DNA from: Burkholderia pyrrocinia
Lineage (GTDB): Bacteria > Pseudomonadota > Gammaproteobacteria > Burkholderiales > Burkholderiaceae
Assembly (NCBI RefSeq): GCF_001028665.1
Contig: NZ_CP011505.1
Location: forward strand, 806,001 to 870,000
DNA: 64,000 bases
Reading direction: 5' to 3'
The notes under the pieces are model-generated. The model saw nothing but the letters and a program-made list of their open reading frames with translations. It searched no databases and was not told where the DNA came from. Position numbers and translations under genes: made by a program. The number at the start of each line of letters is the position of its first letter. The stretch's first letter is position 1. This document shows, piece after piece, positions 1 through 64,000 of the stretch.

Positions 1-1131
1 CTGTCATTTTCGGAGCGCGAAGAGATCGCGCTGCTGTGGGCGCAGGATTGCAGTGTTCGTGAGATTTCGCGAAGGCTGCAACGGTCGCCGTCAACGATTT
101 CACGCGAGCTACGCCGTAACGCAGCGACCCGCGGTGGTACTCTGGTGTATCGGGCAACGGTTGCCCAATGGAAAGCTGAACGCGCGGCCGAGCGTCCGAA
201 GGCTTCGAAACTGGCAGAGAACGACCAGTTGAGGACATATGTGCAGGATCGCCTGGCTGGAACGGTCACTGACTTTCGGGGCAAGCCGATTCCCGGACCT
301 AACGTTCCGTGGAAAGGACGAAGACAAGGACGTCGTGCGGACCGTCGCTGGGGCACTTGCTGGAGTCCGGAGCAAATCAGTCGGCGAATTCAGATTGACT
401 ATCCCGATGATCAATCTATGCGGATCTCCCACGAAGCCATCTATCAGGCACTCTACATTCAAGGCCGGGGCGCTTTGCGACGAGCGCTTACTGCTTGCCT
501 GCGTTCGGGCCGTGCACTTCGCGTGCCGCGGGCCAGGACGCAACAGCGCGGAAAGCACTTCGTCACTCCGGAGGTTATGATCAGTGAACGCCCTGCAGAA
601 ATTGCTGATCGTGCTGTTCCAGGGCATTGGGAAGGCGACCTGATCATTGGCCTTAACCGCTCGGCGATTGGCACTCTGGTTGAGCGCACCACCCGGTTCA
701 CGATGCTGCTGCATCTTCCTCCAATGGAGGGCCATGGAGTCGGGGTGCGCGCCAAGAACGGGCCAGCGCTGGCAGGTCACGGGGCAGAGGCTGTTCGCAA
801 CGCTATCGCGACAAAGATCGCGCTACTACCCGAGCATTTGCGCCGATCACTGACATGGGATCAAGGCGCAGAGATGGCCCAGCATGTACAGCTACGAATC
901 GACACGGCTCTGGAAATCTACTTCTGTGATCCCCAGAGTCCATGGCAACGCGGGACGAATGAAAACACGAACGGCCTACTGCGACAGTACTTTCCGAAAG
1001 GCACAGACATGAGTCGATATACCGAGCGTGAACTCGACGCGGTCGCGAACACACTGAACTGTCGACCACGTAAAACGCTCGGATGGAAGACGCCAGCGGA
1101 AGCATTCCACGAACTGTTATCCGAAACATAA
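1..1131 (+). mobile_element. IS30-family insertion sequence, left end outside window
   Basis: The first 1.1 kb is an IS30-type transposase gene, so an insertion sequence occupies this edge. The left terminal repeat lies outside the window and I could not define the right one, so the right boundary is approximate (the stop codon). Confidence 0.8.
1..1131 (+). CDS. IS30-family transposase (5' end cut by window)
   Basis: The frame is open from base 1, so the true start is upstream. The protein begins with an IS30-type helix-turn-helix (LSFSEREEIALLWAQ, then REISRRLQRSPSTISRELRR) that would bind the IS ends. It continues into an rve/DDE catalytic domain. The acidic residues are visible in GHWEGDLIIG, in LTWDQGAEM and in RGTNENTNGLLRQYFPKG, the last being the IS30 family signature around the catalytic Glu. 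The reading frame shows no internal stop. It catalyses movement of the element and probably underlies the deletion seen immediately downstream. Confidence 0.92.
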   Translation: MSFSEREEIALLWAQDCSVREISRRLQRSPSTISRELRRNAATRGGTLVYRATVAQWKAERAAERPKASKLAENDQLRTYVQDRLAGTVTDFRGKPIPGPNVPWKGRRQGRRADRRWGTCWSPEQISRRIQIDYPDDQSMRISHEAIYQALYIQGRGALRRALTACLRSGRALRVPRARTQQRGKHFVTPEVMISERPAEIADRAVPGHWEGDLIIGLNRSAIGTLVERTTRFTMLLHLPPMEGHGVGVRAKNGPALAGHGAEAVRNAIATKIALLPEHLRRSLTWDQGAEMAQHVQLRIDTALEIYFCDPQSPWQRGTNENTNGLLRQYFPKGTDMSRYTERELDAVANTLNCRPRKTLGWKTPAEAFHELLSET

Positions 1132-1338
1132 CGATGAGTGTTGCGACGACTCCTTGAACCTAAGTACTACTCCACGATCAGACCGCCGCTGTCTCGCCCG
1201 AGACCGGAATTCAACGCTTGCGTCTAGCGGTGCGGTCCCGTCCATGACGGGCATCGAACGATGCGCTTCCGAGCGGTAAAGCAGTCGTTCGCGGGCGCCC
1301 GTCAGGTGCAATTCGAGAACGGTTCACCAGCTTCCACG

Positions 1339-1885
1339 CTAAAGCCGTTCGATCAGGAAATTTTCGAGGGAGGCCAACACCTCGTTCGGGGCATCCTCAG
1401 GCAGCAGATGCCCACCGGGCAGTCCGCCACCCGTCACATTTTCAGCCCACCTCGACCACGTGTCGACAGGCGACACATTTCTCGCCTTTTGCTCTTCTTC
1501 GCTCCATAGCACCAGCATCGGACAGACGAGCTTCCGGCCCGCTGCAAAATCGCTCGCATCGTGTTCCAGATCCTCTGACGTAGCGGCGCGATAGTCTTCG
1601 CAGATCGCGTGACGCACGTCCGGGTTTCGGAATGCGGTTCGATAGGCTTCCAGCGCCAATGGATCGATCCGCTCGATTCCTCCCGCCATCTTCGCAAGCG
1701 CGGCGTCAATGTAGGCGTCCTGATCGGCCGCCAGCATCCGCTCCGGAAGGTCCGCAGGCTGCGCCAGAAAAACCCGGTGCCACGCATCGAGCGCAAAAGT
1801 CTTGTCGACACGCGCGAAAGCATCGAGCGTGGGCACGACGGTCAGCGATGCATACGCGGTGACACGCCGAGGATGATCCAGCGCA
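1339..1885 (-). pseudogene. alpha/beta hydrolase, haloacetate-dehalogenase-like, C-terminal half only
   Basis: From an ALDHPRRV segment to the stop the frame matches the C-terminal part of fluoroacetate/haloacetate dehalogenase-type hydrolases, including FLAQPADLPERMLAADQ and the terminal GGHLLPEDAP loop carrying the catalytic His. The N-terminal half, including the expected GHDRG nucleophile motif, is absent. Upstream of about 1885 the same DNA instead encodes a MerR regulator tail on the other strand. The frame stays open to 2118, but that extension is antisense to the MerR remnant and is probably meaningless. Without a nucleophile the product cannot be an active hydrolase. Confidence 0.7.
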
Positions 1886-2235
1886 TGATCGCGACCGGTT
1901 TCACCATTGACGACATTCGCGGCTTCCCGGACTGCATGCTTCTGATCGAAGGCGCTCGTTCGTGCGACCAGACCACCGATGTCCAGCGGCGACGCCTCGA
2001 AGCCATCGATCGTCAGATCGCGGATCTCGAACGACGTCGCATGAGGCTCATCAAAACCTTGTCGGAACCCGATCCGGTCAGGTTCGCGATCCACTACGGC
2101 GCCGACGTCGCGGTTCACGGATTATCCGCAAGACCCTTCACGCGACTCGGCGAACAACCCGCCCGCCACTCGCCTACGACGGCTCCGAATCGAGGAACAC
2201 ATAAAGCGCGGCAATCTTCCCGTCGCGCACGATGA
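1873..2235 (+). pseudogene. MerR-family regulator, C-terminal half only
   Basis: The segment starting MIQRMIATGFTIDDIRGF is the last part of a MerR DNA-binding domain. It is followed by the acidic/Cys-containing dimerisation coil (CMLLIEGARSCDQTT, then RRLEAIDRQIADLERRR), all typical of MerR regulators. The N-terminal winged-helix with its conserved RYYE segment is missing, so the protein cannot bind DNA normally. Family homology ends near 2090; the frame then runs to 2235 over the next gene's tail. It is back to back with the truncated hydrolase, so the two were probably a divergent pair that lost its centre. Confidence 0.7.
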
Positions 2236-3280
2236 TCACGTCCACGCCCGTGTATTCGGGCGCTTCGCCGCGCGGACCCGAGCCCCATGCCACGCGACCG
2301 GCGTTGTGGAGTGCCTGCGGCTTGCCGTGCGCGGTATAGGCAAAATGAGGATGCGTCGCGCGCAGATCGCCGGCGAACTTGTCGAGCGCGTCGTGTCCGA
2401 CGAACGTGCCGGGCGGCACGTAGAGCACGCAATCGTCGGTATACAGCGCTTCGATCGCGGCACGGCGGCGCGCCGCGTCGCCCTCGCCGAAAACCTCCTG
2501 CAGATTGCGTTCGAGCAGTTCATGAATACGGTCGCTCATCATCGTTCTCCTGAATAAATGCAATGAAGTGAATTGCCGGATAGCGCGGTCGCGCCACCGC
2601 GCGAGTGCCAGTGTCTTTTCGACGGCGGTGACGACCGCCGGGCGCGCGGCAATTTCGTCGTACCAGCGGGCAACGGACGGAAAGCCGTCGAGGGTCGCGC
2701 CGATCGCCTGATGGCGCCATATCCATCCGAAGTGCGCGATGTCCGCGATGCTGTACGCGTCGCCGGCCACGTAGCGGCTGCGATTCAGCACGCGATCGAG
2801 CACACCCAGCGTCCGGTCCACGTCCGCCAGCGCACGCGCGTTCGCGTCGGGTTCCGGCGACGCCTGGATCGCCACCCGGAACGCCTGCAGGAATGCCGGG
2901 CTCAATCCCGACGCATGGAAAAAGAGCTGTTCGAACACCTTGCCGCGCTGCGGGCCGCTCTTGGGCAGCAGTTGCCCGGTCTTCTCCGCCAGGTAGACCA
3001 GGATCGCGGCCGACTCGCTCAGCACGATGTCGCCATCCGCGTGCGCCGACCGGTCGACGAGCACCGGTACCTTGGCATCGGGATTCATCGCCCTGAACGC
3101 GTCGGTCTTCTGCTCGCCCCGGCGCAGATCGACCGGCACGAGCCGATAGTCGACGCCCATCTCTTCCAGCGCGATGGGCACCTTGACGCTGTTGGGCGTC
3201 GCGAATGCGAACACTTCAAGCGTAGCCGAATCGGGCCCGCCGGCGGCAACGGCAATCTTTCTTTCGAGTTCGGGTTCCAT
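2174..3280 (-). CDS. glutathione S-transferase fused by read-through to a SnoaL-like domain
   Basis: Residues 1 to about 245 form a glutathione S-transferase. The thioredoxin-fold half includes FAFATPNSVKVPIALEEMG and the glutathione-site KVPVLVD, followed by a helical C-terminal domain. From residue 247 (MMSDRIHELLERNLQEVF) the frame is a complete SnoaL/NTF2-like domain of about 122 residues. The joint is odd: the DNA just before the internal ATG (2540-2542) reads like a Shine-Dalgarno region (AGGAGAACG), yet no stop separates the domains. Either two genes fused by loss of a stop, or the second domain is also made from its own start. The LysR gene is divergent and probably controls it. Confidence 0.8.
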   Translation of the reverse strand: MEPELERKIAVAAGGPDSATLEVFAFATPNSVKVPIALEEMGVDYRLVPVDLRRGEQKTDAFRAMNPDAKVPVLVDRSAHADGDIVLSESAAILVYLAEKTGQLLPKSGPQRGKVFEQLFFHASGLSPAFLQAFRVAIQASPEPDANARALADVDRTLGVLDRVLNRSRYVAGDAYSIADIAHFGWIWRHQAIGATLDGFPSVARWYDEIAARPAVVTAVEKTLALARWRDRAIRQFTSLHLFRRTMMSDRIHELLERNLQEVFGEGDAARRRAAIEALYTDDCVLYVPPGTFVGHDALDKFAGDLRATHPHFAYTAHGKPQALHNAGRVAWGSGPRGEAPEYTGVDVIIVRDGKIAALYVFLDSEPS

Positions 3281-3366
3281 GATTCATCTCTGCATTGCGG
3301 TGAGACAAATGTATGGCGCCGTGCTATTTTTCGAAACAGAAACGATTGCAAACCATCATTGCAAAA

Positions 3367-4302
3367 ATGTCGATGTCCAGACTGCCGGATTTTGAAGGCT
3401 TCGCGATGTTCGCGAAGGTCGCCGAAGAGGGCTCGTTCGCCGCCGCGGCAACGGCGATGGGCGTGTCGGTCGCGACGGTTTCGCGCGCCGTGACGCGCCT
3501 CGAGGAGCGGCTCGGCGGGCGGCTGTTCAACCGCACGTCGCGCCGGCTCGCGCTCACCGATTACGGCCATACGCTGATCGAACGCGCGGCAAAGCTCTAC
3601 ACCGATGCGGAAGAAACCGAGGATTTCGCGCGCGAGACGTCGAGCCGCCCGCGCGGCCTCGTGAAGCTGGCGGCGCCGCTGTCGTTCGGCGCGCGCTGGG
3701 TTGCGCCGCTGCTGCCCGAGTTCTTCGCGCTCTATCCGGACATCTCCGTCGATCTGCATCTGACCGATGCGCAGTCCGACCTGATCGGCGACGGCTTCGA
3801 TGCCGCGCTGCGCATCGCCATTCTCGAAGACTCGTCGCTCGTCGCGCGGCTCATTGCGCCGGTTCGCCGCTTTGTCGTCGCGTCGCCGGCCTATCTGTCG
3901 CGCCATGGCCGCCCACGGCATCCGCAGGCGCTCGGCGCCCATCCGTGCGTGACGTACACGAACCGAAGCCAGCGCGACGTCTGGCGCTTTACCCGCCAGA
4001 GCGGTGAAACCTGCGCGGTCACGCCCGTCGGGATGTTGCGCGGCACGAGCGTGGAAGCATTGCTGCCGACGGTGCTCGCGGGGCTGGCGATCACCGAGCT
4101 TCCCGAGTTCGTCGCGACGCAGTATTTCGCGGACAAGCAGCTCGAACCGATCCTGACCGACTGGCGCTTGCCCGAAGGCGGCCTGTACTTCGTCACGCCT
4201 TCTGCGCGCGCACGACCGGCCAAGGTCAGCGCGCTCGCCGATTTCTTCATCGAGAAGCTGGCCACGGCCGAATGGCGCGCGCCGGCCAAACGATCGCGCT
4301 AG
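3367..4302 (+). CDS. LysR-family transcriptional regulator
   Basis: This is a 311-residue LysR protein. The N-terminal winged helix contains FEGFAMFAKVAEEGSFAAAA and VSRAVTRLEERLGGRLFNRT, followed by an effector-binding domain with the usual LVKLAAPLSFG opening. I chose the ATG at 3367 because the LysR fold begins right after MSMSRLPDF; the frame is open further upstream to 3313 but that adds non-homologous residues. It is divergent from the GST gene with under 100 bases between starts, the classical LysR-target layout. The inducer cannot be told. Confidence 0.88.
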   Translation: MSMSRLPDFEGFAMFAKVAEEGSFAAAATAMGVSVATVSRAVTRLEERLGGRLFNRTSRRLALTDYGHTLIERAAKLYTDAEETEDFARETSSRPRGLVKLAAPLSFGARWVAPLLPEFFALYPDISVDLHLTDAQSDLIGDGFDAALRIAILEDSSLVARLIAPVRRFVVASPAYLSRHGRPRHPQALGAHPCVTYTNRSQRDVWRFTRQSGETCAVTPVGMLRGTSVEALLPTVLAGLAITELPEFVATQYFADKQLEPILTDWRLPEGGLYFVTPSARARPAKVSALADFFIEKLATAEWRAPAKRSR

Positions 4303-4679
4303 GCACGCGTTGCGGGTTCGTGCGCACCCGTTCGGCCCTTCGATATCGATGCACCAACCGCTGCCACGGCGCGTTTCGCCACGCCGTGTCGTACGCAGCC
4401 GGGTAGCGACACCCGCTCGCACACGCCCGATTCGGCGCAACACGCACCGCTCGAACCCGTGTCGTTTACGACCGGTTTCCGGGCGCATGACCGATAGCCC
4501 GTTGCGCGTGTTTCTCTAAACTGGTTCACACAACACACCTGCCCGGTGTCGCCCGCTGCGCGCGTCACGCCCCCGACATCGAGGCACCCCCGAGACATCC
4601 GCCTTCGCAGTCCATCGGCCCGCACTACTCCATCGCATCTCTGCCCGGCCGGCTGCCAAGGCAATTCCAGGAGCGTTCA
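4303..4679. other. intergenic region upstream of MFS gene
   Basis: This 377-base gap between the LysR gene and the MFS transporter has no convincing ORF. The only functional element I can support is the Shine-Dalgarno AGGAG near 4667-4671 serving the TTG start at 4680. No clear promoter hexamer pair or terminator stood out. Confidence 0.5.
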
Positions 4680-6149
4680 TTGAGTCCGTCACAAGCGCAC
4701 CCCGCGAAAGCCCGGTCTTCGCGCAAGTCCGTCAAGCTGGATGACATCACGATCGTCGACCCTGCCGTCCTCAAGCGCGCAGTCGGCGCAATGGCGTTCG
4801 GCAATGCGATGGAATGGTTCGACTTCGGCGTGTACAGCTATATCGCCGTCACGCTCGGCAAGGTGTTCTTCCCCTCCAGCAGCCCGTCCGCGCAGTTGCT
4901 CGCGACCTTCGGCACGTTCGCGGCCGCGTTCCTCGTGCGCCCGCTCGGCGGCATGGTGTTCGGCCCGCTCGGCGACCGCATCGGCCGCCAGCGCGTGCTC
5001 GCCGCGACGATGATCATGATGGCCGTCGGCACCTTCGCGATCGGCCTGATCCCGAGCTACGCGTCGATCGGCATCATGGCGCCCGTATTGCTGCTCGTCG
5101 CCCGCCTCGTGCAGGGCTTCTCGACCGGCGGCGAATACGGCGGCGCAGCCACCTTCATCGCCGAGTTCTCGACCGACAAGCGCCGCGGCTTCATGGGCAG
5201 CTTCCTCGAGTTCGGCACGCTGATCGGCTACACGCTCGGCGCGGCGACGGTCGCACTGCTCACTGCGACGCTATCGCAGGAAGCGCTGCTGTCGTGGGGT
5301 TGGCGCGTGCCGTTCTTCATCGCCGGCCCGCTCGGCCTCGTGGGCCTCTACGTCCGGTTGAAGCTCGAGGAAACACCGGCGTTCAAGAAGGAAGCCGAAG
5401 CACGCGAAGCGGACGAACGCACGCGACCGAAGCAAGGCTTCGCGACGCTGCTCGTCGAACAGTGGAGGCCGCTGCTGCAATGCGTCGGCCTCGTGCTGAT
5501 CTTCAACGTGACCGACTACATGGCGCTGTCGTACCTGCCGAGCTACCTGTCGGCGACGCTGCACTTGCGCGAATCGCACAGCCTGTTCATGGTGCTGCTC
5601 GTGATGGTGCTGATGATGCCGATGACGTTGTATGCCGGGCGCCTGTCGGACAAGGTCGGCCGCAAGCCGGTGATGATGGCCGGCTGCGTGGGCCTGCTCG
5701 TGCTGTCGGTGCCGGCGCTGATGCTGATCCGCACCGGCGGCATGCTGCCCGTGTTCGGCGGGATGCTGATCTACGGCACGTTGCTGTCGACGTTCACGGG
5801 CGTGATGCCGTCGGCGCTGCCGGCGCTGTTCCCGACGCGGATCCGCTACGGCGCGCTCGCGATCGGCTTCAACGTGTCGGTATCGCTGTTCGGCGGCACG
5901 ACGCCGCTGGTCACCGCGTGGCTCGTCGATCGCACCGGCGACCTGATGATGCCCGCGTACTACCTGATGGGCGCGTCGTTCATCGGCATCGTGTCGGTGC
6001 TCGCGCTGCGCGAGACGGCTCGCCAGCCGCTGCCCGGTTCCGGGCCGTGCGTGTCGAGCCGCGCGGAAGCGCTGAGCCTCGTTCGCGGCGGTGCCGAAGA
6101 AGCCCGCGTGCAAGGCAGGAAGTTCACGCCGGTCAGCGAGCGCGCGTGA
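4680..6149 (+). CDS. MFS transporter, metabolite:H+ symporter (ProP/MHS) family
   Basis: This is a 489-residue polytopic protein of the major facilitator superfamily. After about 30 polar residues come twelve hydrophobic segments. The MHS-family opening FGNAMEWFDFGVYSY is followed by the MFS loop motif GPLGDRIGRQR after TM2, and its second-half repeat is AGRLSDKVGRKPV. ProP-like members import osmolytes or carboxylates with protons; the substrate here cannot be inferred. The start is TTG, supported by AGGAG about 8 bases upstream; no ATG in frame gives a complete N-terminus. It stands alone, convergent with the next hydrolase. Confidence 0.85.
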   Translation: MSPSQAHPAKARSSRKSVKLDDITIVDPAVLKRAVGAMAFGNAMEWFDFGVYSYIAVTLGKVFFPSSSPSAQLLATFGTFAAAFLVRPLGGMVFGPLGDRIGRQRVLAATMIMMAVGTFAIGLIPSYASIGIMAPVLLLVARLVQGFSTGGEYGGAATFIAEFSTDKRRGFMGSFLEFGTLIGYTLGAATVALLTATLSQEALLSWGWRVPFFIAGPLGLVGLYVRLKLEETPAFKKEAEAREADERTRPKQGFATLLVEQWRPLLQCVGLVLIFNVTDYMALSYLPSYLSATLHLRESHSLFMVLLVMVLMMPMTLYAGRLSDKVGRKPVMMAGCVGLLVLSVPALMLIRTGGMLPVFGGMLIYGTLLSTFTGVMPSALPALFPTRIRYGALAIGFNVSVSLFGGTTPLVTAWLVDRTGDLMMPAYYLMGASFIGIVSVLALRETARQPLPGSGPCVSSRAEALSLVRGGAEEARVQGRKFTPVSERA

Positions 6150-6209
6150 CGCGGTTCGGCGTGACGCGACGCCGCGCGGCATGTGCGGCCGGCGTCGCCC
6201 GCGCGTGCT

Positions 6210-7034
6210 TCAGTTCGACGGCAACCGTTGCCCGTCCAACCAGTCGAGCAGCGCACGCGTGACGAACGCGGGATTTTCCAGGTTCGAGATGTGGCCGGCG
6301 TCCGGCACCAGCGCATGCGCGCAACCGATCACGCCCGCCATCTTCACGGTTTCCGACGGCGGGCGCGCCATGTCGCCCGCGCCGCACATCAGCAGCGTGC
6401 GTTCGGCATCCAGGTCGGCCAGCGCCGACAGCGTGTCGGGCCGGCCGAAGATCAGGCGGCCGAGCGGGACGATCGATTGCCGCAACCGGTCGGCAGGCAG
6501 GTTCGCCAGCGCGTCGCGAAACGCGGTCGGCACCGGGCCTGCCAGATCGACGTCCGGCCGGAAGAACAGCGGCACGATCGCGTCGAGCAGCGGCGGCGCA
6601 ACGCAGCCCGCGGCGGCGATCGCATCGAGCATGGCGAAGTAACGCAGGCGCGTCGCGTCGGGCTCGGCCTCCAGCGATGCATCCATCAGCACGAGCGAGC
6701 GGACGCGCTGCGGTTCGCGCAACGCGAGCCGCGCGCCCCACATGCCGCCGACGCTGAGCCCGACGACCGCGCACTGTTCGATATCCAGCGCGTCGAGCAG
6801 CGCACTCGCGTGCGCGGCGAGATCGTCGAGCGTCTGCGTGCCTTCGGGCAATGCACCCGATGCGCCATGCCCCCACAGGTCCGGCACGATCACGCGATAC
6901 TTGCGCGACAGCGCGTCGATCTGCGGCGCCCACATCGCCGAGTCCCACAGATAGCTGTGTCCGAGCAGCACCGGAAATCCGGTGCCGTGATCCTGGTAAT
7001 GCAGGGTACTGCCATGAATGGTGTGTGCGGGCAT
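6210..7034 (-). CDS. alpha/beta hydrolase
   Basis: This is a 274-residue single-domain alpha/beta hydrolase resembling 3-oxoadipate enol-lactonase-type enzymes. It has the oxyanion-hole region LLGHSYLWDSAMW, the nucleophile elbow VVGLSVGGMWG (Ser), the acid residue late in the fold, and the catalytic His in PDAGHISNLENP. The start at 7034 has GGAGA about 6 bases upstream; the frame is open further but the extra residues are Arg-rich noise. It is convergent with the MFS gene. Its substrate, an ester or lactone, is unknown. Confidence 0.85.
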   Translation of the reverse strand: MPAHTIHGSTLHYQDHGTGFPVLLGHSYLWDSAMWAPQIDALSRKYRVIVPDLWGHGASGALPEGTQTLDDLAAHASALLDALDIEQCAVVGLSVGGMWGARLALREPQRVRSLVLMDASLEAEPDATRLRYFAMLDAIAAAGCVAPPLLDAIVPLFFRPDVDLAGPVPTAFRDALANLPADRLRQSIVPLGRLIFGRPDTLSALADLDAERTLLMCGAGDMARPPSETVKMAGVIGCAHALVPDAGHISNLENPAFVTRALLDWLDGQRLPSN

Positions 7035-7231
7035 CTCGTCTCCGGGCGTCGGCACGATCGGCAGCGGCCCGAAAGCGGGCGCCGCAATCAGAGGCGTTCT
7101 GCAACGAACGCGAAGCGGCGCATCATCGCACAGGTTGCAGACGACATGCATCGAGGACCGCACGAACGCCCGCCGCGAACGGCAACGCGATGCAATCGCT
7201 GCTCCCGCGACGGCACGGCGCGGCCGCCGGG

Positions 7232-8221
7232 CTATCCGACGCGATACAGCGGCAGCACGTTGGTGCCGGCGGCATCCTGGTTCGACACGAGCGGATGGCG
7301 GGCCTGTTCGAGCAGCCAGTTGGTCAGCACCGCGATATCGAATTCGTTGCACGCATCGGGGTTCTGCACGAGCACGTAGCTGCCCGACGCGACCGTGCAG
7401 TACGAGAACAGCTCGACGAGCCGGCCCTGCTTCAGCAGCCCGTCGACCAGCGGCCGCCGTCCGATCGCGATGCCGTGTCCGTCGACCGCGGCCTGGACCA
7501 GTTGGTCGTACTGACTGAAGTGCAGCGCGCCGGCAGGCCGCAGGCGGGGCACGCCGAGCTCCTTCAGGAAAGGGCTCCACGCGTGCCATGGCCACTCGCC
7601 GCGCGGATCGTCGAGATGCAGCAGCACGTGCTTGTCGAGGTCCGCCGGCGTCATCGCCGCGGCACCGCCGGCGGCCACCAGGCTCGGGCTGCAGACGGCC
7701 ACCACACGCTCGCGGAACAGCACGTCCGTATCGTCCGTCGACGTACAGGGCCCGGCATAGCGCACGGCCAAGTGCAAACGTTTGCGTTTAAGATCTTCAA
7801 CTTCGCTCGTTGCCGACACGCGCACGTCGATGTCCGGATAGCTTGCACGGAACGAACCGAGGCGCGGAATCAGCCACAGCGCCGCGAACGACACGGTCGT
7901 CGACAACGAGATCGAGCGCTGGCCCACGCTCGACGACAGCTTGCCGATCACCGATTCCAGGTCGGACAACGCGAACGCGATCGCGTCGTACAGTTCCCGC
8001 CCCTTGTCGGTCAGCGTCAGCGAACGGATGTGCCGGTGAAACAGCTCGATCCGAAGTTGCTCCTCGAGCGCCTTGACCTGGCGGCTCACGGCAGATTGCG
8101 TGACGTTCAGTTCCTGCCCCGCACGCGTGAAGCTCAAATGACGCGCCGCGCATTCGAAGCCCCTCAGGAAATCCAGCGAAGGCAGACTTCTCAATCGCTT
8201 TGCCAATCTCACATTAGCCAT
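7232..8221 (-). CDS. LysR-family regulator (GcvA-like)
   Basis: This is a 329-residue LysR protein of the GcvA/AmpR-like branch. The winged helix contains SLDFLRGFECAARHLSFTRA and TQSAVSRQVKALEEQL, and LTLTDKGREL links to the sensor domain. Its promoter must lie in the AT-rich block at 8222-8700. It is the regulator nearest the biosynthetic cluster, so it may control it, but no binding-site evidence links them. Confidence 0.87.
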   Translation of the reverse strand: MANVRLAKRLRSLPSLDFLRGFECAARHLSFTRAGQELNVTQSAVSRQVKALEEQLRIELFHRHIRSLTLTDKGRELYDAIAFALSDLESVIGKLSSSVGQRSISLSTTVSFAALWLIPRLGSFRASYPDIDVRVSATSEVEDLKRKRLHLAVRYAGPCTSTDDTDVLFRERVVAVCSPSLVAAGGAAAMTPADLDKHVLLHLDDPRGEWPWHAWSPFLKELGVPRLRPAGALHFSQYDQLVQAAVDGHGIAIGRRPLVDGLLKQGRLVELFSYCTVASGSYVLVQNPDACNEFDIAVLTNWLLEQARHPLVSNQDAAGTNVLPLYRVG

Positions 8222-8845
8222 ACAGCCGCCTCAAAGTTGCATCCATTGCCAGACAAATCGCTGTTTGCCTCCCCGAGTCGCTTCCTTTCATTTGAATTCG
8301 GAAACGATTTTATATTGAAGCATACATGCATCTCATTCTTATTTTCAATCATGACATTTGTATTTATCTATCGATTTTCGGCACGCAATCTTTCTTACAT
8401 CAACATTTTAAAGTAGCGATTTTGTAAGTTAATGTGCGAACGATATCGCGTCGCGATTGATATAAAAAGCGCCGCTACTGCAGGCAATTTTTGGCAAATG
8501 GCGATGCTGCATTGACAGTTTTCGCGCTTCGACAGAGCGATCGAATTAAACCTACAAATTAATTTCAATTACCTGTCTTTTTATTCGATTTATCGGATTA
8601 CGAAAACATGCAAAATCCCGGCATGCATGCCGAATGCATATAAATCATGAATTCGATGTTTATTGCGCCCGACTAAACACATGGAATTGCGCCTTTCTTT
8701 GCGCGCATTCAAGAAACCGGCGAACCGATTATTGCCGGAAATGAATATCCCGCCGGTCGCGATCCGCGATCGGCGTTTTTTCCACCTGCGTTACGGCCGG
8801 GGCGTCCGGCCAGCCCCCCCGAGCGGAGCGAGCGGCCCGGACCGG
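8222..8845. other. AT-rich intergenic block next to the biosynthetic cluster
   Basis: About 450 bases from 8222 to 8690 are visibly AT-rich against very GC-rich surroundings, with A/T runs and no plausible gene. It must hold the LysR promoter, firing leftwards. The 3' flank (8700-8845) is GC-rich and follows the stop of the diiron gene. Such blocks are typical targets of H-NS-type silencers and typical of acquired-island borders; that reading is inference. Confidence 0.6.
8619..8632. repeat. 14-bp perfect palindrome
   Basis: CGGCATGCATGCCG is a perfect 14-base palindrome in the AT-rich block upstream of the LysR gene. It could be a regulator site, but lies about 400 bases from the LysR start, so its role is open. 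Confidence 0.4.
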
Positions 8846-9697
8846 TTACACGCCGTCCACCGCCCCATTCATCCGCGCGGTCACCTCGCGGCGATAGCGG
8901 TTCAGTTCCTGCGCGGTCGCGAACGTACGCTCGAACAGGATCGACAGGTTGTGCAGGATGCGCTCGACGACCTTCTTTTCCCACTCGCCGTCGAAACGGA
9001 TCTGCTCGTCGAGCCAGCGCTCGAGCCATTCCGGATCCGGCAGGCGCGACTGCACGGTGTCGCGCGGGAACAGCGCCTGGTTCACGTGCAGGTTGGTCGG
9101 GTGCAGCGGCTTCTCGGTGCGGCGCGCCGACGCCATCAGCACGCCGATCTTCGCGAACGCGGCACGCGCGACGTCGCCGCAGTTGTTCAGCGCCTTCTTC
9201 ATGTAGCGCAGGTACGCGCCGCCATGGCGCGCTTCATCGCGCGAGATCGTTTCGTAGATCTGCTTGATGACGGGCTCGGTGTGCCAGTCGGCCGCGCAGC
9301 GATACCAGTGGTTCAGGCGGATCTCGCCGCAGAAGTGCAGCATCAGCGTTTCGAGCGGCGGCGCCGGGTCGAACTGGAAGCGCACCGCGTGCAGTTCCGC
9401 TTCGGTCGGCACCATTTCCGGCTTGAAGCGGCGCAGGTATTCCATCAGCACGAGCGAATGCTTCTGTTCCTCGAAGAACCACACGCTCATGAATGCGGAA
9501 AAGTCGCTGTCGTGCCGGTTGTCGCGCAGGAACATTTCCGTCGCGGGCAACGCGGACCATTCGGTGATCGCGTTCATCCTGATCGTCTCCGCCTGCTCGT
9601 CGGTGAGCAGCGCAGCGTCGAACCGGTTCCACGGAATGTCCTTCTCCATGTCCCAGCGGACCGCTTCGAGCGACCTGAAAAGTTCCGGATAGAGCAT
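8846..9697 (-). CDS. ferritin-like diiron protein, acyl-ACP desaturase type
   Basis: This is a 283-residue soluble helical protein. Iron ligands fit the acyl-ACP desaturase/ferritin-like pattern: a first Glu near residue 47, E77-x-x-H80 (EEQKH), E125 (FCGEIRLNHW) and E155-x-x-H158 (RDEARHGGAY). That class uses O2 to desaturate or oxidise chains bound to an acyl carrier protein, fitting the ACP and acyl-AMP ligase nearby. I chose the ATG at 9697 because the fold starts there; upstream residues are Arg-rich and overlap the neighbour. It follows the membrane desaturase in the same leftward unit. The exact reaction is unknown. Confidence 0.75.
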   Translation of the reverse strand: MLYPELFRSLEAVRWDMEKDIPWNRFDAALLTDEQAETIRMNAITEWSALPATEMFLRDNRHDSDFSAFMSVWFFEEQKHSLVLMEYLRRFKPEMVPTEAELHAVRFQFDPAPPLETLMLHFCGEIRLNHWYRCAADWHTEPVIKQIYETISRDEARHGGAYLRYMKKALNNCGDVARAAFAKIGVLMASARRTEKPLHPTNLHVNQALFPRDTVQSRLPDPEWLERWLDEQIRFDGEWEKKVVERILHNLSILFERTFATAQELNRYRREVTARMNGAVDGV

Positions 9698-9737
9698 CGT
9701 CGTCACCGTCGTCGAAAGGCGTTCGGGCCGGGCACGG

Positions 9738-10733
9738 TCATGCCGACTGCGTGGACGCTGGCGCGGCCGCTTCGGCGTCGGGCGCGCGATCGTCCGCATC
9801 GTCGTCCACCGTGCGCGGCGACAGCTTGCCGCGCAGCAACGCGGAATAGAACTGCCGGTACGTGCGGTGGTAGTAGCGGATGCGCGGCGCGATCGCGCCA
9901 TGCAGGTCGTGCAGCCGCTCGATCGGCAGGTTCGGCATCATGTGGTGCTCGACATGATAGTTGTTGCCGTTCGTGAACCACGTCATGAATGCATTGCTCT
10001 CGATCGTCCGCGTGTTGCGGAACGGGTCGGTGCTCGTCAGGTCGCAGCGGTAATGCTCCGGCATCTCGACCAGCGCATGCACGGGCGCCGCGACGAACAC
10101 GAGCGGCACGACCCACACCCACACGACGAACCACGTGTGCAGCGCGAACGACAGCCCGGCCAGCAGCGCGATCGCCGCGACCATCAGCAGGTGATCGCGA
10201 CGAATGGCCCGCGACACGAGCGGGTTGTCGCCGAAGCGCGCGCCCGGCACGACGAGTTTCGCGACGTTCTTCGCGAACTGGATATAGTGCGCGGCCATCG
10301 ACAGCCGCCATGCCCACAGGCCGAGGTTGACGACGGGGCTGGCGCCGTACTGGTCGCCGTAGTCGAAGAATTCCTTGTTCTCGGGCGTGCCGAGCAAGCG
10401 GTGATGGCGCAAGTGGCTGTCCTGGTACGCATGGAACGACACGAGCATCGGCATGCCGACCAGCACGCCGAACACCATGTTGAGGCGCTTGCTCCTGAAC
10501 CCCTGGTAATGCAGCGCCTGGTGCTGCAACTCGACGCCGTGCGCATACATCGCGCCGATCAGCACGACCCCGACGATCTTCAGGAATACCGACGCCGACA
10601 GAGCGAACATCATGCCGTGCGCGATGAGCGCGACGTAGACCGCCAGCTTCAGCGAGAAGACCACGCCGCTCGGGCGGCTCTTCATGTCTGCAACTGGTTT
10701 CGGGCGGGCGACAAGCGATGAGGTGACGGACAA
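9738..10733 (-). CDS. membrane fatty acid desaturase
   Basis: This integral membrane desaturase has three histidine boxes: HGVELQHQALH near residue 65, HAYQDSHLRHH near 101, and HVEHHMMP near the C-terminus, which bind the non-haem diiron centre. Hydrophobic segments flank them. It would desaturate, hydroxylate or acetylenate a fatty acyl chain. The start is uncertain: a TTG at 10733 has AAGGAG at ideal spacing, while in-frame ATGs at 10685 and 10775 lack a clear ribosome site. It leads the leftward two-gene unit, divergent from the acyl-AMP ligase operon. Confidence 0.82.
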   Translation of the reverse strand: MSVTSSLVARPKPVADMKSRPSGVVFSLKLAVYVALIAHGMMFALSASVFLKIVGVVLIGAMYAHGVELQHQALHYQGFRSKRLNMVFGVLVGMPMLVSFHAYQDSHLRHHRLLGTPENKEFFDYGDQYGASPVVNLGLWAWRLSMAAHYIQFAKNVAKLVVPGARFGDNPLVSRAIRRDHLLMVAAIALLAGLSFALHTWFVVWVWVVPLVFVAAPVHALVEMPEHYRCDLTSTDPFRNTRTIESNAFMTWFTNGNNYHVEHHMMPNLPIERLHDLHGAIAPRIRYYHRTYRQFYSALLRGKLSPRTVDDDADDRAPDAEAAAPASTQSA

Positions 10734-11070
10734 AACGCTCTCCTTGGCCGGACCCTCGCCCGGCACCGTGGACATTGACGACGCTGGCGCGCTGCCGGGT
10801 TGCAATTCTTCTGTGAGTCGATGTTTCGGACAAACGAATTTTCCGAACGCATTGCATGACGCCCGCGCATGAGCGCACCACATCGTGAACTAGACGACCG
10901 GTCGAATGCGCGTACCGACCGTTCACCTCGTGGATGCGTGCCGCGCATGCATAGCCTGCATAGATTCCGTTTGTCGCGTTGCATCGATCCGGCAAGAATC
11001 CCCCTCACTCGACGAACGGCGCCGCCGGCACCGTGGCGCGAGCGGCCGTGTTCCTCAACGGGAGATCCTC
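10734..11070. promoter_or_regulatory. divergent promoter region of the biosynthetic cluster
   Basis: This 337-base region separates the leftward desaturase unit from the rightward acyl-AMP ligase operon and must contain both promoters. No strong -35/-10 pair was identified by eye. A spaced dyad (10825-10847) is the best candidate operator. GGGAG at 11060-11064 serves the GTG start at 11071. Confidence 0.55.
10825..10847. promoter_or_regulatory. inverted repeat, candidate operator
   Basis: TTCGGA and TCCGAA are exact inverted arms separated by 11 bases in the shared cluster promoter. The geometry suits a dimeric regulator, but the arms are only 6 bases so chance occurrence is possible. Confidence 0.35.
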
Positions 11071-12834
11071 GTGACGAAGTGCGCATCCACCATTCATCGC
11101 CTGATCGAATCGCTCGAGGACGTCGCGGGCGCCACGCATCGCATGACGTTCGTCGACGATGCGGGCCGCGAAGCGGACATCACGTACCGGCGCTTTGCGG
11201 AAGAGGTGTTTCACCAGGCCGGCGCGCTGCGCGAGCTTGGCGTCCGCGAGAACGACATGGTGATGCTCGCGCTCCCCGCATCGGTCGAGCACGCGGCCGC
11301 GATGATGGCCTGCGTGATGACGGGCGCGCTGCCCTGCACCGTGCCCGTCCCCGTGCGGCGCGCCGCCGCCGGGCGGCAGGTAGTCGACGTCGCATGCGAG
11401 CTGTACCGGCCGCGCCTCGTCGTCGCCGCGGATGCGCAGTCCGCCGCGTGGCGCGACGACGCGTTTCCCGCTGCGTCCACCCGTGTCGTCGATCTCGCGA
11501 CGCTGTCGATCGCCGCCGATGCCGGCACGCGCGCGCTGATCAGCGCGAAGTGCGGCCGCGATCCGCATCACGTGCAGCTCACGTCCGGCTCGACGTCGCA
11601 TCCGAAGGCAGCGGTGCTCAGCCACGAGAACGTGATCGCGAACGTGCTCGGCATCGGCGGATCGGTCCGCTTCGACATCGCGGCCGGCGACGGCACCGCG
11701 TCGTGGCTGCCGCTCTATCACGACATGGGCCTGCTCACGCTGCTGTCGAATCTGCACTACCGTGCGCCGTTGCTGATGATGCAGCCGAACAGCTTCATCC
11801 GGAATCCGCTCGGCTGGTTGAAGCGCATCGCGTCGGCGCGCGCGACGACGACGTCGGTGCCGACCTTCGCGCTGCGCTACTGCGTGCGTCGCTTCAATGC
11901 CGCCGCGATGGACGGCGTCGACCTGTCCGCGTGCCGCAACATCTTCATCGGCGGCGAACGCGTGGACGACGCGACGCTGCGCGATTTCGCCGCCACGTTC
12001 GCGCCGTACGGTCTCGCGGCGTCGGCGCTGCAGCCGTGCTACGGAATGGCCGAGTCGACGCTCGCAGTGTCGATGCACCGTGCATGGCATGACGGTGCGG
12101 TCGACGGCGCACCGTACGTGATCGCGGACACGCTCGACCGTCGCGCGCTGATCGAGCGCCGCGACGCGCAACCGGTCGCCTCGAACGACGGCGACGAGTC
12201 GGAAACCGAAACCGTGCTCGCGATGGGCACGCCGATCGAAGGGATGGCGTTCCGCATTCTCGACGACAGCGACCACGCACTGCCGAGTCGCACCGTCGGC
12301 GAAGTCGCGATCCGCGGCACGTCGGTGATGCTCGGCTACCTGACTCCCGACGACGGCACGATCGCCGCGCCGCTGACGGCCGACGGCTGGTTCCGCACCG
12401 GCGACATCGGTTACGTCGCGGACGGCCAGCTCCATATCCTCGGGCGCAAGAAGGAAGTCATCATCATTCGCGGCAGCAACTACTTCCCGCACGAGATCGA
12501 GGAGGCGCTTGGCGCCCATCACATGCTGCGCAAGAGCACCTGCATCGCGTTCGGGCTGCCCGATCCCGAGACCGGCACCGAGCGGCTGGTCGTCGCGATC
12601 GAGGCGCGTCCCGTCGACGCGACGCCGCAAACCCGCACCGAGTGCCAGCAGCTGCTCGCGGCGCGCATCGGGTTCGCCGCGCAGGATCTATGCTTCGTCG
12701 AACCCGGCTCGCTGCCGCGCACGACGAGCGGCAAGCTGCAGCGCCTGAAGTGTCGCGACCTCTATGCAAACGGCGCGCTGCCCGTGATCCATGCGCCGGC
12801 CGCCGTTGAAGCCGGTCAAGGAGCGTACGCATGA
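11071..12834 (+). CDS. fatty acyl-AMP ligase
   Basis: This 587-residue ANL-superfamily enzyme resembles fatty acyl-AMP ligases, which adenylate fatty acids for transfer to an acyl carrier protein. Visible motifs are the P-loop LTSGSTSHPKAAVLSH near residue 170, the FAAL-typical SWLPLYHDMGLL near 210, GGERVDD, the GWFRTGDIGY core near 440 with GRKKE, and the C-terminal lysine in TTSGKLQRLK near 550. The GTG start at 11071 has GGGAG six bases upstream. Its stop overlaps the next ATG, showing translational coupling with the exporter genes. It probably primes the ACP encoded at 17994. Confidence 0.88.
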   Translation: MTKCASTIHRLIESLEDVAGATHRMTFVDDAGREADITYRRFAEEVFHQAGALRELGVRENDMVMLALPASVEHAAAMMACVMTGALPCTVPVPVRRAAAGRQVVDVACELYRPRLVVAADAQSAAWRDDAFPAASTRVVDLATLSIAADAGTRALISAKCGRDPHHVQLTSGSTSHPKAAVLSHENVIANVLGIGGSVRFDIAAGDGTASWLPLYHDMGLLTLLSNLHYRAPLLMMQPNSFIRNPLGWLKRIASARATTTSVPTFALRYCVRRFNAAAMDGVDLSACRNIFIGGERVDDATLRDFAATFAPYGLAASALQPCYGMAESTLAVSMHRAWHDGAVDGAPYVIADTLDRRALIERRDAQPVASNDGDESETETVLAMGTPIEGMAFRILDDSDHALPSRTVGEVAIRGTSVMLGYLTPDDGTIAAPLTADGWFRTGDIGYVADGQLHILGRKKEVIIIRGSNYFPHEIEEALGAHHMLRKSTCIAFGLPDPETGTERLVVAIEARPVDATPQTRTECQQLLAARIGFAAQDLCFVEPGSLPRTTSGKLQRLKCRDLYANGALPVIHAPAAVEAGQGAYA

Positions 12835-13541
12835 CGTCCGCATCGTTCCCGCCGGTGCTCGAGCTGCGCGACGTCTCACGCGTCTACGAGGGCGCGGGCC
12901 GCGTCGTCGCGGTGCGCGGCGCGACGATCTCGATCGGCCAGCGCGACGTGGTCGCGCTCGTCGGCCCGTCCGGCAGCGGCAAGAGCACGCTGCTCAATCT
13001 CGCGGGCTTTCTCGACGTGCCGAGCACCGGCGAACGCTGGCTCGAAGGCCGCCGCATCAACGATGCGCCGGACACGCTCGAACGAATTCGCCGCGAACGC
13101 ATCGGCTTTGTGTTCCAGCAGTTCAACCTGATTCCGGTGATGTCGGCGCTCGAGAACGTCGAGCTCGGCTGCTTCGCATGGGGCACGCCGCGCACGCGCC
13201 GCGAGCGCGCCCGCGCGATGCTCGATGCGGTCGGGCTCGCCGCACGCGAACGCCACCGCCCCGGCGAGCTGTCCGGCGGCGAGCAGCAGCGCGTCGCGCT
13301 GGCCCGCGCGCTTGCCAAGGAGCCCGCCATCGTGATCGCGGACGAGCCGACCGCGAGCCTCGACAGCACCAACGCGCTGGCGGTGGCCGAGCTGATCCTC
13401 GACACCAACCGCACGCTGGGAACCGCCTTTCTGATTGCGTCGCACGACGATCGTCTGTGCACGCGCCTGCCTCGCCGCATCGAGATGCGCGACGGCGTAC
13501 CGGGAGTGAACCGTGAACTGGTCGACGTTTGCGTGGCGTAA
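12831..13541 (+). CDS. ABC transporter ATP-binding protein (LolD/MacB type)
   Basis: This 236-residue ATPase has Walker A GPSGSGKST near residue 45, a Q-loop in VFQQFNLIPVMSALENV, the signature LSGGEQQRVALARA, and Walker B IVIADEPTASLD. The sequence is of the LolD/MacB class that partners FtsX-type permeases and drives transfer of molecules from the inner membrane outward. It overlaps the ligase by ATGA and the permease by 29 bases. Together with the next three genes it forms a trans-envelope export set. Confidence 0.9.
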   Translation: MTSASFPPVLELRDVSRVYEGAGRVVAVRGATISIGQRDVVALVGPSGSGKSTLLNLAGFLDVPSTGERWLEGRRINDAPDTLERIRRERIGFVFQQFNLIPVMSALENVELGCFAWGTPRTRRERARAMLDAVGLAARERHRPGELSGGEQQRVALARALAKEPAIVIADEPTASLDSTNALAVAELILDTNRTLGTAFLIASHDDRLCTRLPRRIEMRDGVPGVNRELVDVCVA

Positions 13542-14730
13542 CCTCTGGCGCAACCGGCGCCGCACCGTGCTCACGATGGCGATGATCGGCGTCGCCGCGT
13601 TCGCGTCGAGCCTCGCGCTCGGCTACGTGATCGCGACGTTCGACGCGGTGCGCGAAGGGTCGATCGACAGCGGCGTCGGCCATGTGCAGGTACTGCACCA
13701 CGGCTATCTCGACCGGATCGGCGAGCGGCCGCTGCAGTACGGGCTGACCGCCGACGAGCAGGCCGCCGCGGCACGCGCCGTCGCGACGCTGCACGGCGTC
13801 GCGACGACCGCGCGCGGCATCGACTTCGACGGGCTGGTCTCGAACGGCGATCTCAGCTACGGCTTCGTCGGCGAAGGCATCGAGCCGAACCGCGAGCCGC
13901 CCGGCTTCTTCGACTATCACACGGTGTTGTCGGGCCGCTACCTGTCGCCGACCCATGCCGGCACCGAAGTCGTCGTCGGCGCCGAACTCGCGCGCAAGCT
14001 CGGCGTCCACGTGGGCTCGGTCGTGCAACTGATGGCATCGACCGCGCACGGCGGCATCAACGCGACCGACGCGCAGATCGTCGGCGTGATGAGCACCGGC
14101 AACAAGGACATCGACGAGCGCATCGTCAACGTGACGTTCGCCGCCGCGCAGGCGCTGCTGCGCACCGACCGCGCGTCGCGCATCGCGGTGTTCCTGTCGG
14201 ATACGTCGCACACGCCGGCCGCCGCCGCGACGCTGCGCGCCGCGCTGCCGACGCTCGACGTGAAGACCTGGGACCAGCTCGTGTCGCTCTATCACCAGGT
14301 CGTCGCGCTGTACAAGAACCAGTTCTCGGTATTCGGCGCGATTCTCAGCGTGACGATCCTGCTGTCGATGAGCAACTGGATCCTGATGAGCATCGTCGAG
14401 CGCCGCCGCGAGATCTCGACGCTGCGTGCACTCGGCGTGCCGGCCGCAACGGTGCGCGGCGTGCTGATCCAGGAAACCGCGCTGCTCGGCCTGCTCGGCG
14501 CGGCCGCCGGCATCGCGGTGGCGCTGCTGACGATGGTCGCGCTCAATCACGCGCAGATCCACCTGCCCGCGCCGCCGGGCCGCGTGAAGCCGATCCTGCT
14601 CGAATTCACGGTATCGCCGGCCGCCGTGGCCGCCGTCGAAGGCGCGTTCGTCGTGCTTGGCGTGGCAGCCGCGCTGCTCGCGACACTCGGACTCGCCAAA
14701 CGCAACATCCTCGAAGGACTCGCCCCATGA
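13513..14730 (+). CDS. ABC transporter permease, FtsX/LolC-E/MacB type
   Basis: This 405-residue permease has one N-terminal membrane segment (TMAMIGVAAFASSLALGYVI), a large periplasmic domain, then three C-terminal segments including MSNWILMSIVERRREISTLR, the FtsX-domain hallmark. It starts with GTG inside the ATPase gene. LolE/MacB-type permeases extract lipoproteins, lipids or peptides from the outer leaflet of the inner membrane rather than importing solutes. The hydrophobic chemistry encoded around it suggests a lipid-like cargo. Confidence 0.87.
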   Translation: MNWSTFAWRNLWRNRRRTVLTMAMIGVAAFASSLALGYVIATFDAVREGSIDSGVGHVQVLHHGYLDRIGERPLQYGLTADEQAAAARAVATLHGVATTARGIDFDGLVSNGDLSYGFVGEGIEPNREPPGFFDYHTVLSGRYLSPTHAGTEVVVGAELARKLGVHVGSVVQLMASTAHGGINATDAQIVGVMSTGNKDIDERIVNVTFAAAQALLRTDRASRIAVFLSDTSHTPAAAATLRAALPTLDVKTWDQLVSLYHQVVALYKNQFSVFGAILSVTILLSMSNWILMSIVERRREISTLRALGVPAATVRGVLIQETALLGLLGAAAGIAVALLTMVALNHAQIHLPAPPGRVKPILLEFTVSPAAVAAVEGAFVVLGVAAALLATLGLAKRNILEGLAP

Positions 14731-15476
14731 TCCGCATTCGCGTTACGTACGCCGCTTTCGCCGCGCTCGTCGCGTGCGCGCCGGCCGCCCATGCAGCCGA
14801 CGCACCGCCGGCCCAGACCATGCTCGCCCGTGCCGACGCCTATCGCAGCACGGCCGCCGATACGCAGACGAACATCGAGATCACGAACCTGGCCGGCGGA
14901 CAATCCGGCGACGCGACGCGCTATCTCGTCTATACGCGCGGCAACGGCGACACGCTCGCGCTGACCCGCAGCGGCGAGAACGACGGCCAGAAGTATCTCG
15001 CGACGACGCGCGGGCACTGGTTCTACGTGCCGAACACGCGCAGCGCGGTGCGCATCAACGGAATGCAGCGGCTGCAGGGCGAAGTCGTGATCAGCGACAT
15101 CACGCGCACGCACTGGGCAGACAGCTACCGCGCGACGGCCGCGCCCGGCACGACGGCGATCGCCGGCAAGCCGGCCACCGAGCTCGACCTGACCGCGACC
15201 GATCCCGACAACGTCTATCCGACGATCAAGCTGTGGGTCACGCCCGACAGCGACGTGCCGGTGCGCGCGCAGTTCTTCCTGGCGAGCGGCCTGCTGTTCC
15301 GCAGCGCCGATTTCTCCACGCCGGTCGAGGCGAACGGGCGCAAGGTGATCCGCAAGATCACGTACCGCAACGAGATCGAGAAGCAGCGCGCGAGCGTCGT
15401 CGACATCCTCGACGGCCAGCCGCGCAAGATTCCGTCGGGCTGGTTCAATCCCGACACGCTTGCCGATGGCCAGTGA
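14727..15476 (+). CDS. periplasmic outer-membrane lipoprotein-sorting (LolA-like) protein
   Basis: This 249-residue protein has a cleavable signal peptide (Arg-containing start, hydrophobic core, cleavage likely after AAHA). It then resembles the LolA-like 'outer membrane lipoprotein-sorting' family, with a beta-rich half-barrel and segments such as RGHWFYVPNTRSAVRING and IRKITYRNEIEKQR. Such proteins ferry hydrophobic cargo through the periplasm after an FtsX-type ABC transporter releases it. ATGA overlap with the permease and overlap with the next gene support one export machine. Confidence 0.8.
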   Translation: MIRIRVTYAAFAALVACAPAAHAADAPPAQTMLARADAYRSTAADTQTNIEITNLAGGQSGDATRYLVYTRGNGDTLALTRSGENDGQKYLATTRGHWFYVPNTRSAVRINGMQRLQGEVVISDITRTHWADSYRATAAPGTTAIAGKPATELDLTATDPDNVYPTIKLWVTPDSDVPVRAQFFLASGLLFRSADFSTPVEANGRKVIRKITYRNEIEKQRASVVDILDGQPRKIPSGWFNPDTLADGQ

Positions 15477-16806
15477 CAACGAGGCCCGCGCCGATGCCCA
15501 TCGTGACCGCTTCCGTCCATCGTCCGGCCGCACATGCGCGCCGCGCAGACGCGCCTGGCATCGCGCCGCGCTCGCCTTCCCGCTCGCGCTCGGCTGCACG
15601 TTCGCGCATGGAGAATCGCTGATGGACCAGTTGAGCACGCTGAACGGCATCGCGTACGCCCGCTCCGTCGACAGCACGGACGGCCATGCGCTGCTCGGCA
15701 ACCTGATCGGCGACGAACCGCGCAACCGGCAGGAAGCCGGCCTGCTCGCGCGCATCGACGGCGAAAACCTGTTCATGAACGCGCGCGTCGTCGCGAGCAA
15801 TCACTCGCTCGGCGCACAGGCGAGCCGCTTCAACGAGGCCGGCGTGCGCTACGCGTTCGACAACGGCATCACGCTCACGGCCGGCAAGCGGATCGACCCG
15901 CTCGACACGTCGCAGGCGTTCTTTCCGCTCGGCTTCTTCCAGAAGCGGGCCGCGACGGCGGATATCTACGATCGCTACGGCGACGTCGAAGGCACGCCGC
16001 TCGTCGAGGCGAAATGGGCCGGCGAACAGACCACGCTGCAGTTCATCGCCGGCGAGAACCGCACGTTGCGCAACGACGTCGACAACCGCGACGTGCAAGG
16101 CGCGACGCAGCTCGTGCGCGGCGCGTACAACTGGTCGGGCGGCTCCGCCGCATTGCTCGCCGGCCGTCACGCGGGCCGCGGCGGCGCAGGCGCAACGTTG
16201 TCGTTCGACGTCGCGAGTTCGAACACCGTCTATGCGAGCGCGTGGCTCGAACGCGGCACGACGCGGCCGCTGCCGGCGTTCATCGCGAACGGCACGCCGC
16301 TCGATTCGCCGGCCGCCTACGACGCGGTCGATCGCCGCAACGACCGACAAGTCATGTGGCGCAGCGCGGTCGGGATGCAGAGCGCGCTGCCCGGCAACCT
16401 GTCGCTGATCGTCGAGTGGTCGCACGACGAGGCGCGTTACGACGCGAACCAGTGGCGCCAGATGGTCGGCGCGGTCCGCGCGAACAACGCGCTGCTGCCG
16501 GTCGCGCCCGGCGCCGCGCTCGCCGGCCTCGGCGGCACGGCCGACTTCGTGAGCGCCGACGGCAACCTGCGCGACTACCTGTTCGCGCGGCTCGGCAAGA
16601 AGATCGGCCGCGTCGAGTATTCGCTGCGCGGCGTCTACTCGCCGCAGGACAAGGGCCTGCTCGCGATCGCCCAGGTCGTCGCCGACGTGAACCAGCGCGT
16701 GAGCGTCGATGTCGCGCTCTCGCACGCATTCTCCGACAGCAATTCCGAGTACCGGATGGTCGGTCTCGGCACCCGCATCGACGCCGCCGTGCGCGTGCGC
16801 TTCTGA
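15466..16806 (+). CDS. putative outer-membrane beta-barrel protein of the export system
   Basis: This protein is about 446 residues long. A long Arg-rich n-region precedes a hydrophobic stretch (AALAFPLALGCTFAHG), suggesting a signal peptide. The mature part alternates polar and aromatic/hydrophobic residues like amphipathic strands and ends in RVRF, a terminal Phe as in many outer-membrane barrels. I recognise no named family. The ATG at 15466 overlaps the LolA-like stop by 11 bases; a TTG two codons earlier is also open. By position it is the outer-membrane component of the preceding ABC/LolA-like set; that is inference. Confidence 0.7.
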   Translation: MASDNEARADAHRDRFRPSSGRTCAPRRRAWHRAALAFPLALGCTFAHGESLMDQLSTLNGIAYARSVDSTDGHALLGNLIGDEPRNRQEAGLLARIDGENLFMNARVVASNHSLGAQASRFNEAGVRYAFDNGITLTAGKRIDPLDTSQAFFPLGFFQKRAATADIYDRYGDVEGTPLVEAKWAGEQTTLQFIAGENRTLRNDVDNRDVQGATQLVRGAYNWSGGSAALLAGRHAGRGGAGATLSFDVASSNTVYASAWLERGTTRPLPAFIANGTPLDSPAAYDAVDRRNDRQVMWRSAVGMQSALPGNLSLIVEWSHDEARYDANQWRQMVGAVRANNALLPVAPGAALAGLGGTADFVSADGNLRDYLFARLGKKIGRVEYSLRGVYSPQDKGLLAIAQVVADVNQRVSVDVALSHAFSDSNSEYRMVGLGTRIDAAVRVRF

Positions 16807-16819
16807 CAGGAACCCTGCC

Positions 16820-17935
16820 ATGTCCACGCTTTCCGTCCCTGCTTCGTCCGCCGGCCCGCTGCTGCCACTGCAGCCGCCGCTGCTGCTGCGCGTGGCCGAC
16901 CAGGCCGCGTATCCGGTGCTGCGCCACCTCGACACGCTCGGCACGATCGGCACGCCGCCGCGCGCGGCTGCCCGGCTCGTCGAAGCCGCCGCCGTGCGGC
17001 TGCTCGACAGCGAGATGGTGATCGCACTGCGCGCCGCCACGCCGGACGTGCTGCCCGATTCGTCCGCATCGACGCCGCTGCAACACGACGAGGCGCCGCT
17101 CACCGAAGCGCTGCTCGAACAGATCGGCCGCGAAGGCTTCCACCACCTGTTCAAGCCGTTCATGCGCGCGTTCATCCGCATCATGTTCGGGCTGTTCTTC
17201 TCCGACGACCAGAACCGTCGTGCGTGCGACTGCATCGACGCCGGTCACAACTTCGCGTTCCTGATGAGCGACGGCGGCGGCCCGACCCTCGCCGCATGGC
17301 GCACGGTCGTCCGCAGCGACGACAGCGGCCTCGCGCTCACCGTCGACAAGGTGTGGGGAATCGAGGCGCACCGCGACTGCATGGCGGTCGTCGCGGCGCG
17401 CTTGCCGGGCGTGATGTTCCCGGCCGCGTATCTCGTGTGGCCCGACGAGTATCGAAAACTGAAGCGCGCGACCTGCGGCGCGCCGTTCCTCGCGGGCAAC
17501 CTGCAGCTGGCGAACGTCGGCGGCCAGGTGCGCGTCAGCGCCGAGGATCGCCTGCGGATCGGCGGCCCGACCGTGTTCAACAAGTACCTGACCGTCGTGC
17601 GGCCGTACTTCGTCCGCGCGCTGATGGCGCACGTCGGCTGGCTCGAACGGACCGGCCGCGTCGAACTCGACGCCGACGCGCACGCCGTGCACCGCTTCAT
17701 CGCGGACGCCGCACGCAGCCAGACCGACGACGCGCACTACAGCTTCGGCAAGGTGCAGCGCGTGCTCGCGATCAAGCTGCTGTCGAACGAGTTCCTGACG
17801 GCACTCGTGCGCGACGGCAAGGTTGCGGCGTTCGACGACCAGCGCGACCTGCTGGCGTTTTCGAAGATGGAAGGCAGTTCGTACCGTTGTTATCACGAGC
17901 TTCGCAAGAGCCTGCGCTGCGAAGCCGGCAGTTGA
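16820..17935 (+). CDS. degenerate acyl-CoA dehydrogenase-like protein
   Basis: This 371-residue protein looks like a shortened, divergent acyl-CoA dehydrogenase. There is a middle beta-like section (LALTVDKVWGIEAHRDCMAV) and a helical C-terminal part ending SKMEGSSYRCYHELRKSL, which parallels the EGTxxIQ..ARxL ending of the family. It is much shorter than the full dehydrogenase at 25578 in the same operon. It could desaturate an ACP-bound chain or be a non-catalytic partner. AGGAA precedes the ATG at 16820. Family assignment is tentative. Confidence 0.6.
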   Translation: MSTLSVPASSAGPLLPLQPPLLLRVADQAAYPVLRHLDTLGTIGTPPRAAARLVEAAAVRLLDSEMVIALRAATPDVLPDSSASTPLQHDEAPLTEALLEQIGREGFHHLFKPFMRAFIRIMFGLFFSDDQNRRACDCIDAGHNFAFLMSDGGGPTLAAWRTVVRSDDSGLALTVDKVWGIEAHRDCMAVVAARLPGVMFPAAYLVWPDEYRKLKRATCGAPFLAGNLQLANVGGQVRVSAEDRLRIGGPTVFNKYLTVVRPYFVRALMAHVGWLERTGRVELDADAHAVHRFIADAARSQTDDAHYSFGKVQRVLAIKLLSNEFLTALVRDGKVAAFDDQRDLLAFSKMEGSSYRCYHELRKSLRCEAGS

Positions 17936-17993
17936 CCCACGCGACAGGCCGATCGATCCCGATCAACCCACTTCAAACCAAGGAGCTCCTCTC

Positions 17994-18248
17994 ATGACGA
18001 CCCAGAACGTTCCGGCCGACGCGCTCGACATCCTGTCACGCGAAGTCGCGAAGATCCTCAACGTCGAAACCGTCGATACGGACGCCGGCATCGGCGAACT
18101 CGGCATCGATTCGCTGAACATCGTCGAGCTGATCGTGTTCTGCGAACAGCTCTACGGCTCGATCGACCCGGAAGCGCTGAACATCACGCAGTACACGACG
18201 CTTCAGCAGCTCGACGCGCAACTGCGCCGCCAGCAGCACGCCGCCTGA
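17994..18248 (+). CDS. acyl carrier protein
   Basis: This 84-residue acidic helical carrier protein has the phosphopantetheine attachment site GIDSLN, with Ser40. It is preceded by AAGGAG about 9 bases before the ATG. The thiol arm would carry the acyl chain loaded by the fatty acyl-AMP ligase through the desaturase, condensing and oxidation steps encoded here. It is the only carrier protein in the cluster, so all ACP-bound chemistry probably runs on it. Confidence 0.9.
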   Translation: MTTQNVPADALDILSREVAKILNVETVDTDAGIGELGIDSLNIVELIVFCEQLYGSIDPEALNITQYTTLQQLDAQLRRQQHAA

Positions 18249-18255
18249 CACGACG

Positions 18256-19131
18256 ATGCTCGCGCCTCTTGCCCCCGTGGCGGCCGCCGCCGTCCAGCCG
18301 GCCCCGGCGACCGCGCTGACCGTGCAGGCGCTCGCGTACCGGCGCGTCGCGCCGTCGCGCGACGGCGCGGCCGTGCCGCTCGACGACACGGCGCACGCGA
18401 TCGGCACGCTCGCGTGCGCCGAACGCGAGCGGCTGTGCGGCGCGATCGGCGCGGACGACTACGTGGTCAGCTCGACGATCCTGTCGATGCTGCTGATGAA
18501 CGATTCGCCGCAGCACCGCGTGTTCGCGCAGGCACTCGCCGGCGCGAACGACTACACGCCCGACTGGATGACCTGCTCGTACGAATGCGCGGGCTGGGGC
18601 TACGTGCTGCGCCGCACGCTCGCGACCGCGGCCGAGACCGGGCCGCGCACGCTGCTGCTGCAGATCGTCGACATCGACGTGCACGGCTATACGTACTGGC
18701 ACGGCAACCCTGCATGGGGACGCTCGGGCTTCGGCGTCTGCACGCTGCTCGTCGATGTCGGCCGCGAACCGGCGCAGTCGGTGCTCGCCGACGCCGCGCC
18801 GCCGGCCAGCGCGGTCGTGCGGCTGGGCCGCGACATCCGCACCTTCTGCGCGGCGCGCCCCGGCGTGCACGCGGCGCTGCCGTTCTTTCCGGCCACGTCG
18901 CGCCGCGCGCTGCTGGCGTCCGTCGGCAAGACGCCACTGCTGCCGGACGGCCACGGTCTGTTCGGTCATGCGTTCGGTAGCGATCCGTGGCTGTCGGTGC
19001 TGCTTGCGCACCGCGACGGCGACACGCCGCGCCGCGCGGCCGTCTGCTCGCTCGCGCTGAACGGCTATTACGCGATCGCCGACGTCGCGTTCGCGCCGGA
19101 TGCGACGTTGTCTCTCGAAGGCGAGGCGTGA
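18256..19131 (+). CDS. thiolase-fold protein, KAS III-like (first of three)
   Basis: This 291-residue protein has a weak but readable KAS III pattern. YECAGWGYVL places Cys111 where KAS III has its acyl-accepting Cys (compare ACSGFLYAL), followed by a strand and GRSGFGVCTLLVDVG in place of the FGDGAGA loop. The C-terminal half is short and lacks an obvious catalytic His/Asn pair. It may be an acyltransferase or half-active condensing enzyme rather than a classic ketosynthase, possibly pairing with one of the other two thiolase-fold proteins. It starts 7 bases after the ACP stop. Confidence 0.55.
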   Translation: MLAPLAPVAAAAVQPAPATALTVQALAYRRVAPSRDGAAVPLDDTAHAIGTLACAERERLCGAIGADDYVVSSTILSMLLMNDSPQHRVFAQALAGANDYTPDWMTCSYECAGWGYVLRRTLATAAETGPRTLLLQIVDIDVHGYTYWHGNPAWGRSGFGVCTLLVDVGREPAQSVLADAAPPASAVVRLGRDIRTFCAARPGVHAALPFFPATSRRALLASVGKTPLLPDGHGLFGHAFGSDPWLSVLLAHRDGDTPRRAAVCSLALNGYYAIADVAFAPDATLSLEGEA

Positions 19132-19132
19132 C

Positions 19133-19753
19133 ATGGTGCGACCCGTTCACTTCACCTACCGGATCGAACGCGATGCGCAGCGGCCCGTCGCGGTCGCGGC
19201 GAGCGCGTACCGGATGCCGCTCGACACGCCCGCCGACTATGCGCGCGCCGCGCTGGCCGAAGCGGCCGGCGACACGTACGACGCCGGCGACGCACCCGTC
19301 GGCGAACGCCGCGTGCTGCTCGACCACGTCCAGTATTTCGCATTCCTCGCCGAAGCCACCGTGCGGATCCGCGACGCCGTGCATCCGGACGCACGCGTGT
19401 TCATCGAAGTCTGCGCGCCGTACTTCGGCGCGCTGCCGGCCGAACTGCTCGCGCCGCACGTGCTGCTCGGCGTGCACCTGTACGACGAAGCGTTGCGCGA
19501 TGCCGCGCGCGGCACGCCCGTCGTGTGGATCGGCGACCGGATCCTGCGCGATGCGGAGTTCGCCGGCGACAACCGCGTGTGCTGCGCGATCTGGCCCGCG
19601 CGGCTCGCCGACGCGTTCGACGCGCAACTGCGCGGGCCGTGGCCGGCGTATGCGATCCGCCTCGTGCCGCATCCGGGCGCGCCGCGCACCGCCGTCACCT
19701 TTACCGATTCCGCCCATCATTCCGGCGCCGCCGCGCGGCCGGGGAGACCTTGA
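19133..19753 (+). CDS. orphan protein of unknown function in the biosynthetic operon
   Basis: I do not recognise this 206-residue protein. It is soluble with no signal or membrane segment. Conserved-looking stretches include LLDHVQYFAFLAEATVRIRD and VFIEVCAPYFGALP, and VVWIGDRILRD in the middle. Codon use matches its neighbours and it sits one base after the preceding stop and one base before the next start, so it is very likely translated. Its location between a thiolase-fold protein and a diiron protein suggests an enzyme or scaffold specific to this pathway. Confidence 0.7.
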   Translation: MVRPVHFTYRIERDAQRPVAVAASAYRMPLDTPADYARAALAEAAGDTYDAGDAPVGERRVLLDHVQYFAFLAEATVRIRDAVHPDARVFIEVCAPYFGALPAELLAPHVLLGVHLYDEALRDAARGTPVVWIGDRILRDAEFAGDNRVCCAIWPARLADAFDAQLRGPWPAYAIRLVPHPGAPRTAVTFTDSAHHSGAAARPGRP

Positions 19754-19754
19754 C

Positions 19755-20738
19755 ATGACTCAAACGCTCACCGTTATGCAGGACACCGCCGATATCCGCT
19801 GGTCGATGCCCGTCGACGCGCTGATGTCCAACGACTACGCGCTGCGCGAAGAGGCGCTGAACCGGCTGTACGAAAAGGCGAAGGCATCGCAGTGGGACGT
19901 CGCGACCGACGTCGACTGGAGCCACGACCTCGACCCGGCGAATCCGCTCGGCATGCCCGACCCGACGCTGCTGATCTACGGGACCGAGCTGTGGGGCAAG
20001 CTGTCCGACACCGACAAGCGCGAGGTGCGCCATCACGCGCAGGGCTGGCTGCTGTCGCAGATCCTGCACGGCGAGCAGGCCGCGCTGATCTGCGCGTCGA
20101 AACTCGCGTCCGCCGAGTCCGGCCTGAGCGCACGCCTGTGCGCCGCCGCGCAGATGATGGACGAGGCGCGCCACGTCGAGGCCTACGCGAAGCTCGTCAA
20201 CGAAAAGCTCGACGTCAGCTACCCGATGAGCCGCTCGCTGAAGGGGCTGCTGCACGACACGATCACGAGCAGCTCGCTCGACATGACGAACCTCGGGATG
20301 CAGGTGCTCGTCGAGGGCATCGCGCTGTCGATCTTCCAGAGCGTCGTCGCGTACAGCACCGATCCGTTCATCAAGGACCTGTTCATGCGGATCCAGCGCG
20401 ACGAATCGCGTCATTTCGCGGTCGGCCGGATCACGCTGTGCCGCGTGTATGCGGAGATGAGCTCGCACGAGCTGCGCGAGCGCGAGCAGTTCGTCTGCGA
20501 AGGCGCGGCCGTGCTGTACGAGCACCTGTGCGCGGACGACATCTGGGAACCGATGGGGCTGTCGAAGCGCGAATGCAGCGCGATGGTGCGCGAGTCGCCG
20601 GTGTCGAGCTCGATCCGCCGCTCGATCTTCCGGCGCCTCGTGCCGACGATCCGCGAAATGGGCCTGCTCACGCCGACCGTGCAGGCGACCTTCGAAAAAC
20701 TCGACGTCCTCGACTACGCGGCGATGCCGCTCAACTGA
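19755..20738 (+). CDS. R2-like/ferritin-like diiron oxygenase
   Basis: This 327-residue all-helical protein has a complete diiron ligand set: E107 (HGEQ), E137-x-x-H140 (MMDEARH), E188 (VEGIA) and E217-x-x-H220 (RDESRH). This matches ribonucleotide-reductase-R2-like and AurF-like oxygenases more than acyl-ACP desaturases, so it differs from the diiron protein at 8846. Such enzymes oxidise amines, hydroxylate or cleave C-C bonds using O2. It likely performs a key tailoring or N-oxidation step; the substrate is unknown. Confidence 0.78.
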   Translation: MTQTLTVMQDTADIRWSMPVDALMSNDYALREEALNRLYEKAKASQWDVATDVDWSHDLDPANPLGMPDPTLLIYGTELWGKLSDTDKREVRHHAQGWLLSQILHGEQAALICASKLASAESGLSARLCAAAQMMDEARHVEAYAKLVNEKLDVSYPMSRSLKGLLHDTITSSSLDMTNLGMQVLVEGIALSIFQSVVAYSTDPFIKDLFMRIQRDESRHFAVGRITLCRVYAEMSSHELREREQFVCEGAAVLYEHLCADDIWEPMGLSKRECSAMVRESPVSSSIRRSIFRRLVPTIREMGLLTPTVQATFEKLDVLDYAAMPLN

Positions 20739-20739
20739 C

Positions 20740-21729
20740 ATGACGATGCCCTCCTCCCACGCATCCCGCGACGCCGGCTTCTGGATCGGCATCGACGCGG
20801 TGGCCTACGAGCTGCCGGGCCTGCCGGTCGATATCGAGGCCTGGGCCGCCGAACGCGACTACCCGGCGCAGCGGGCCGCGGCGATCGCGCAGTCGGGCAG
20901 CCGCTATTTCCACATGGCGCTCGACACGAGCGAGACCGATCTCGCGATCGCCGCGGCCGGCCGCCTGCTCGACACGGCCCGCGTGCATCCGTCCGACATC
21001 GGCGCGATCGTGCACGTGCACACGCAGCAGTTCAGCGTGCCGCCCGCGCCGCGCAGCCTGCCGCACGAACTCGCCGCGCATTTCGGCATCGAGCCGCTGT
21101 GGCTCGGCTCCGTCGCGCAACTGAACTGCGTGTCGGTGGCGGCCGGGATCGAGACGGTCCGCGCGCTGATGCGCAGCCATCCGCAGCTCGACGCGGCGCT
21201 CGTCGTATCGTCCGACCGCGTGTACGGCGAGGATTACCGGATGCGGCAGATGACCGGCGTGCAGTGCGACGGCGCGGCCGCGATGCTGATCGCGCGCAAC
21301 AGCACGAAGAACCGGCTCGGCGGCATCGCGATCGAGACGCATGCGAAATGGCACCGCGGCTCGGATACCGTCGCCGCGAACGAGGCCGACCTGATCATGA
21401 TGGAGTGGCCGTACACGCGCAAGGCGATCGACGCGGCCGTCGCGCTCGAGCCGCACGCGCTCGATGCATACGAGCTCGTGCTGCCGCACAACGCCGACCT
21501 GCCCGGCTGGAACGCGCTGTGCCGCGCGATGCGCGTGCCGGCCGAGCGGCTGTATGCGGAGAACATCTTTGCGCGCGGCCACGCGTGCTGCTCGGATTTC
21601 CCGATCAACCTGGCCGACGTCGGGCTCGATGCGGTGGCGCACGGCAAGCGCGTGCTCGGCGTGATGCAGTCGAACTGCGGCGCGTATGCGGCCGCCACGC
21701 TCCATCCGGTGGGTCGCCATGACGCCTGA
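20740..21729 (+). CDS. KAS III-like condensing enzyme (second thiolase-fold protein)
   Basis: This 329-residue protein is the best KAS III homologue of the three. AQLNCVSVAAGIETV places Cys130 at the nucleophile position, LPHNADLPGW supplies His250, but the third residue, normally Asn in a GNTS motif, is replaced by His281 (ARGHACCSDFPIN). A Cys-His-His set is unusual and may mean acyl transfer or altered condensation. The stop overlaps the next gene's start by a few bases. It probably joins an activated acyl group with a second unit. Confidence 0.75.
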   Translation: MTMPSSHASRDAGFWIGIDAVAYELPGLPVDIEAWAAERDYPAQRAAAIAQSGSRYFHMALDTSETDLAIAAAGRLLDTARVHPSDIGAIVHVHTQQFSVPPAPRSLPHELAAHFGIEPLWLGSVAQLNCVSVAAGIETVRALMRSHPQLDAALVVSSDRVYGEDYRMRQMTGVQCDGAAAMLIARNSTKNRLGGIAIETHAKWHRGSDTVAANEADLIMMEWPYTRKAIDAAVALEPHALDAYELVLPHNADLPGWNALCRAMRVPAERLYAENIFARGHACCSDFPINLADVGLDAVAHGKRVLGVMQSNCGAYAAATLHPVGRHDA

Positions 21730-22894
21730 ACGCCCGCTTCCGCCCGCCGGCGATCACGCATGGATCGCCGACCTGCGCACGCCGTGCTACGTGTACGAGC
21801 CGGAAGTCGCGATCGCGCGCTACCGATCGTTGAAAGCGCAGCTCGGTACGAAGCTGATCGTGTCGCTGAAGGCGAACCCGAACCAGGACATGCTCGCGCG
21901 CTGCGCGCATGCGTACGAGGACGGCGTCGAGCTCGCGAGCCGTGGCGAACTCGACGCGGTGATCGGCCGGATCAAGACGCCGCGCTACCTGAACAATCCG
22001 TCGATGGACGAGATGTTCATGCGTGCGGGGCTCGCGTCGCGCTGCCATTTCGTGCTCGACAACCCGGACGCGGTCGCGCGCTTCGTGCCGCTGGCGCGCG
22101 AGGCGGCGGCCGGCGGCGGCACGCCGGGCCAGGTACTGCTGCGCCTGAACGCCGGCGCGCTCGCCGGTGACGACGCGCGTGCGCTGTGGCACGACCACTT
22201 CGGGATGACGCCGAGCGAAGCGCACGACGCGGTGCGCACGCTCGCCGCCGCCGGCTTCCCGGTGGCCGGGCTGCATGTGTTCTCCGGCCCGCATTCGTTC
22301 ATTCGCCAGGATGCGACGCAACCCGACACGCTCGCCCTGCCCGAATTGCTCGCGGCGCTTGCACGCGATCTCGCGCCGGCCAACGGCGCGCCGCTCGGCT
22401 CGCTGAGCCTCGGCGGCGGCTTTGCCGACGATCATCCGGGCGATGCCGCTTTCGCACGCTATGCGACCGCGCTCGCGCCGCTGGCCGGCGACTACTCGCT
22501 GGCGCACGAAGCCGGCCGCGCAATCTTCGCCGACGCGGGCGTGTTCGCGACCCGCGTCGTCGCGGTCAAGGCGTGGCAGGACCGCACGATTGCCGTCTGC
22601 GACGGCGGCCTGTCGCATGCGTTCCTGCTCGCGCAGACCGAATCGGTGATGCGCCGCCTGGCCGCGCCGTCGCTCGTGCGCCGCACGCCTGCGCCGCCAT
22701 CGCGCGGCGTACCGACGAGCTACGTCGGCAGCACCTGCAGCCGCGCGGACGTGATCGGCCGCGACGACACCGGCGCACCGCCGCAGGTCGGCGACATCGC
22801 CGTGTTCGCGCGCTGCGGCGCGTATCACCGCACGTACTCGATGGCGCATTTCCTGTCACACGAAGCCGCGCACGTGTACGTGCGGCCTGCCTGA
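21719..22894 (+). CDS. PLP-dependent decarboxylase (Orn/Lys/DAP decarboxylase, fold III)
   Basis: This 391-residue alanine-racemase-fold decarboxylase has the PLP lysine in SLKANPN (K51), HVFSGPHSF, the phosphate-binding SLGGGFA, and a C-terminal STCSRADVIGRD that corresponds to the CxxxD active-site segment from the partner subunit. It overlaps the KAS III-like gene and is followed by an AMP-dependent ligase. Similar decarboxylase-ligase pairs occur in exosortase-associated loci and in macrolactam starter-unit pathways, where an amino acid is activated onto a carrier protein and then decarboxylated. Confidence 0.82.
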   Translation: MTPERPLPPAGDHAWIADLRTPCYVYEPEVAIARYRSLKAQLGTKLIVSLKANPNQDMLARCAHAYEDGVELASRGELDAVIGRIKTPRYLNNPSMDEMFMRAGLASRCHFVLDNPDAVARFVPLAREAAAGGGTPGQVLLRLNAGALAGDDARALWHDHFGMTPSEAHDAVRTLAAAGFPVAGLHVFSGPHSFIRQDATQPDTLALPELLAALARDLAPANGAPLGSLSLGGGFADDHPGDAAFARYATALAPLAGDYSLAHEAGRAIFADAGVFATRVVAVKAWQDRTIAVCDGGLSHAFLLAQTESVMRRLAAPSLVRRTPAPPSRGVPTSYVGSTCSRADVIGRDDTGAPPQVGDIAVFARCGAYHRTYSMAHFLSHEAAHVYVRPA

Positions 22895-22918
22895 AACATC
22901 CAGAGAGAGGAGCCGATC

Positions 22919-24493
22919 ATGAACGCACTGATCAGCGTCGCCGACCTGCTCGAGCACGGCGCCGCGCGCTGGCCGCAGCGTTTCGCGTATGCCGACGGCG
23001 GCGGCGCGATGACTTATGAACAGCTTGCGCGCGCGGTCCGGCGCGCGGCAGTCGCACTCGCGTCGCGCGGCGTGCTGCCCGGCGAGCGCGTCGCCATCTA
23101 CGCGCCGAAGCGCATCGAAACCGTGGTCGCGATGCTCGCGGCCAACGCACTCGGCGCGATCTTCGTGCCGGTCAATCCGCAGTTGAAGGAAGCGCAGATC
23201 GAACACATCGTCGCCGACAGCGGCGCGGCGCTGTTCGTGACCGGCGCGCAACGGCTCAAGCGCCTGCCCGCGCTCGCATCGCTGGTCGGTACCCGCGTGC
23301 TGCTGATCGGGGAACTGGCCGATGCGATCGCCGCGCCGGGCGACATGCCGGCGCCTGCCCCCGCCGGCCGGCCGGTCGATGACGATCCTGCCGCACTGCT
23401 CTACACGTCCGGCTCGACCGGCAAACCGAAAGGCGTCGTCGTGTCGCACCGCAACCTGGTATCGGGCGCGTTCAGCGTGGCCGCATACCAGGGGCTGGCC
23501 GACGACGATGTCGTGCTCGGCGTGCTGCCGCTCAGCTTCGATGCGGGCCTGAGCCAGCTCACGACCGCGCTGGCGTCCGGCGCGTGTTATGCGCCGCTCG
23601 ATTTCCTGCAGCCCGCCGAGGTGCCGCGCCATTGCGACGCGTTCGGCGTGACGTCGATCACCGGCGTGCCGCCGTTGTGGATGCAGCTTGCGTCCGCCGG
23701 CTGGAGCGACACGGCGCGCGCGCGGATCCGCCGCTTCGCGAACACCGGCGGCCACCTCGCGACGCCGCTGCTGCACCGCCTTCAAGCGCTGTTCACGAAT
23801 GCCGAGCCCTACCTGATGTACGGGCTGACCGAAGCGTTCCGCTCGACGTACCTGGCGCCGGCCGACGCGGCGCTGCGCCCGACGTCGATCGGCAAGGCCG
23901 TGCCGAACGCGGAAATCCTCGTGCTGCGCGCGGACGGCAGCGAATGCGCGGCCGACGAGCCCGGCGAACTCGTGCATCGCGGCGCGTTCGTCACGCTCGG
24001 CTACTGGAACCGGCCCGAGCTGACCGCGCAGCGCTTTCGCGCGCTGCCGCGCCGGCACGGCGAGATCCCGCGCGGCGACGTCGCCGTGTGGTCAGGCGAC
24101 ATCGTGCGACGCGACGCAGACGGCTACCTGTACTTCGTCGCGCGCGGCGACGACATGATCAAGACATCCGGCTATCGCGTGAGCCCGACCGAGATCGAGG
24201 ACGTGCTGTTCGCGCTGCCGCACATCCGCGAAGCGGCGGTGTTCAGCGTCCCGCACCCGGCGCTCGGCGAAGCGATCGCCGCATGCGTCGTGTCGACGCT
24301 CGACGCCGACGCGTGCCGCGCCGACATCGCGCGCGCGTGCCGCGACGCGCTGCCGACCTACATGAGTCCGCTCGTCGTCGAGCCGCTGCCGGCGTTGCCG
24401 CGCAACCCCAACGGCAAGATCGACCGCCCGGCGCTCAAAGCCCAGTATCGCGACGCGTTCGCGAGCACGAACCTCGAGGAGAACGCCGCATGA
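22919..24493 (+). CDS. AMP-dependent acyl/aminoacyl ligase
   Basis: This 524-residue ANL enzyme has the P-loop YTSGSTGKPKGVVVSH near residue 163, MYGLTEAFRSTY, the hinge GDDMIKTSGYRVSPTEIEDV, and the catalytic lysine in NPNGKIDRPAL near 504. It is a second, distinct adenylating enzyme, unlike the FAAL at 11071 in its P-loop. It probably activates an amino or carboxylic acid handled by the adjacent PLP decarboxylase. AGAGAGGAG precedes its ATG. Confidence 0.85.
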   Translation: MNALISVADLLEHGAARWPQRFAYADGGGAMTYEQLARAVRRAAVALASRGVLPGERVAIYAPKRIETVVAMLAANALGAIFVPVNPQLKEAQIEHIVADSGAALFVTGAQRLKRLPALASLVGTRVLLIGELADAIAAPGDMPAPAPAGRPVDDDPAALLYTSGSTGKPKGVVVSHRNLVSGAFSVAAYQGLADDDVVLGVLPLSFDAGLSQLTTALASGACYAPLDFLQPAEVPRHCDAFGVTSITGVPPLWMQLASAGWSDTARARIRRFANTGGHLATPLLHRLQALFTNAEPYLMYGLTEAFRSTYLAPADAALRPTSIGKAVPNAEILVLRADGSECAADEPGELVHRGAFVTLGYWNRPELTAQRFRALPRRHGEIPRGDVAVWSGDIVRRDADGYLYFVARGDDMIKTSGYRVSPTEIEDVLFALPHIREAAVFSVPHPALGEAIAACVVSTLDADACRADIARACRDALPTYMSPLVVEPLPALPRNPNGKIDRPALKAQYRDAFASTNLEENAA

Positions 24494-25581
24494 CCCTGTC
24501 GACGCTCGATGAAACCTGCCTCGACGCGCGCCGCGTCGCCGCACCCGGCACGCTCGCGCTGTCCGGCGGCGTCGTGGTGCTGCCGCCCGCCGTCGTGTTC
24601 AGCGCGATCCAGGCGCAGGAGCGCCATCCCGGCTACCGGCACCTGCTGTTGCCGCAGGCGCGCTTCGCCCGGCCGCGCGGAATGGGCGCGCTGACGCCCG
24701 AAGAAGGCACGCGCCTCGCGCCGGGCGGCCGGCCCGCGCTGCGGGTCGCGCCGCCCGGGCGCAGCCTCGCCGATCTCGCCGCCGACGCCGCGCTCGACCT
24801 GCGCGACCAGCTCGGCTCCGGGCAGCTCGCGCGCACGACGCACGTGATCGTCGCGAGCTGCGCGCTCAACGAAGGCATCGGCGACTCGGTCGTCGGCCGC
24901 ATGCAGTACGAGCTCGGCCTGCAGCGCGTGACGCCGTTCGCACTCGGCCAGAACGGCACGCTCGGCTGGTATTCGGCGCTGATGCTGCTCGACGGGCTGC
25001 TCGACGAAGGCGACCAGGCGCTCGTGATCCTGAGCGACAAGTGGCTCTACCCGTTCTTCCGCCAGTTCGGCGACCTGGTCGGCTACGGCGACGCGGCCGC
25101 CGCACTGCTCGTGTCGCGCGTCGGGCCGGCGCCCGAACTGGACGCGTGGGGCGGCGTGCGGTCCGTCGCGGTCGAATTCGGGCCGTCGATCGCCGATCCG
25201 TGGGCCGACGCGCCGGCCGCGCTGCGCGACACGCTCGCGCCAGTCGCCGCGCGCGCGATCCGCCGCGCGCTCGATCAGGCGAACCTGCGCGCGAACCAGA
25301 TCGACTGGTGCGTGCCGCCCGGCTTCGATCCCGGCTTCGCGGCGCGCGTGGCCGACGCCGCGTCGATCCCGCTCGGCGCGCGGATCCAGCACGACGGGTC
25401 GGGCCACCTGTCGTCGGCCGAATCGGCGGCCGCGCTGATCCGGCTCGCCGGCGCGCTCGACGAAGGCGAGCGCCGCACGGTGCTCGTGTGGGATGCGGCG
25501 TTGCATGGCGCGGCGGCCGCCGCCGTCGTCGACCTGGCCGGCGGCTTCGACGCCGCGCTCGATATCGAAGGAGACGCATGA
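24490..25581 (+). CDS. thiolase-fold protein lacking the catalytic cysteine (third KAS III-like)
   Basis: This 363-residue protein has the KAS III frame: HVIVASCALNEGIGDSV, the nucleophile-elbow equivalent FALGQNGTLGWYSALML, and GYGDAAAALLVS matching the FGDGAGA loop. The nucleophile position is Gly156 in NGTL instead of Cys, the His region reads CVPPGFDP, and the Asn region reads GSGHLSSAES. It therefore should not condense acyl groups by itself; it may be a chain-length-factor-like partner or use other chemistry. ATGA overlap with the ligase. Confidence 0.7.
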   Translation: MTLSTLDETCLDARRVAAPGTLALSGGVVVLPPAVVFSAIQAQERHPGYRHLLLPQARFARPRGMGALTPEEGTRLAPGGRPALRVAPPGRSLADLAADAALDLRDQLGSGQLARTTHVIVASCALNEGIGDSVVGRMQYELGLQRVTPFALGQNGTLGWYSALMLLDGLLDEGDQALVILSDKWLYPFFRQFGDLVGYGDAAAALLVSRVGPAPELDAWGGVRSVAVEFGPSIADPWADAPAALRDTLAPVAARAIRRALDQANLRANQIDWCVPPGFDPGFAARVADAASIPLGARIQHDGSGHLSSAESAAALIRLAGALDEGERRTVLVWDAALHGAAAAAVVDLAGGFDAALDIEGDA

Positions 25582-27428
25582 TGAGCGCCTACAAGGTGAG
25601 CCTGCGCGAGCTGCGCTTCTTTCTGTGGGAGCTGTTCGAAGCGGACCGGCACTTTCTCGAGCACGGCCCGTACAGCACGCACGATCGCGCATCGGTCGAC
25701 GCGCTGCTCGAGCGCGCGCGCGATTTCGCGCTCGACCTCGGGCGCAGCTACCAGCAGGCGGACGTCGAGGGCTGCACGCTGCTCGACGACGGCCAGGTGC
25801 GCATTCCGTCGCATTTCCACGCGCTGTGGGCGCGTTTTCGCGACGAATGGTCGAACACGCTGTTCGGCACCGCGCACGGGTTGCCGCCGATCGTCACGCA
25901 GATGATCTACGAGATGTTCATGGGCGCGAATCCGTCGTTCATGACGTACGGCGGCTTCACGCGCCCCGCGATCAAGCTGCTGCAGATGCACGGCACGCCG
26001 CACCAGAAAGCGCTGATTGCACCGCTCGAGGCGTACCGCTGGGACGCATGCTTCTGCGCGACCGAACCGCAGGCCGGCACCGACCTGACCGCGGTCGCGC
26101 TGCGCGCGACGCCGCTCGAACGCGACATCTATGCGATCGCGGGCGAGAAGGTCTACATCTCGGCCGGCATGCACGAGCTGACCGAGAACACGCTGTATTT
26201 CGTGCTCGGTCGCATCGATACCGCGTCGCCGGACTCGTTCTCGCTGTCGTGCCTCGTCGTGCCGCGTTTCTGGCCGGACGAGGAAACCGGCGAGCTGCAG
26301 CCGAACCATGTCGACTGCGTCGGCCTGCCGCGCAAGATGGGGCTCAAGGGGTGCGCGAACACGCACCTGGTGTTCGGCTCGAACGGCACGACCAAGGGTT
26401 GGCTGCTCGGCGGCCGGCGCAACGTCGGCCTGCTGCAGCTGATGCCGCTGATGAACCAGGCGCGGATGAGCACGGGCATGTTCGGCGTCGGCGTCGCGTC
26501 GAGCGCGTACCTGCACGCGGTCGACTACGCGGGCCGCCGGCTGCAGGGCCGACCGATCGAGCGCGCGTCGAACACCAACGCCGCACGCGTCGCGATCGTC
26601 GAGCACGCGGACGTGCAGCGCATGCTCGTCGACATGAAAAGCCGCGTCGACGGCTGCCGCGGCCTGCTCGGCAAGCTCGCGGCGACCGCGACGCGCGCGG
26701 CGATGCTCGAAGCGACGCCCGATGCCGACCCGGCCGAGATCGAGCGCCATCGCAAGCTCCAGCTGCTGCTGACGCCGATCTGCAAGGCGTTCATCTCCGA
26801 CCAGGCGTGGCGGATCTGCGAAACCGCGATCCAGGTGCATGGCGGGCTCGGTTATACCGACGCGAGCCCCGTCGAGCAGAACGCGCGCGACGTGAAGATC
26901 CTGTCGATCTGGGAAGGCACGAACTACATCCAGGCGCAGGACCTCGTGCGCGACAAGCTCGGCTTCGGCCGCCATTCGCGGCTGATCCAGTACTACCGCG
27001 ACGAGCTCGATACGTTCCTTGCACGCCAGCATCACGCGGGCACGCACGCGGAACTGCGCCCGCTGTTCGATGCGCTGCGCGCGGGCGCCGACCGGATCGC
27101 CGCCGCGCTCGACGACATCGCGCGCGACGTGCAGGACGGCCACACGCACCGCAGCAGCCAGTTCTACACGCGTTTTCTGGAGATGTTCGGGATCGTCACG
27201 TCGGCGTGGGTGCTGCTCGAATCGGCGACGATCGCCGCGCGCCGGCTCGACGCGCCGGAAACGGCCGACACGCCCGCCGAACTCGCGTTCTATCGCGGCA
27301 AGCTGAAAAGCGCGCGCTACTACTTCGCGAACGTGCTGCCCGTCGTCGACCAGCATGCGGCAGTGATCGCCGCGATGGCGCAGGCGGCGATCAGCGTCAG
27401 CAGCGAAGAACTCGCGCAGGTGGAATGA
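25578..27428 (+). CDS. acyl-CoA dehydrogenase (long, FadE/ACAD type)
   Basis: This 616-residue flavoprotein has the full acyl-CoA dehydrogenase architecture. The middle domain carries FCATEPQAGTDLTAV, the GEKVYISAGMHEL strand and GLPRKMGLKGCANTHLVF. The C-terminal helices include ETAIQVHGGLGYTDASPVEQ, with the ending SIWEGTNYIQAQDLVRDKL, plus an extra C-terminal extension as in the long bacterial class. It introduces an alpha-beta double bond in an acyl thioester using FAD. Here it likely acts on the ACP- or CoA-bound pathway intermediate. Confidence 0.88.
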   Translation: MMSAYKVSLRELRFFLWELFEADRHFLEHGPYSTHDRASVDALLERARDFALDLGRSYQQADVEGCTLLDDGQVRIPSHFHALWARFRDEWSNTLFGTAHGLPPIVTQMIYEMFMGANPSFMTYGGFTRPAIKLLQMHGTPHQKALIAPLEAYRWDACFCATEPQAGTDLTAVALRATPLERDIYAIAGEKVYISAGMHELTENTLYFVLGRIDTASPDSFSLSCLVVPRFWPDEETGELQPNHVDCVGLPRKMGLKGCANTHLVFGSNGTTKGWLLGGRRNVGLLQLMPLMNQARMSTGMFGVGVASSAYLHAVDYAGRRLQGRPIERASNTNAARVAIVEHADVQRMLVDMKSRVDGCRGLLGKLAATATRAAMLEATPDADPAEIERHRKLQLLLTPICKAFISDQAWRICETAIQVHGGLGYTDASPVEQNARDVKILSIWEGTNYIQAQDLVRDKLGFGRHSRLIQYYRDELDTFLARQHHAGTHAELRPLFDALRAGADRIAAALDDIARDVQDGHTHRSSQFYTRFLEMFGIVTSAWVLLESATIAARRLDAPETADTPAELAFYRGKLKSARYYFANVLPVVDQHAAVIAAMAQAAISVSSEELAQVE

Positions 27429-27429
27429 C

Positions 27430-28659
27430 ATGGACACGACACTCGATTCCGCCGCGGCCGCCACGACAGGCGATGCGCCGCGCAACCTGCTCGGCCGCCC
27501 GGCGACCCGCCATCGCGGCACCGACATCGACGGCGCGACGCTCGAACCCGAAGCGCTGCGCGTGCGCGATCTCGACCTGAACGCGCTGATCGGCGCGACG
27601 ACGTTCGAAGGTGCGCTCGCGCACCTGTGGTTCGACGTCGCGCCGGGCAGCGTCGAGCACGAAGCACACGAGGTGGCGATCCGCGCGAGGCTGGCAGCGT
27701 TCGCCGACGCGCTGGCGCCCGGTTCCGCCGCGCAGTTCGTCGCGGCGAATCTCGGCGCGGCAGGCGTCGCGCCGGTGTTCGCGGCCGCGTCCGGCCTGTT
27801 GCGTGGTCTCGATGACGTACAGGCGCGCATGCACGGCGGCGAGCCGGACGACGCCGATCTCGACGCGATGCTGCTGTGCGCGGCCGCCACGCCGTTCCTG
27901 CTGCACGCGGCGATCGGGGGCCGGCCGTTCGCTGCCGGCGCCGGCGCATCGCTCGACGCAGCCACGACGCAAGCGCAACGCATGCTCGTGCTGACCGGCG
28001 CAACGCGCACCGATGCAGCGGCGCAAGCCGCGATGGACATGCTGCTCGTCGCGTGGCACGCCGGCTTCGGCTACATCACGCCGACCGTGCTCGCGCCGCG
28101 CGTCGCGATCGGCACCGGTGTCACGCTGACGCAGGCGATCGCGGCCGGTTTCCTCGCGAGCGGGCCGTCGCACGTCGGCGCCGCGCTCGAAGCGATGCAC
28201 TGGCTCGGCGCGCTCGCGCTGTCGGTGCCGGGCGGCGCCGGCGCGCCGTCCGCCGCGCTCGATGCGGCCGGGCGCGCGGCGATCGATGCGGCGCTCGACG
28301 CGAAACACACGCTGTACGGCTTCGGCCATCCGCTGTTCGTCGCCGATCCGCGTCCGCCGCACATGCGTCGCCTGTTCGCGGCGCGCGGCTTCGACGGCGC
28401 GTACGTGACGCTGTTCGACGCGTGTTGCGCGCAGGCCGACGCGCGCCGCGCGCTACAGCCGAACATCGATTTCCTGACCGCCGCGACGCTGCTCGAACTC
28501 GGCGTCGCCGCGCCGTCGTGGGGCGTCGGCGTCGGGCTCGGCGCACGCATCGCGGCCATGGCCGCGCATGCGGTCGAACGCCGGCGCCGTCCCGCGTTCG
28601 GCGTCAACAGCGCGACCGCGCGACGGCTGCTGGCCGCCGTGCCGGTCGGCTGGCTGTGA
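27430..28659 (+). CDS. citrate synthase-fold enzyme
   Basis: This 409-residue protein matches the citrate/2-methylcitrate synthase fold. ASGPSHVGAAL near residue 246 corresponds to the GPLHGGA His motif; GFGHPLFVADPRPP near 297 to GFGHRVYKNxDPR; PNIDFLTA near 346 carries the catalytic Asp. The first catalytic region (HADHELNAS in true synthases) is replaced by AWHAGFGYITPT. The family forms or breaks C-C bonds by Claisen-type chemistry on acyl-CoA. In this operon it could condense or cleave a 2-oxo or acyl intermediate; it overlaps nothing but sits one base after the dehydrogenase. Confidence 0.78.
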   Translation: MDTTLDSAAAATTGDAPRNLLGRPATRHRGTDIDGATLEPEALRVRDLDLNALIGATTFEGALAHLWFDVAPGSVEHEAHEVAIRARLAAFADALAPGSAAQFVAANLGAAGVAPVFAAASGLLRGLDDVQARMHGGEPDDADLDAMLLCAAATPFLLHAAIGGRPFAAGAGASLDAATTQAQRMLVLTGATRTDAAAQAAMDMLLVAWHAGFGYITPTVLAPRVAIGTGVTLTQAIAAGFLASGPSHVGAALEAMHWLGALALSVPGGAGAPSAALDAAGRAAIDAALDAKHTLYGFGHPLFVADPRPPHMRRLFAARGFDGAYVTLFDACCAQADARRALQPNIDFLTAATLLELGVAAPSWGVGVGLGARIAAMAAHAVERRRRPAFGVNSATARRLLAAVPVGWL

Positions 28660-28687
28660 TCCCTCACCCTTCCGCAAAAGGAACGTC

Positions 28688-29350
28688 ATGCTGCTCAAGA
28701 ACCTGCGCCCGGCGAACGACTACGATCGCTTCGCCACCGAAACGCTCGAACCGTGGGACCTGCTGTTCATCAGCCGCATCCGCCAGCTGGCGCGCGGAAT
28801 GACGCCCGGCGTGATCGCCGACATCGGCACGGCCACCGGCGTCGTGCCGGTGCGGCTCGCGACCGACCCGGCGATGCGCGACTGGCGCTACGTCGGCATC
28901 GACCTCGATCCGGCGATGCTCGACGAAGGCCGCCCGCGCATCCACGAGCTCGGTCTCGACGACACGATCGAGATGCGCGTCGGCGACGCGCTCGCGCTGC
29001 CGTTCGACGACGGCACGCTGACGATGGCGGTCGGCCGCGCGACGCTGCACCACCTGCCCGACAAGGCGCTGAGCCTGACCGAGATGTATCGCGTGCTGGA
29101 ACCGGGCGGCATCGCGCTCGTGCACGACATGCGCCGCGATGCGCCGCAGCACCTGCTCGACCGTTTCACCGAGATGCGCGCCGCCGCCGACTATCCGCCG
29201 ACCCACGTCGAGGAGAAGATCACGCTCGACGAAGCGCATGCGCTCGTCGCCGAAGCCGGCCTGGCCGACGTCGCGTCGATCTACAGCCCGAGCGCGGGAC
29301 TCGGTGCGCTCGGCTTCGAAATCCTGCTGAAGAAACCGGCGCTGGCCTGA
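28688..29350 (+). CDS. SAM-dependent methyltransferase
   Basis: This 220-residue class I methyltransferase has the SAM-binding glycine loop ADIGTATGVVPVRL near residue 44, the acidic ribose ligand in VGIDLDPAML, GDALALPF, and the LEPGGIALVHD strand of the Methyltransf_11/25 type. It would O-, N- or C-methylate a pathway intermediate. The ATG at 28688 lies 29 bases after the citrate-synthase-like stop. Confidence 0.85.
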   Translation: MLLKNLRPANDYDRFATETLEPWDLLFISRIRQLARGMTPGVIADIGTATGVVPVRLATDPAMRDWRYVGIDLDPAMLDEGRPRIHELGLDDTIEMRVGDALALPFDDGTLTMAVGRATLHHLPDKALSLTEMYRVLEPGGIALVHDMRRDAPQHLLDRFTEMRAAADYPPTHVEEKITLDEAHALVAEAGLADVASIYSPSAGLGALGFEILLKKPALA

Positions 29351-29353
29351 GCG

Positions 29354-30427
29354 ATGACCGACCTCGCCTTCCTCGCCGCGCACGCCGCCGTGCGGCTCGG
29401 CGCCGACGACGTCCACTGCGCGGCGGTCGCGCCCGGCGCGACGCTGCCGCTATGCGTGACGCCGCGCAACGCCGAACTCGCGAACTCGCCGGACCTGTTC
29501 GTCGCGTGGTACCGCTCGCGGCTCGACACGATCGACACGCTGCTCGACGCGTGCGGCGCGCTGCTGTGGCGCGGCTTCGCGGTGCCCGACACAGCGGCGT
29601 TCGGCCGCCTCGGCGCGCTGTATCCGGCGCACGCGAACGGCTATACGGCGGGCGCCGCACCGCGCAGGCAGATCGACGGCCAGGTCTACGAATCGACCCG
29701 CATGCCGCCGCCGTTCAAGATCGGGCTGCATCAGGAGATGGCCTACATGCCCGCGTTCCCGCGCCTCGTCGCGTTCTATTGCCGGCAGCCGGCCGACGCG
29801 GGCGGCGAAACGCCGATCTGCGACATGCGGCGCGTGACGGCACGCGTGCCGGCCGCGCTGCGCGAACGGTTCGCCGCGCGCGGCGTGATGTACCTGCGCA
29901 ATTTCGCGGCGCCCGGCGATCGCGCGGACGGGCTCGCCGCCAACCCGAACCTGCCGTTCGCCGCGTATCACCGGCCGTGGGACGACGCGTTCGGCACCGC
30001 CGAGCGCGACGAGGTCGAGCGGCTGTGCGCGGCGCGCGGCGTCGGCTGCCGCTGGCTCGACGACGGCAGCGTGACCGTGTCGCACGTCGGCAGCGCGCTG
30101 CGCGCGCATCCGCGCACCGGCGAAACCGTCTGGTTCAACCAGGCGAGCGCGCAGCACCCGAACCCGCGCTCGATGGGCGAGCTCAGCTACCGCTACCTGC
30201 AGCGCATGTACGGCACGCGCGCCGCGTTCCCGTACGAGATCCGCTACGGCGACGGTGCGCCGATGCCGTACGACGATCTCGCCGCGATCTACGACGCGCT
30301 CGACGACGAGGAGCTGTCGTTCCCGTGGCAGGCCGGCGACGTGCTCGTCGTCGACAACATGCTGGTCGCGCACGGCCGCAACCCGTACCGGGGTGCGCGC
30401 GACACGCAGGTCATGCTGTTCGACTGA
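29354..30427 (+). CDS. TauD/TfdA-type Fe(II)/2-oxoglutarate dioxygenase (SyrP-like)
   Basis: This 357-residue protein has the TauD fold with iron ligands HQE (LHQEMAYM, near residue 125; Glu rather than Asp) and the distal His in NMLVAHGRNPY near 338, followed by the 2-oxoglutarate-binding Arg region. SyrP-like members hydroxylate carrier-bound aminoacyl groups in antibiotic pathways, consistent with this context. It begins 3 bases after the methyltransferase. Confidence 0.83.
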   Translation: MTDLAFLAAHAAVRLGADDVHCAAVAPGATLPLCVTPRNAELANSPDLFVAWYRSRLDTIDTLLDACGALLWRGFAVPDTAAFGRLGALYPAHANGYTAGAAPRRQIDGQVYESTRMPPPFKIGLHQEMAYMPAFPRLVAFYCRQPADAGGETPICDMRRVTARVPAALRERFAARGVMYLRNFAAPGDRADGLAANPNLPFAAYHRPWDDAFGTAERDEVERLCAARGVGCRWLDDGSVTVSHVGSALRAHPRTGETVWFNQASAQHPNPRSMGELSYRYLQRMYGTRAAFPYEIRYGDGAPMPYDDLAAIYDALDDEELSFPWQAGDVLVVDNMLVAHGRNPYRGARDTQVMLFD

Positions 30428-30439
30428 CAGGATGCAACG

Positions 30440-31453
30440 ATGAGCGTCTCCTTCCTCGCCTCCGTGCGCGCGATGTTCGGCCCGCACACCGCGTTCGACC
30501 GGCCGCAGCGCTCGGGCACGCCGCCGCTGCCCGATGCGCATGCGCCGGGCGCGGCGCTCGGCGCGCGCGCGATCGACGTCGCGGCCGGCGATTTCCGCTT
30601 CTCCGCGCGGCACGTGCGGTTCCGGCTCGGCGCCATCACCGCGATCGTCGGGCCGAACGGCTCCGGCAAGACCACGCTGCTCGAAACGCTGCTCGGCTTC
30701 CGGCGCGGCGGCAGCGACGTGCGCGTGCTCGACGTGCCGGCCGAGCGCTTCATGCGCGATACGCGGTCGCTGCGGCGGCTCGGCGCGCAATTGCAGAAGG
30801 TCGAGTATCCCGACCACCTGCGCGTGTCGGAGATCGTCGCGCTGCACCGCGCGATGTACGTGCACGCGGATGCGGCGATCACCGGCGTGCTCGGCATCGC
30901 CGAACTGCTCGACAAGCCGTGCCGCGCGCTGTCGAAGGGGCAGCGCCAGCGCGTGGACCTCTACGTCGCGCTCGCGCACCGGCCCGAACTGGCCGTGCTC
31001 GACGAACCGTTCACCGGCCTCGACCGTCGTTATGCGGGCGTCGTGATCGACCTGCTGCGCCAGCGCCCGCGCGGCGCGAGCGTCGCGATGATCTGCCATT
31101 CCGAGGAAGAACTGGCCGTCGTCGACGATCTCGTGTGGGTGCGCGACGGCGGCGTGCGCTACCAGGGCGACAAGGCGACGCTGCAGGCGGAACTCGTCGG
31201 CGACGCGCGCGCGGTCCTGCATTGCCGCGACGAAACCGATGCGCGCGCGCTGCGCAAGCGGCTCGCGGCGCTGCCCGGCGTGACCGGCGTGCGCGTGTCG
31301 GCGTCGCACGTCGTCGAAGCGTTCGGCGATGCGACGCTGCATCCGAACGTGCACCGGATCGTCGGCGAACAGGGCATCCAGCATCTCGCGCTCGCGCCCA
31401 GCACGCCGGGCGACCTGCTGCGCCTCTGCACCGAGGGCCCCGTCCATGACTAA
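30440..31453 (+). CDS. ABC-2-type exporter ATP-binding protein
   Basis: This 337-residue ATPase has Walker A GPNGSGKTTLLE near residue 71, the signature LSKGQRQRVDLYVAL, and Walker B LAVLDEPFTGLD, with a C-terminal extension typical of drug and lipid ABC-2 exporters. A ~60-residue N-terminal leader precedes the nucleotide-binding fold. Its stop overlaps the permease start. This is a second ABC system in the cluster, distinct from the LolD-type one. Confidence 0.87.
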   Translation: MSVSFLASVRAMFGPHTAFDRPQRSGTPPLPDAHAPGAALGARAIDVAAGDFRFSARHVRFRLGAITAIVGPNGSGKTTLLETLLGFRRGGSDVRVLDVPAERFMRDTRSLRRLGAQLQKVEYPDHLRVSEIVALHRAMYVHADAAITGVLGIAELLDKPCRALSKGQRQRVDLYVALAHRPELAVLDEPFTGLDRRYAGVVIDLLRQRPRGASVAMICHSEEELAVVDDLVWVRDGGVRYQGDKATLQAELVGDARAVLHCRDETDARALRKRLAALPGVTGVRVSASHVVEAFGDATLHPNVHRIVGEQGIQHLALAPSTPGDLLRLCTEGPVHD

Positions 31454-32525
31454 GGTTTTCCTGATCCTCGTGCGCAACGAGCTGCTCGGTTACCTGCGCA
31501 GCCGCTCGTCGCTGTTCTGGACGCTCGTGTTCCCGGTGTTCCTGCTGAGCGTGATGCTGTTCGCGTTCGGCGGCTCGGGCTCGCTCGGCACGGCCGACAT
31601 CGCGTTCGACGTGCCCGGCGGCGCGACGCCGTACAGCCGCGCGTGCGAAGCGCAGATCGTCGCCAGCCTGTCGCACAGCGACACGGTAAAGGCAACCTTC
31701 GGCGGCAGCGGCGCGGCGGCCGATCGCGTCACCGTCGTGCTGGGTGCGGACGAACGCACGCCGGCGACGATCCGCTACGACTTCAACGGCTCGCTCGCCG
31801 TGAAGGCCGCATCGCGGGTCGTCGAGATCGCGCTCGCGCGCTGCGCCGCGCAACGGCTCGGGCTGCCCGCCGCGCAGGCGCGCTTCGAGAACGCGGCGCC
31901 GGCGCGCCGCCCGTTCGACTATGGCGCGTTCTTCGCGACCGGCATCCTGGTGATGGCGTTCATGGCGATCGGCCTCAACTCGACGACAACCGCGATCGCC
32001 TCGCTACGCGAACGCAACACGTTCAAGCTGTACGTGTGCTTCCCGGTCTCGCGCGGCGTGTTCCTCGCCGCGCTGATCGTCGCGCGGATGGCGATGATGG
32101 CGCTGTCGGCGCTCGTGCTGCTGACGGTCGCGCGCGTCGCGTTCGGCATCGCGCTGCCGATCGCGACGCCGGACGGCCTGCGTGCGTTGCCGATCGTGCT
32201 GCTCGGCGCGGCGATGGTGCTGAGCATCGGCGTGCTGCTCGCGAGCCGCACCCGATCGCTGGCGGCCGCCGAACTCGCGTGCAACATCACCTACTACCCG
32301 CTGCTGTTCTTCAGCGACCTGACGATTCCGATGCACGACGCGCCGGCATGGTTGAAGGCCGTGCTCGCGTTCCTGCCGACCAACCAGTTCGCCGTCGCGC
32401 TGCGCGGCGCGCTGGTCGACGGCGCGCCGTACGCACAACTCGCGCCGCAACTGCTCGGCATGGCCGCGAGCACGGCGCTGTTCCTGTTCGCCGCCGCGCG
32501 GCTGTTCCGCTGGCATGACGCATGA
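31446..32525 (+). CDS. ABC-2-type exporter permease
   Basis: This 359-residue membrane protein has an N-terminal segment (SLFWTLVFPVFLLSVMLFAF), an extracytoplasmic domain of about 130 residues, and five C-terminal membrane segments, the ABC2_membrane_3 layout. It pairs with the preceding ATPase (8-base overlap) to pump a small molecule out of the cytoplasm, probably the product or as self-protection. Confidence 0.85.
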   Translation: MTKVFLILVRNELLGYLRSRSSLFWTLVFPVFLLSVMLFAFGGSGSLGTADIAFDVPGGATPYSRACEAQIVASLSHSDTVKATFGGSGAAADRVTVVLGADERTPATIRYDFNGSLAVKAASRVVEIALARCAAQRLGLPAAQARFENAAPARRPFDYGAFFATGILVMAFMAIGLNSTTTAIASLRERNTFKLYVCFPVSRGVFLAALIVARMAMMALSALVLLTVARVAFGIALPIATPDGLRALPIVLLGAAMVLSIGVLLASRTRSLAAAELACNITYYPLLFFSDLTIPMHDAPAWLKAVLAFLPTNQFAVALRGALVDGAPYAQLAPQLLGMAASTALFLFAAARLFRWHDA

Positions 32526-32562
32526 CGCGTCGCCCGCTGTTTCGACGAAGGAGAAAACCCGG

Positions 32563-33105
32563 ATGAAATCGACCAATCCCATAACCGACTACCTTCTGCA
32601 CGCCAGCAACTTCCTGCCGGCGATCGTGTTCCTGTTCTACGGCCGGCTCGGGCCCGAACAGCCTGACGTGCGCTGGACGCACGCGTTCCTGATCGGCGGC
32701 GTGCTCGCGCTCGTGCACGGCGCATGGCTGATCCGCCGCGCAAACCGCAACAGCATCGCGATCGGCGTCGACCTGTTCCTCGTGATCGGCGCCGTGCTCG
32801 CGATCGTGTCGCCGACGGGTAGCCGTCTGTGGGGCGAGGAACTCGGGCCGGCCGCGATGCTCGTCTGCGTGCTGGTGGTCGGCATCGTGCATACCGCGTG
32901 GTCGGACGGCGGTTTCGTCGACGGCACGTTCGTCGACCATGCGCGGGCGCGTTCGCTGTCGCTCGTCCTGCTCGCCGTCACGGCCATCGCGCTCGCCGTG
33001 TCGATCGCGATGCGGCACAGCCCGCTGTGGGGCGGTGTCGTCCCGCTGGTCGCGCTGGTCGTCGTGCGCGGCCGCCTGCGCAAGCAACTGGTGCGGGCGA
33101 ACTGA
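32563..33105 (+). CDS. small multi-spanning membrane protein
   Basis: This 180-residue protein has about five or six hydrophobic segments (for example NFLPAIVFLFYG, AFLIGGVLALVHGAW, VDLFLVIGAVLAIV, AAMLVCVLVVGIV, VLLAVTAIALAVSIA). I recognise no family. AAGGAG before the ATG and tight spacing place it in the operon. It may assist export or anchor membrane-bound enzymes such as the desaturase. Confidence 0.65.
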   Translation: MKSTNPITDYLLHASNFLPAIVFLFYGRLGPEQPDVRWTHAFLIGGVLALVHGAWLIRRANRNSIAIGVDLFLVIGAVLAIVSPTGSRLWGEELGPAAMLVCVLVVGIVHTAWSDGGFVDGTFVDHARARSLSLVLLAVTAIALAVSIAMRHSPLWGGVVPLVALVVVRGRLRKQLVRAN

Positions 33106-33107
33106 CG

Positions 33108-34517
33108 ATGAACGCGCTGCCCGAACACGCCACGCAGCGGCACGCGCTCGCCGCGACGCTCGGCGACGGCTGGCTCGAAGGCGCGTCGTGCGAGCCGTAC
33201 GCGACGGATGCGGCGCTGTATGGCGGCGTCGCGCTCGGCGTGGCGCGACCGGCATCGACCGCCGACACGAGCGCGCTCGCGCGGGTCGCCGCTGCGCACC
33301 GGATCGCGCTCGTCGCGCAGGGCGCGCGCACCGGGCTCGTCGGCGCCGCCGTGCCCGATCGCAGCGGCACGCAATGCGTGGTGTCGTTCGACCGGATGCG
33401 CGCCATTCGCGCGTTCGATCCGGCGAACCGCAGCATCACCGTCGAGGCCGGCGCGCGCCTGTCCGACATCAATCGCGTGGCGGCCGAAGCCGGCCTCTGC
33501 CTGCCGATCGATCTCGGCAGCGATCCGGCGGCCGGCGGCCTCGTCGGCGCCAACGCGGGCGGCAGCCGTCTCATCAAGTACGGCGACGTGCGCCGCAATG
33601 TACTCGGCATCGAAGTGGTGCTCGCCGACGCGGCGGGCACCGTGATCGACACGCTCGCGCCGCTGCGCAAACGCAACGCGGGCTTCGACGTCACGCAGTG
33701 CTTCATTGGCGCGAACGGCGCCAACGGGCTCGTGACGGCCGTGTCGTTCGCGCTTGCCGCGCTCGAACGGTCGTCGTGCGCCGCGTTCGTCGCGTTCGCG
33801 TCGTACGATGCCGCGCTCGCCGGCCTGCTCGCGTTCGAGCGCGCGTTCGGCGAGCTGCTGTCGGCGTTCGAATTCATGTCGGCCGCCGCGGTCGGCTGCG
33901 TCGCCGCCGCGTTTCCCGCGTTGCGCGTTCCGTTCGCGGCAAACGATGCCGCGTGCTACGCGCTCGTCGAGATCGCGACCGGCATGCCCGGGCTCGATGC
34001 GCTGCTCGAGGAGCGCGCACTCGCGACGCTCGACGCGCTCGCGAACGAACGCGTGGTGCTCGACGCGGCCTGCGCGCCGGCGGAACGGTTCTGGCGGATC
34101 CGCGACGCGCTGCCGGTCGCGGTCGCGCAAGAAGGCATTCCGCTGTCGTTCGACGTATCGTTTCCGCGCGGTGCGCTGGCATCGTTCGTGACCGGCGCCG
34201 AGCAGTGGATCGCCGACGCACATCCGTCGCTGCGCTGTCATGCGTTCGGCCATTTCGGCGACGGCGGCTGCCATCTCGTCGTATCGATTCCACACGACAG
34301 TGCGCAACGGTACGGGCCACTGCAGCAGGTCGCACTGCGCGGCGCGCTGTACGACCGCGTCGCGCGCGCGGGCGGGTGCTTCAGCGCGGAACATGGCGTC
34401 GGGCCCGTGAACGTCGCGTACTACCGCAAGCACGTGCCGGCTTCACATCGGCAAGTCGCCGCCGCTGTCCAGCACGCGATCGACCCGCTGGGTCTGATCG
34501 GACGTGTCCGCTATTGA
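33108..34517 (+). CDS. FAD-linked oxidase (GlcD/D-lactate dehydrogenase type)
   Basis: This 469-residue flavoprotein of the PCMH/vanillyl-alcohol-oxidase fold has AQGARTGLVGAAVP and GSDPAAGGLVGANAGG in the FAD_binding_4 domain, and GHFGDGGCHL plus FSAEHGVG in the C-terminal FAD-oxidase domain. Relatives oxidise 2-hydroxyacids such as glycolate or D-lactate. Paired with the citrate-synthase homologue it could supply a 2-oxoacid, but that is inference. It starts 2 bases after the membrane protein. Confidence 0.83.
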   Translation: MNALPEHATQRHALAATLGDGWLEGASCEPYATDAALYGGVALGVARPASTADTSALARVAAAHRIALVAQGARTGLVGAAVPDRSGTQCVVSFDRMRAIRAFDPANRSITVEAGARLSDINRVAAEAGLCLPIDLGSDPAAGGLVGANAGGSRLIKYGDVRRNVLGIEVVLADAAGTVIDTLAPLRKRNAGFDVTQCFIGANGANGLVTAVSFALAALERSSCAAFVAFASYDAALAGLLAFERAFGELLSAFEFMSAAAVGCVAAAFPALRVPFAANDAACYALVEIATGMPGLDALLEERALATLDALANERVVLDAACAPAERFWRIRDALPVAVAQEGIPLSFDVSFPRGALASFVTGAEQWIADAHPSLRCHAFGHFGDGGCHLVVSIPHDSAQRYGPLQQVALRGALYDRVARAGGCFSAEHGVGPVNVAYYRKHVPASHRQVAAAVQHAIDPLGLIGRVRY

Positions 34518-34549
34518 CGCGCCGTATCGAGGCGCCACGGAGAATTCGC

Positions 34550-34807
34550 ATGATGTTTCGACGCCCGCCCGGCCCGGTCACCGCTTCCGAACCGGACGCC
34601 GATCAACCGTTCTCCGGTATCCCGGCCACGCTGCCCGACTCGGGGGTCATGGTCAACGTGCGCGGCGTCGCGTACGTGATCAGCCTGCCGCCGCGCGACC
34701 ATGCGCGCCCGGCACTGTGGCGCGATCTTGCGCAATGGCGCGACGGTGGACCGGCCGATGGCACGCCGTGCGATGCGGTCGAGCCGGATGCGTCAATCGA
34801 CACATAG
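34550..34807 (+). CDS. small hypothetical protein closing the cluster
   Basis: This 85-residue ORF has CGGAG about 9 bases before its ATG and lies 32 bases after the oxidase stop. The sequence has no membrane segment or recognised motif; a central part (GVMVNVRGVAYVISLPP) could form beta strands. Its spacing and codon use support translation as the last gene of the operon. Function unknown. Confidence 0.5.
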   Translation: MMFRRPPGPVTASEPDADQPFSGIPATLPDSGVMVNVRGVAYVISLPPRDHARPALWRDLAQWRDGGPADGTPCDAVEPDASIDT

Positions 34808-34860
34808 GCCATGCTCGCCGCGAGCATCACTCCGGTGAAGCAAACGGAACCACACATGCA

Positions 34861-34898
34861 AAAGCGGCGCCGGACAACCTCGGTCGTCCGGCGCCGCG
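34861..34898 (-). terminator. intrinsic terminator of the TRAP operon
   Basis: A perfect 12-bp stem (34865-34876 pairing with 34887-34898) with a 10-base loop is followed, on the minus strand, by TTTT. It lies just past the DctM stop, so it ends leftward TRAP transcription. It may also slow transcription from the opposite cluster operon. Confidence 0.8.
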
Positions 34899-34925
34899 AC
34901 GGGCGAACACAGGCGAAGCGCGCGA

Positions 34926-36278
34926 TCAGAACACCGCGTGCCCGCTGATCACGCTCGGCAGCCAGGTCGAAAAGAACGGCAGGTACGTGACGATGTTGAT
35001 CGCACTGAAGATCGCGAGGTAATACGGCCACGCCATCTTCGTGGTCTCGCCGATCGACACGTTACCGATCGCGCATCCGACGAACTGCACCGACCCGATC
35101 GGCGGGTGCACGAGGCCGAGCGAGCAGTTCAGCAGCAGCATGATCCCGAACTGCACCGGCCCGACGCCGCACGCCATCGCGATCGGCAGGAACAGCGGCG
35201 TCGTGATCAGGATGTGCGCGGCCATGTCGACGAACGTGCCGAGGAATACCTGGATGATGTTGATGTACAGCAGCATCAGCCAAGGCGCGGCAGTCGACTG
35301 CTTCAGCAGCCCTTCGATCGCATCCGGAATCTCCAGGTACGACATCTGGAAGCGCAGCATGTTGGACACCGCGATCAGCAGCAGCACGACGCCCGTCGTA
35401 CGCGCCGCATGCGACAGCGCGCGGCGCAGCTTCGCGACCGTCAGCGTCCGGTAGACGATCGCGGTCAGCACGAGCGAGTACACGACGGCGATCGCGGCCG
35501 CTTCGGTCGCGGTCGCAATCCCCTTGGCGACGCACACGAGGATGATCGCGATCACCATCAGGCCCGGCACCGCGCCGACGAAGCTGCGCAGCACCGCATA
35601 CCAGCCGGGAAACGCGGGCAGCGCGGACGAGCCGTCCGCACGGCGCGGATAACCGTGACGCACGGCCTGCCAGTACGCGGCGGCGAGCACGAAGCCCATC
35701 ACCCACAACACGGGCAGCAGCCCCGAGAACAGCAGGTCGCCGATCGACACGCCGCTCACCGGCTGGCCGTGCAGCATCCCGGTGATCCCCTGCGCGGCGA
35801 ACGCGTAGATGATCATGTTGGTCGACGTCGGCATCAGCGCGCCGGCGAGCGACGCATGCGTCGTCACGTTGACCGCGTACGCGGCGCTGTAGCCTTCGCG
35901 CTTCATCAGCGGGATCACCACGCCGCCCATTGCCGACGTATCGGCAGTCGGCGAGCCCGACACGCCGCCGAACAGCGTGCACGCGACGACGTTCGCCATC
36001 CCGAGGCCGCCGCGGAAGTGGCCGACGGTCGCCTGCGCGAAGCGCAGGATCCGGTCCGCGATGCCGCCGTGCAGCATCAGCTCGCCGGAGAAGATGAAGA
36101 ACGGCACCGCGAGGAACGAGAACGCATTCATCCCCGAGATCATCGCCTGCATCGCGGTCGCGATCGGCAAGCCTTCGACCATATAGGTCAGCACGCAGGC
36201 AATCCCGAGCGCGAACGACACGGGCACGCCGAGCACGAGGAAAATCAGAAAACTGACGGACAGGATCGCGAGTTCCAT
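34926..36278 (-). CDS. dctM: TRAP transporter large permease (DctM)
   Basis: This 450-residue, roughly 12-span protein of the DctM family has the hallmark GGVSGSPTADTSAMGGVVIP and TTHASLAGALMPTSTNM segments. It is the transport pore of a sodium-driven tripartite importer of carboxylates or sugar acids. It is the last gene of a three-gene operon, four bases after the small permease, followed by a terminator. Confidence 0.92.
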   Translation of the reverse strand: MELAILSVSFLIFLVLGVPVSFALGIACVLTYMVEGLPIATAMQAMISGMNAFSFLAVPFFIFSGELMLHGGIADRILRFAQATVGHFRGGLGMANVVACTLFGGVSGSPTADTSAMGGVVIPLMKREGYSAAYAVNVTTHASLAGALMPTSTNMIIYAFAAQGITGMLHGQPVSGVSIGDLLFSGLLPVLWVMGFVLAAAYWQAVRHGYPRRADGSSALPAFPGWYAVLRSFVGAVPGLMVIAIILVCVAKGIATATEAAAIAVVYSLVLTAIVYRTLTVAKLRRALSHAARTTGVVLLLIAVSNMLRFQMSYLEIPDAIEGLLKQSTAAPWLMLLYINIIQVFLGTFVDMAAHILITTPLFLPIAMACGVGPVQFGIMLLLNCSLGLVHPPIGSVQFVGCAIGNVSIGETTKMAWPYYLAIFSAINIVTYLPFFSTWLPSVISGHAVF

Positions 36279-36282
36279 GGCG

Positions 36283-38297
<2,015 letters not shown>

Positions 38298-39389
38298 TCA
38301 CGTCTGCATGACCAGCGACGTCAGTTGCGCCGCGCGCGCCACATCCGTCTTCGCGTAGATCGACTTGATCTGCGCGCGGACCGTGCCGATCGACACGCCG
38401 CGCAGCGCCGCGCATTCCTGCGGCGACAGCCCGTCGCAGCACAGCAGCACGGCGAGATCGGCTTCGGCCGACGACAGCCCGTAGAACACCCGCAGCCGCT
38501 GCGCGCGCGCCGACGGCGAACGCAGGTCGGCGGCGGTCATCAGCGCCGCGACGCCGGGCCGTTCACGCAGCAGGCGCGACTGTTCGGGGATCGGCATCAG
38601 CGCGAGCGACAACGGCTCGCCCGTCGCGCGCCGCAGCAGCAACCCGCCACGTGCGAACGCGTGCCGCCATTGCGCATCGTCGATGCAGCCTTCCGGCGCG
38701 AAGCGCCCGTTCACGATCCGCATCGCCGGTTCCGCCGCGATCAGTTGATCGGCGGCGCGATTCGTGTAACGCAATTCGCGTTGCTTGCCGAGCAGGAACA
38801 CCGGCACCGGAATCGCGTCGAGCGCCGATTCCGCGGCGGCCACGCGCGCCTCGAGTTCCCCGATGCGCGCCTGGATCCGCAGCGCACGGGCGATATGCGT
38901 GCCCATGATCTCGATCGTGCGGCGCTGATCGTCGGAAAGACCTTGCGATTCGGGGCCGCTCTGGACGCTGAGGAATGCGCCGGCCCCCGCTTCGCGATGG
39001 ATATACAGGCCCGAGATGCTGCCGAGCCCGTAGGGACGCAGGAACTCCTGATAGAACACGCTGTGCGCACGCTGTTGCGGGGACAGGTGCTTGACGTCCT
39101 CGAACCAGCGGCCCGCCGGCCAGTTGCCGGCGATCGGCACGACCGGATCGTACCGGTAGAACTCGGTGTTGTAGGTGTGGTAACACGCGGCGACCCATGA
39201 CGGGTCGTCGCCGGCCGCCCGCTCGATCGCCGGCACCCTCGCCGCATCGTCGAACGACAGCAGCGTGGTCATGCGCACGCCGACCGTCGATCGCAGCCCG
39301 TCCAGCGCCGCTTCCCATCGTTGATCGCCCAGCGCCGCAGCGTAGATGTCATCGATCCATGCCGATGGAATCAATCCGTTCCGTTGCAT
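38298..39389 (-). CDS. LuxR-type transcriptional regulator
   Basis: This 363-residue protein has a LuxR/GerE helix-turn-helix at its C-terminus (LSSAEADLAVLLCCDGLSPQ, then GVSIGTVRAQIKSIYAKTD). The N-terminal 250 residues contain no AHL-binding signature or response-regulator Asp; a PAS-like part (AIPVPVFLLGKQRELRYTNRAA) sits in the middle. It is likely a stand-alone sensor-regulator. It runs in the same direction as the TRAP operon but is separated by about 460 bases. Confidence 0.8.
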   Translation of the reverse strand: MQRNGLIPSAWIDDIYAAALGDQRWEAALDGLRSTVGVRMTTLLSFDDAARVPAIERAAGDDPSWVAACYHTYNTEFYRYDPVVPIAGNWPAGRWFEDVKHLSPQQRAHSVFYQEFLRPYGLGSISGLYIHREAGAGAFLSVQSGPESQGLSDDQRRTIEIMGTHIARALRIQARIGELEARVAAAESALDAIPVPVFLLGKQRELRYTNRAADQLIAAEPAMRIVNGRFAPEGCIDDAQWRHAFARGGLLLRRATGEPLSLALMPIPEQSRLLRERPGVAALMTAADLRSPSARAQRLRVFYGLSSAEADLAVLLCCDGLSPQECAALRGVSIGTVRAQIKSIYAKTDVARAAQLTSLVMQT

Positions 39390-39660
39390 CTGGCCACCCC
39401 GCGCCGTGCGTTTTTGTTGAACGTCTTGCGCGAATCTTACTCAACCGGCGGCATTGTTCAAATTATCGATGTGCATTTGATTCGAAATACCACGTTTGTT
39501 ACCGTTTCTCGTCAGACGTAATGGCCTTTCTCAACAAGCTTTCGGTTTCTTTCGGTACAAAAGACCGGGACCTTCGCGCTCGACGGCACCGATCGTGATG
39601 GCAGCGCACGTCCAGGGAATTCATAGCGACGCCGGCTTCTCATCAGGGTCGGCGCATGTC

Positions 39661-39753
39661 ATGATGCAGCGCATGAAGATCCGAAACGCCACGACCCACC
39701 TGCACCATCGCCACGGACGCCCGTTGTTGCGCCGTGGTTCGTTTCGCATCTAG
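39661..39753 (+). CDS. histidine-rich leader peptide upstream of hisC
   Basis: A short ORF (ATGs at 39661, 39664 and 39673) encodes up to 30 residues with four His in six codons (THLHHRHG; His codons at 39697-39714). It ends 123 bases before hisC and is followed by two hairpins, the second a terminator. This is the layout of a his-type attenuator: ribosomes stall when charged His-tRNA is scarce. Recognition is from sequence pattern alone. Confidence 0.6.
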   Translation: MMQRMKIRNATTHLHHRHGRPLLRRGSFRI

Positions 39754-39760
39754 TCATTGA

Positions 39761-39778
39761 ATCGGGAGCACTCCCGAT
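39761..39778 (+). promoter_or_regulatory. hairpin between leader peptide and terminator
   Basis: ATCGGGAG pairs with CTCCCGAT across a 2-base loop directly after the leader stop. In an attenuator it could be the pause or competing structure. Confidence 0.5.
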
Positions 39779-39792
39779 CAAGACAACGACCA

Positions 39793-39816
39793 AGGCGCCT
39801 CCGGCGCCTTTTTTGT
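39793..39816 (+). terminator. intrinsic terminator before hisC (attenuator)
   Basis: AAGGCGCC, loop TCC, GGCGCCTT followed by a T-run forms a strong rho-independent terminator. It stands between the His-rich leader and hisC on the same strand, so it most likely works as a conditional attenuator rather than the end of a gene. Confidence 0.8.
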
Positions 39817-39876
39817 TTTTGGCCGCCTTAAAAACCATGCCCCGCTGATCAATCAATAACGTACGGAGTGTTTTCA

Positions 39877-40989
39877 ATGCAACGACCGTGGAAGGAAGTG
39901 TCCTTGTCGAATTTGCCGCTCAGGGAGGACCTCAGGTTGCAGCACGCGTACGGGGCGCCGCAGCTCGATGTGCCGGTTTGCCTGAACGTCAACGAGAATC
40001 CGTATCCGCCGTCGCCATCGCTCGTCGAGCGCATCGCGACTGCCGTGGCCGACGCGGCGCGGCAGGCGAACCGCTATCCCGACCGCGACTTTGCCGAGCT
40101 GCGAACACATCTGGCCGCCTACCTGACGCACGACACCGGCGTGACGGTCGACGCATCGAGCGTCTGGGCAGCCAACGGTTCGAATGAAGTGATCCAGCAG
40201 ATTCTCCAGGCCTTTGGCGGCCCGGGGCGAGCGGCGCTGGCCTTTACGCCAGCGTATCCGATGTATGACGAATACTGCCGCACGACCTTCACACGGCTGC
40301 ATACGTTGCCGCGCACCGAGGATTTCGCGCTGGATCTGAATCAGGCAATCGACAGCATCCGCGAGCATCGGCCGAGCGTGGTCCTGCTGACGTCGCCGAA
40401 CAATCCGACCGGAACCGCGCTTCCCGTCGACACGATCCGCGCGATTCTCGACATCGCGCCGGGCGTGGTCGTCGTGGACGAAGCGTATGCGGAGTTTCGG
40501 CGCCACGGCGTCCGCAGCGCGGTGACGCTGCTGCCCGACCATCCGCGGCTCGTCGTTACCCGCACGCTGAGCAAGGCATTCAAGTTCGCGGGCGGCCGCG
40601 TCGGGTATTGCGCGTGTGCGCCTGCGATCGTCGAAGCGCTGAAGCTGGTTCGGCTGCCCTATCACCTGTCCGCCTTTACCCAGGCAGCCGCCTGCGCGGC
40701 GCTGGTCGCGCGTGACGAGATGTTGTCGCAGGTCGACGCGATCAAGGCCGAGCGCGACGCAACCGTTTGCTGGCTGCGCAGCCAGGGCCTCGCGGTGGCC
40801 GATTCGGACGCCAACTTCGTGATGTTCGGCAAGTTTGCCGATCGCCACCGGATCTGGAGCGGACTCCTGCGCCACGGCGTCCTGATTCGCGAGTCCGGGC
40901 CGCCGGAATTCCTGCGCGTGTCCATCGGCACCGCTGCGGAGATGGCCGCGTTCCGCGCGGCGTTGCTTGCGGTGATGGCGCACGAATGA
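39877..40989 (+). CDS. hisC: histidinol-phosphate aminotransferase
   Basis: This 370-residue fold-type I PLP enzyme of the HisC family has the N-terminal LNVNENPYPPSP, GSNEVIQQI, the SPNNPTGTALP substrate loop, VVVDEAYAEF, and the PLP lysine in TLSKAFKFAGGRVGY. It converts imidazole-acetol phosphate to histidinol phosphate in histidine synthesis, though stand-alone paralogues may use aromatic substrates. The ATG at 39877 has GGAG 8 bases upstream. It is not beside other his genes, but the upstream His attenuator supports a true histidine role. Confidence 0.82.
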   Translation: MQRPWKEVSLSNLPLREDLRLQHAYGAPQLDVPVCLNVNENPYPPSPSLVERIATAVADAARQANRYPDRDFAELRTHLAAYLTHDTGVTVDASSVWAANGSNEVIQQILQAFGGPGRAALAFTPAYPMYDEYCRTTFTRLHTLPRTEDFALDLNQAIDSIREHRPSVVLLTSPNNPTGTALPVDTIRAILDIAPGVVVVDEAYAEFRRHGVRSAVTLLPDHPRLVVTRTLSKAFKFAGGRVGYCACAPAIVEALKLVRLPYHLSAFTQAAACAALVARDEMLSQVDAIKAERDATVCWLRSQGLAVADSDANFVMFGKFADRHRIWSGLLRHGVLIRESGPPEFLRVSIGTAAEMAAFRAALLAVMAHE

Positions 40990-41104
40990 GCAACGATGAC
41001 GCGATGGAGCGCGAGGCTTCGGGATCGCGGCCGCGCAGGCGCGCCGTGTCGACCGGGGCGCCCGTCGCGTCACGCGCGTTTCAGCGGAAGGTCCGACGAC
41101 GCAC

Positions 41105-41485
41105 TTACTTCATCGCCACGTATCGCGATTCCAACTCGTCGATCTTCACGAGCACCGCTTCGCATAGCTTTCCGAGGTGACGCGGCACATCGGGCGTCGA
41201 CAGCAGTTCCTCGATCCGCCCGCGCCAGTAACTCGGATGCCTCACGCGCCCCGCGCCCGACATCGATACGTCGTCAGCGATCGCCTCGCTGTCCAGGAGA
41301 GCCACCATTCTCTGTATGTGAGAAAGCTCTCGTTCTACATAGTCTCGTGCCAGCATATTGATTGAAATTCCCCGAAGTTCGACATCAGGCCTTCCGTCAT
41401 CAACGCGCCATCGTGCTGCGATGCAAACGACGCACCGCACACGTTGCCTGTCAGCGTACGCAAAGACTGTGTCAGTCGACTGCAT
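41105..41485 (-). CDS. hypothetical protein
   Basis: This 126-residue ORF has no recognised family. The C-terminal half (YWRGRIEELLSTPDVPRHLG, LCEAVLVKIDELES) is helical and looks protein-like; codon use is less GC-biased than neighbours. No clear ribosome site precedes its ATG. Moderate support only. Confidence 0.45.
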   Translation of the reverse strand: MQSTDTVFAYADRQRVRCVVCIAARWRVDDGRPDVELRGISINMLARDYVERELSHIQRMVALLDSEAIADDVSMSGAGRVRHPSYWRGRIEELLSTPDVPRHLGKLCEAVLVKIDELESRYVAMK

Positions 41486-41811
41486 GGGCAGTCCCGGCGT
41501 TCGACACGGAATGACTAGCCTGTCCGCGCGTTCCGGTTACATCCATCCCCGATGCCCTGTTGCCAATCGTAGGCGGACTGTCCGGCGCCGGCATCCCCAA
41601 AAGTGGGGATGCCGGCCGATTTCGGGGACGTGACGGTTTCCGGAAATGACGGAGAGTGGAATGGCCGGCGAGCACGTGTGCCCGCTGTCACTGCGATGCG
41701 ATCGCGCGCGACTTGAACGGTCTGCCGCCGGCACACGGCAGCCAAGGGAGTCGGAAACAGGGATTTGCAGCGCGCACGAACGGGCATCGCTCCGTGCGCG
41801 CCGGAGCACGG
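41486..41811. other. intergenic region with a long hairpin
   Basis: No convincing gene in about 326 bases. Its main feature is the 12-bp perfect stem-loop at 41587-41616. Confidence 0.5.
41587..41616. repeat. perfect 12-bp inverted repeat
   Basis: GCCGGCATCCCC and its exact reverse complement flank a 6-base AAAAGT loop. There is no T-run, so it is not an obvious terminator; it could be a dispersed repeat or a remnant of a mobile element end. Confidence 0.6.
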
Positions 41812-42864
41812 TTACCGCCGATAAGGCGGCGGTTCGAGTTTGACCGGGTCGGGGTTCAGGCGCACCCATGCGACAGCGACCCGGCACAGTTGCGCCGGGT
41901 CGCCTGACTGGCGTTTGACGTCGTGCACGAGCGCTTCCACGTCAGACAAATCGGCCGACGGCAGCGACGTCCCGGTGCGCACGAATGCCGCGAACGCATC
42001 GGCCATCTTCCGGAAGTCCGCATCCCAGTTGCAGCCTCCGTTGTGGTCGAGCTCGTACGCGATGCGGCCCGAGATCCGGATGAGTTCGCCCTGCACCGTC
42101 GCCGCATGCCCGGCCCCCGGCACCAGTTGCGTCCACAACGCCTGATGCTGCTCCTGCCACGTGCCGGCCGCGACGACGATCGGCGACTGCGCGTCGTGCA
42201 GTTGACGGCGCGGCACCGGCGGCACGTCGAACAGCGTGTAGAGCCGCTCCAGCGCGGCGCTGGCTGCATCGACGGATTCCGGGTTGAAGCGCTCGCGCAT
42301 GAACTCGAAGCGCTCGCCGATCTCCGTGACGCTGGTTTGCATGGGCGGCGTCCTCGCCGCACCGGCGTCGAGCAGCACCTCGGCGAGCGTGACCATGTGC
42401 TCCAGGTCCGCATTGCCGCAGGTACGCAGCGCGCGTTCGAGCGGCGTCTGCCCGTCGCGGTTCAACGCATCGACGCGGGCGCCGTGGTCGAGCAGCACGC
42501 GGGCGGACTGCGCATTACGCGAGTCGGCCGCCGCGTGCAGCGCGGTGCCGATCGATGCACGGTCATCGTGAACGTCCGCGCCGAGTTCGAACAGCACGTC
42601 GAAACGGCTGCGGCGGCTGCGGGCGCGCACGTGCAGCGCGGTGTTGCCGTATGCGTCGGCCGCACCCACGTCCGCGCCCTGCGCGACGAGCCAGCGCGCG
42701 AGATCGTCGGGGCAACGGTCGAACGACAGCGCCGTCCGTTTGCTGACCCCGCCACGCGCATTCACGTCGCAGGTGTCGAACACGGCCTGCAGCTTCGCGA
42801 CGTCGCCTTCGTCGAGCAACGATTCGAAGTCCTTCGGTAGCAGCTTCTTTTTTGCTTTCGCCAT
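41812..42864 (-). CDS. ankyrin-repeat protein
   Basis: This 350-residue protein has about four to five ankyrin repeats in its N-terminal half (ADAYGNTALHVRARS, GTALHAAADSRNAQSARVLL, DGQTPLERALRT), a fold for protein binding. The C-terminal half (WDADFRKMADAFAAFV) is unrecognised. No signal peptide, so probably cytoplasmic. Single gene next to a small hypothetical on the same strand; role unknown. Confidence 0.85.
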   Translation of the reverse strand: MAKAKKKLLPKDFESLLDEGDVAKLQAVFDTCDVNARGGVSKRTALSFDRCPDDLARWLVAQGADVGAADAYGNTALHVRARSRRSRFDVLFELGADVHDDRASIGTALHAAADSRNAQSARVLLDHGARVDALNRDGQTPLERALRTCGNADLEHMVTLAEVLLDAGAARTPPMQTSVTEIGERFEFMRERFNPESVDAASAALERLYTLFDVPPVPRRQLHDAQSPIVVAAGTWQEQHQALWTQLVPGAGHAATVQGELIRISGRIAYELDHNGGCNWDADFRKMADAFAAFVRTGTSLPSADLSDVEALVHDVKRQSGDPAQLCRVAVAWVRLNPDPVKLEPPPYRR

Positions 42865-42975
42865 TGCAGATCTCCGTCTTTGCGGCGATACGTATCGTTG
42901 TTATTCCGTCAATGTGACGAATCGGTGACGCATCCGTTGCCGCGATTGCCGAAGCGGCCACGTCCGGAGCGGCCA

Positions 42976-43380
42976 TCAGTCCAGCGGTTCAAGCGCTTCC
43001 AGACCGTCCGGACGGCCGGATGCGCCACCGAGCTTCGTAATGTTCCAGCGCGCGTGGTCGTTCCATTCGTAATCCATTCGATAGGAAAACCGGGAATTGG
43101 CACGAAAAAGCGCGACGCGCAATTTCTTTCCTTCATTCGCCAGCGCGTCGCGCAGTTGCGCGCCGATGTGCATGACGCCGTCGACCAAACCGCGATGCTC
43201 CATCGTCGAGATCAACGCGATGCCGGCCGCCGTCGCGTATGAAGCACGTACGCCGCGCTGAACATCGCTCGGCGCGTCGAAACGGACGTAAACTTCGTTC
43301 CAGCCGGGAACGGCGGATTGCATGTAGCCGATGACATGTTTGGCGAATTCGATCACCCGTTCCGTCGCGTCGTCGTTCAT
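42976..43380 (-). CDS. small conserved-looking protein, immunity/antitoxin-like
   Basis: This is a 134-residue acidic protein. WNEVYVRFDAPSDVQ followed by RMDYEWNDHARW recalls small immunity proteins of the YezG/DUF600 type, but the match is by eye and weak. The ATG at 43380 has GAGGAAG about 8 bases upstream. Its ankyrin-repeat neighbour on the same strand would also fit an immunity locus, but no toxin gene is visible. Confidence 0.55.
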   Translation of the reverse strand: MNDDATERVIEFAKHVIGYMQSAVPGWNEVYVRFDAPSDVQRGVRASYATAAGIALISTMEHRGLVDGVMHIGAQLRDALANEGKKLRVALFRANSRFSYRMDYEWNDHARWNITKLGGASGRPDGLEALEPLD

Positions 43381-43628
43381 CGATCTTCCTCGATGTGCGC
43401 TCCGCGGAGCGTAATCGGGCGCGGGGCGACGCGTCAATGACTCGCGCATCGAGCATGAATCGGCAACCGGCCAGTCGTCCGGCCGGCCCATGATCCGTCG
43501 CACCGGCACGCGATGCCGATACGGCCGCACCTGTCGCACTTCGCCTGTCGACCGGGGCACTTCGCGTGTCATCGCCCCGCGAAAAATCGGCATCATGTCG
43601 AACATCATCCGCCACGGAAGCCACGAAG

Positions 43629-44687
43629 ATGCAAATCGATACCGACCTCCCCGTCCTGGTGACCGGCGCAACAGGGTATGTCGCGGGCCGGCTCGTGCAA
43701 CGGCTGCTCGACGCGGGCGTGACGGTCCATGCGGCCGTCCGCGATCCCGACGACCCGGACAAGCTGAAGCATCTGCAGCGCATCGCGGCCGGCGCACCCG
43801 GCACGATCCGCTATTTCCGCGCCGATCTGCTCGAACCCGGATCGTACGCGGACGCGATGGCCGGTTGCGCGATCGTGTTCCACACCGCGTCGCCGTTCAC
43901 TGTTCATGTCAGCGATCCGCAGAAGGAACTGGTCGATCCGGCGCTGCTCGGCACGCGCAACGTGCTCGAAACGGCCAACCGCACGCCGTCGGTCCGGCGT
44001 GTCGTGCTGACCAGCAGTTGCGCCGCCATCTACGGCGACAATGCCGATCTCGCCGCGACACCGAACGGCGTGTTCACCGAGGCCGTCTGGAACACCAGCT
44101 CGTCGCTGACTCACCAGCCGTATTCGTATTCGAAGACCGTGGCCGAGCGCGAAGCGTGGAAAATCGCCGGCGGGCAAGACCGCTGGGATCTCGTGACCGT
44201 CAATCCGTCGCTCGTCATCGGGCCGGGCATCAATCCGTACGCCACGTCGGAAAGCTTCGAGATCGTGCGGCAGATGGGCAACGGCACGATGAAAGTGGGC
44301 GTGCCGGATCTCGGCATCGGTGCGGTCGACGTGCGCGATGTGGCCGATGCCCATCTGCGCGCCGCATTCCTGCCGGACGCAAACGGCCGCTACATCGTCT
44401 CGGGCCACGACACGAGCTTGCCGGCGATGGCGGCCACACTGCTCGACCGGTACGGCGCCGACTACCCGATTCCGCGGCGCATCCTGCCGAAATGGCTCGT
44501 GTGGCTGTTCGGCCCGCTGGCGAACAAGGACGTGACGCGCCGCGTGATCGCACGCAACGTCGGATTTCCCTGGCGCGCCGACAACAGCCGCAGCCGCAAC
44601 GAACTCGGCATTCGCTACCGCCCGCTCGCCGAATCGATGAATGAATTCTTTCAACAGCTTGTCGAGACCGGGCAATTGCGGCGATGA
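43629..44687 (+). CDS. NAD(P)-dependent epimerase/reductase (extended SDR)
   Basis: This 352-residue extended short-chain dehydrogenase of the dihydroflavonol-reductase type has the nucleotide-binding VTGATGYVAGRL near residue 10 and the YSYSKTVAE catalytic Tyr/Lys, with a Ser in VLTSSCAAIYG. It reduces a carbonyl or aldehyde using NAD(P)H. Its stop overlaps the start of a truncated AraC-type gene. Confidence 0.87.
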   Translation: MQIDTDLPVLVTGATGYVAGRLVQRLLDAGVTVHAAVRDPDDPDKLKHLQRIAAGAPGTIRYFRADLLEPGSYADAMAGCAIVFHTASPFTVHVSDPQKELVDPALLGTRNVLETANRTPSVRRVVLTSSCAAIYGDNADLAATPNGVFTEAVWNTSSSLTHQPYSYSKTVAEREAWKIAGGQDRWDLVTVNPSLVIGPGINPYATSESFEIVRQMGNGTMKVGVPDLGIGAVDVRDVADAHLRAAFLPDANGRYIVSGHDTSLPAMAATLLDRYGADYPIPRRILPKWLVWLFGPLANKDVTRRVIARNVGFPWRADNSRSRNELGIRYRPLAESMNEFFQQLVETGQLRR

Positions 44688-44953
44688 ACCGTTTCGCGAT
44701 TTCACCGGGCCGGCAGGTCATGATCATCGATCTCGGCCTGCGAGTCGACGAGCTGCTGCGGTGCGCGCCGTTGCCCGCAGATCTGTTCGCGCGGCCGGAG
44801 AGCGGGTTGACGACCCGCGAGTATTTCCGCATGTGGCGCGCGATGGAGGAGATGGTCGATACGCCCGCCATTGCACTGCGCGTCCGACCGATCGCCGAAC
44901 CCGGCCGCAGACGCATCAGCGACCGGCCTGGCTGCGGTTCAATCCGAAAATGA
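44684..44953 (+). pseudogene. AraC-type regulator, N-terminal fragment
   Basis: The 89-residue ORF contains an arabinose-binding-like N-terminal segment of AraC regulators (LPADLFARPESGLTTREYFR, then MWRAMEEMVDTPAIALR). It ends there in unrelated residues that lie antisense to the RidA gene. The effector and helix-turn-helix domains are gone. It overlaps the reductase by ATGA, so it was once its co-transcribed regulator. Confidence 0.6.
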
Positions 44954-45404
44954 AATCCGCTTCCACCGAAGCGCCTTTGGGCAATTGCAGCACGCCGACC
45001 GACGAACGCGTATGGACGCCCGCATCGCCGAGCACTGCATACAAAACGTCGGAGGCGCCGTCAGCCACTTCGCTTTGCATCGTGAAGCCGGGTGCGCTCC
45101 GCACGTACACAGTGATGCGGGGAACCGTCGCGATCGCGTCGAGCGTGCCGCAATGCTTGCGAATCAGCGACAGCGCACGCAGCGCCGAAATGCCGGCCGC
45201 ACGGCGACCGTCGTCCAGTGAAACGGATTCGCCCACCTCGCCCATGAAGTGCACTACTTCCCCCACGCGCGGAATCTGGCCGGCAATATAGGCCGTACTC
45301 CCGTCGACCAGAACGGGCGTGTACTTTCCGCCGATCCTGATTTCCTCGTCCGGATCGAATCCGAATTCGGTTGCGACCTGTCTCAGCTTATCGTCTCTGT
45401 TCAT
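44916..45404 (-). CDS. RidA/YjgF-family protein
   Basis: This 162-residue member of the RidA family is slightly longer than the usual 130 residues. Family features are AYIAGQIPRVGE and TMQSEVADGASDVLYAVLGD. RidA proteins deaminate reactive enamines/imines; the catalytic Arg (VPRITVYV RSAP region) is present. I chose ATG 45404; the frame extends but upstream residues are AT-rich noise. Convergent with the AraC fragment. Confidence 0.8.
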   Translation of the reverse strand: MNRDDKLRQVATEFGFDPDEEIRIGGKYTPVLVDGSTAYIAGQIPRVGEVVHFMGEVGESVSLDDGRRAAGISALRALSLIRKHCGTLDAIATVPRITVYVRSAPGFTMQSEVADGASDVLYAVLGDAGVHTRSSVGVLQLPKGASVEADFIFGLNRSQAGR

Positions 45405-45677
45405 CGGTGAAATCCCCGATCCTTCTGAAAAAAAGATAAAGAATAATTGAGTCTTCGGCGCTTGTCCCAAAAGAGAAGATCGGCTGCGAAGAAGCGTCGT
45501 CAGGCCGCTAGATGCTTTGAGTCTGCGTGCCTTGAACCGCCAAAGCGGTGCATCCTTCAGGTGTTCGAATCAGTCGTGCATCGCCGTATTGTGCGCGAGA
45601 CGACACTCGAAGAGAATTTCTCCATAAATCGCGGCTGAAAGCGCTATCATGTATGGATACAACCTGAAGAGTGATAT

Positions 45678-45977
45678 ATGGCGACTTACAAGGAATTGAA
45701 AGCCCAAATGGAAGCTTTGGCCGAGAAAGCCGAAGCAGCGCGCGCCGCGGAATTCCAGTCGATCGTCGACGACATCCGCGCCAAGGTCGCGGAATTCGGC
45801 ATTACCGAGAAGGACATTTTCGGTGCGCGCCGCGGTCGCCCGGCCAAACAGGCGTCAGCACCCGTGCAGGCAAAGTATCGCGATCCGAAGACCGGTGCGA
45901 CCTGGTCCGGCCGCGGTCGCGCGCCCGCATGGATCAAGGATGCGAAGAATCGCAATCGATTCCTGATCCAGGAATAA
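45678..45977 (+). CDS. H-NS-family nucleoid protein
   Basis: This 99-residue protein has an N-terminal coiled coil (ALAEKAEAARAAEFQSIVDD) for oligomerisation, an AT-hook-like ARRGRPAK linker, and the H-NS C-terminal DNA-binding core (YRDPKTGATWSGRGRAPAWI). This short betaproteobacterial form binds AT-rich DNA and silences acquired genes. It is a single gene flanked by lower-GC DNA. Confidence 0.88.
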   Translation: MATYKELKAQMEALAEKAEAARAAEFQSIVDDIRAKVAEFGITEKDIFGARRGRPAKQASAPVQAKYRDPKTGATWSGRGRAPAWIKDAKNRNRFLIQE

Positions 45978-46141
45978 GGTTCTCGACGCGCACCGGCGCG
46001 CGATTCAGCGCGCTGTCCGGCGATATGGGGCATCGATACCGGCGGTATCCAAAGACCGCTCCGGGTTGACGGCGTTTTGTCCTGTTTGGTGCGTGGCGCT
46101 GCCGATTAATCGGCAGATCGCGTCGCGCGCCAATACTTTCT

Positions 46142-46474
46142 TCAGCGTTCGTAATAAATCGCCAGCCAGACGGATGGCTCGTCTTCGTGCGTCCACGCGA
46201 CGCGATGGCGGCAATGCGGCTCGATCAGCACGTAGTCGCCCGGGCGCATGTCGTGTCGCGTCGAACCCTCTTCGAACTCGAGCACGGCCGCCCCCGACAG
46301 CAGCACGACCCATTCGGCGCGCGAGTCGTCATACCAGAACCCGTCGGGGCTCGCATGCCCCATCGACACGATCCGCTCGACGTTCAGGCGCTGCCCCGTC
46401 ACGAGGATGTCGACCCGCTCGTCGCCGCCGCGCTGCCCTTCGACGCTGAACAGATTACCGGTTTGAAGTTGCAT
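46142..46474 (-). CDS. cupin-domain protein
   Basis: This 110-residue single cupin has a beta-barrel pattern: SPDGFWYDDSRAEWVVLLSG, GSTRHDMRPGDYVLIEPHCR and HRVAWT. Metal ligands are partly replaced (few His in motif 1). Similar ORFs are annotated as cupins of unknown function. ATG 46474 has AGGTCGAG upstream. Its start is about 135 bases from the stop of the nucleotidyltransferase gene on the same strand. Confidence 0.75.
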   Translation of the reverse strand: MQLQTGNLFSVEGQRGGDERVDILVTGQRLNVERIVSMGHASPDGFWYDDSRAEWVVLLSGAAVLEFEEGSTRHDMRPGDYVLIEPHCRHRVAWTHEDEPSVWLAIYYER

Positions 46475-46608
46475 CGCTCGACCTCGTCGTTGACCTTCGC
46501 GTGAAGGAAGCGGGCTCAATGGCGCCGGGAACTGTTCACTGTAGTCCAACGGCCGCCATTGTTTACAAACGCATCGATGAATGCCCGCAAAAAGATGATG
46601 AATGGCCG

Positions 46609-47217
46609 TTACAGCGCCCGCGCCCATTCATTGCCGGGGTGAAGCGCGCCGAGACAGTCTTTTAGCCACACGCGTTCGCTAACCGGCAGTTTCGGTAGTG
46701 CCCTGTCGAAATCCTGCTGGTCTTTGGGGCGTCGATCCCGTGCCTTGAACAGAAGCACGGCGGTCGGATTCAGATACGGAATGTCGTCGGTGGTTCTCAT
46801 CACCATTGCGGCACGCGGTCGCCTGATCGACGGATCTCGCTTGTAGGCCCACCATTCAGGCGTTCCAGGCTCGATCATCATATCGACCCGCCAACATTCA
46901 GCAGCGCGGTCGAATCCCCAGAATTGCATGACTTCGGGCGGCGGTTCCTGGTTTTCCGGCAGTTTTCCGACAACGCCGGCGTGCGCCGTGTAGAACGCCA
47001 GATCGCTGAGCGCCTGACGGAATCTGCCGAAGTCTTCCCGCAAAATCGTGAATTCCAGATCGTCGTGTTCGCGCGTCCGGGCGCCGTGCCAAAGATCGAG
47101 CGCCCATCCACCGACTACGCACCAGGGCAAATGAATATCGCTCAATCGTTGAGCGAGTGTGGCCGGTTGCCAGGCATTCCATGCCTGTTGGTCGGGAATT
47201 GCCATTCGAGTATTCAT
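46609..47217 (-). CDS. nucleotidyltransferase, aminoglycoside adenylyltransferase-like
   Basis: This 202-residue protein has the nucleotidyltransferase core VVGGWALDLWHG followed by TREHDDLEF, where the Asp pair binds Mg-NTP, as in the aminoglycoside-2''-adenylyltransferase-like family. Such genes can modify drugs or other small molecules; resistance is not proven. No mobile element is adjacent. Confidence 0.78.
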   Translation of the reverse strand: MNTRMAIPDQQAWNAWQPATLAQRLSDIHLPWCVVGGWALDLWHGARTREHDDLEFTILREDFGRFRQALSDLAFYTAHAGVVGKLPENQEPPPEVMQFWGFDRAAECWRVDMMIEPGTPEWWAYKRDPSIRRPRAAMVMRTTDDIPYLNPTAVLLFKARDRRPKDQQDFDRALPKLPVSERVWLKDCLGALHPGNEWARAL

Positions 47218-47388
47218 CCTGTTGGAATGATCTGCACTGGATAACGTGTGTCGGATTTTCCCGGAAGGTCACGTGATCTCCAATAGGGCCGGCCGATCAT
47301 GAAAAAATCCGCGCGTGTTCGAGTCGCCACATATGTTGGCCAGACATTTAAATACCCGGTCAGCGTCACGCGGCCCCCTTCCGCACCG

Positions 47389-48312
47389 TCAAACCATCGC
47401 CGTCAACCACGCAAGCAGATCCGACTGCGCGCTTCCAGCCGCCACGGCTTCCGGCGTCAACAAACAGTAGTGCGAGCCGTCTTCCACAAAACCCATCGGC
47501 GCGACCAGCACACCGCTTTCCAGATCATCGCGAACGAGATGCCACGGGCCGACGGCAACCCCCAGCCCCGCGACAGCCGCCTGCAGACTGAAATAGAAAT
47601 GCTCGAACATCTGCGGCCGCCCTTTCCCCGTCGGCTGATTCGCCGCCACCGCCCATTCCTTCCACGCGTCCGGCCTGGTGCGCGTATGCAATTGCGGAGC
47701 ATCCGGCTTCAACAAGCAACCCCCGCGACCACGGGAAAACCACGCGTCGACTTTGTCCGGCCGACAAACCGGCCCCACCCGCTCGGCGAACAGGCGTTCG
47801 GCGTGATATCCCGCCGGCCACGCAAAGTCGTTGCGGCGAATGGCCATGTCGATGCCGCTATCGAACGAGAACGGGCCGCCCGCAGCGACAAGGTGAATGT
47901 CGACGCCCGCATATCGCGCCTGGAAGTCCGGCCAGCGCGGGATCAGCCAACGCATCAAGAGCGTTGGCTCGCACGACAGAACCCAACGCCGCGCGCGGGC
48001 AGCCTCGGTGCGCAATTCGTGCGCGGCGTGACGCATCAGGCCCAGGCCCTCGTATACCGCCTGGGCCAGCTTGCGGCCCGCATCGGTCAGGAAAACACGA
48101 CGACTGCGCCGTTGAAACAGCGCCACGCCCAGGTCATCTTCGAGCAGACGCACCGCACGGCTGACCGCGCCGTGGGTTAAGCACAGTTCGTCGGCGGCAC
48201 GGCTGAAATTCTCGTGACGCGCCGCCGCCTCGAAACAACGCAACGCCATCAGCGACGGCAGGTTTGCGCGGATTGATTGTGAGTCAGTCTCACCATCCTG
48301 GTCAGAAATCAT
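47389..48312 (-). CDS. LysR-family regulator (GcvA-like)
   Basis: This 307-residue LysR protein has the winged helix LMALRCFEAAARHENFSRAA and THGAVSRAVRLLEDDLG. It is divergent from the LysE exporter gene with 67 bases between starts, the classic layout of a LysR regulating an amino-acid exporter. Confidence 0.87.
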   Translation of the reverse strand: MISDQDGETDSQSIRANLPSLMALRCFEAAARHENFSRAADELCLTHGAVSRAVRLLEDDLGVALFQRRSRRVFLTDAGRKLAQAVYEGLGLMRHAAHELRTEAARARRWVLSCEPTLLMRWLIPRWPDFQARYAGVDIHLVAAGGPFSFDSGIDMAIRRNDFAWPAGYHAERLFAERVGPVCRPDKVDAWFSRGRGGCLLKPDAPQLHTRTRPDAWKEWAVAANQPTGKGRPQMFEHFYFSLQAAVAGLGVAVGPWHLVRDDLESGVLVAPMGFVEDGSHYCLLTPEAVAAGSAQSDLLAWLTAMV

Positions 48313-48379
48313 CGCTTTTCCTGATGGAATTCAGTCTCTACGATTGTGCCATGACGACATCAATCGAAAGGACAATGCG

Positions 48380-48997
48380 ATGACAGAATTGATAGTTGTA
48401 GTCACCATTACGCTGCTGGCCGTCATCAGCCCGGGGCCGGACTTCGCGATGGTCACGCGCAACAGCCTGATGCTGTCGCGCCGATCCGGCTTGCTCACCG
48501 CGCTGGGTATCGGGCTGGGTGTGACGGTCCACGTGAGCTACACGCTGCTCGGCGTGGGCCTGCTGATCCGCCAATCGCTGTGGCTCTTCAACGCCGTCAA
48601 GCTCGTCGGCGCGATCTACCTGATCTACCTGGGCGCGAAGATGCTCATGACGAAGGCCAACACCGGGCAACCCGACGTGCCGGTGGCGCCGCTGTCCGAT
48701 CTGGCGGCGCTGCGCACCGGCTTTTTGACCAATGTGCTGAATCCCAAAACCACGGTGTTCATCGTCAGCCTGTTCATGCAGGCAGTCCGGCCCGACACGC
48801 CGTTGATCGTGCAGATCGGCTACGGCGCCTTCATCGCGCTGGCGCATGCCGGCTGGTTCAGCCTGGTGGCGGTCTGTTTCTCCGCCACGGCCGTCCGCGA
48901 CCGCTTGCTGTCGCTGCGCCACTGGATCGACCGCACCTTTGGCGGCTTGCTCGTGGGCTTCGGTGTCGCACTCGCGATCGCACGCGGCGGTCGCTGA
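48380..48997 (+). CDS. LysE-family amino acid exporter
   Basis: This 205-residue six-span LysE/RhtB-family protein has the signature VISPGPDFAMVTRNSL near the N-terminus and GAIYLIYLGAKML, NVLNPKTTVFIVSLF inside. It exports amino acids. The ATG at 48380 has AAAGGA upstream. Likely controlled by the divergent LysR. Confidence 0.9.
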   Translation: MTELIVVVTITLLAVISPGPDFAMVTRNSLMLSRRSGLLTALGIGLGVTVHVSYTLLGVGLLIRQSLWLFNAVKLVGAIYLIYLGAKMLMTKANTGQPDVPVAPLSDLAALRTGFLTNVLNPKTTVFIVSLFMQAVRPDTPLIVQIGYGAFIALAHAGWFSLVAVCFSATAVRDRLLSLRHWIDRTFGGLLVGFGVALAIARGGR

Positions 48998-49078
48998 TTC
49001 GTGTGTCCGGTCCGCGCTTCCAGGCGACCGTCGGGCATGTTCCGCCGACGCGCCGGATGTGAAGCGCGGCATCCTTAT

Positions 49079-49711
49079 TCAGAACGCGCTTGCAATCGCA
49101 CGGGCTTCGTCGATCGCACGACTGCGATCGACCTTTCCGTCCGGACCGAACAACGTGCGCTCGACGACAATGCCGGTGACGTCCTTCACGCCCACGAACT
49201 TCAGCCAGGTTTCCATGTACGGGCGCTGAAGGTCGAACTCGGCGGCCGGCGTGAACGAACCCGGCGACTCGTAGCTGAGCCCGCGCGCGTAGACGACCGC
49301 CGCTTTTTTCCCGGCCAGCTTGCCAGCGAAACCCGCACCGTCGAACGTGAACAGCACGTCCTTCTGCGAGATCACATCGATCAGGTGCTTGAGTTTGTAT
49401 GGAATACTGAAATTCCACAGCGGCACGCCGAACAGGAACTTGTCCGCTTCGTGGAACGGCGCCGCGAGCTGCTCGATCTGCTGCCACGCCGCGGCCTGCG
49501 CCGGCGTCAACGCCGTTCCGCTCAGCCCGGCGTATTTCGCGGCAAGCGCGGCTCCGTCGAACTCGGGCATCGCCAGATCCCAGATGTCGAGCTTCCGTAT
49601 CTCGTGATCGGGATGGGCGTGACGGTATGCATCGAGAAATGCATTGCACACTTCGATGGATGCCGAATATTCCTTGTTGGGTGAACCTTCGATATAGAGC
49701 ACGCGTGTCAT
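49079..49711 (-). CDS. azoR: FMN-dependent NADH-azoreductase
   Basis: This 210-residue flavodoxin-fold enzyme has the phosphate-binding EGSPNKEYSAS, VPLWNFSIPYKLKHLIDVIS (FMN/active-site) and YARGLSY motifs of AzoR. It reduces azo compounds and quinones with NADH, protecting against electrophile stress. It is divergent from a LysR gene. Confidence 0.85.
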   Translation of the reverse strand: MTRVLYIEGSPNKEYSASIEVCNAFLDAYRHAHPDHEIRKLDIWDLAMPEFDGAALAAKYAGLSGTALTPAQAAAWQQIEQLAAPFHEADKFLFGVPLWNFSIPYKLKHLIDVISQKDVLFTFDGAGFAGKLAGKKAAVVYARGLSYESPGSFTPAAEFDLQRPYMETWLKFVGVKDVTGIVVERTLFGPDGKVDRSRAIDEARAIASAF

Positions 49712-49793
49712 GGAGCCTGTCCTCGCGAAGAGTGACGGCGACGCGCGGGATGCGCGGTCGCCCACTGCAATTCGCAGCCTATCGAGTCGGCCT

Positions 49794-49827
49794 ATAATTT
49801 GGAAACGCTATTAATTGATTGAATTAA
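49794..49827. promoter_or_regulatory. promoter element and LysR-type operator between azoR and LysR
   Basis: TATAAT at 49794-49799 is a perfect -10 candidate on the plus strand. TTAATT and AATTAA (49811-49827) form a 17-base dyad with 5-base spacing, consistent with a LysR T-N11-A site. It lies about 20 bases before the LysR start. Confidence 0.5.
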
Positions 49828-49843
49828 CCCGGATTGAAGATCA

Positions 49844-50722
49844 ATGAGCAACCCTCTCGACACGGCCCTTCTTCATACGTTTGTGGCGGTCGCCGACATG
49901 CGGAGTTTTACCGGCGCCGGTCGCAGGCTGAATCTCAGCCAATCGGCGGTCAGCGCCCAGGTCGTTCGTCTTGAAGAACAGGTCGGCCGTGCGCTGCTCG
50001 TGCGCAATACGCGCAGCGTCTCGCTCACCGAGCATGGCGAGACGCTGCTCGGATATGCTCGCGCGATGCTCAACCTGAGCGAGGAAGCGCGGTCCAGGCT
50101 GGGGCCCGGCGACGCAGTCGACATCAAGCTGCGCATCGGCGCATCGGAGGATTTCGCGGGAGGCTGGCTACCCGACGTGATGCGCCGCTACAGCGCCGCG
50201 CGGCGCGGCTTGCGTCTCGATCTGACGGTCGACATCGGCGACAGCTTGTTTCGGCGGCACGCAAACGGCGAATTCGATCTCGTGATCGGCAGCCGGTGTT
50301 CGCACACGAGCCAGGGCGCGACGTTGTGGCAGGAACCGCTCGTCTGGGCGTTTGCGCGCCACGAGCCGCTTCCGGAAGGCGAGGTCCCGCTCGCGTGCTT
50401 TCCCGATCCATGTCCGTACCGAGGGGCCGCCATCAAGGCGCTCGCGCTGGCCGGCATGCGCTACCGGATCGCATGCGAAAGCCCGAGCGTCACCGGCATC
50501 CTGACGTTCGCGCGCGCCGGCATCGCGATCACGCCGGTGCCACGCAGTGCGATCGACGACACGCTCCGCGAACTGACCGGGTCCGAAGGGTTGCCGGAAC
50601 TGCCGGACGTGGAATTCGTGATGATGCATGACGCCCGGATGCCGGCTGCGGCCGAATTCGCCGCGACGATTTTCGATGAAACCGCGGTTCGCGCGGGGGC
50701 AGGCAGACGCAACAGGCCGTAG
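49844..50722 (+). CDS. LysR-family regulator
   Basis: This 292-residue LysR protein has LLHTFVAVADMRSFTGAGRR and SQSAVSAQVVRLEEQVG in its helix-turn-helix, and a sensor domain with LRIGASEDFAGG. It is divergent from azoR and probably regulates it in response to quinone or electrophile stress (family inference). Confidence 0.87.
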   Translation: MSNPLDTALLHTFVAVADMRSFTGAGRRLNLSQSAVSAQVVRLEEQVGRALLVRNTRSVSLTEHGETLLGYARAMLNLSEEARSRLGPGDAVDIKLRIGASEDFAGGWLPDVMRRYSAARRGLRLDLTVDIGDSLFRRHANGEFDLVIGSRCSHTSQGATLWQEPLVWAFARHEPLPEGEVPLACFPDPCPYRGAAIKALALAGMRYRIACESPSVTGILTFARAGIAITPVPRSAIDDTLRELTGSEGLPELPDVEFVMMHDARMPAAAEFAATIFDETAVRAGAGRRNRP

Positions 50723-50951
50723 CAGGCATCTCCGTGCTTTGATGTCCTGGCCGGCGTCGTAAAGAAGGTGCCCTATAACGTCGAGCAGCAGATGGAACAG
50801 CGTGGCGCGCCACGAGAAGGTGCTGATTCCGAGACTGCCCGGCCTAAACGCATCCGACCATTTGACCTGCCGTGACGGTAAGTTGTCTCCTCACATTGAT
50901 TCGCAATCCGATCTTTATCTTTTCCTTTCGCATAGCGGACAGGAATCGCGC

Positions 50952-52196
50952 TCAAATCACCTCGAAACGCAACCCCGCGTGGCGAACCAGACGCTCGACA
51001 AAGCGCTCGTCGAACATCGTCGCGGGCGTCCAGAAACCGCCGCCGCGCCCGGTCTTGATGCCGTCCCCGCCGCAATCCAACGCAAGACCGATCGCGGCCT
51101 GGCCCAGCATCTTGCCGGTGGAGCCATAGCCCGGATCGCGGTCGCCGGTGACTTTCACGCGCAAGGTTCGCCCGTCGTCGGCGCGGCCGAAGAAACGCAA
51201 GTCGTAGCGGCCGGCCAGTTGGGCCGCGGCACTCGGACCCTCACCGGGTTTCGGCAGCAGGAAGCGCTCCATCAGGCTGCGCACCGGCTTGATGAGGACA
51301 CCCACCATGAACGCGCCGAGGCCTGCCACCATCGCCAGCGCGGCCAGGCGGCCCTTGAGGCCCGTGCCGGTCATCACGGCTTCGTCGTAGGTGAACCGGC
51401 TGCCGTACGCATTACCTGCAAGCGCATTGGAGCGATGCACGACACGCTCGTTGATTGCCGCCATCACGAAGGGCGCGATCCACGCGTCGCAGTCGCGATC
51501 GAATTCAGCCGATCGAACCGCGTGCTGCCGCACCGCGAAGCCATGACCTTTCGGGCACAGCGAATAAGGATCGAGCAGTTCCCTGCGCAACGCGGGATCG
51601 GCCGCGGCTTCCCGGACGACGTTGATCACGCTCGCCACCGTACCGCCCGATGCGCCGCCCTTCAGCGTTCTGACGCGCATCTTCACCTGCCCGGCCGGCA
51701 CGCCCCATTGCTGCCGTGCCTGTTGCTGCAGGAAGAACACGCCCATGTCCGACGGAACCGAATCGAACCCGCAGCAATGAACGATGCGCGCGCCCGATCG
51801 CCGGGCCGCGGGCTCGTATTTTTCGATCATCTGCTTGATCCACTGCGTCTCGCCGGTGAGGTCGCAGTAGTCGGTGCCGGTTTCCGCGCAGACCCTGACC
51901 AGCGGCTCCCCGTAAAGCGCGTAGGGCCCGACAGTCGACACGACCACCCGCGTTTGCGCACAAAGCGCCCGCAATTGCGCTTCGTCGGCCGCGTCGGCGA
52001 CGATGATCGGCACGGACTGCCCCGCCGCGCCGAGCGCATCCCTGACCTGCCTGAGCTTCGCTTCGGACCGGCCGGCGATGGCCCAGCGCAGCGTCTCGTC
52101 GGCGCCCGACAGGTAATCGGACAGGTAGCGGGTCAGGATCTGCCCGACAAAACTGGTGGCGCCAAATACGACGAGATCGTGGGTCGGCTGGGTCAT
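50952..52196 (-). CDS. saccharopine dehydrogenase-like / trans-acting enoyl reductase protein
   Basis: This 414-residue protein has a Rossmann start VVFGATSFVGQILTRYL and the family segment VVSTVGPYALYGEPLVRVCA, then VHCCGFDSVPSDMGVF, matching the saccharopine-dehydrogenase-like trans-acting enoyl reductase group. A hydrophobic segment lies near residue 270. AAGGAAC precedes ATG 52196. It is transcribed after the acetoacetate-decarboxylase-like gene (43 bases between them). Confidence 0.82.
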   Translation of the reverse strand: MTQPTHDLVVFGATSFVGQILTRYLSDYLSGADETLRWAIAGRSEAKLRQVRDALGAAGQSVPIIVADAADEAQLRALCAQTRVVVSTVGPYALYGEPLVRVCAETGTDYCDLTGETQWIKQMIEKYEPAARRSGARIVHCCGFDSVPSDMGVFFLQQQARQQWGVPAGQVKMRVRTLKGGASGGTVASVINVVREAAADPALRRELLDPYSLCPKGHGFAVRQHAVRSAEFDRDCDAWIAPFVMAAINERVVHRSNALAGNAYGSRFTYDEAVMTGTGLKGRLAALAMVAGLGAFMVGVLIKPVRSLMERFLLPKPGEGPSAAAQLAGRYDLRFFGRADDGRTLRVKVTGDRDPGYGSTGKMLGQAAIGLALDCGGDGIKTGRGGGFWTPATMFDERFVERLVRHAGLRFEVI

Positions 52197-52239
52197 GGAC
52201 GGTTCCTTCGGCGCGGGCGTGTCGCGAGCATCCGTGCCG

Positions 52240-53157
52240 TTAGCGTTGCTTTCCGGGTTCATCGAAGGCCTTCAAAGGCGTCGGCAGGTTCAGGACCAGT
52301 TGCGCGTCTTTTACCACGTCGAGACGCATGACGGTGGAAGCGCCGAGCCCGTCGAGCAGCTGGCTCAGCGGGCCGCCGTGCCGCACCAGCTCGACACCGC
52401 GCGGCAACAGGCGCTGGGCGAACGATAGCGTATTGGCTTGCTCCAAGGTTTGGTGCCATTCGCCGTCGATGCGATTGATCATCGTCGTCGTGCTCATCCG
52501 CGATTGCGGCGCGACGTGGGTCAGCGCAGGCAGCGGCACGCTCAGGCTCAGATCCGGACGGCCTCCCGAGCCGGCAATGCGTGCGCTGGCGGCGGCGCCG
52601 AGGTTCACGTCGATATCGGCGAGCCACTTGGGCAACTGATAGCCGTGTACGCCGCGAACCCGCGCGATTTCAGTGGTAACCGGCAGCGCCAGCACGTGCG
52701 CGAAGAAGCTCCGGCGCCGCATCGAGTCGATCAGCTCCAGTGCGTGCGACCCGCGCGCGCCGGGCCGGCGGATCACCACCGCGACGGAAACTTCGTCATA
52801 CGGATCGTTATCGCAGACCGAATACGAAAAGGAGGTCAGCGCGACCAGCCCTTGCCCGGGGAGCGCTCGCAGCGGTTCGAGCGGTACCGGCAGCATGGTC
52901 CGCAGGCGTTCGAGCGGCGCAAGGAACAACAGCTGAATGCTGCTGGAACGGTAGTAGAAGTTCGGCGCCCAGGTCGGCCCGACCCGCGAAACGACCTGAC
53001 GCTTCGGAATCCGACGGAAAAAATCGATTTTCCCCGCGGCGGGATCGCGCGCCACCTCGTCCAGGTCCGGATTCATCCGGAACCGGTCGTAGTACCCGCC
53101 TTCGGGCACGTCGACCGTATGCGGCCCGAATTCAACCTGTGTAAACCGCCTGTCCAT
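52240..53157 (-). CDS. acetoacetate decarboxylase-family protein
   Basis: This 305-residue protein resembles the acetoacetate decarboxylase family: SYSVCDNDPYDEVSVAVVI and GVHGYQLPKWLADI are the typical conserved blocks around the active site. I did not confirm the catalytic Lys, so decarboxylation is uncertain. GAGG upstream of ATG 53157. Forms an operon with the enoyl-reductase-type gene. Confidence 0.75.
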   Translation of the reverse strand: MDRRFTQVEFGPHTVDVPEGGYYDRFRMNPDLDEVARDPAAGKIDFFRRIPKRQVVSRVGPTWAPNFYYRSSSIQLLFLAPLERLRTMLPVPLEPLRALPGQGLVALTSFSYSVCDNDPYDEVSVAVVIRRPGARGSHALELIDSMRRRSFFAHVLALPVTTEIARVRGVHGYQLPKWLADIDVNLGAAASARIAGSGGRPDLSLSVPLPALTHVAPQSRMSTTTMINRIDGEWHQTLEQANTLSFAQRLLPRGVELVRHGGPLSQLLDGLGASTVMRLDVVKDAQLVLNLPTPLKAFDEPGKQR

Positions 53158-53444
53158 GTTCGTCGCCTCTCGTCGATGATTGACCGTCGCAGGCAACACC
53201 CGAAGCCTGCCGATTCACTGCCGTCAGCAAGCACTCTAGGATTGAAGTCAACTTTAAGGTCAAGGATCCGAATAGAGGAGCAAGTCGGTCTTCGATTACG
53301 TGGCTCGCCGGCAATCGCGTTGCGGTCGAATCATTTGGCGGTCGTGCGACGGCCCTTGCCGCGTATCGTCACCACGCCGTGATCGCGCAGCCGATCCATC
53401 GAACAGGAGCAGGCACGGGATACGTCACAATGAAAGCCGAAATC

Positions 53445-54146
53445 TCAGGCTGAAGGCCGCCCTCTACCCGCTACCGAAGGCACCTGGTCAAGCCCGCGAA
53501 GAAAATCGGGAACCGCTTCTCCGATCGACGCGAGATAGCCGGCCATCGCGCCGGCGACTTTCCGCACGGCGGGACGTGCGGTCATCCGCGCACGCCACGC
53601 GAGCAGGTTCGGCGTCTCCGTTGTCATCGGCGCCCCCTTGCGTGCACCGAACAACTGCGCCATGTAAAACGCGATGTCGGCATAGGAATACGCCCCGGCC
53701 AGAAATTCCCGATCGGCAAGTACGCGCTCCATGCGCCGATAGTATTGCGACGCTTCGGCGCGCGCGGCCTGCGCCGCCGGATCGTCCGGCGTCGCTTCAA
53801 GCCCCATCAGCCGGATAACGTGCGGAAAATAGATTTCGTCGCTGCAATGTTCGAGCTGACGCGCGATGGCGCGCGCCGCCGGATGCGCCGGCCATAACGC
53901 AGGATCGGGCTTCAGATCCTCGAGATATTCGAATATCTGCGTGGAATCGAAGATCTCCAGCGTGCCGTCCATCAGCACCGGCACCTGCCGCTTCGGATTG
54001 ATGCGCAGTACGTCGGGATGCTTTGGGTCATAGCCGCGAAGCTGGCTGAACGGCGCCATCACCAGCTCGAAGTCGATACCCTTCTCGTGCGCAGCAATCT
54101 CGACCTTGGCACCGAACATGCTCAGCGGTCCGGAAATTATCTTCAT
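53445..54146 (-). CDS. glutathione S-transferase
   Basis: This 233-residue GST has the N-terminal thioredoxin fold with ISGPLSMFGAKVEIAAHEKG, the glutathione-site RQVPVLMDGTLEIFDSTQI (cis-Pro and Ser/Asp), and an all-helical C-terminal domain. It conjugates or reduces electrophiles. It is divergent from the WYL regulator. Confidence 0.87.
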   Translation of the reverse strand: MKIISGPLSMFGAKVEIAAHEKGIDFELVMAPFSQLRGYDPKHPDVLRINPKRQVPVLMDGTLEIFDSTQIFEYLEDLKPDPALWPAHPAARAIARQLEHCSDEIYFPHVIRLMGLEATPDDPAAQAARAEASQYYRRMERVLADREFLAGAYSYADIAFYMAQLFGARKGAPMTTETPNLLAWRARMTARPAVRKVAGAMAGYLASIGEAVPDFLRGLDQVPSVAGRGRPSA

Positions 54147-54239
54147 CGCTTTTCCTTTACTTTCTCGAATGCGCTCGTGCTTGTTCGAGCTTGTTCTCGA
54201 TTGAACGGATCAGGCATGCCGCAAAGCATAAGTCCTATA

Positions 54240-54255
54240 ACATGACACCTCATGT
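54240..54255. promoter_or_regulatory. inverted repeat between GST and WYL regulator
   Basis: ACATGA and TCATGT are exact arms around CACC, 18 bases before the GTG start of the regulator, in the shared promoter. A possible operator; arms are short. Confidence 0.4.
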
Positions 54256-54272
54256 CAGGTATTTGAGGTAAC

Positions 54273-55262
54273 GTGTCGCGTATGAAAGCCAGTCGCCTGT
54301 TGTCGATCATGATGATGCTGCAAGCGCGCGGCCGGATGACCGCACCGGCGCTTGCCGAAGCGCTGGAGGTGTCCGAGCGCACGATCCTGCGCGATATCGA
54401 CCAGCTCTCCACTGCCGGCGTGCCCATCTGGGGCGATCGCGGCCGCAACGGCGGTTTTCAGCTGCGCGACGGCTGGAGTACCGATCTCACCGGGCTCACC
54501 GAGCACGAAGCGCATGCGCTGATCCTGGCGGGTTTGCCAGGGCCGGCGAGAGAGCTGGGCCTCGACGGCATGGCCAGCTCCGCACGGCTGAAGATGATGG
54601 CCAGCCTGCCTCCCGGCTCGCGCGAGCAGGCCGATCGTGTCGCCAGCCGGCTGCACATCGATACCGTCGATTGGTACCGGGCGCAGGAAACGCCTGAATT
54701 CCTGCGAGAAGTCGCCGACGCGGTGTGGGGTTCGTATCGTATCGACGTGAAGTATCGGAGCTGGCGCGGTATGTCCCGCCGCGAACTCGAACCGCTCGGC
54801 CTGGTGCTCAAGGGAGGCGCCTGGTACCTGATTGCCAAGGTCGTCGGCAAGCCCGGCGCACTGACCTTCCGGCTGGCGAATATCTGCGAATTCAGCGCGA
54901 CGCGCCGCCGTTTCAAGCGCCCTGCGCGATTCGATCTGGCGGCGCACTGGCGTGACGCGATGAGCCGGTACGAGACCGATCTTTATCGGCTGACCGCCCA
55001 TATCGCCGTGTCGCCGCGCGCCGAGAACTGGCTGGCCAATGCGCGGATCAAGACCGCGCCGGTCTTGCAGAAGGCCGGCAGCGCGGAGGTGCCGTCAGGA
55101 TGGAAGGAACTCCTGATGCCCATCGAATCCATCGAGCACGGCGCGCGGAAGCTGCTGGGGTACGGCGCGCATCTGAAGATCCTCGGGCCGCAGGCTCTGA
55201 AGGATCGATTCATCGAAGAGTTGTCGCAGTTGAAGGTGCTCTATCAATCAGGTGACGAATGA
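54273..55262 (+). CDS. YafY-type HTH/WYL-domain regulator
   Basis: This 329-residue protein has an N-terminal HTH (SRLLSIMMMLQARGRMTAPA, VSERTILRDIDQLSTAGVPI) and a central WYL domain near residues 140-215 (YRSWRGMSRRELEPLGLVLKG, WYLIAKV), which binds small ligands or nucleic acid. The start is GTG at 54273 or ATG at 54282. Divergent from the GST gene, which it likely controls. Confidence 0.87.
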   Translation: MSRMKASRLLSIMMMLQARGRMTAPALAEALEVSERTILRDIDQLSTAGVPIWGDRGRNGGFQLRDGWSTDLTGLTEHEAHALILAGLPGPARELGLDGMASSARLKMMASLPPGSREQADRVASRLHIDTVDWYRAQETPEFLREVADAVWGSYRIDVKYRSWRGMSRRELEPLGLVLKGGAWYLIAKVVGKPGALTFRLANICEFSATRRRFKRPARFDLAAHWRDAMSRYETDLYRLTAHIAVSPRAENWLANARIKTAPVLQKAGSAEVPSGWKELLMPIESIEHGARKLLGYGAHLKILGPQALKDRFIEELSQLKVLYQSGDE

Positions 55263-56137
55263 AGCGGTGCCGTTGGCGTCGATGCGGTCGCCGGCCGATG
55301 CGTGGTGCCGGCACCACTGCCCGCTTTCGAAAGCGCGACGTCGATCAATCGCGCATCGTTGCGTGCGCGTGCCGCATGCAGGGCGATCGCAATCTTCCGA
55401 TACGCGTCACGATTGGCCACCGATGGCGGATCGCAGCGCAGCAGGTTGTCGGCGCCGGAGTCGTCGCGAATGGTCAGCTTCGCCGGCTGACCGGCGCTGA
55501 TGTAACCAAGCTGCCGGTTTGCCGATGGACGGTCGCGCTTCAGCATCGTGTCCGTATGCCCGTCCGTTCCCCACTGAGCAGGCTGGCCAGCCTGCCAGCC
55601 CGCCCCGCATATCGCGCCTGTTTGATCGGCGGTGATGCATCCGGTGCGGATCTCGATCATGGAACAGTACTCGCGGCTCAGTACGGATTCCGGTTGCCCT
55701 GGTCCAGTCGAGACGGTCCCCTGCTCGTCCCGCGCGACGACGACGTATTCGCCGGATGGCGAGATATCGCCGTCGTTCGGCGACTCCATTTGCGTGCCGT
55801 CGCCCGCGTTCGACTCGCCGGCTCGTGGCAGCAGACCGAATGTCGTACCGTTCGGGAATTGGAAAACGGCCTTTTGCCACGCGCGGCCGGACAATGGTGC
55901 TCGCGGGTTCGAGGCGTTGCCATAGAGAATCGCCGCGCCGCCCGGCAAAGCGAAGCGGAAGGCCGACGACGATGCAGCGACCTGTGCCGGCGGTGCAGCG
56001 GCGGCGGCGAGCGACGAGACCGCCGCGACCACTGCGCCAATTCGAAACGTCGAAACACGTGCGTTGATGAATTTTGAAGTTGCGGTTTTCAAAATAGCAT
56101 TCTCGGGACAGAACCCGATGATCATATCGTTTCGCAT
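55244..56137 (-). CDS. hypothetical secreted protein
   Basis: This is a roughly 297-residue ORF. A hydrophobic stretch (FRIGAVVAAVSSLAAAAAPP) near the start suggests a signal peptide. The mature part is Gly/Ser-rich with several Cys (EYCSMIEIRTGCI, AICGAGW) that could form disulfides. No family recognised. The start is uncertain: ATGs at 56137 and 56125, or a TTG nearer the signal core. Its stop overlaps the regulator gene tail on the other strand by 19 bases. Confidence 0.6.
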   Translation of the reverse strand: MRNDMIIGFCPENAILKTATSKFINARVSTFRIGAVVAAVSSLAAAAAPPAQVAASSSAFRFALPGGAAILYGNASNPRAPLSGRAWQKAVFQFPNGTTFGLLPRAGESNAGDGTQMESPNDGDISPSGEYVVVARDEQGTVSTGPGQPESVLSREYCSMIEIRTGCITADQTGAICGAGWQAGQPAQWGTDGHTDTMLKRDRPSANRQLGYISAGQPAKLTIRDDSGADNLLRCDPPSVANRDAYRKIAIALHAARARNDARLIDVALSKAGSGAGTTHRPATASTPTAPLHSSPD

Positions 56138-56190
56138 TAGACGATGTCGATCGGGTGCAGGCATCAGGTCGAACGCAACCGATCGCGCAG

Positions 56191-56835
56191 TCAGATCTCG
56201 TCAACAAACTCGTCGAGAAAGCGACGCAACCGATCGTGGCGAATGTTCGCCAAACGCGCACCGGTAGCGGTCTGAAAACCGGACGCCAGCTTCAGCAGTT
56301 TCGTGTGGAAGTGATCGATCGCGAATCGCGTGTCGTCGAGTTCGCGTGCCGACGCGTGCGGATCGACCGGGTCATACAACGCGCTGCCCATCCGGCCGGC
56401 GACATAGAAGCAACGCGCGACACCCAGCATGCCGATCGCATCGAGCCGGTCGGCATCCTGCAGCGTTTTTGCTTCCAGCGTCATCGGCGCGACACCGGCC
56501 GAAAAACTATGCGCTTCGACCGCATGCGCGACAGCGTCGATCTTCGCGTGCGGCCAACCCAGCGACTTCAGCACCAACCGTGCCTTGTCCGCCGACAGAC
56601 GCGATGCCTGCGCACGATGCGGAGCGTTCTTCTCTACCGCCACGCAGTCGTGCAGCAGTGTCGCCGCAAACAGCACTTCGGCGTCTCCGCCCTCCTCGGC
56701 ATGGATCGCCACCGCGTTCTTCCACACGCGTTGCAGATGCGACGTGTCATGGGAGCCGTCGCCATTGGCGTCGTTCCAGTGAGCCAGCAGGGTCTTGGCC
56801 AAATCCTGAAAGGGGGCAAACGCAGGGGTCGTCAC
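56191..56835 (-). CDS. HD-domain phosphohydrolase
   Basis: This 214-residue HD protein has metal ligands in DTSHLQRVW, the HD pair in LLHDCVAV, and the distal Asp in QDADRLDAIG, as in YedJ-type hydrolases. It likely removes phosphate from a nucleotide or similar compound. Monocistronic. Confidence 0.85.
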   Translation of the reverse strand: MTTPAFAPFQDLAKTLLAHWNDANGDGSHDTSHLQRVWKNAVAIHAEEGGDAEVLFAATLLHDCVAVEKNAPHRAQASRLSADKARLVLKSLGWPHAKIDAVAHAVEAHSFSAGVAPMTLEAKTLQDADRLDAIGMLGVARCFYVAGRMGSALYDPVDPHASARELDDTRFAIDHFHTKLLKLASGFQTATGARLANIRHDRLRRFLDEFVDEI

Positions 56836-56991
56836 GGGCTCGGGTGATTAAAGACTGGATGCCGATTATCGCCTCACGCGCAGCGAGGCACACGGTTTGC
56901 GGTCTATCCCGGCGTATCAAGCAAACCGTTACCTCCGGCGGAACCCGATTGCCTTATAGTGCGGAGTGTCCATTCGACGAGGAGATCCGCA

Positions 56992-57399
56992 ATGAAACTG
57001 CAGGCCAACGGTCCGTTTGAAGTGAAGCTGAATCCCGAATCCCTGAGTAGCGTTGCAGAAAATACCGGGCTCGGCCGCATGTCGCTCGACAAGCAATTTC
57101 ACGGCGACCTGGAAGCCGTCAGTCACGGCGAAATGCTCGCGTTTCGAACCACTGTCCAGGGCTCCGCGGGCTACGTCGCGATGGAAACCGTGCAAGGCAC
57201 GCTGGGTGGCCGCGAAGGCAGCTTCGTCCTGCAGCACAGCTCCACCATGAGCCGCGGGCAGCCGAAGCAATCGATCACCGTCGTACCCGATTCCGGGACG
57301 GGAGAATTGCTGGGGCTCTCCGGCTCGATGATCATCAACATCGACAACGGCCAGCATTCATACACCTTCGACTACGAGTTGCCTGAATCGCCGCAGTAA
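56992..57399 (+). CDS. DUF3224-family protein
   Basis: This 135-residue beta-barrel-like protein resembles DUF3224: FRTTVQGSAGYVAMETVQGT and FVLQHSSTMSRGQPK. GAGGAG precedes ATG 56992. Function unknown; relatives are small cytoplasmic proteins possibly binding a hydrophobic ligand. Confidence 0.8.
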   Translation: MKLQANGPFEVKLNPESLSSVAENTGLGRMSLDKQFHGDLEAVSHGEMLAFRTTVQGSAGYVAMETVQGTLGGREGSFVLQHSSTMSRGQPKQSITVVPDSGTGELLGLSGSMIINIDNGQHSYTFDYELPESPQ

Positions 57400-57536
57400 A
57401 TCAACACACAATGGTGCCGCCGGCACGGTAACGCGTTCCGGCCTCTCGCGTGCCATACGGAAAGCGGCTTCGTTCGTCAGCGCGTCAGAAAGCATTCGAC
57501 ATCGACAATCCGGCTGCGACCGCGGACATCAGTACG

Positions 57537-59102
57537 TCACGCGACAGCCTCGTCACGCAGCCGAAACTGCGCGACCGCCGCGCTCAACCGAGAGCCCTGT
57601 TCGTCGAGCGACAGCGCCACGGCCGCCGCTTCCTCGACCAGCGCGGCATTGCGCTGCATCGTCTGTTCCATCTGGATGACCGCGGCGTTCACCTGCTCGA
57701 TGCCCGACGACTGTTCCTCGAAGGCGTTGCTGGTTTCGCTCATGATCGCGTTCACGCGCTCGACCGCGGCAACGAGCTCGGCCATCGCCGAGCCGGCCAG
57801 CGTGACGAGGCCGCTGCCGTCTTCGACGCGTCGCGCGGAATTGCCGATCAGATCCTTGATTTCCTTCGCCGCCGACCCGCAACGCTGCGCGAGCCCGCGC
57901 ACTTCCGTCGCGACAACCGCGAAACCGCGCCCCTGCTCGCCGGCACGCGCGGCTTCGACGGCGGCGTTCAATGCGAGGATGTTCGTCTGGAACGCGATGC
58001 TCTCGATCACGCCGACGATGCCGGAGATTCGCGCGGAGCTGCGCGAAATCTCGGACATCGTCTCGACGACGCGCTGCATCGCGTCGCCGCCGCGCGACGC
58101 GATGCCGGCCGCACCCTCGACGTAAGTGCGCGCATCGCGCGCGTTGTCAGCATTCTGGCGCACGGCCGCCGTCAGCTGCTCGACGCTCGCCGCCGCCTGC
58201 TGCAGCGACACGGCCTGCTGCTCGGTGCGCGCGGACAGGTCGACGTTGCCGCTCGCGATCGTGCGGACGTCGCCGACGATCGTCTCGGTGCTCGCGCGCA
58301 CCTGGCTGACGGTGTCGACGAGACCGTCCTGCATCCGCTTCAGCGCATTCAGCAGATAGGCCATCTCGTTTGCGCCGGGAATGACGACCGTTCCGGTCAG
58401 GTCGCCTTTCGAGATTTTTTCGAACTGATCGACCGCGAGATTGATCGGTTCGATGATCGCCTTCGCAAGCACGCGCTGCGCAAAGAAGCCGACGACGAGC
58501 GCAAGCACCGCGACCGCCGCCATTCCCCACACGATCCGGTGGAAATGAACGCCGGCCGCCTCGTAGCGGGCCTTTTCGCGTGCGACCTGGAACGATTCGA
58601 GCGCGTCGATCGCGTCCTGGTACGCGGTGAACAGCGCGGGTGGCGCGGTGCGCTGCGTGTCGAGGAAGTTGAACGCGTCGTCGCCGTCGAGCTGCGACAG
58701 CGCCTTCAGGAACACACGGTCGAGCAACGCGCGACGGCGGCTCTGCAGCGTGTCGAACAGCGCCTGCTCGTCGGCGTCGCGCGCGTGCAGGCGCGTGTAG
58801 GCGTCCAGCTCGTCGTTGCTCTGCTTGAGGAGCGTATGGAGTTGCGCGATTTCCGCCTTGCCCGGCTGGCCGGCGCTGATGATCTGCGCGACGTCGCTCA
58901 TCCGTTCGCGCAGCACGAGCATCCGCTCGGAGCTGGTCTTCAGGTGCAGCAGCGACGCGGTGTCGTCGCGGTACATCGCCTCGAGCGAACCATTGCTCAC
59001 GTAGAGGCCGGCGATGCATGCGCCGACCACCAGCACGAGCAGCACGGTATAGCCGGCGATGGTCGCGACGAGTCCGCCACGGATGGTGAATTGTTTTCGC
59101 AT
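57537..59102 (-). CDS. methyl-accepting chemotaxis protein
   Basis: This is a 521-residue chemoreceptor. TM1 lies near residues 11-31, a small periplasmic helical sensor (4HB-like) spans to about 190, TM2 lies near 191-212, then HAMP and the cytoplasmic signalling hairpin with the conserved tip QTNILALNAAVEAARAGEQ. No C-terminal CheR/B pentapeptide is visible. It would feed ligand signals to CheA/CheW; no che genes are nearby, so it is an orphan receptor. AAGGGAA precedes its ATG. Confidence 0.92.
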   Translation of the reverse strand: MRKQFTIRGGLVATIAGYTVLLVLVVGACIAGLYVSNGSLEAMYRDDTASLLHLKTSSERMLVLRERMSDVAQIISAGQPGKAEIAQLHTLLKQSNDELDAYTRLHARDADEQALFDTLQSRRRALLDRVFLKALSQLDGDDAFNFLDTQRTAPPALFTAYQDAIDALESFQVAREKARYEAAGVHFHRIVWGMAAVAVLALVVGFFAQRVLAKAIIEPINLAVDQFEKISKGDLTGTVVIPGANEMAYLLNALKRMQDGLVDTVSQVRASTETIVGDVRTIASGNVDLSARTEQQAVSLQQAAASVEQLTAAVRQNADNARDARTYVEGAAGIASRGGDAMQRVVETMSEISRSSARISGIVGVIESIAFQTNILALNAAVEAARAGEQGRGFAVVATEVRGLAQRCGSAAKEIKDLIGNSARRVEDGSGLVTLAGSAMAELVAAVERVNAIMSETSNAFEEQSSGIEQVNAAVIQMEQTMQRNAALVEEAAAVALSLDEQGSRLSAAVAQFRLRDEAVA

Positions 59103-59420
59103 GACGTTCCCTTGCGCAGGCCACGCGCGGCCTGCGGCGGATGTGGATTCCGGATCACGAAAGACGAGCGCTGCGTCGCAACATGCGCAACATGCGGCAC
59201 GTGGGCTACGAACGGGTTAACGACGCGGTCGGCGGGAAGGTTTTATCTGCACGCGACGCGAATCTTGACGATTGCGACAGATGGGGGGGGCTGAAGATGC
59301 GTGCGGCCGGTGCGTTCGCTGTCGAGCGAAGCCGTGCCGGCGGGGCTCCGCGGGCGGAATTCGGGCAACCGCGGACGGAAAGCGAAACCCTCGGGTCACG
59401 CCCTGCGCTGCAATGATCGG
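59103..59420. other. intergenic region upstream of MCP
   Basis: About 318 bases with no supported gene. It contains the MCP promoter and the 3' flank of the VOC gene; nothing else stood out. Confidence 0.5.
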
Positions 59421-59831
59421 CTATCCGTCGTTGGCCAGCCTTGAACGGATCTCGTCAACCGGGAAGTCGCGCTGGTGCGTGGCAATCTGCCATGTGTTTC
59501 CCCACGGATCCCTCACCATCGCGCGCCTGTCGCCGTAGGGCATGTCGGCTGGAACTTCGAGCGAGATCGCGTTCGCTGCAATCGCTCGCGGATAAGTCGA
59601 ATCGACATCCTCGACATAGACGTACAGAAACGCCGGCATCAGATCGCGCAGGCCGTCTCCGCCGCTGACCATCACGACGGAATCGCCGATCCGCATTTCG
59701 GCAGGCAGCCCGGCGCGGAATTCGCCCTGTGCGTGAAACACCGTCCGGATGAATTCGATCAGGTTTTCCGGATCCCGGACCGCGATTCGGGGCGTGACGG
59801 TATGCCATCCATCGGGTTGAAAGTTGGTCAT
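59421..59831 (-). CDS. VOC/glyoxalase-superfamily protein (PhnB-like)
   Basis: This 136-residue vicinal-oxygen-chelate protein has TPRIAVRDPENLIEF, GLPAEMRIGDSVVMVSGG and the family ending RDPWGNTWQIATH. Metal ligands are not fully identifiable. ATG 59831 chosen since the fold starts there. Unknown substrate; such proteins often handle reactive or toxic small molecules. Confidence 0.8.
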   Translation of the reverse strand: MTNFQPDGWHTVTPRIAVRDPENLIEFIRTVFHAQGEFRAGLPAEMRIGDSVVMVSGGDGLRDLMPAFLYVYVEDVDSTYPRAIAANAISLEVPADMPYGDRRAMVRDPWGNTWQIATHQRDFPVDEIRSRLANDG

Positions 59832-59999
59832 GTCGCGCGGCCTCCGAAGGGATTTCCGAGGGTATTGTCCTCCGGGCGCCGGAGGTCTGCAAAAGGGAGG
59901 TAGCAGGCGATTGCGTTTGTCGGCAACCGGCCAGGAGCCGTCAGTCGGCCGGGCCGGTTCGAAGCGGCCGTTCGTCTGCGCTTCCACTCAAGAGCTGCG

Positions 60000-60283
60000 T
60001 TAGCGAATCTCCACCTCGATGAATACCACCTCGTGGTCGGTCGCGTTGACGACGTTATGTTCCCCCCCTTCAACCCGGCGTAACTTTGCCCTGCACGCAG
60101 TTGCGACTCCCGGTTGCCTTGCGCTGTCTCGAGGAGAAGTTGGCCGTCCGTTTGCGGTACCACGACATAGTCATGCCCGTGAACATGCCAGCCGGTCTCG
60201 GCGCCGGGTGCAAATCGCCACTCGGTGACAATCACGCGTTCATTCAATACCTGCTGCGTTGGAATTGCCTGCGGACGATCCAT
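60000..60283 (-). pseudogene. cupin gene frameshifted in a G-run
   Basis: The frame from ATG 60283 (GAGGAAG upstream) reads as a cupin (GAETGWHVHGHDYVVVPQTDG). After a run of seven G (plus-strand C-run 60062-60068) it leaves the cupin frame. With one more G, the other frame continues as a normal cupin ending: EHNVVNATDHEVVFIEVEIR then stop at 60000. So a -1 shift breaks the gene. It may be a true mutation, a phase-variable tract, or a sequencing error. Confidence 0.75.
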
Positions 60284-60387
60284 GAGCGCTTCCTCAGCGA
60301 AGTGGGCAACGAGGTTGGTCGGGTATCCGCCGAAGACGATCTGCGGATCGCAACGTCGAGAGCCTACCATGTGGAAACAGCGCAACC

Positions 60388-61215
60388 CTACGCATTGAGA
60401 TTTGTTGCCGCGAAATCCTGAACCTCTCTCGGGCGAAGGATTTTTTCAACGAGCCGAGCCGACATCTGGCGGCTCAGTAGTCTCTGCAAGTTCGCAAGTA
60501 GCCGATTTCGCACCCCCACGACCCGATAGCTCAGATTGCGATCGAGCGCCCACAACGCATCCTGCACCACGTTCGCGACCGGCATCGGCACGCCGACCGC
60601 AGCCTCCTTCGCGCCCACAACGTCGAAGAAGGCCGTTTGCGTCGCACCAGGACATAGCGCGACGACCCGGATGCCCCGCTGCCGGTTCTCTGCCCAGACG
60701 GCTTCCGAAAATGACAGGAGAAAGGCCTTCGTCGCGCCGTAGACGGCCATATACGGATCGGGCTGGAATGCCGCGGTTGACGCGACGTTGATGACTGCGC
60801 CATCGGATCGCGCTTGCATCCCCGGCAGCAGAAGATGCGTCAGCTCGATCGCGGCGATGCAGTTCACCAGGACTTCATCGCGCTGGCGCGTCGACGGAAT
60901 CGTTTCAAAGCGCCCGTAAGCTGCGAAGCCCGCGTTGTTGATCAGCACATCGACGACCGTGCCGGTCGCCTTCAGATGACGATCGATCGTGTCGACGGCG
61001 TTGGCCTCGCTCAGGTCGACCGTCAGAAAATCGGCGTCGCACGCATGGTCGCGTCGCAGTTCTGCGGCCAGATCGCGCAGCTTGTCGTGAGAGCGTGCGA
61101 CCAGCAGGAGTCTCGCACCGCGTTCGGCCAACGCGTAGGCAAACGCGCGCCCGATACCCGACGATGCACCCGTGACGAGTGCTGTTTTTCCGCCAAAATC
61201 GAAAGATTTGCTCAT
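60388..61215 (-). CDS. short-chain dehydrogenase/reductase
   Basis: This 275-residue classical SDR has TGASSGIGRAFAYALA (NAD(P) binding), NNAGFAAYG, the catalytic Ser in NVASTAAF and YGATK (Tyr/Lys). It reduces or oxidises a carbonyl/alcohol. It is divergent from a MerR gene and has a MerR-type promoter (61247-61277). Confidence 0.88.
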   Translation of the reverse strand: MSKSFDFGGKTALVTGASSGIGRAFAYALAERGARLLLVARSHDKLRDLAAELRRDHACDADFLTVDLSEANAVDTIDRHLKATGTVVDVLINNAGFAAYGRFETIPSTRQRDEVLVNCIAAIELTHLLLPGMQARSDGAVINVASTAAFQPDPYMAVYGATKAFLLSFSEAVWAENRQRGIRVVALCPGATQTAFFDVVGAKEAAVGVPMPVANVVQDALWALDRNLSYRVVGVRNRLLANLQRLLSRQMSARLVEKILRPREVQDFAATNLNA

Positions 61216-61246
61216 GGGCTGCTGATGGAGTGGAACGGGAGTTGCA

Positions 61247-61277
61247 CTCTAAACCGTTGACTATAGGCAACGGTCAA
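61247..61277 (-). promoter_or_regulatory. MerR-type promoter with 19-bp spacer and operator dyad
   Basis: On the minus strand TTGACC (61272-61277) and TTAGAG (61247-61252) are separated by exactly 19 bases. The spacer region holds the dyad ACCGTTG/CAACGGT (61253-61259 and 61268-61274 on the plus strand). Over-long spacers with a central dyad are diagnostic of MerR-activated promoters. It points to the SDR gene. Confidence 0.75.
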
Positions 61278-61314
61278 GCGTAAATGACGCTCCACGACAT
61301 TGATTGGAGGCAGC

Positions 61315-61689
61315 ATGCGCATCGGCGAGCTATGCAAGCGGGCGGGTGTATCGCGCGACACCGTCCGTTACTACGAGCGTATGGGTCTGCTGGACAAAGC
61401 AACGCAACCTAACGCGACGAACACTTACAAGCGCTATTCCGAACTTTCGTTACAGCGGATACGGCTGATCGTTCACGCGAAGGCGCTGGGCTTCACGCTG
61501 GCGGAAATTGGCGACGTTGTCCATGTATGGGAAAGTCCGACCTTCGGCGTTGACCAAAAGGTCGCGTGCCTGCAAGCAAAGCTCGCCGAACTCGACGCAA
61601 AGAGTCTCGCGTTGAACACGCTTCGAACAGGATTGCTGAATGCGTTGGCCAAAGTTGGCGGCGATTGCGTCGAAGAAGAAATAGCGTGA
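61315..61689 (+). CDS. MerR-family transcriptional regulator
   Basis: This 124-residue MerR protein has the winged helix RIGELCKRAGVSRDTVRYYE, and a short C-terminal coil without clustered metal-binding Cys, so it is not a heavy-metal sensor. GGAGG precedes ATG 61315. It probably activates the divergent SDR gene. Confidence 0.87.
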   Translation: MRIGELCKRAGVSRDTVRYYERMGLLDKATQPNATNTYKRYSELSLQRIRLIVHAKALGFTLAEIGDVVHVWESPTFGVDQKVACLQAKLAELDAKSLALNTLRTGLLNALAKVGGDCVEEEIA

Positions 61690-62077
61690 TGAGTCGCGGC
61701 CGTGCAAGGGCCATGCTGCCTCGAACAGGAGCGTCAATGGCCGCTTCGATCGCACGCGAGCGTCCGTTCAGGGTCGTTCAGACCCCCGACCCCGGCTTAG
61801 GCTCTGTCCGACCTGCGCACCATGCCAGGCATGGCGCACAGCCAGTCAGGGCCACATCACCTCACCCACAAAACCACCCACCCGGTGAAACAGTTACAAG
61901 TTAACCATTGACGCTGACACCACCCGGCGGTTAGTGTACGCCCCTGAAGTTCAAGAAGTTCGATTGCTGTTCATCAATTGATCGCCTCTCAGCGGTATTC
62001 GTTGTCCACTCCCTCCTTGATGCTTCTCCCGCTCTTGAACAGAGCAAATTTACTTATTTTTTTCTCAAGGATTCTTC
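61690..62077. other. intergenic region with cold-shock gene leader
   Basis: 388 bases with no convincing gene. It contains a promoter candidate (61908-61936) and the long 5' leader of the cold-shock gene. The end (62040-62075) is T-rich with AAGGA before the ATG. Confidence 0.55.
61908..61936 (+). promoter_or_regulatory. candidate sigma-70 promoter of cold-shock gene
   Basis: TTGACG, 17 bases, TTAGTG. This would give a leader of about 130 bases, the long untranslated region typical for cold-shock mRNAs. Confidence 0.4.
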
Positions 62078-62281
62078 ATGGATACCGGTATCGTCAAGTG
62101 GTTCAACGACAGCAAAGGCTTTGGCTTCATCACTCCGGACAAGGGCGGCGACGACCTGTTCGCGCACTTCTCCGAAATTCGGGCCGACGGCTTCAAGACG
62201 CTGGCTGAAAATCAGAAGGTGAGCTTCGAAACGAAGCAAGGCCCGAAGGGTCTGCAAGCGGCCAACATCAAGCCGCTGTAA
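62078..62281 (+). CDS. cspA: cold-shock protein
   Basis: This 67-residue OB-fold single-strand nucleic-acid-binding protein has both RNP motifs, KGFGFI and DLFAHF. It acts as an RNA chaperone. The CspA family name is certain, the exact paralogue is not. Confidence 0.95.
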
Positions 62282-62560
62282 AGTTTGAAGGACCCGGCCT
62301 CCTGAAACGGACGCCGGGTTGCAGCGACATCCTCGCGGAGCGTTGTCTCCCAAAGTTGGCGCGATCGCTCATAGCTGCATCTGTTTGTTCAGCAGCTTGC
62401 CAAGCGCCACACGCCTCGTTGCACTTCATTCTCCCCTCTGGCTGAAAGGCCCTTTTTTCGCATTCCGACTGCTTCAGATTCAGCTCGCAATGGCTTTGAA
62501 TCGGCGCATCCGTGCACATTTGGCACGGCACGCGCGCATTCGCACATCATTAAAATTAAA

Positions 62561-62785
62561 ATGCACACCAAACGAATTCAACAATACAACGGCTATGCCG
62601 TCCAACCCTCGGCGCATCGTTTGCCCGACGGTAGTTTTTCATCCAACCTGCTGCTCGAACGCACCGACAGCTCGCGCGCCGAAGGCCGCTACCAGTTCTA
62701 TTCGCTCGATTACTTCACGAGTGAAGCGCAGGCGCTGCAGCACTCGACGCGCTGGGCACGCAACTGGGTCGACACGCGCGGTTAA
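62561..62785 (+). CDS. small hypothetical protein
   Basis: This 74-residue ORF has no recognised domain. Codon use and aromatic-rich content (YQFYSLDYFTSEAQAL) look protein-like, and similar small ORFs follow cold-shock genes in related bacteria, from general memory. The start codon has no obvious ribosome site. Confidence 0.5.
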   Translation: MHTKRIQQYNGYAVQPSAHRLPDGSFSSNLLLERTDSSRAEGRYQFYSLDYFTSEAQALQHSTRWARNWVDTRG

Positions 62786-62989
62786 ACCGCGGTTAAACGT
62801 AACGCCCCAGTACCGGACGCCCAACGCAAATGAGGCACCCGGGCGCGCACGACACAGCGCGCCCGAACGTCGCGCGCGATCGATTCGTTACCTTCCGATC
62901 CGATCCGCGCGCTCGGTTCGAACTTCCCGACCTTCCCTTTCGACGTCGCCGGCAACGATTCGGCTGCGCACGTGCCGCGGAAAATCGAC

Positions 62990-64000
62990 CTAAAGAACGC
63001 GCTCCAGCGCGTCGGCGAACCTGGCAACCGCACCTTCGACGTCATGCAGTTTTTCCAGACCGAACAATCCGATGCGGAAGGTCTTGAAATCTTCAGGCTC
63101 GTCGCATTGCAGCGGAACGCCGGCGGCGATCTGCAAGCCGACATCGGCGAATTTCTTGCCGGATCGAATGCCGTCGTCGTCCGTGTAGCAGACCACGACA
63201 CCCGGCGCCTGAAAACCTTCAGCCGCCACGCTCCTGAAACCTTTGTCGGCCAGCAGCGCGCGAACGCGCGTGCCGAGCTCGAGCTGCTCCGCTCTCACCT
63301 TGTCGAAACCGTATGCGTCGGTTTCCTTGATCACGTCGCGCAGCGTCGCGAGACTGTCGGTGGGCATCGTCGCGTGATACGCGAACCCGCCGTTCTCGTA
63401 CGCTTCCATGATCTGCAGCCATTTGCGAAGATCGCACGCGAAGCTGGTGCTGGTCGTCGCATCGATTCGTTCGCGGGCGAGCGGGCTGAGCATGACCAGT
63501 GCGCAGCAGGGTGACGCGCTCCAGCCCTTTTGCGGCGCGCTGATCAGCACATCGACGCCGCTGGCCTGCATGTCGACCCACACCGTGCCGGACGCGATGC
63601 AATCCAGTACGAACATGCCGCCGACCGCATGCACGGCGTCGGCCACCGCGCGCAGATACGCATCGGGCAGCATCATCCCGGATGCGGTTTCGACATGCGG
63701 CGCAAAGACCAGATCCGGCTTCTGTTCCCTGATCGCGGCGACCACTTCCTCGATCGGGGCCGGTGCGAAGGCGGCCTGCCTTCCCGGTTCGACCGGACGC
63801 GCCTTCAGCACCGTCGTTTCAGACGGAATGCTGCCCATGTCGAAAATCTGCGACCAGCGGAAACTGAACCAGCCATTGCGGATGACCAGGCACTTCTTGT
63901 TCGTCGCGAACTGTCGGGCGACGGCTTCCATGCCGAACGTCCCGCTGCCCGGGACGACGACGACCGCCTTCGCGTTGTAAACCTTTTTCAGGGAAGCGGA
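62990..64000 (-). CDS. class V aminotransferase (5' end cut by window)
   Basis: The frame is open to the window end, so the gene starts beyond base 64000. It matches the alanine/serine-glyoxylate aminotransferase group: VVVVPGSGTFGMEAVARQ, the PLP lysine in ISAPQKGWSASPCC, VLDCIASGTVWVDM with the PLP-ring Asp region. It transfers an amino group, commonly to glyoxylate or pyruvate. The ATG at 63931 lies inside the fold and is not the start. Confidence 0.85.
   Translation of the reverse strand, partial: SASLKKVYNAKAVVVVPGSGTFGMEAVARQFATNKKCLVIRNGWFSFRWSQIFDMGSIPSETTVLKARPVEPGRQAAFAPAPIEEVVAAIREQKPDLVFAPHVETASGMMLPDAYLRAVADAVHAVGGMFVLDCIASGTVWVDMQASGVDVLISAPQKGWSASPCCALVMLSPLARERIDATTSTSFACDLRKWLQIMEAYENGGFAYHATMPTDSLATLRDVIKETDAYGFDKVRAEQLELGTRVRALLADKGFRSVAAEGFQAPGVVVCYTDDDGIRSGKKFADVGLQIAAGVPLQCDEPEDFKTFRIGLFGLEKLHDVEGAVARFADALERVL

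Follow-up and report, generated by a model that had tools for sequence, protein, structure and literature searches.

Does the gene cluster at 8846-34517 of the window (the whole 64,000-nucleotide stretch of Burkholderia pyrrocinia DNA analysed here) encode an unrecognised biosynthetic system, as an earlier note on this DNA had proposed, or a known one? Sequence comparisons point to a known one: with shvR it is very probably (about 0.95) the afc cluster, and the predicted product is AFC-BC11 or a very close compound. AFC-BC11 (m/z 734.397) is described as a light-sensitive antifungal lipopeptide, an N-acyl tetrapeptide encoded by afc of the Burkholderia cepacia complex (Bcc), and B. orbicola Mc0-3, B. 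pyrrocinia, B. puraquae and B. cenocepacia are named as carriers; the product and its assembly without a condensation domain were published in 2025 (PMC12186527). The earlier note was prepared to give up the word unrecognised if a cluster of this gene order had already been characterised and its product was known. The afc cluster of AFC-BC11 is exactly that (PMC12186527); the system is already characterised, hence nothing is unrecognised in the identity of the cluster.

Next to shvR, the 24 afc genes of the window form two operons that diverge from each other and keep the conserved order (Table 1). The reconstructed order, D-C / A-B-G-H-I-J-K-L-M-N-O-P-Q-R-E-S-T-U-V-W-X-F, agrees with all gene assignments given in PMC12186527. 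A plasmid of B. cenocepacia CMCC(B)23006 carries all 24 afc genes, shvR and the hydrolase, MFS and TRAP flanks in the same order; the best tblastn piece for each afc gene was 88-99% identical, and ShvR was 93% identical over 329 aa to the gene in the same position. In that plasmid afcQ and afcR are each split over two frames, thus this copy may be damaged or misread; both genes read through in a single frame in B. anthina, B. puraquae and B. lata. The 19 genes from D to T are collinear in B. puraquae, B. lata, B. anthina and B. cenocepacia NCTC13227, the compared stretches of which end inside afcT (that of B. puraquae also inside afcD). The hydrolase/MFS genes on one side and the TRAP operon on the other match the flanks described in PMC6301696. 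Moreover, the published catalytic residues are present, Ser40 in AfcK and Cys111 in AfcL, and Arg308/Lys500 of AfcQ correspond to the published Arg311/Lys503 with a constant offset of 3. The contig that holds the window (C3) measures 1,049,005 bases, out of 7.96 Mb for the genome, a size compatible with the third replicon (pC3), on which the afc cluster is placed, replicon type aside.

Table 1. Features of the afc locus and its flanks (window positions).
Feature	Coordinates	Strand	Assignment	Evidence
MFS transporter	4791..6149	+	flank, outside pathway, BCAS0227 position	match to published flank (PMC6301696)
Hydrolase	6210..6971	-	alpha/beta hydrolase flank, BCAS0226 position	not linked to afc
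shvR	7232..8221	-	LysR-type activator of afc	LysR HTH + substrate domains
afcD	8846..9697	-	diiron acyl-ACP-desaturase/AurF-like	AurF 1.8e-06, just below curated cut-off
afcC	9738..10685	-	membrane fatty-acid-desaturase-fold enzyme	PF00487 1.9e-39
Promoter region	10686..11070	.	divergent promoters of two operons	between the divergent start codons
afcA	11071..12834	+	fatty acyl-AMP ligase	family searches
afcB	12831..13541	+	LolD-type ABC ATPase	best NCBIfam LolD, below cut-off
afcG	13513..14730	+	LolC/E-type permease	MacB_PCD + FtsX; best NCBIfam lolCE, below cut-off
afcH	14727..15476	+	LolA-like periplasmic protein	PF17131 2.7e-24
afcI	15622..16806	+		open frame; no Pfam or NCBIfam family
afcJ	16820..17935	+	acyl-CoA-dehydrogenase-fold protein	model pLDDT 90.8
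afcK	17994..18248	+	sole acyl/peptidyl carrier protein	PF00550 6.6e-07; Ser40
afcL	18256..19131	+	KAS III-like acyltransferase	Cys111
afcM	19133..19753	+	206 aa	no family or PDB sequence match; model pLDDT 71.9
afcN	19776..20738	+	AurF-type diiron enzyme	PF11583 1.5e-15
afcO	20740..21729	+	KAS III-like	PF08545 4.3e-06
afcP	21719..22894	+	PLP decarboxylase	PF00278 + PF02784; ATG at 21719
afcQ	22919..24493	+	VinN-type L-Asp adenylating enzyme	PF00501 2.2e-79; TIGR03098 above cut-off
afcR	24490..25581	+	KAS III-like	no family; 71% to bol-type homologue
afcE	25578..27428	+	acyl-CoA dehydrogenase, homologue of bolagladin BolQ	PF12806, PF00441; 81% to bol-type homologue
afcS	27430..28659	+	citrate-synthase homologue, homologue of BolR	PF00285 3.4e-21
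afcT	28688..29350	+	O-methyltransferase, homologue of BolS	PF08241; 85% to bol-type homologue
afcU	29354..30427	+	TauD-type Fe/2-oxoglutarate oxygenase	PF02668 7.4e-36
afcV	30440..31453	+	ABC ATPase	PF00005
afcW	31446..32525	+	ABC-2 permease	PF12698
afcX	32563..33105	+		no family
afcF	33108..34517	+	GlcD/D-2-hydroxyacid-dehydrogenase-family FAD enzyme	PF02913 9.7e-31, PF01565 4.2e-28
TRAP transporter	34926..37838	-	C4-dicarboxylate transporter flank, BCAS0197-0199 position	match to published flank (PMC6301696)

The gene content that had been read from the sequence was confirmed: a single lipid/amino-acid biosynthetic system that uses no megasynthase and brings envelope transport genes of its own, comprising a fatty acyl-AMP ligase, a carrier protein, a membrane desaturase, a PLP decarboxylase, a second AMP ligase, a citrate-synthase homologue, a TauD dioxygenase, a methyltransferase, a GlcD-type FAD enzyme and two ABC transporters. 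Two proteins of acyl-CoA-dehydrogenase type were also recovered, AfcE by Pfam and AfcJ by its predicted fold. In line with the claimed lack of PKS/NRPS modules, no modular ketosynthase domain and no condensation domain was detected by Pfam among the window proteins scanned. Of the three proposed thiolase-fold proteins, Pfam supports AfcO; AfcL and AfcR matched no family, and we take their KAS III-like label from PMC12186527. Other claims had to be corrected. The two diiron enzymes, AfcD and AfcN, are not unrelated, as both match AurF. The cluster ends at 34517 and not at 34807, which closes a wrong-frame ORF (32939-34807, no family). ATGA overlaps do occur, exactly 4 bases long, but at fewer joints than stated (4 of the 21 between afcA and afcF); overlaps of any kind are seen at 7 of the 21, and the genes lie 1-58 bases apart at 13 others and 145 bases apart at the last one. 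The afcA start is probably the GTG at 11071, giving 587 aa.

The published enzymatic steps were shown with proteins or mutants of other strains. As described in PMC12186527, AfcQ activates the side-chain carboxylate of L-Asp, loads the residue on AfcK and forms the amide bonds up to (beta-Ala)3, AfcP decarboxylates Asp-S-AfcK to beta-alanine, and AfcA loads myristoyl onto (beta-Ala)3-S-AfcK, acting on the trimer and not on a single residue. The peptide then moves to AfcL, where Cys111 very likely holds it, and AfcL hands it to Lys-S-CoA; AfcC desaturates the C-terminal Lys. The same account reports AfcM, AfcN and AfcO as essential, a wild-type profile after afcD deletion, a Thr in AfcR in place of the active Cys of KAS III, and AfcI as a dispensable outer-membrane channel; AfcX is named a membrane(-associated) protein. 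The product may be exported by AfcB/G/H and AfcV/W. AfcM, labelled UDP-glycosyltransferase-type in PMC12186527, had no Pfam, NCBIfam or PDB sequence match, and neither had a distant relative (L072). Its model returned nothing at E <= 0.001 with Foldseek (best, HMG-CoA synthase, 0.095); in a VIA search 23 of the 50 matches listed were thiolase-superfamily by title, all with Z <= 5.9.

We then considered the origin of the malate-like fatty tail, for which AfcS and AfcF are both required and which AfcT O-methylates (PMC12186527). The published formulae give acyl parts, as free acids, of C18H32O4 and C18H32O5 in the afcS and afcF mutants, C20H34O7 in the afcT mutant and C21H36O7 in the wild type; all the tail mutant masses published there fit a single series of diacid, +O, -2H, +acetyl unit and +CH2. 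Such a series is consistent with a route in which a C18 diacid would become a hydroxy-diacid, with AfcU as the candidate for 2-hydroxylation of the tail acid, then a keto-diacid through oxidation of the 2-hydroxy acid to a 2-keto acid by AfcF; AfcS would add acetyl-CoA to this keto acid, yielding an alkyl-malate that AfcT would O-methylate. AfcF matches TIGR00387 (153 bits, below cut-off) and D-2-hydroxyglutarate dehydrogenase (6lpn, 3.8e-51), and 20 of the 65 genomes have an orthologue at E <= 1e-90: all 17 Bcc-type carriers of afc, together with G038, G042 and G014. Aligned with the genome's own citrate synthase (L055; rows from L056 and L057, in wrong reading frames, were left out), AfcS retains GPSH, GFGHPLF..DPR and PNID, which we take to be citrate-synthase motifs. 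These motifs do not tell whether the substrate is free oxaloacetate or a longer keto acid. Several observations count against the AfcF-then-AfcS route: AfcA activates C14:0 and not diacids (PMC12186527), the predicted keto-acid intermediate is not among the products reported for the afcS mutant in PMC12186527, BolR makes citrate from free oxaloacetate (PMC7756342), and AfcF is missing from variant G035 and from four loci combining AfcS/AfcT homologues with fatty-acid-synthase genes.

Citrate might instead come first, citryl-CoA made by AfcS priming fatty-acid synthesis via a KAS III-like Afc protein, as proposed for bolagladin, with oxaloacetate itself, or oxaloacetyl-CoA made by AfcF from malyl-CoA, as the source. 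This is plausible, if somewhat short of an even chance: BolR yields citrate from oxaloacetate and acetyl-CoA (PMC7756342), the citrate-synthase motifs are retained, and AfcS/AfcT homologues lie within a type II fatty-acid-synthase-like gene set in G018, with genes of matching sizes around them in G015, G027 and G061. Against this, AfcA rejects diacids (PMC12186527), and the loci with fatty-acid-synthase genes are only distantly related (about 35% in AfcS). Because AfcA in vitro activates C14:0 and no dicarboxylic acid, the published reading has the trimer receive myristoyl first and citryl-CoA joined later at the methyl end (PMC12186527). We consider it rather unlikely, as it requires C-C bond formation at an unactivated methyl, leaves AfcF without a defined role and needs oxaloacetate and succinate as stand-ins to explain the C18 diacids of the afcS and afcF mutants.

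The second step concerns the dehydro-beta-alanine (DBA) bonds. Bolagladin has a single DBA, of E geometry, versus Z,Z,E in AFC-BC11 (PMC12186527), and the bol-type locus G014 contains an AfcE homologue (81%) and no AfcJ match. With the AfcJ model, 294 PDB entries matched at E <= 0.001; the ones listed are acyl-CoA/acyl-ACP dehydrogenases or close kin, among them ColB1, FkbI and TcsD. Since the E bond goes with AfcE only and Z,Z,E with both enzymes, and since AfcJ has a predicted dehydrogenase fold, AfcJ probably makes the Z bonds, and AfcE would make the E bond. AfcJ is essential; the afcJ mutant lacks AFC-BC11, and the main text of PMC12186527 gives no shunt product. This does not show a dehydrogenase role. 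Alteromonadaceae-type loci have J and lack E, and in G047 E and two L-like genes are present without J, thus J does not track L everywhere. AfcJ, L and M may cooperate in building and capping the trimer: all three are missing from G014, and J directly precedes L in 4 of 4 Alteromonadaceae-type loci. AfcM itself is weakly conserved, being found in 1 of these 4 loci in a joint search and in 3 of 4 when each was searched alone, which counts against J, L and M acting together.

A Q-P-J-L-K core with the B/G transporter was found in the four Alteromonadaceae-type loci and one further genome, and the LolCDE-like AfcB/G seems to accompany the peptide core; our literature search found no description of such loci. 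As a tentative proposal, which as a whole we regard as doubtful, afc would belong to a wider condensation-domain-free DBA family (Q-P-J-L-K plus B/G; Alteromonadaceae, Thalassomonas), in which AfcJ sets Z and AfcE sets E, and the head arises from an AfcF keto acid and AfcS acetyl-CoA, not from citrate at the methyl end.

Could the cluster be intact and yet silent in this strain under ordinary conditions? The afc genes are under ShvR control, and B. cenocepacia H111 carries afc without expression in culture (PMC6301696). In our scan the divergent promoter region contained no sigma-70-like site; however, a missing consensus match is no evidence of silence, and every reading frame of the main operon, shvR and 24 of 24 afc genes are open. 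Silence is unlikely. No Rfam match or tRNA was found in the window. The flanking hydrolase was considered as the missing release enzyme and rejected because its occurrence across the genus is not linked to afc: at E <= 1e-60 it is present in 34 of 65 genomes, 14 of the 17 Bcc-type carriers (absent from G008, G023 and G061) and 20 of the 48 others. Finally, a different, new product is highly improbable: I, J, L, M, R and X match no Pfam or NCBIfam family, but afc, whose product is solved, is matched in gene order, in flanks, in the regulator and in the published catalytic residues.

The present locus is one more intact copy of afc, a published virulence determinant whose product combines potent antifungal activity with an unusual scaffold. 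Comparison with relatives suggests likely enzymes for two AFC-BC11 steps that the 2025 paper leaves unexplained and reduces both to single-enzyme questions, DBA geometry (AfcJ) and the origin of the malate-like tail (AfcF then AfcS). The J-L signature offers a search handle for related assembly lines beyond Burkholderia.

Among known systems, the vicenistatin and butirosin modules (VinN/VinO, BtrK) resemble afc in Asp-/Glu-type side-chain activation onto a free carrier and decarboxylation on the carrier protein (PMC12186527, PMC7756342); judging from the descriptions in these papers, afc differs in that the adenylating enzyme itself iterates the step. Solanimycin was rejected as a relative, its residues being argued to be dehydro-alpha-alanine (PMC10204066). 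The bolagladin system (bol, B. gladioli) shares the methoxy-malate fatty tail and DBA (PMC12186527), and G014 has homologues of A, K, N, F, D, O, P, Q, R, E, S, T, U and shvR. Unlike afc, this locus is without B, G, H, I, J, L, M, V, W and X and matches C only weakly; the bol cluster encodes a tetramodular NRPS (BolH), and a 4536-aa gene of NRPS size is present in G014. Compared with the known afc clusters, the window has the same 24 genes, order, divergent layout, shvR, flanks and checked residues, and differs only by ordinary species-level divergence.

Genes were called over the window (G000:C3:806001-870000, from a 7.96-Mb genome of four contigs) by codon-position GC, and predicted proteins were compared with Pfam (30 entries), 20 of them with NCBIfam. 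The scans recovered the enzyme and transporter gene types named in the earlier note; however, the two diiron enzymes that it had called unrelated both match AurF and are related, and the cluster end that it had set at 34807 belongs to a wrong-frame ORF. ATGA overlaps, which it had reported at many joints, were found at four of the 21 joints of the + strand run. Three further joints overlap, whereas the remaining 14 are gaps (13 of 1-58 bases and one of 145).

Positions of the afc genes, of regions shared with related loci and of neighbouring features
Sequence	Positions	Strand	Feature
Window	8846-9697	-	afc gene preceding the + strand run
Window	9738-10685	-	afc gene preceding the + strand run
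Window	11071-34517	+	Run of 22 afc genes
Window	21719-24493		AfcP and AfcQ
Window	41812-42864	-	350-aa ankyrin-repeat protein, outside the afc cluster
Window	2097-7549		Collinear with BX1
Window	7860-8089		Collinear with BX1; part of shvR
Window	32317-32623		Collinear with BX1; 307 bases of the afcW/afcX junction
Window	34773-38239		Collinear with BX1
L002 (NZ_CP091014.1)	20056-22730		afcQ and afcR, each split over two reading frames
L072	6257-20716		afc-like locus
L075 (Cupriavidus sp. KK10 plasmid p1)	5493-8754		Lone afcD homologue

The published afc locus comprises 24 genes in two divergent operons with shvR adjacent, flanked by a TRAP operon on one side and by a hydrolase and an MFS gene on the other (PMC6301696, available text), and the window has the same layout, operons, shvR and flanks included. 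The product, AFC-BC11, is a tetrapeptide of three dehydro-beta-alanines (Z,Z,E) and a dehydro-lysine, N-acylated with an O-methyl-malate fatty acid; single enzymes that lack condensation domains are described as carrying out much of the assembly (J Am Chem Soc 2025, PMC12186527, available text). The gene order D-C / A-B-G-H-I-J-K-L-M-N-O-P-Q-R-E-S-T-U-V-W-X-F, reconstructed from the published text, uses every letter from A to X once and agrees with every function named in the accessible part of PMC12186527. The published residues AfcK Ser40 and AfcL Cys111 were found in the window proteins, and AfcQ Arg308 and Lys500 correspond to the published Arg311 and Lys503 with a constant shift of 3. Because layout, order, flanks and residues all match, the window cluster is the already known afc cluster; it had been taken for unrecognised, and afc is a characterised cluster of the very kind that the earlier note had named as counter-evidence.

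All 24 afc genes, shvR and the flanks occur in a single order in B. cenocepacia CMCC(B)23006 (NZ_CP091014.1), to which the region 8846-33000 aligns with 92.7% identity and 100% query coverage. The same region is 93.2% identical to a B. arboris plasmid, and these two were the only ones of 16 matching plasmid records with a query coverage of at least 80%. The two-frame afcQ and afcR of CMCC(B)23006 reflect either damage or sequencing error; each of the two genes has one uninterrupted frame in B. anthina, B. puraquae and B. lata.

AfcS, the citrate-synthase homologue, had matches in 29 of the 65 genus genomes (E <= 0.001): identity was 87-100% in 17 genomes, 80% in G038, 78% in G042, 75% in G014, 59% in G035 and near 35% in four (G015, G027 and, as a second copy each, G018 and G061), the others being weaker. 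AfcL matched in 21 of the 65, namely the same 17 (92-100%), G042, G038, G035 and, as two tandem weak copies, G047. When genome contigs were scanned with AfcL, 14 loci were obtained: nine in Burkholderia, one in Robbsia andropogonis (63%, with afc gene order over the stretch covered) and four gammaproteobacterial ones, in three Alteromonadaceae MAGs and Thalassomonas sp. RHCl1 (30-34%). The AfcJ profile was rare, found in 1 of 399 genomes of the order sample and 2 of 398 of the phylum sample, own genome counted in each and at most five candidates scored per genome listed.

In B. pyrrocinia BX1 (L076, NZ_CP150851.1), shvR fragments and the afcW/afcX junction lie between the usual flanks, and all else of window 7550-34772 is absent. 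Judged from this alignment, the BX1 locus is what remains of a lost afc cluster, in agreement with the published view of repeated afc loss (PMC6301696, available text).

Related gene sets differed widely in content. G014 is labelled bol-type (after the bolagladin cluster of B. gladioli) on gene content. A 4536-aa NRPS-size gene lies there among homologues of shvR, A, K, N, F, D, O, P, Q, R, E, S, T and U; no counterpart of B, G, H, I, J, L, M, V, W or X was found, and C gave a weak match only. Between the afc and bol-type loci, afcD is the best conserved gene (91%). The lone afcD homologue of Cupriavidus (85% over 251 aa) looks interrupted, since a match to the C-terminal part was found at a distance of about 2.4 kb. 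G035 (L039/L040), a variant of afc, contains A, J-R, E and S-X and adds a class III aminotransferase, a different membrane desaturase and an MFS gene; F, D, G, H, I and a true B were not found. G047 (L053/L054) carries E, K, P, Q, V, W, two tandem L-like genes, O- and R-like genes, its own FabF and FabA-like genes and a Rieske oxygenase; S, T, N, F, J and M were not found, and we read its A and B matches as other AMP ligases and ATPases. Its gene content suggests a divergent dehydro-beta-alanine-type cluster.

The four Alteromonadaceae-type loci (L069, L070, L071, L072; stretches of 15-21 kb) all have a Q-P-J-L core with K, B and G homologues, and E, S, T, N, O, R, U and F were found in none; AfcM was detected in one by joint search and in three when searched singly. 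L072 also encodes a tryptophan-halogenase-like FAD protein and an alpha/beta hydrolase. We found no open-licence paper describing afc-like clusters in Alteromonadaceae. G579, a member of a different family within the same class, combines Q, P, J, L, E, K, B, G and H, and its J contains one TAG. AfcQ scores above the TIGR03098 cut-off (exosortase-A-associated ligase), and the best NCBIfam match of AfcP is TIGR03099 (exosortase-A-associated decarboxylase), below cut-off; exosortase loci may hold a related amino-acyl-carrier module.

For the malate-like fatty tail, the published formulae give, as free acids, acyl parts of C18H32O4 and C18H32O5 in the afcS and afcF mutants, C20H34O7 in the afcT mutant and C21H36O7 in the wild type, which are compatible with one line of steps. 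Octadecenedioic acid would be hydroxylated, then oxidised to C18H30O5 by the FAD enzyme AfcF, whose family suits this chemistry; AfcS would add an acetyl unit, as suits citrate-synthase chemistry, before methylation. This line may operate once the chain is complete or, alternatively, at the level of a malyl/oxaloacetyl starter. Against it, S/T-bearing loci without AfcF exist, AfcA prefers C14:0 and refuses diacids, and the available text reports no keto acid for the afcS mutant (PMC12186527); moreover, the AfcS homologue BolR acts on free oxaloacetate (PMC7756342, available text). The presence of S/T homologues in a type II FAS-like gene set in G018 points somewhat towards a citrate-first route. 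No open-licence paper was found that resolves AfcF.

The S/T locus of G018 (L043/L044) encodes ketosynthases, a reductase, a dehydratase, an ACP, AMP ligases and a MatE protein (Pfam, G018 only), and gene sizes around the S/T homologues of G015 (L041/L042), G027 (L045/L046) and G061 (L047) match this set. An AfcB/G/H-like transporter lies near the S/T homologues in G015, G018 and G027.

The role of AfcJ is left open by PMC12186527 itself (available text), and no open-licence paper was found that gives the Z bonds to it. By sequence its sole PDB match was FadE3 (21 bits). Its predicted model (pLDDT 90.8) folds like an acyl-CoA dehydrogenase, and the structural matches include carrier-linked dehydrogenases. 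G047 has E without J, and the Alteromonadaceae-type loci J without E; neither pattern speaks for or against AfcJ as the maker of the Z bonds. Bolagladin contains one E-dehydro-beta-alanine, and its dehydrogenase BolQ (PMC7756342, available text) is an AfcE homologue (PMC12186527, available text), whereas AFC-BC11 has Z,Z,E bonds and a cluster with both AfcE and AfcJ; from this difference and the dehydrogenase fold, we infer that AfcJ would make the Z bonds.
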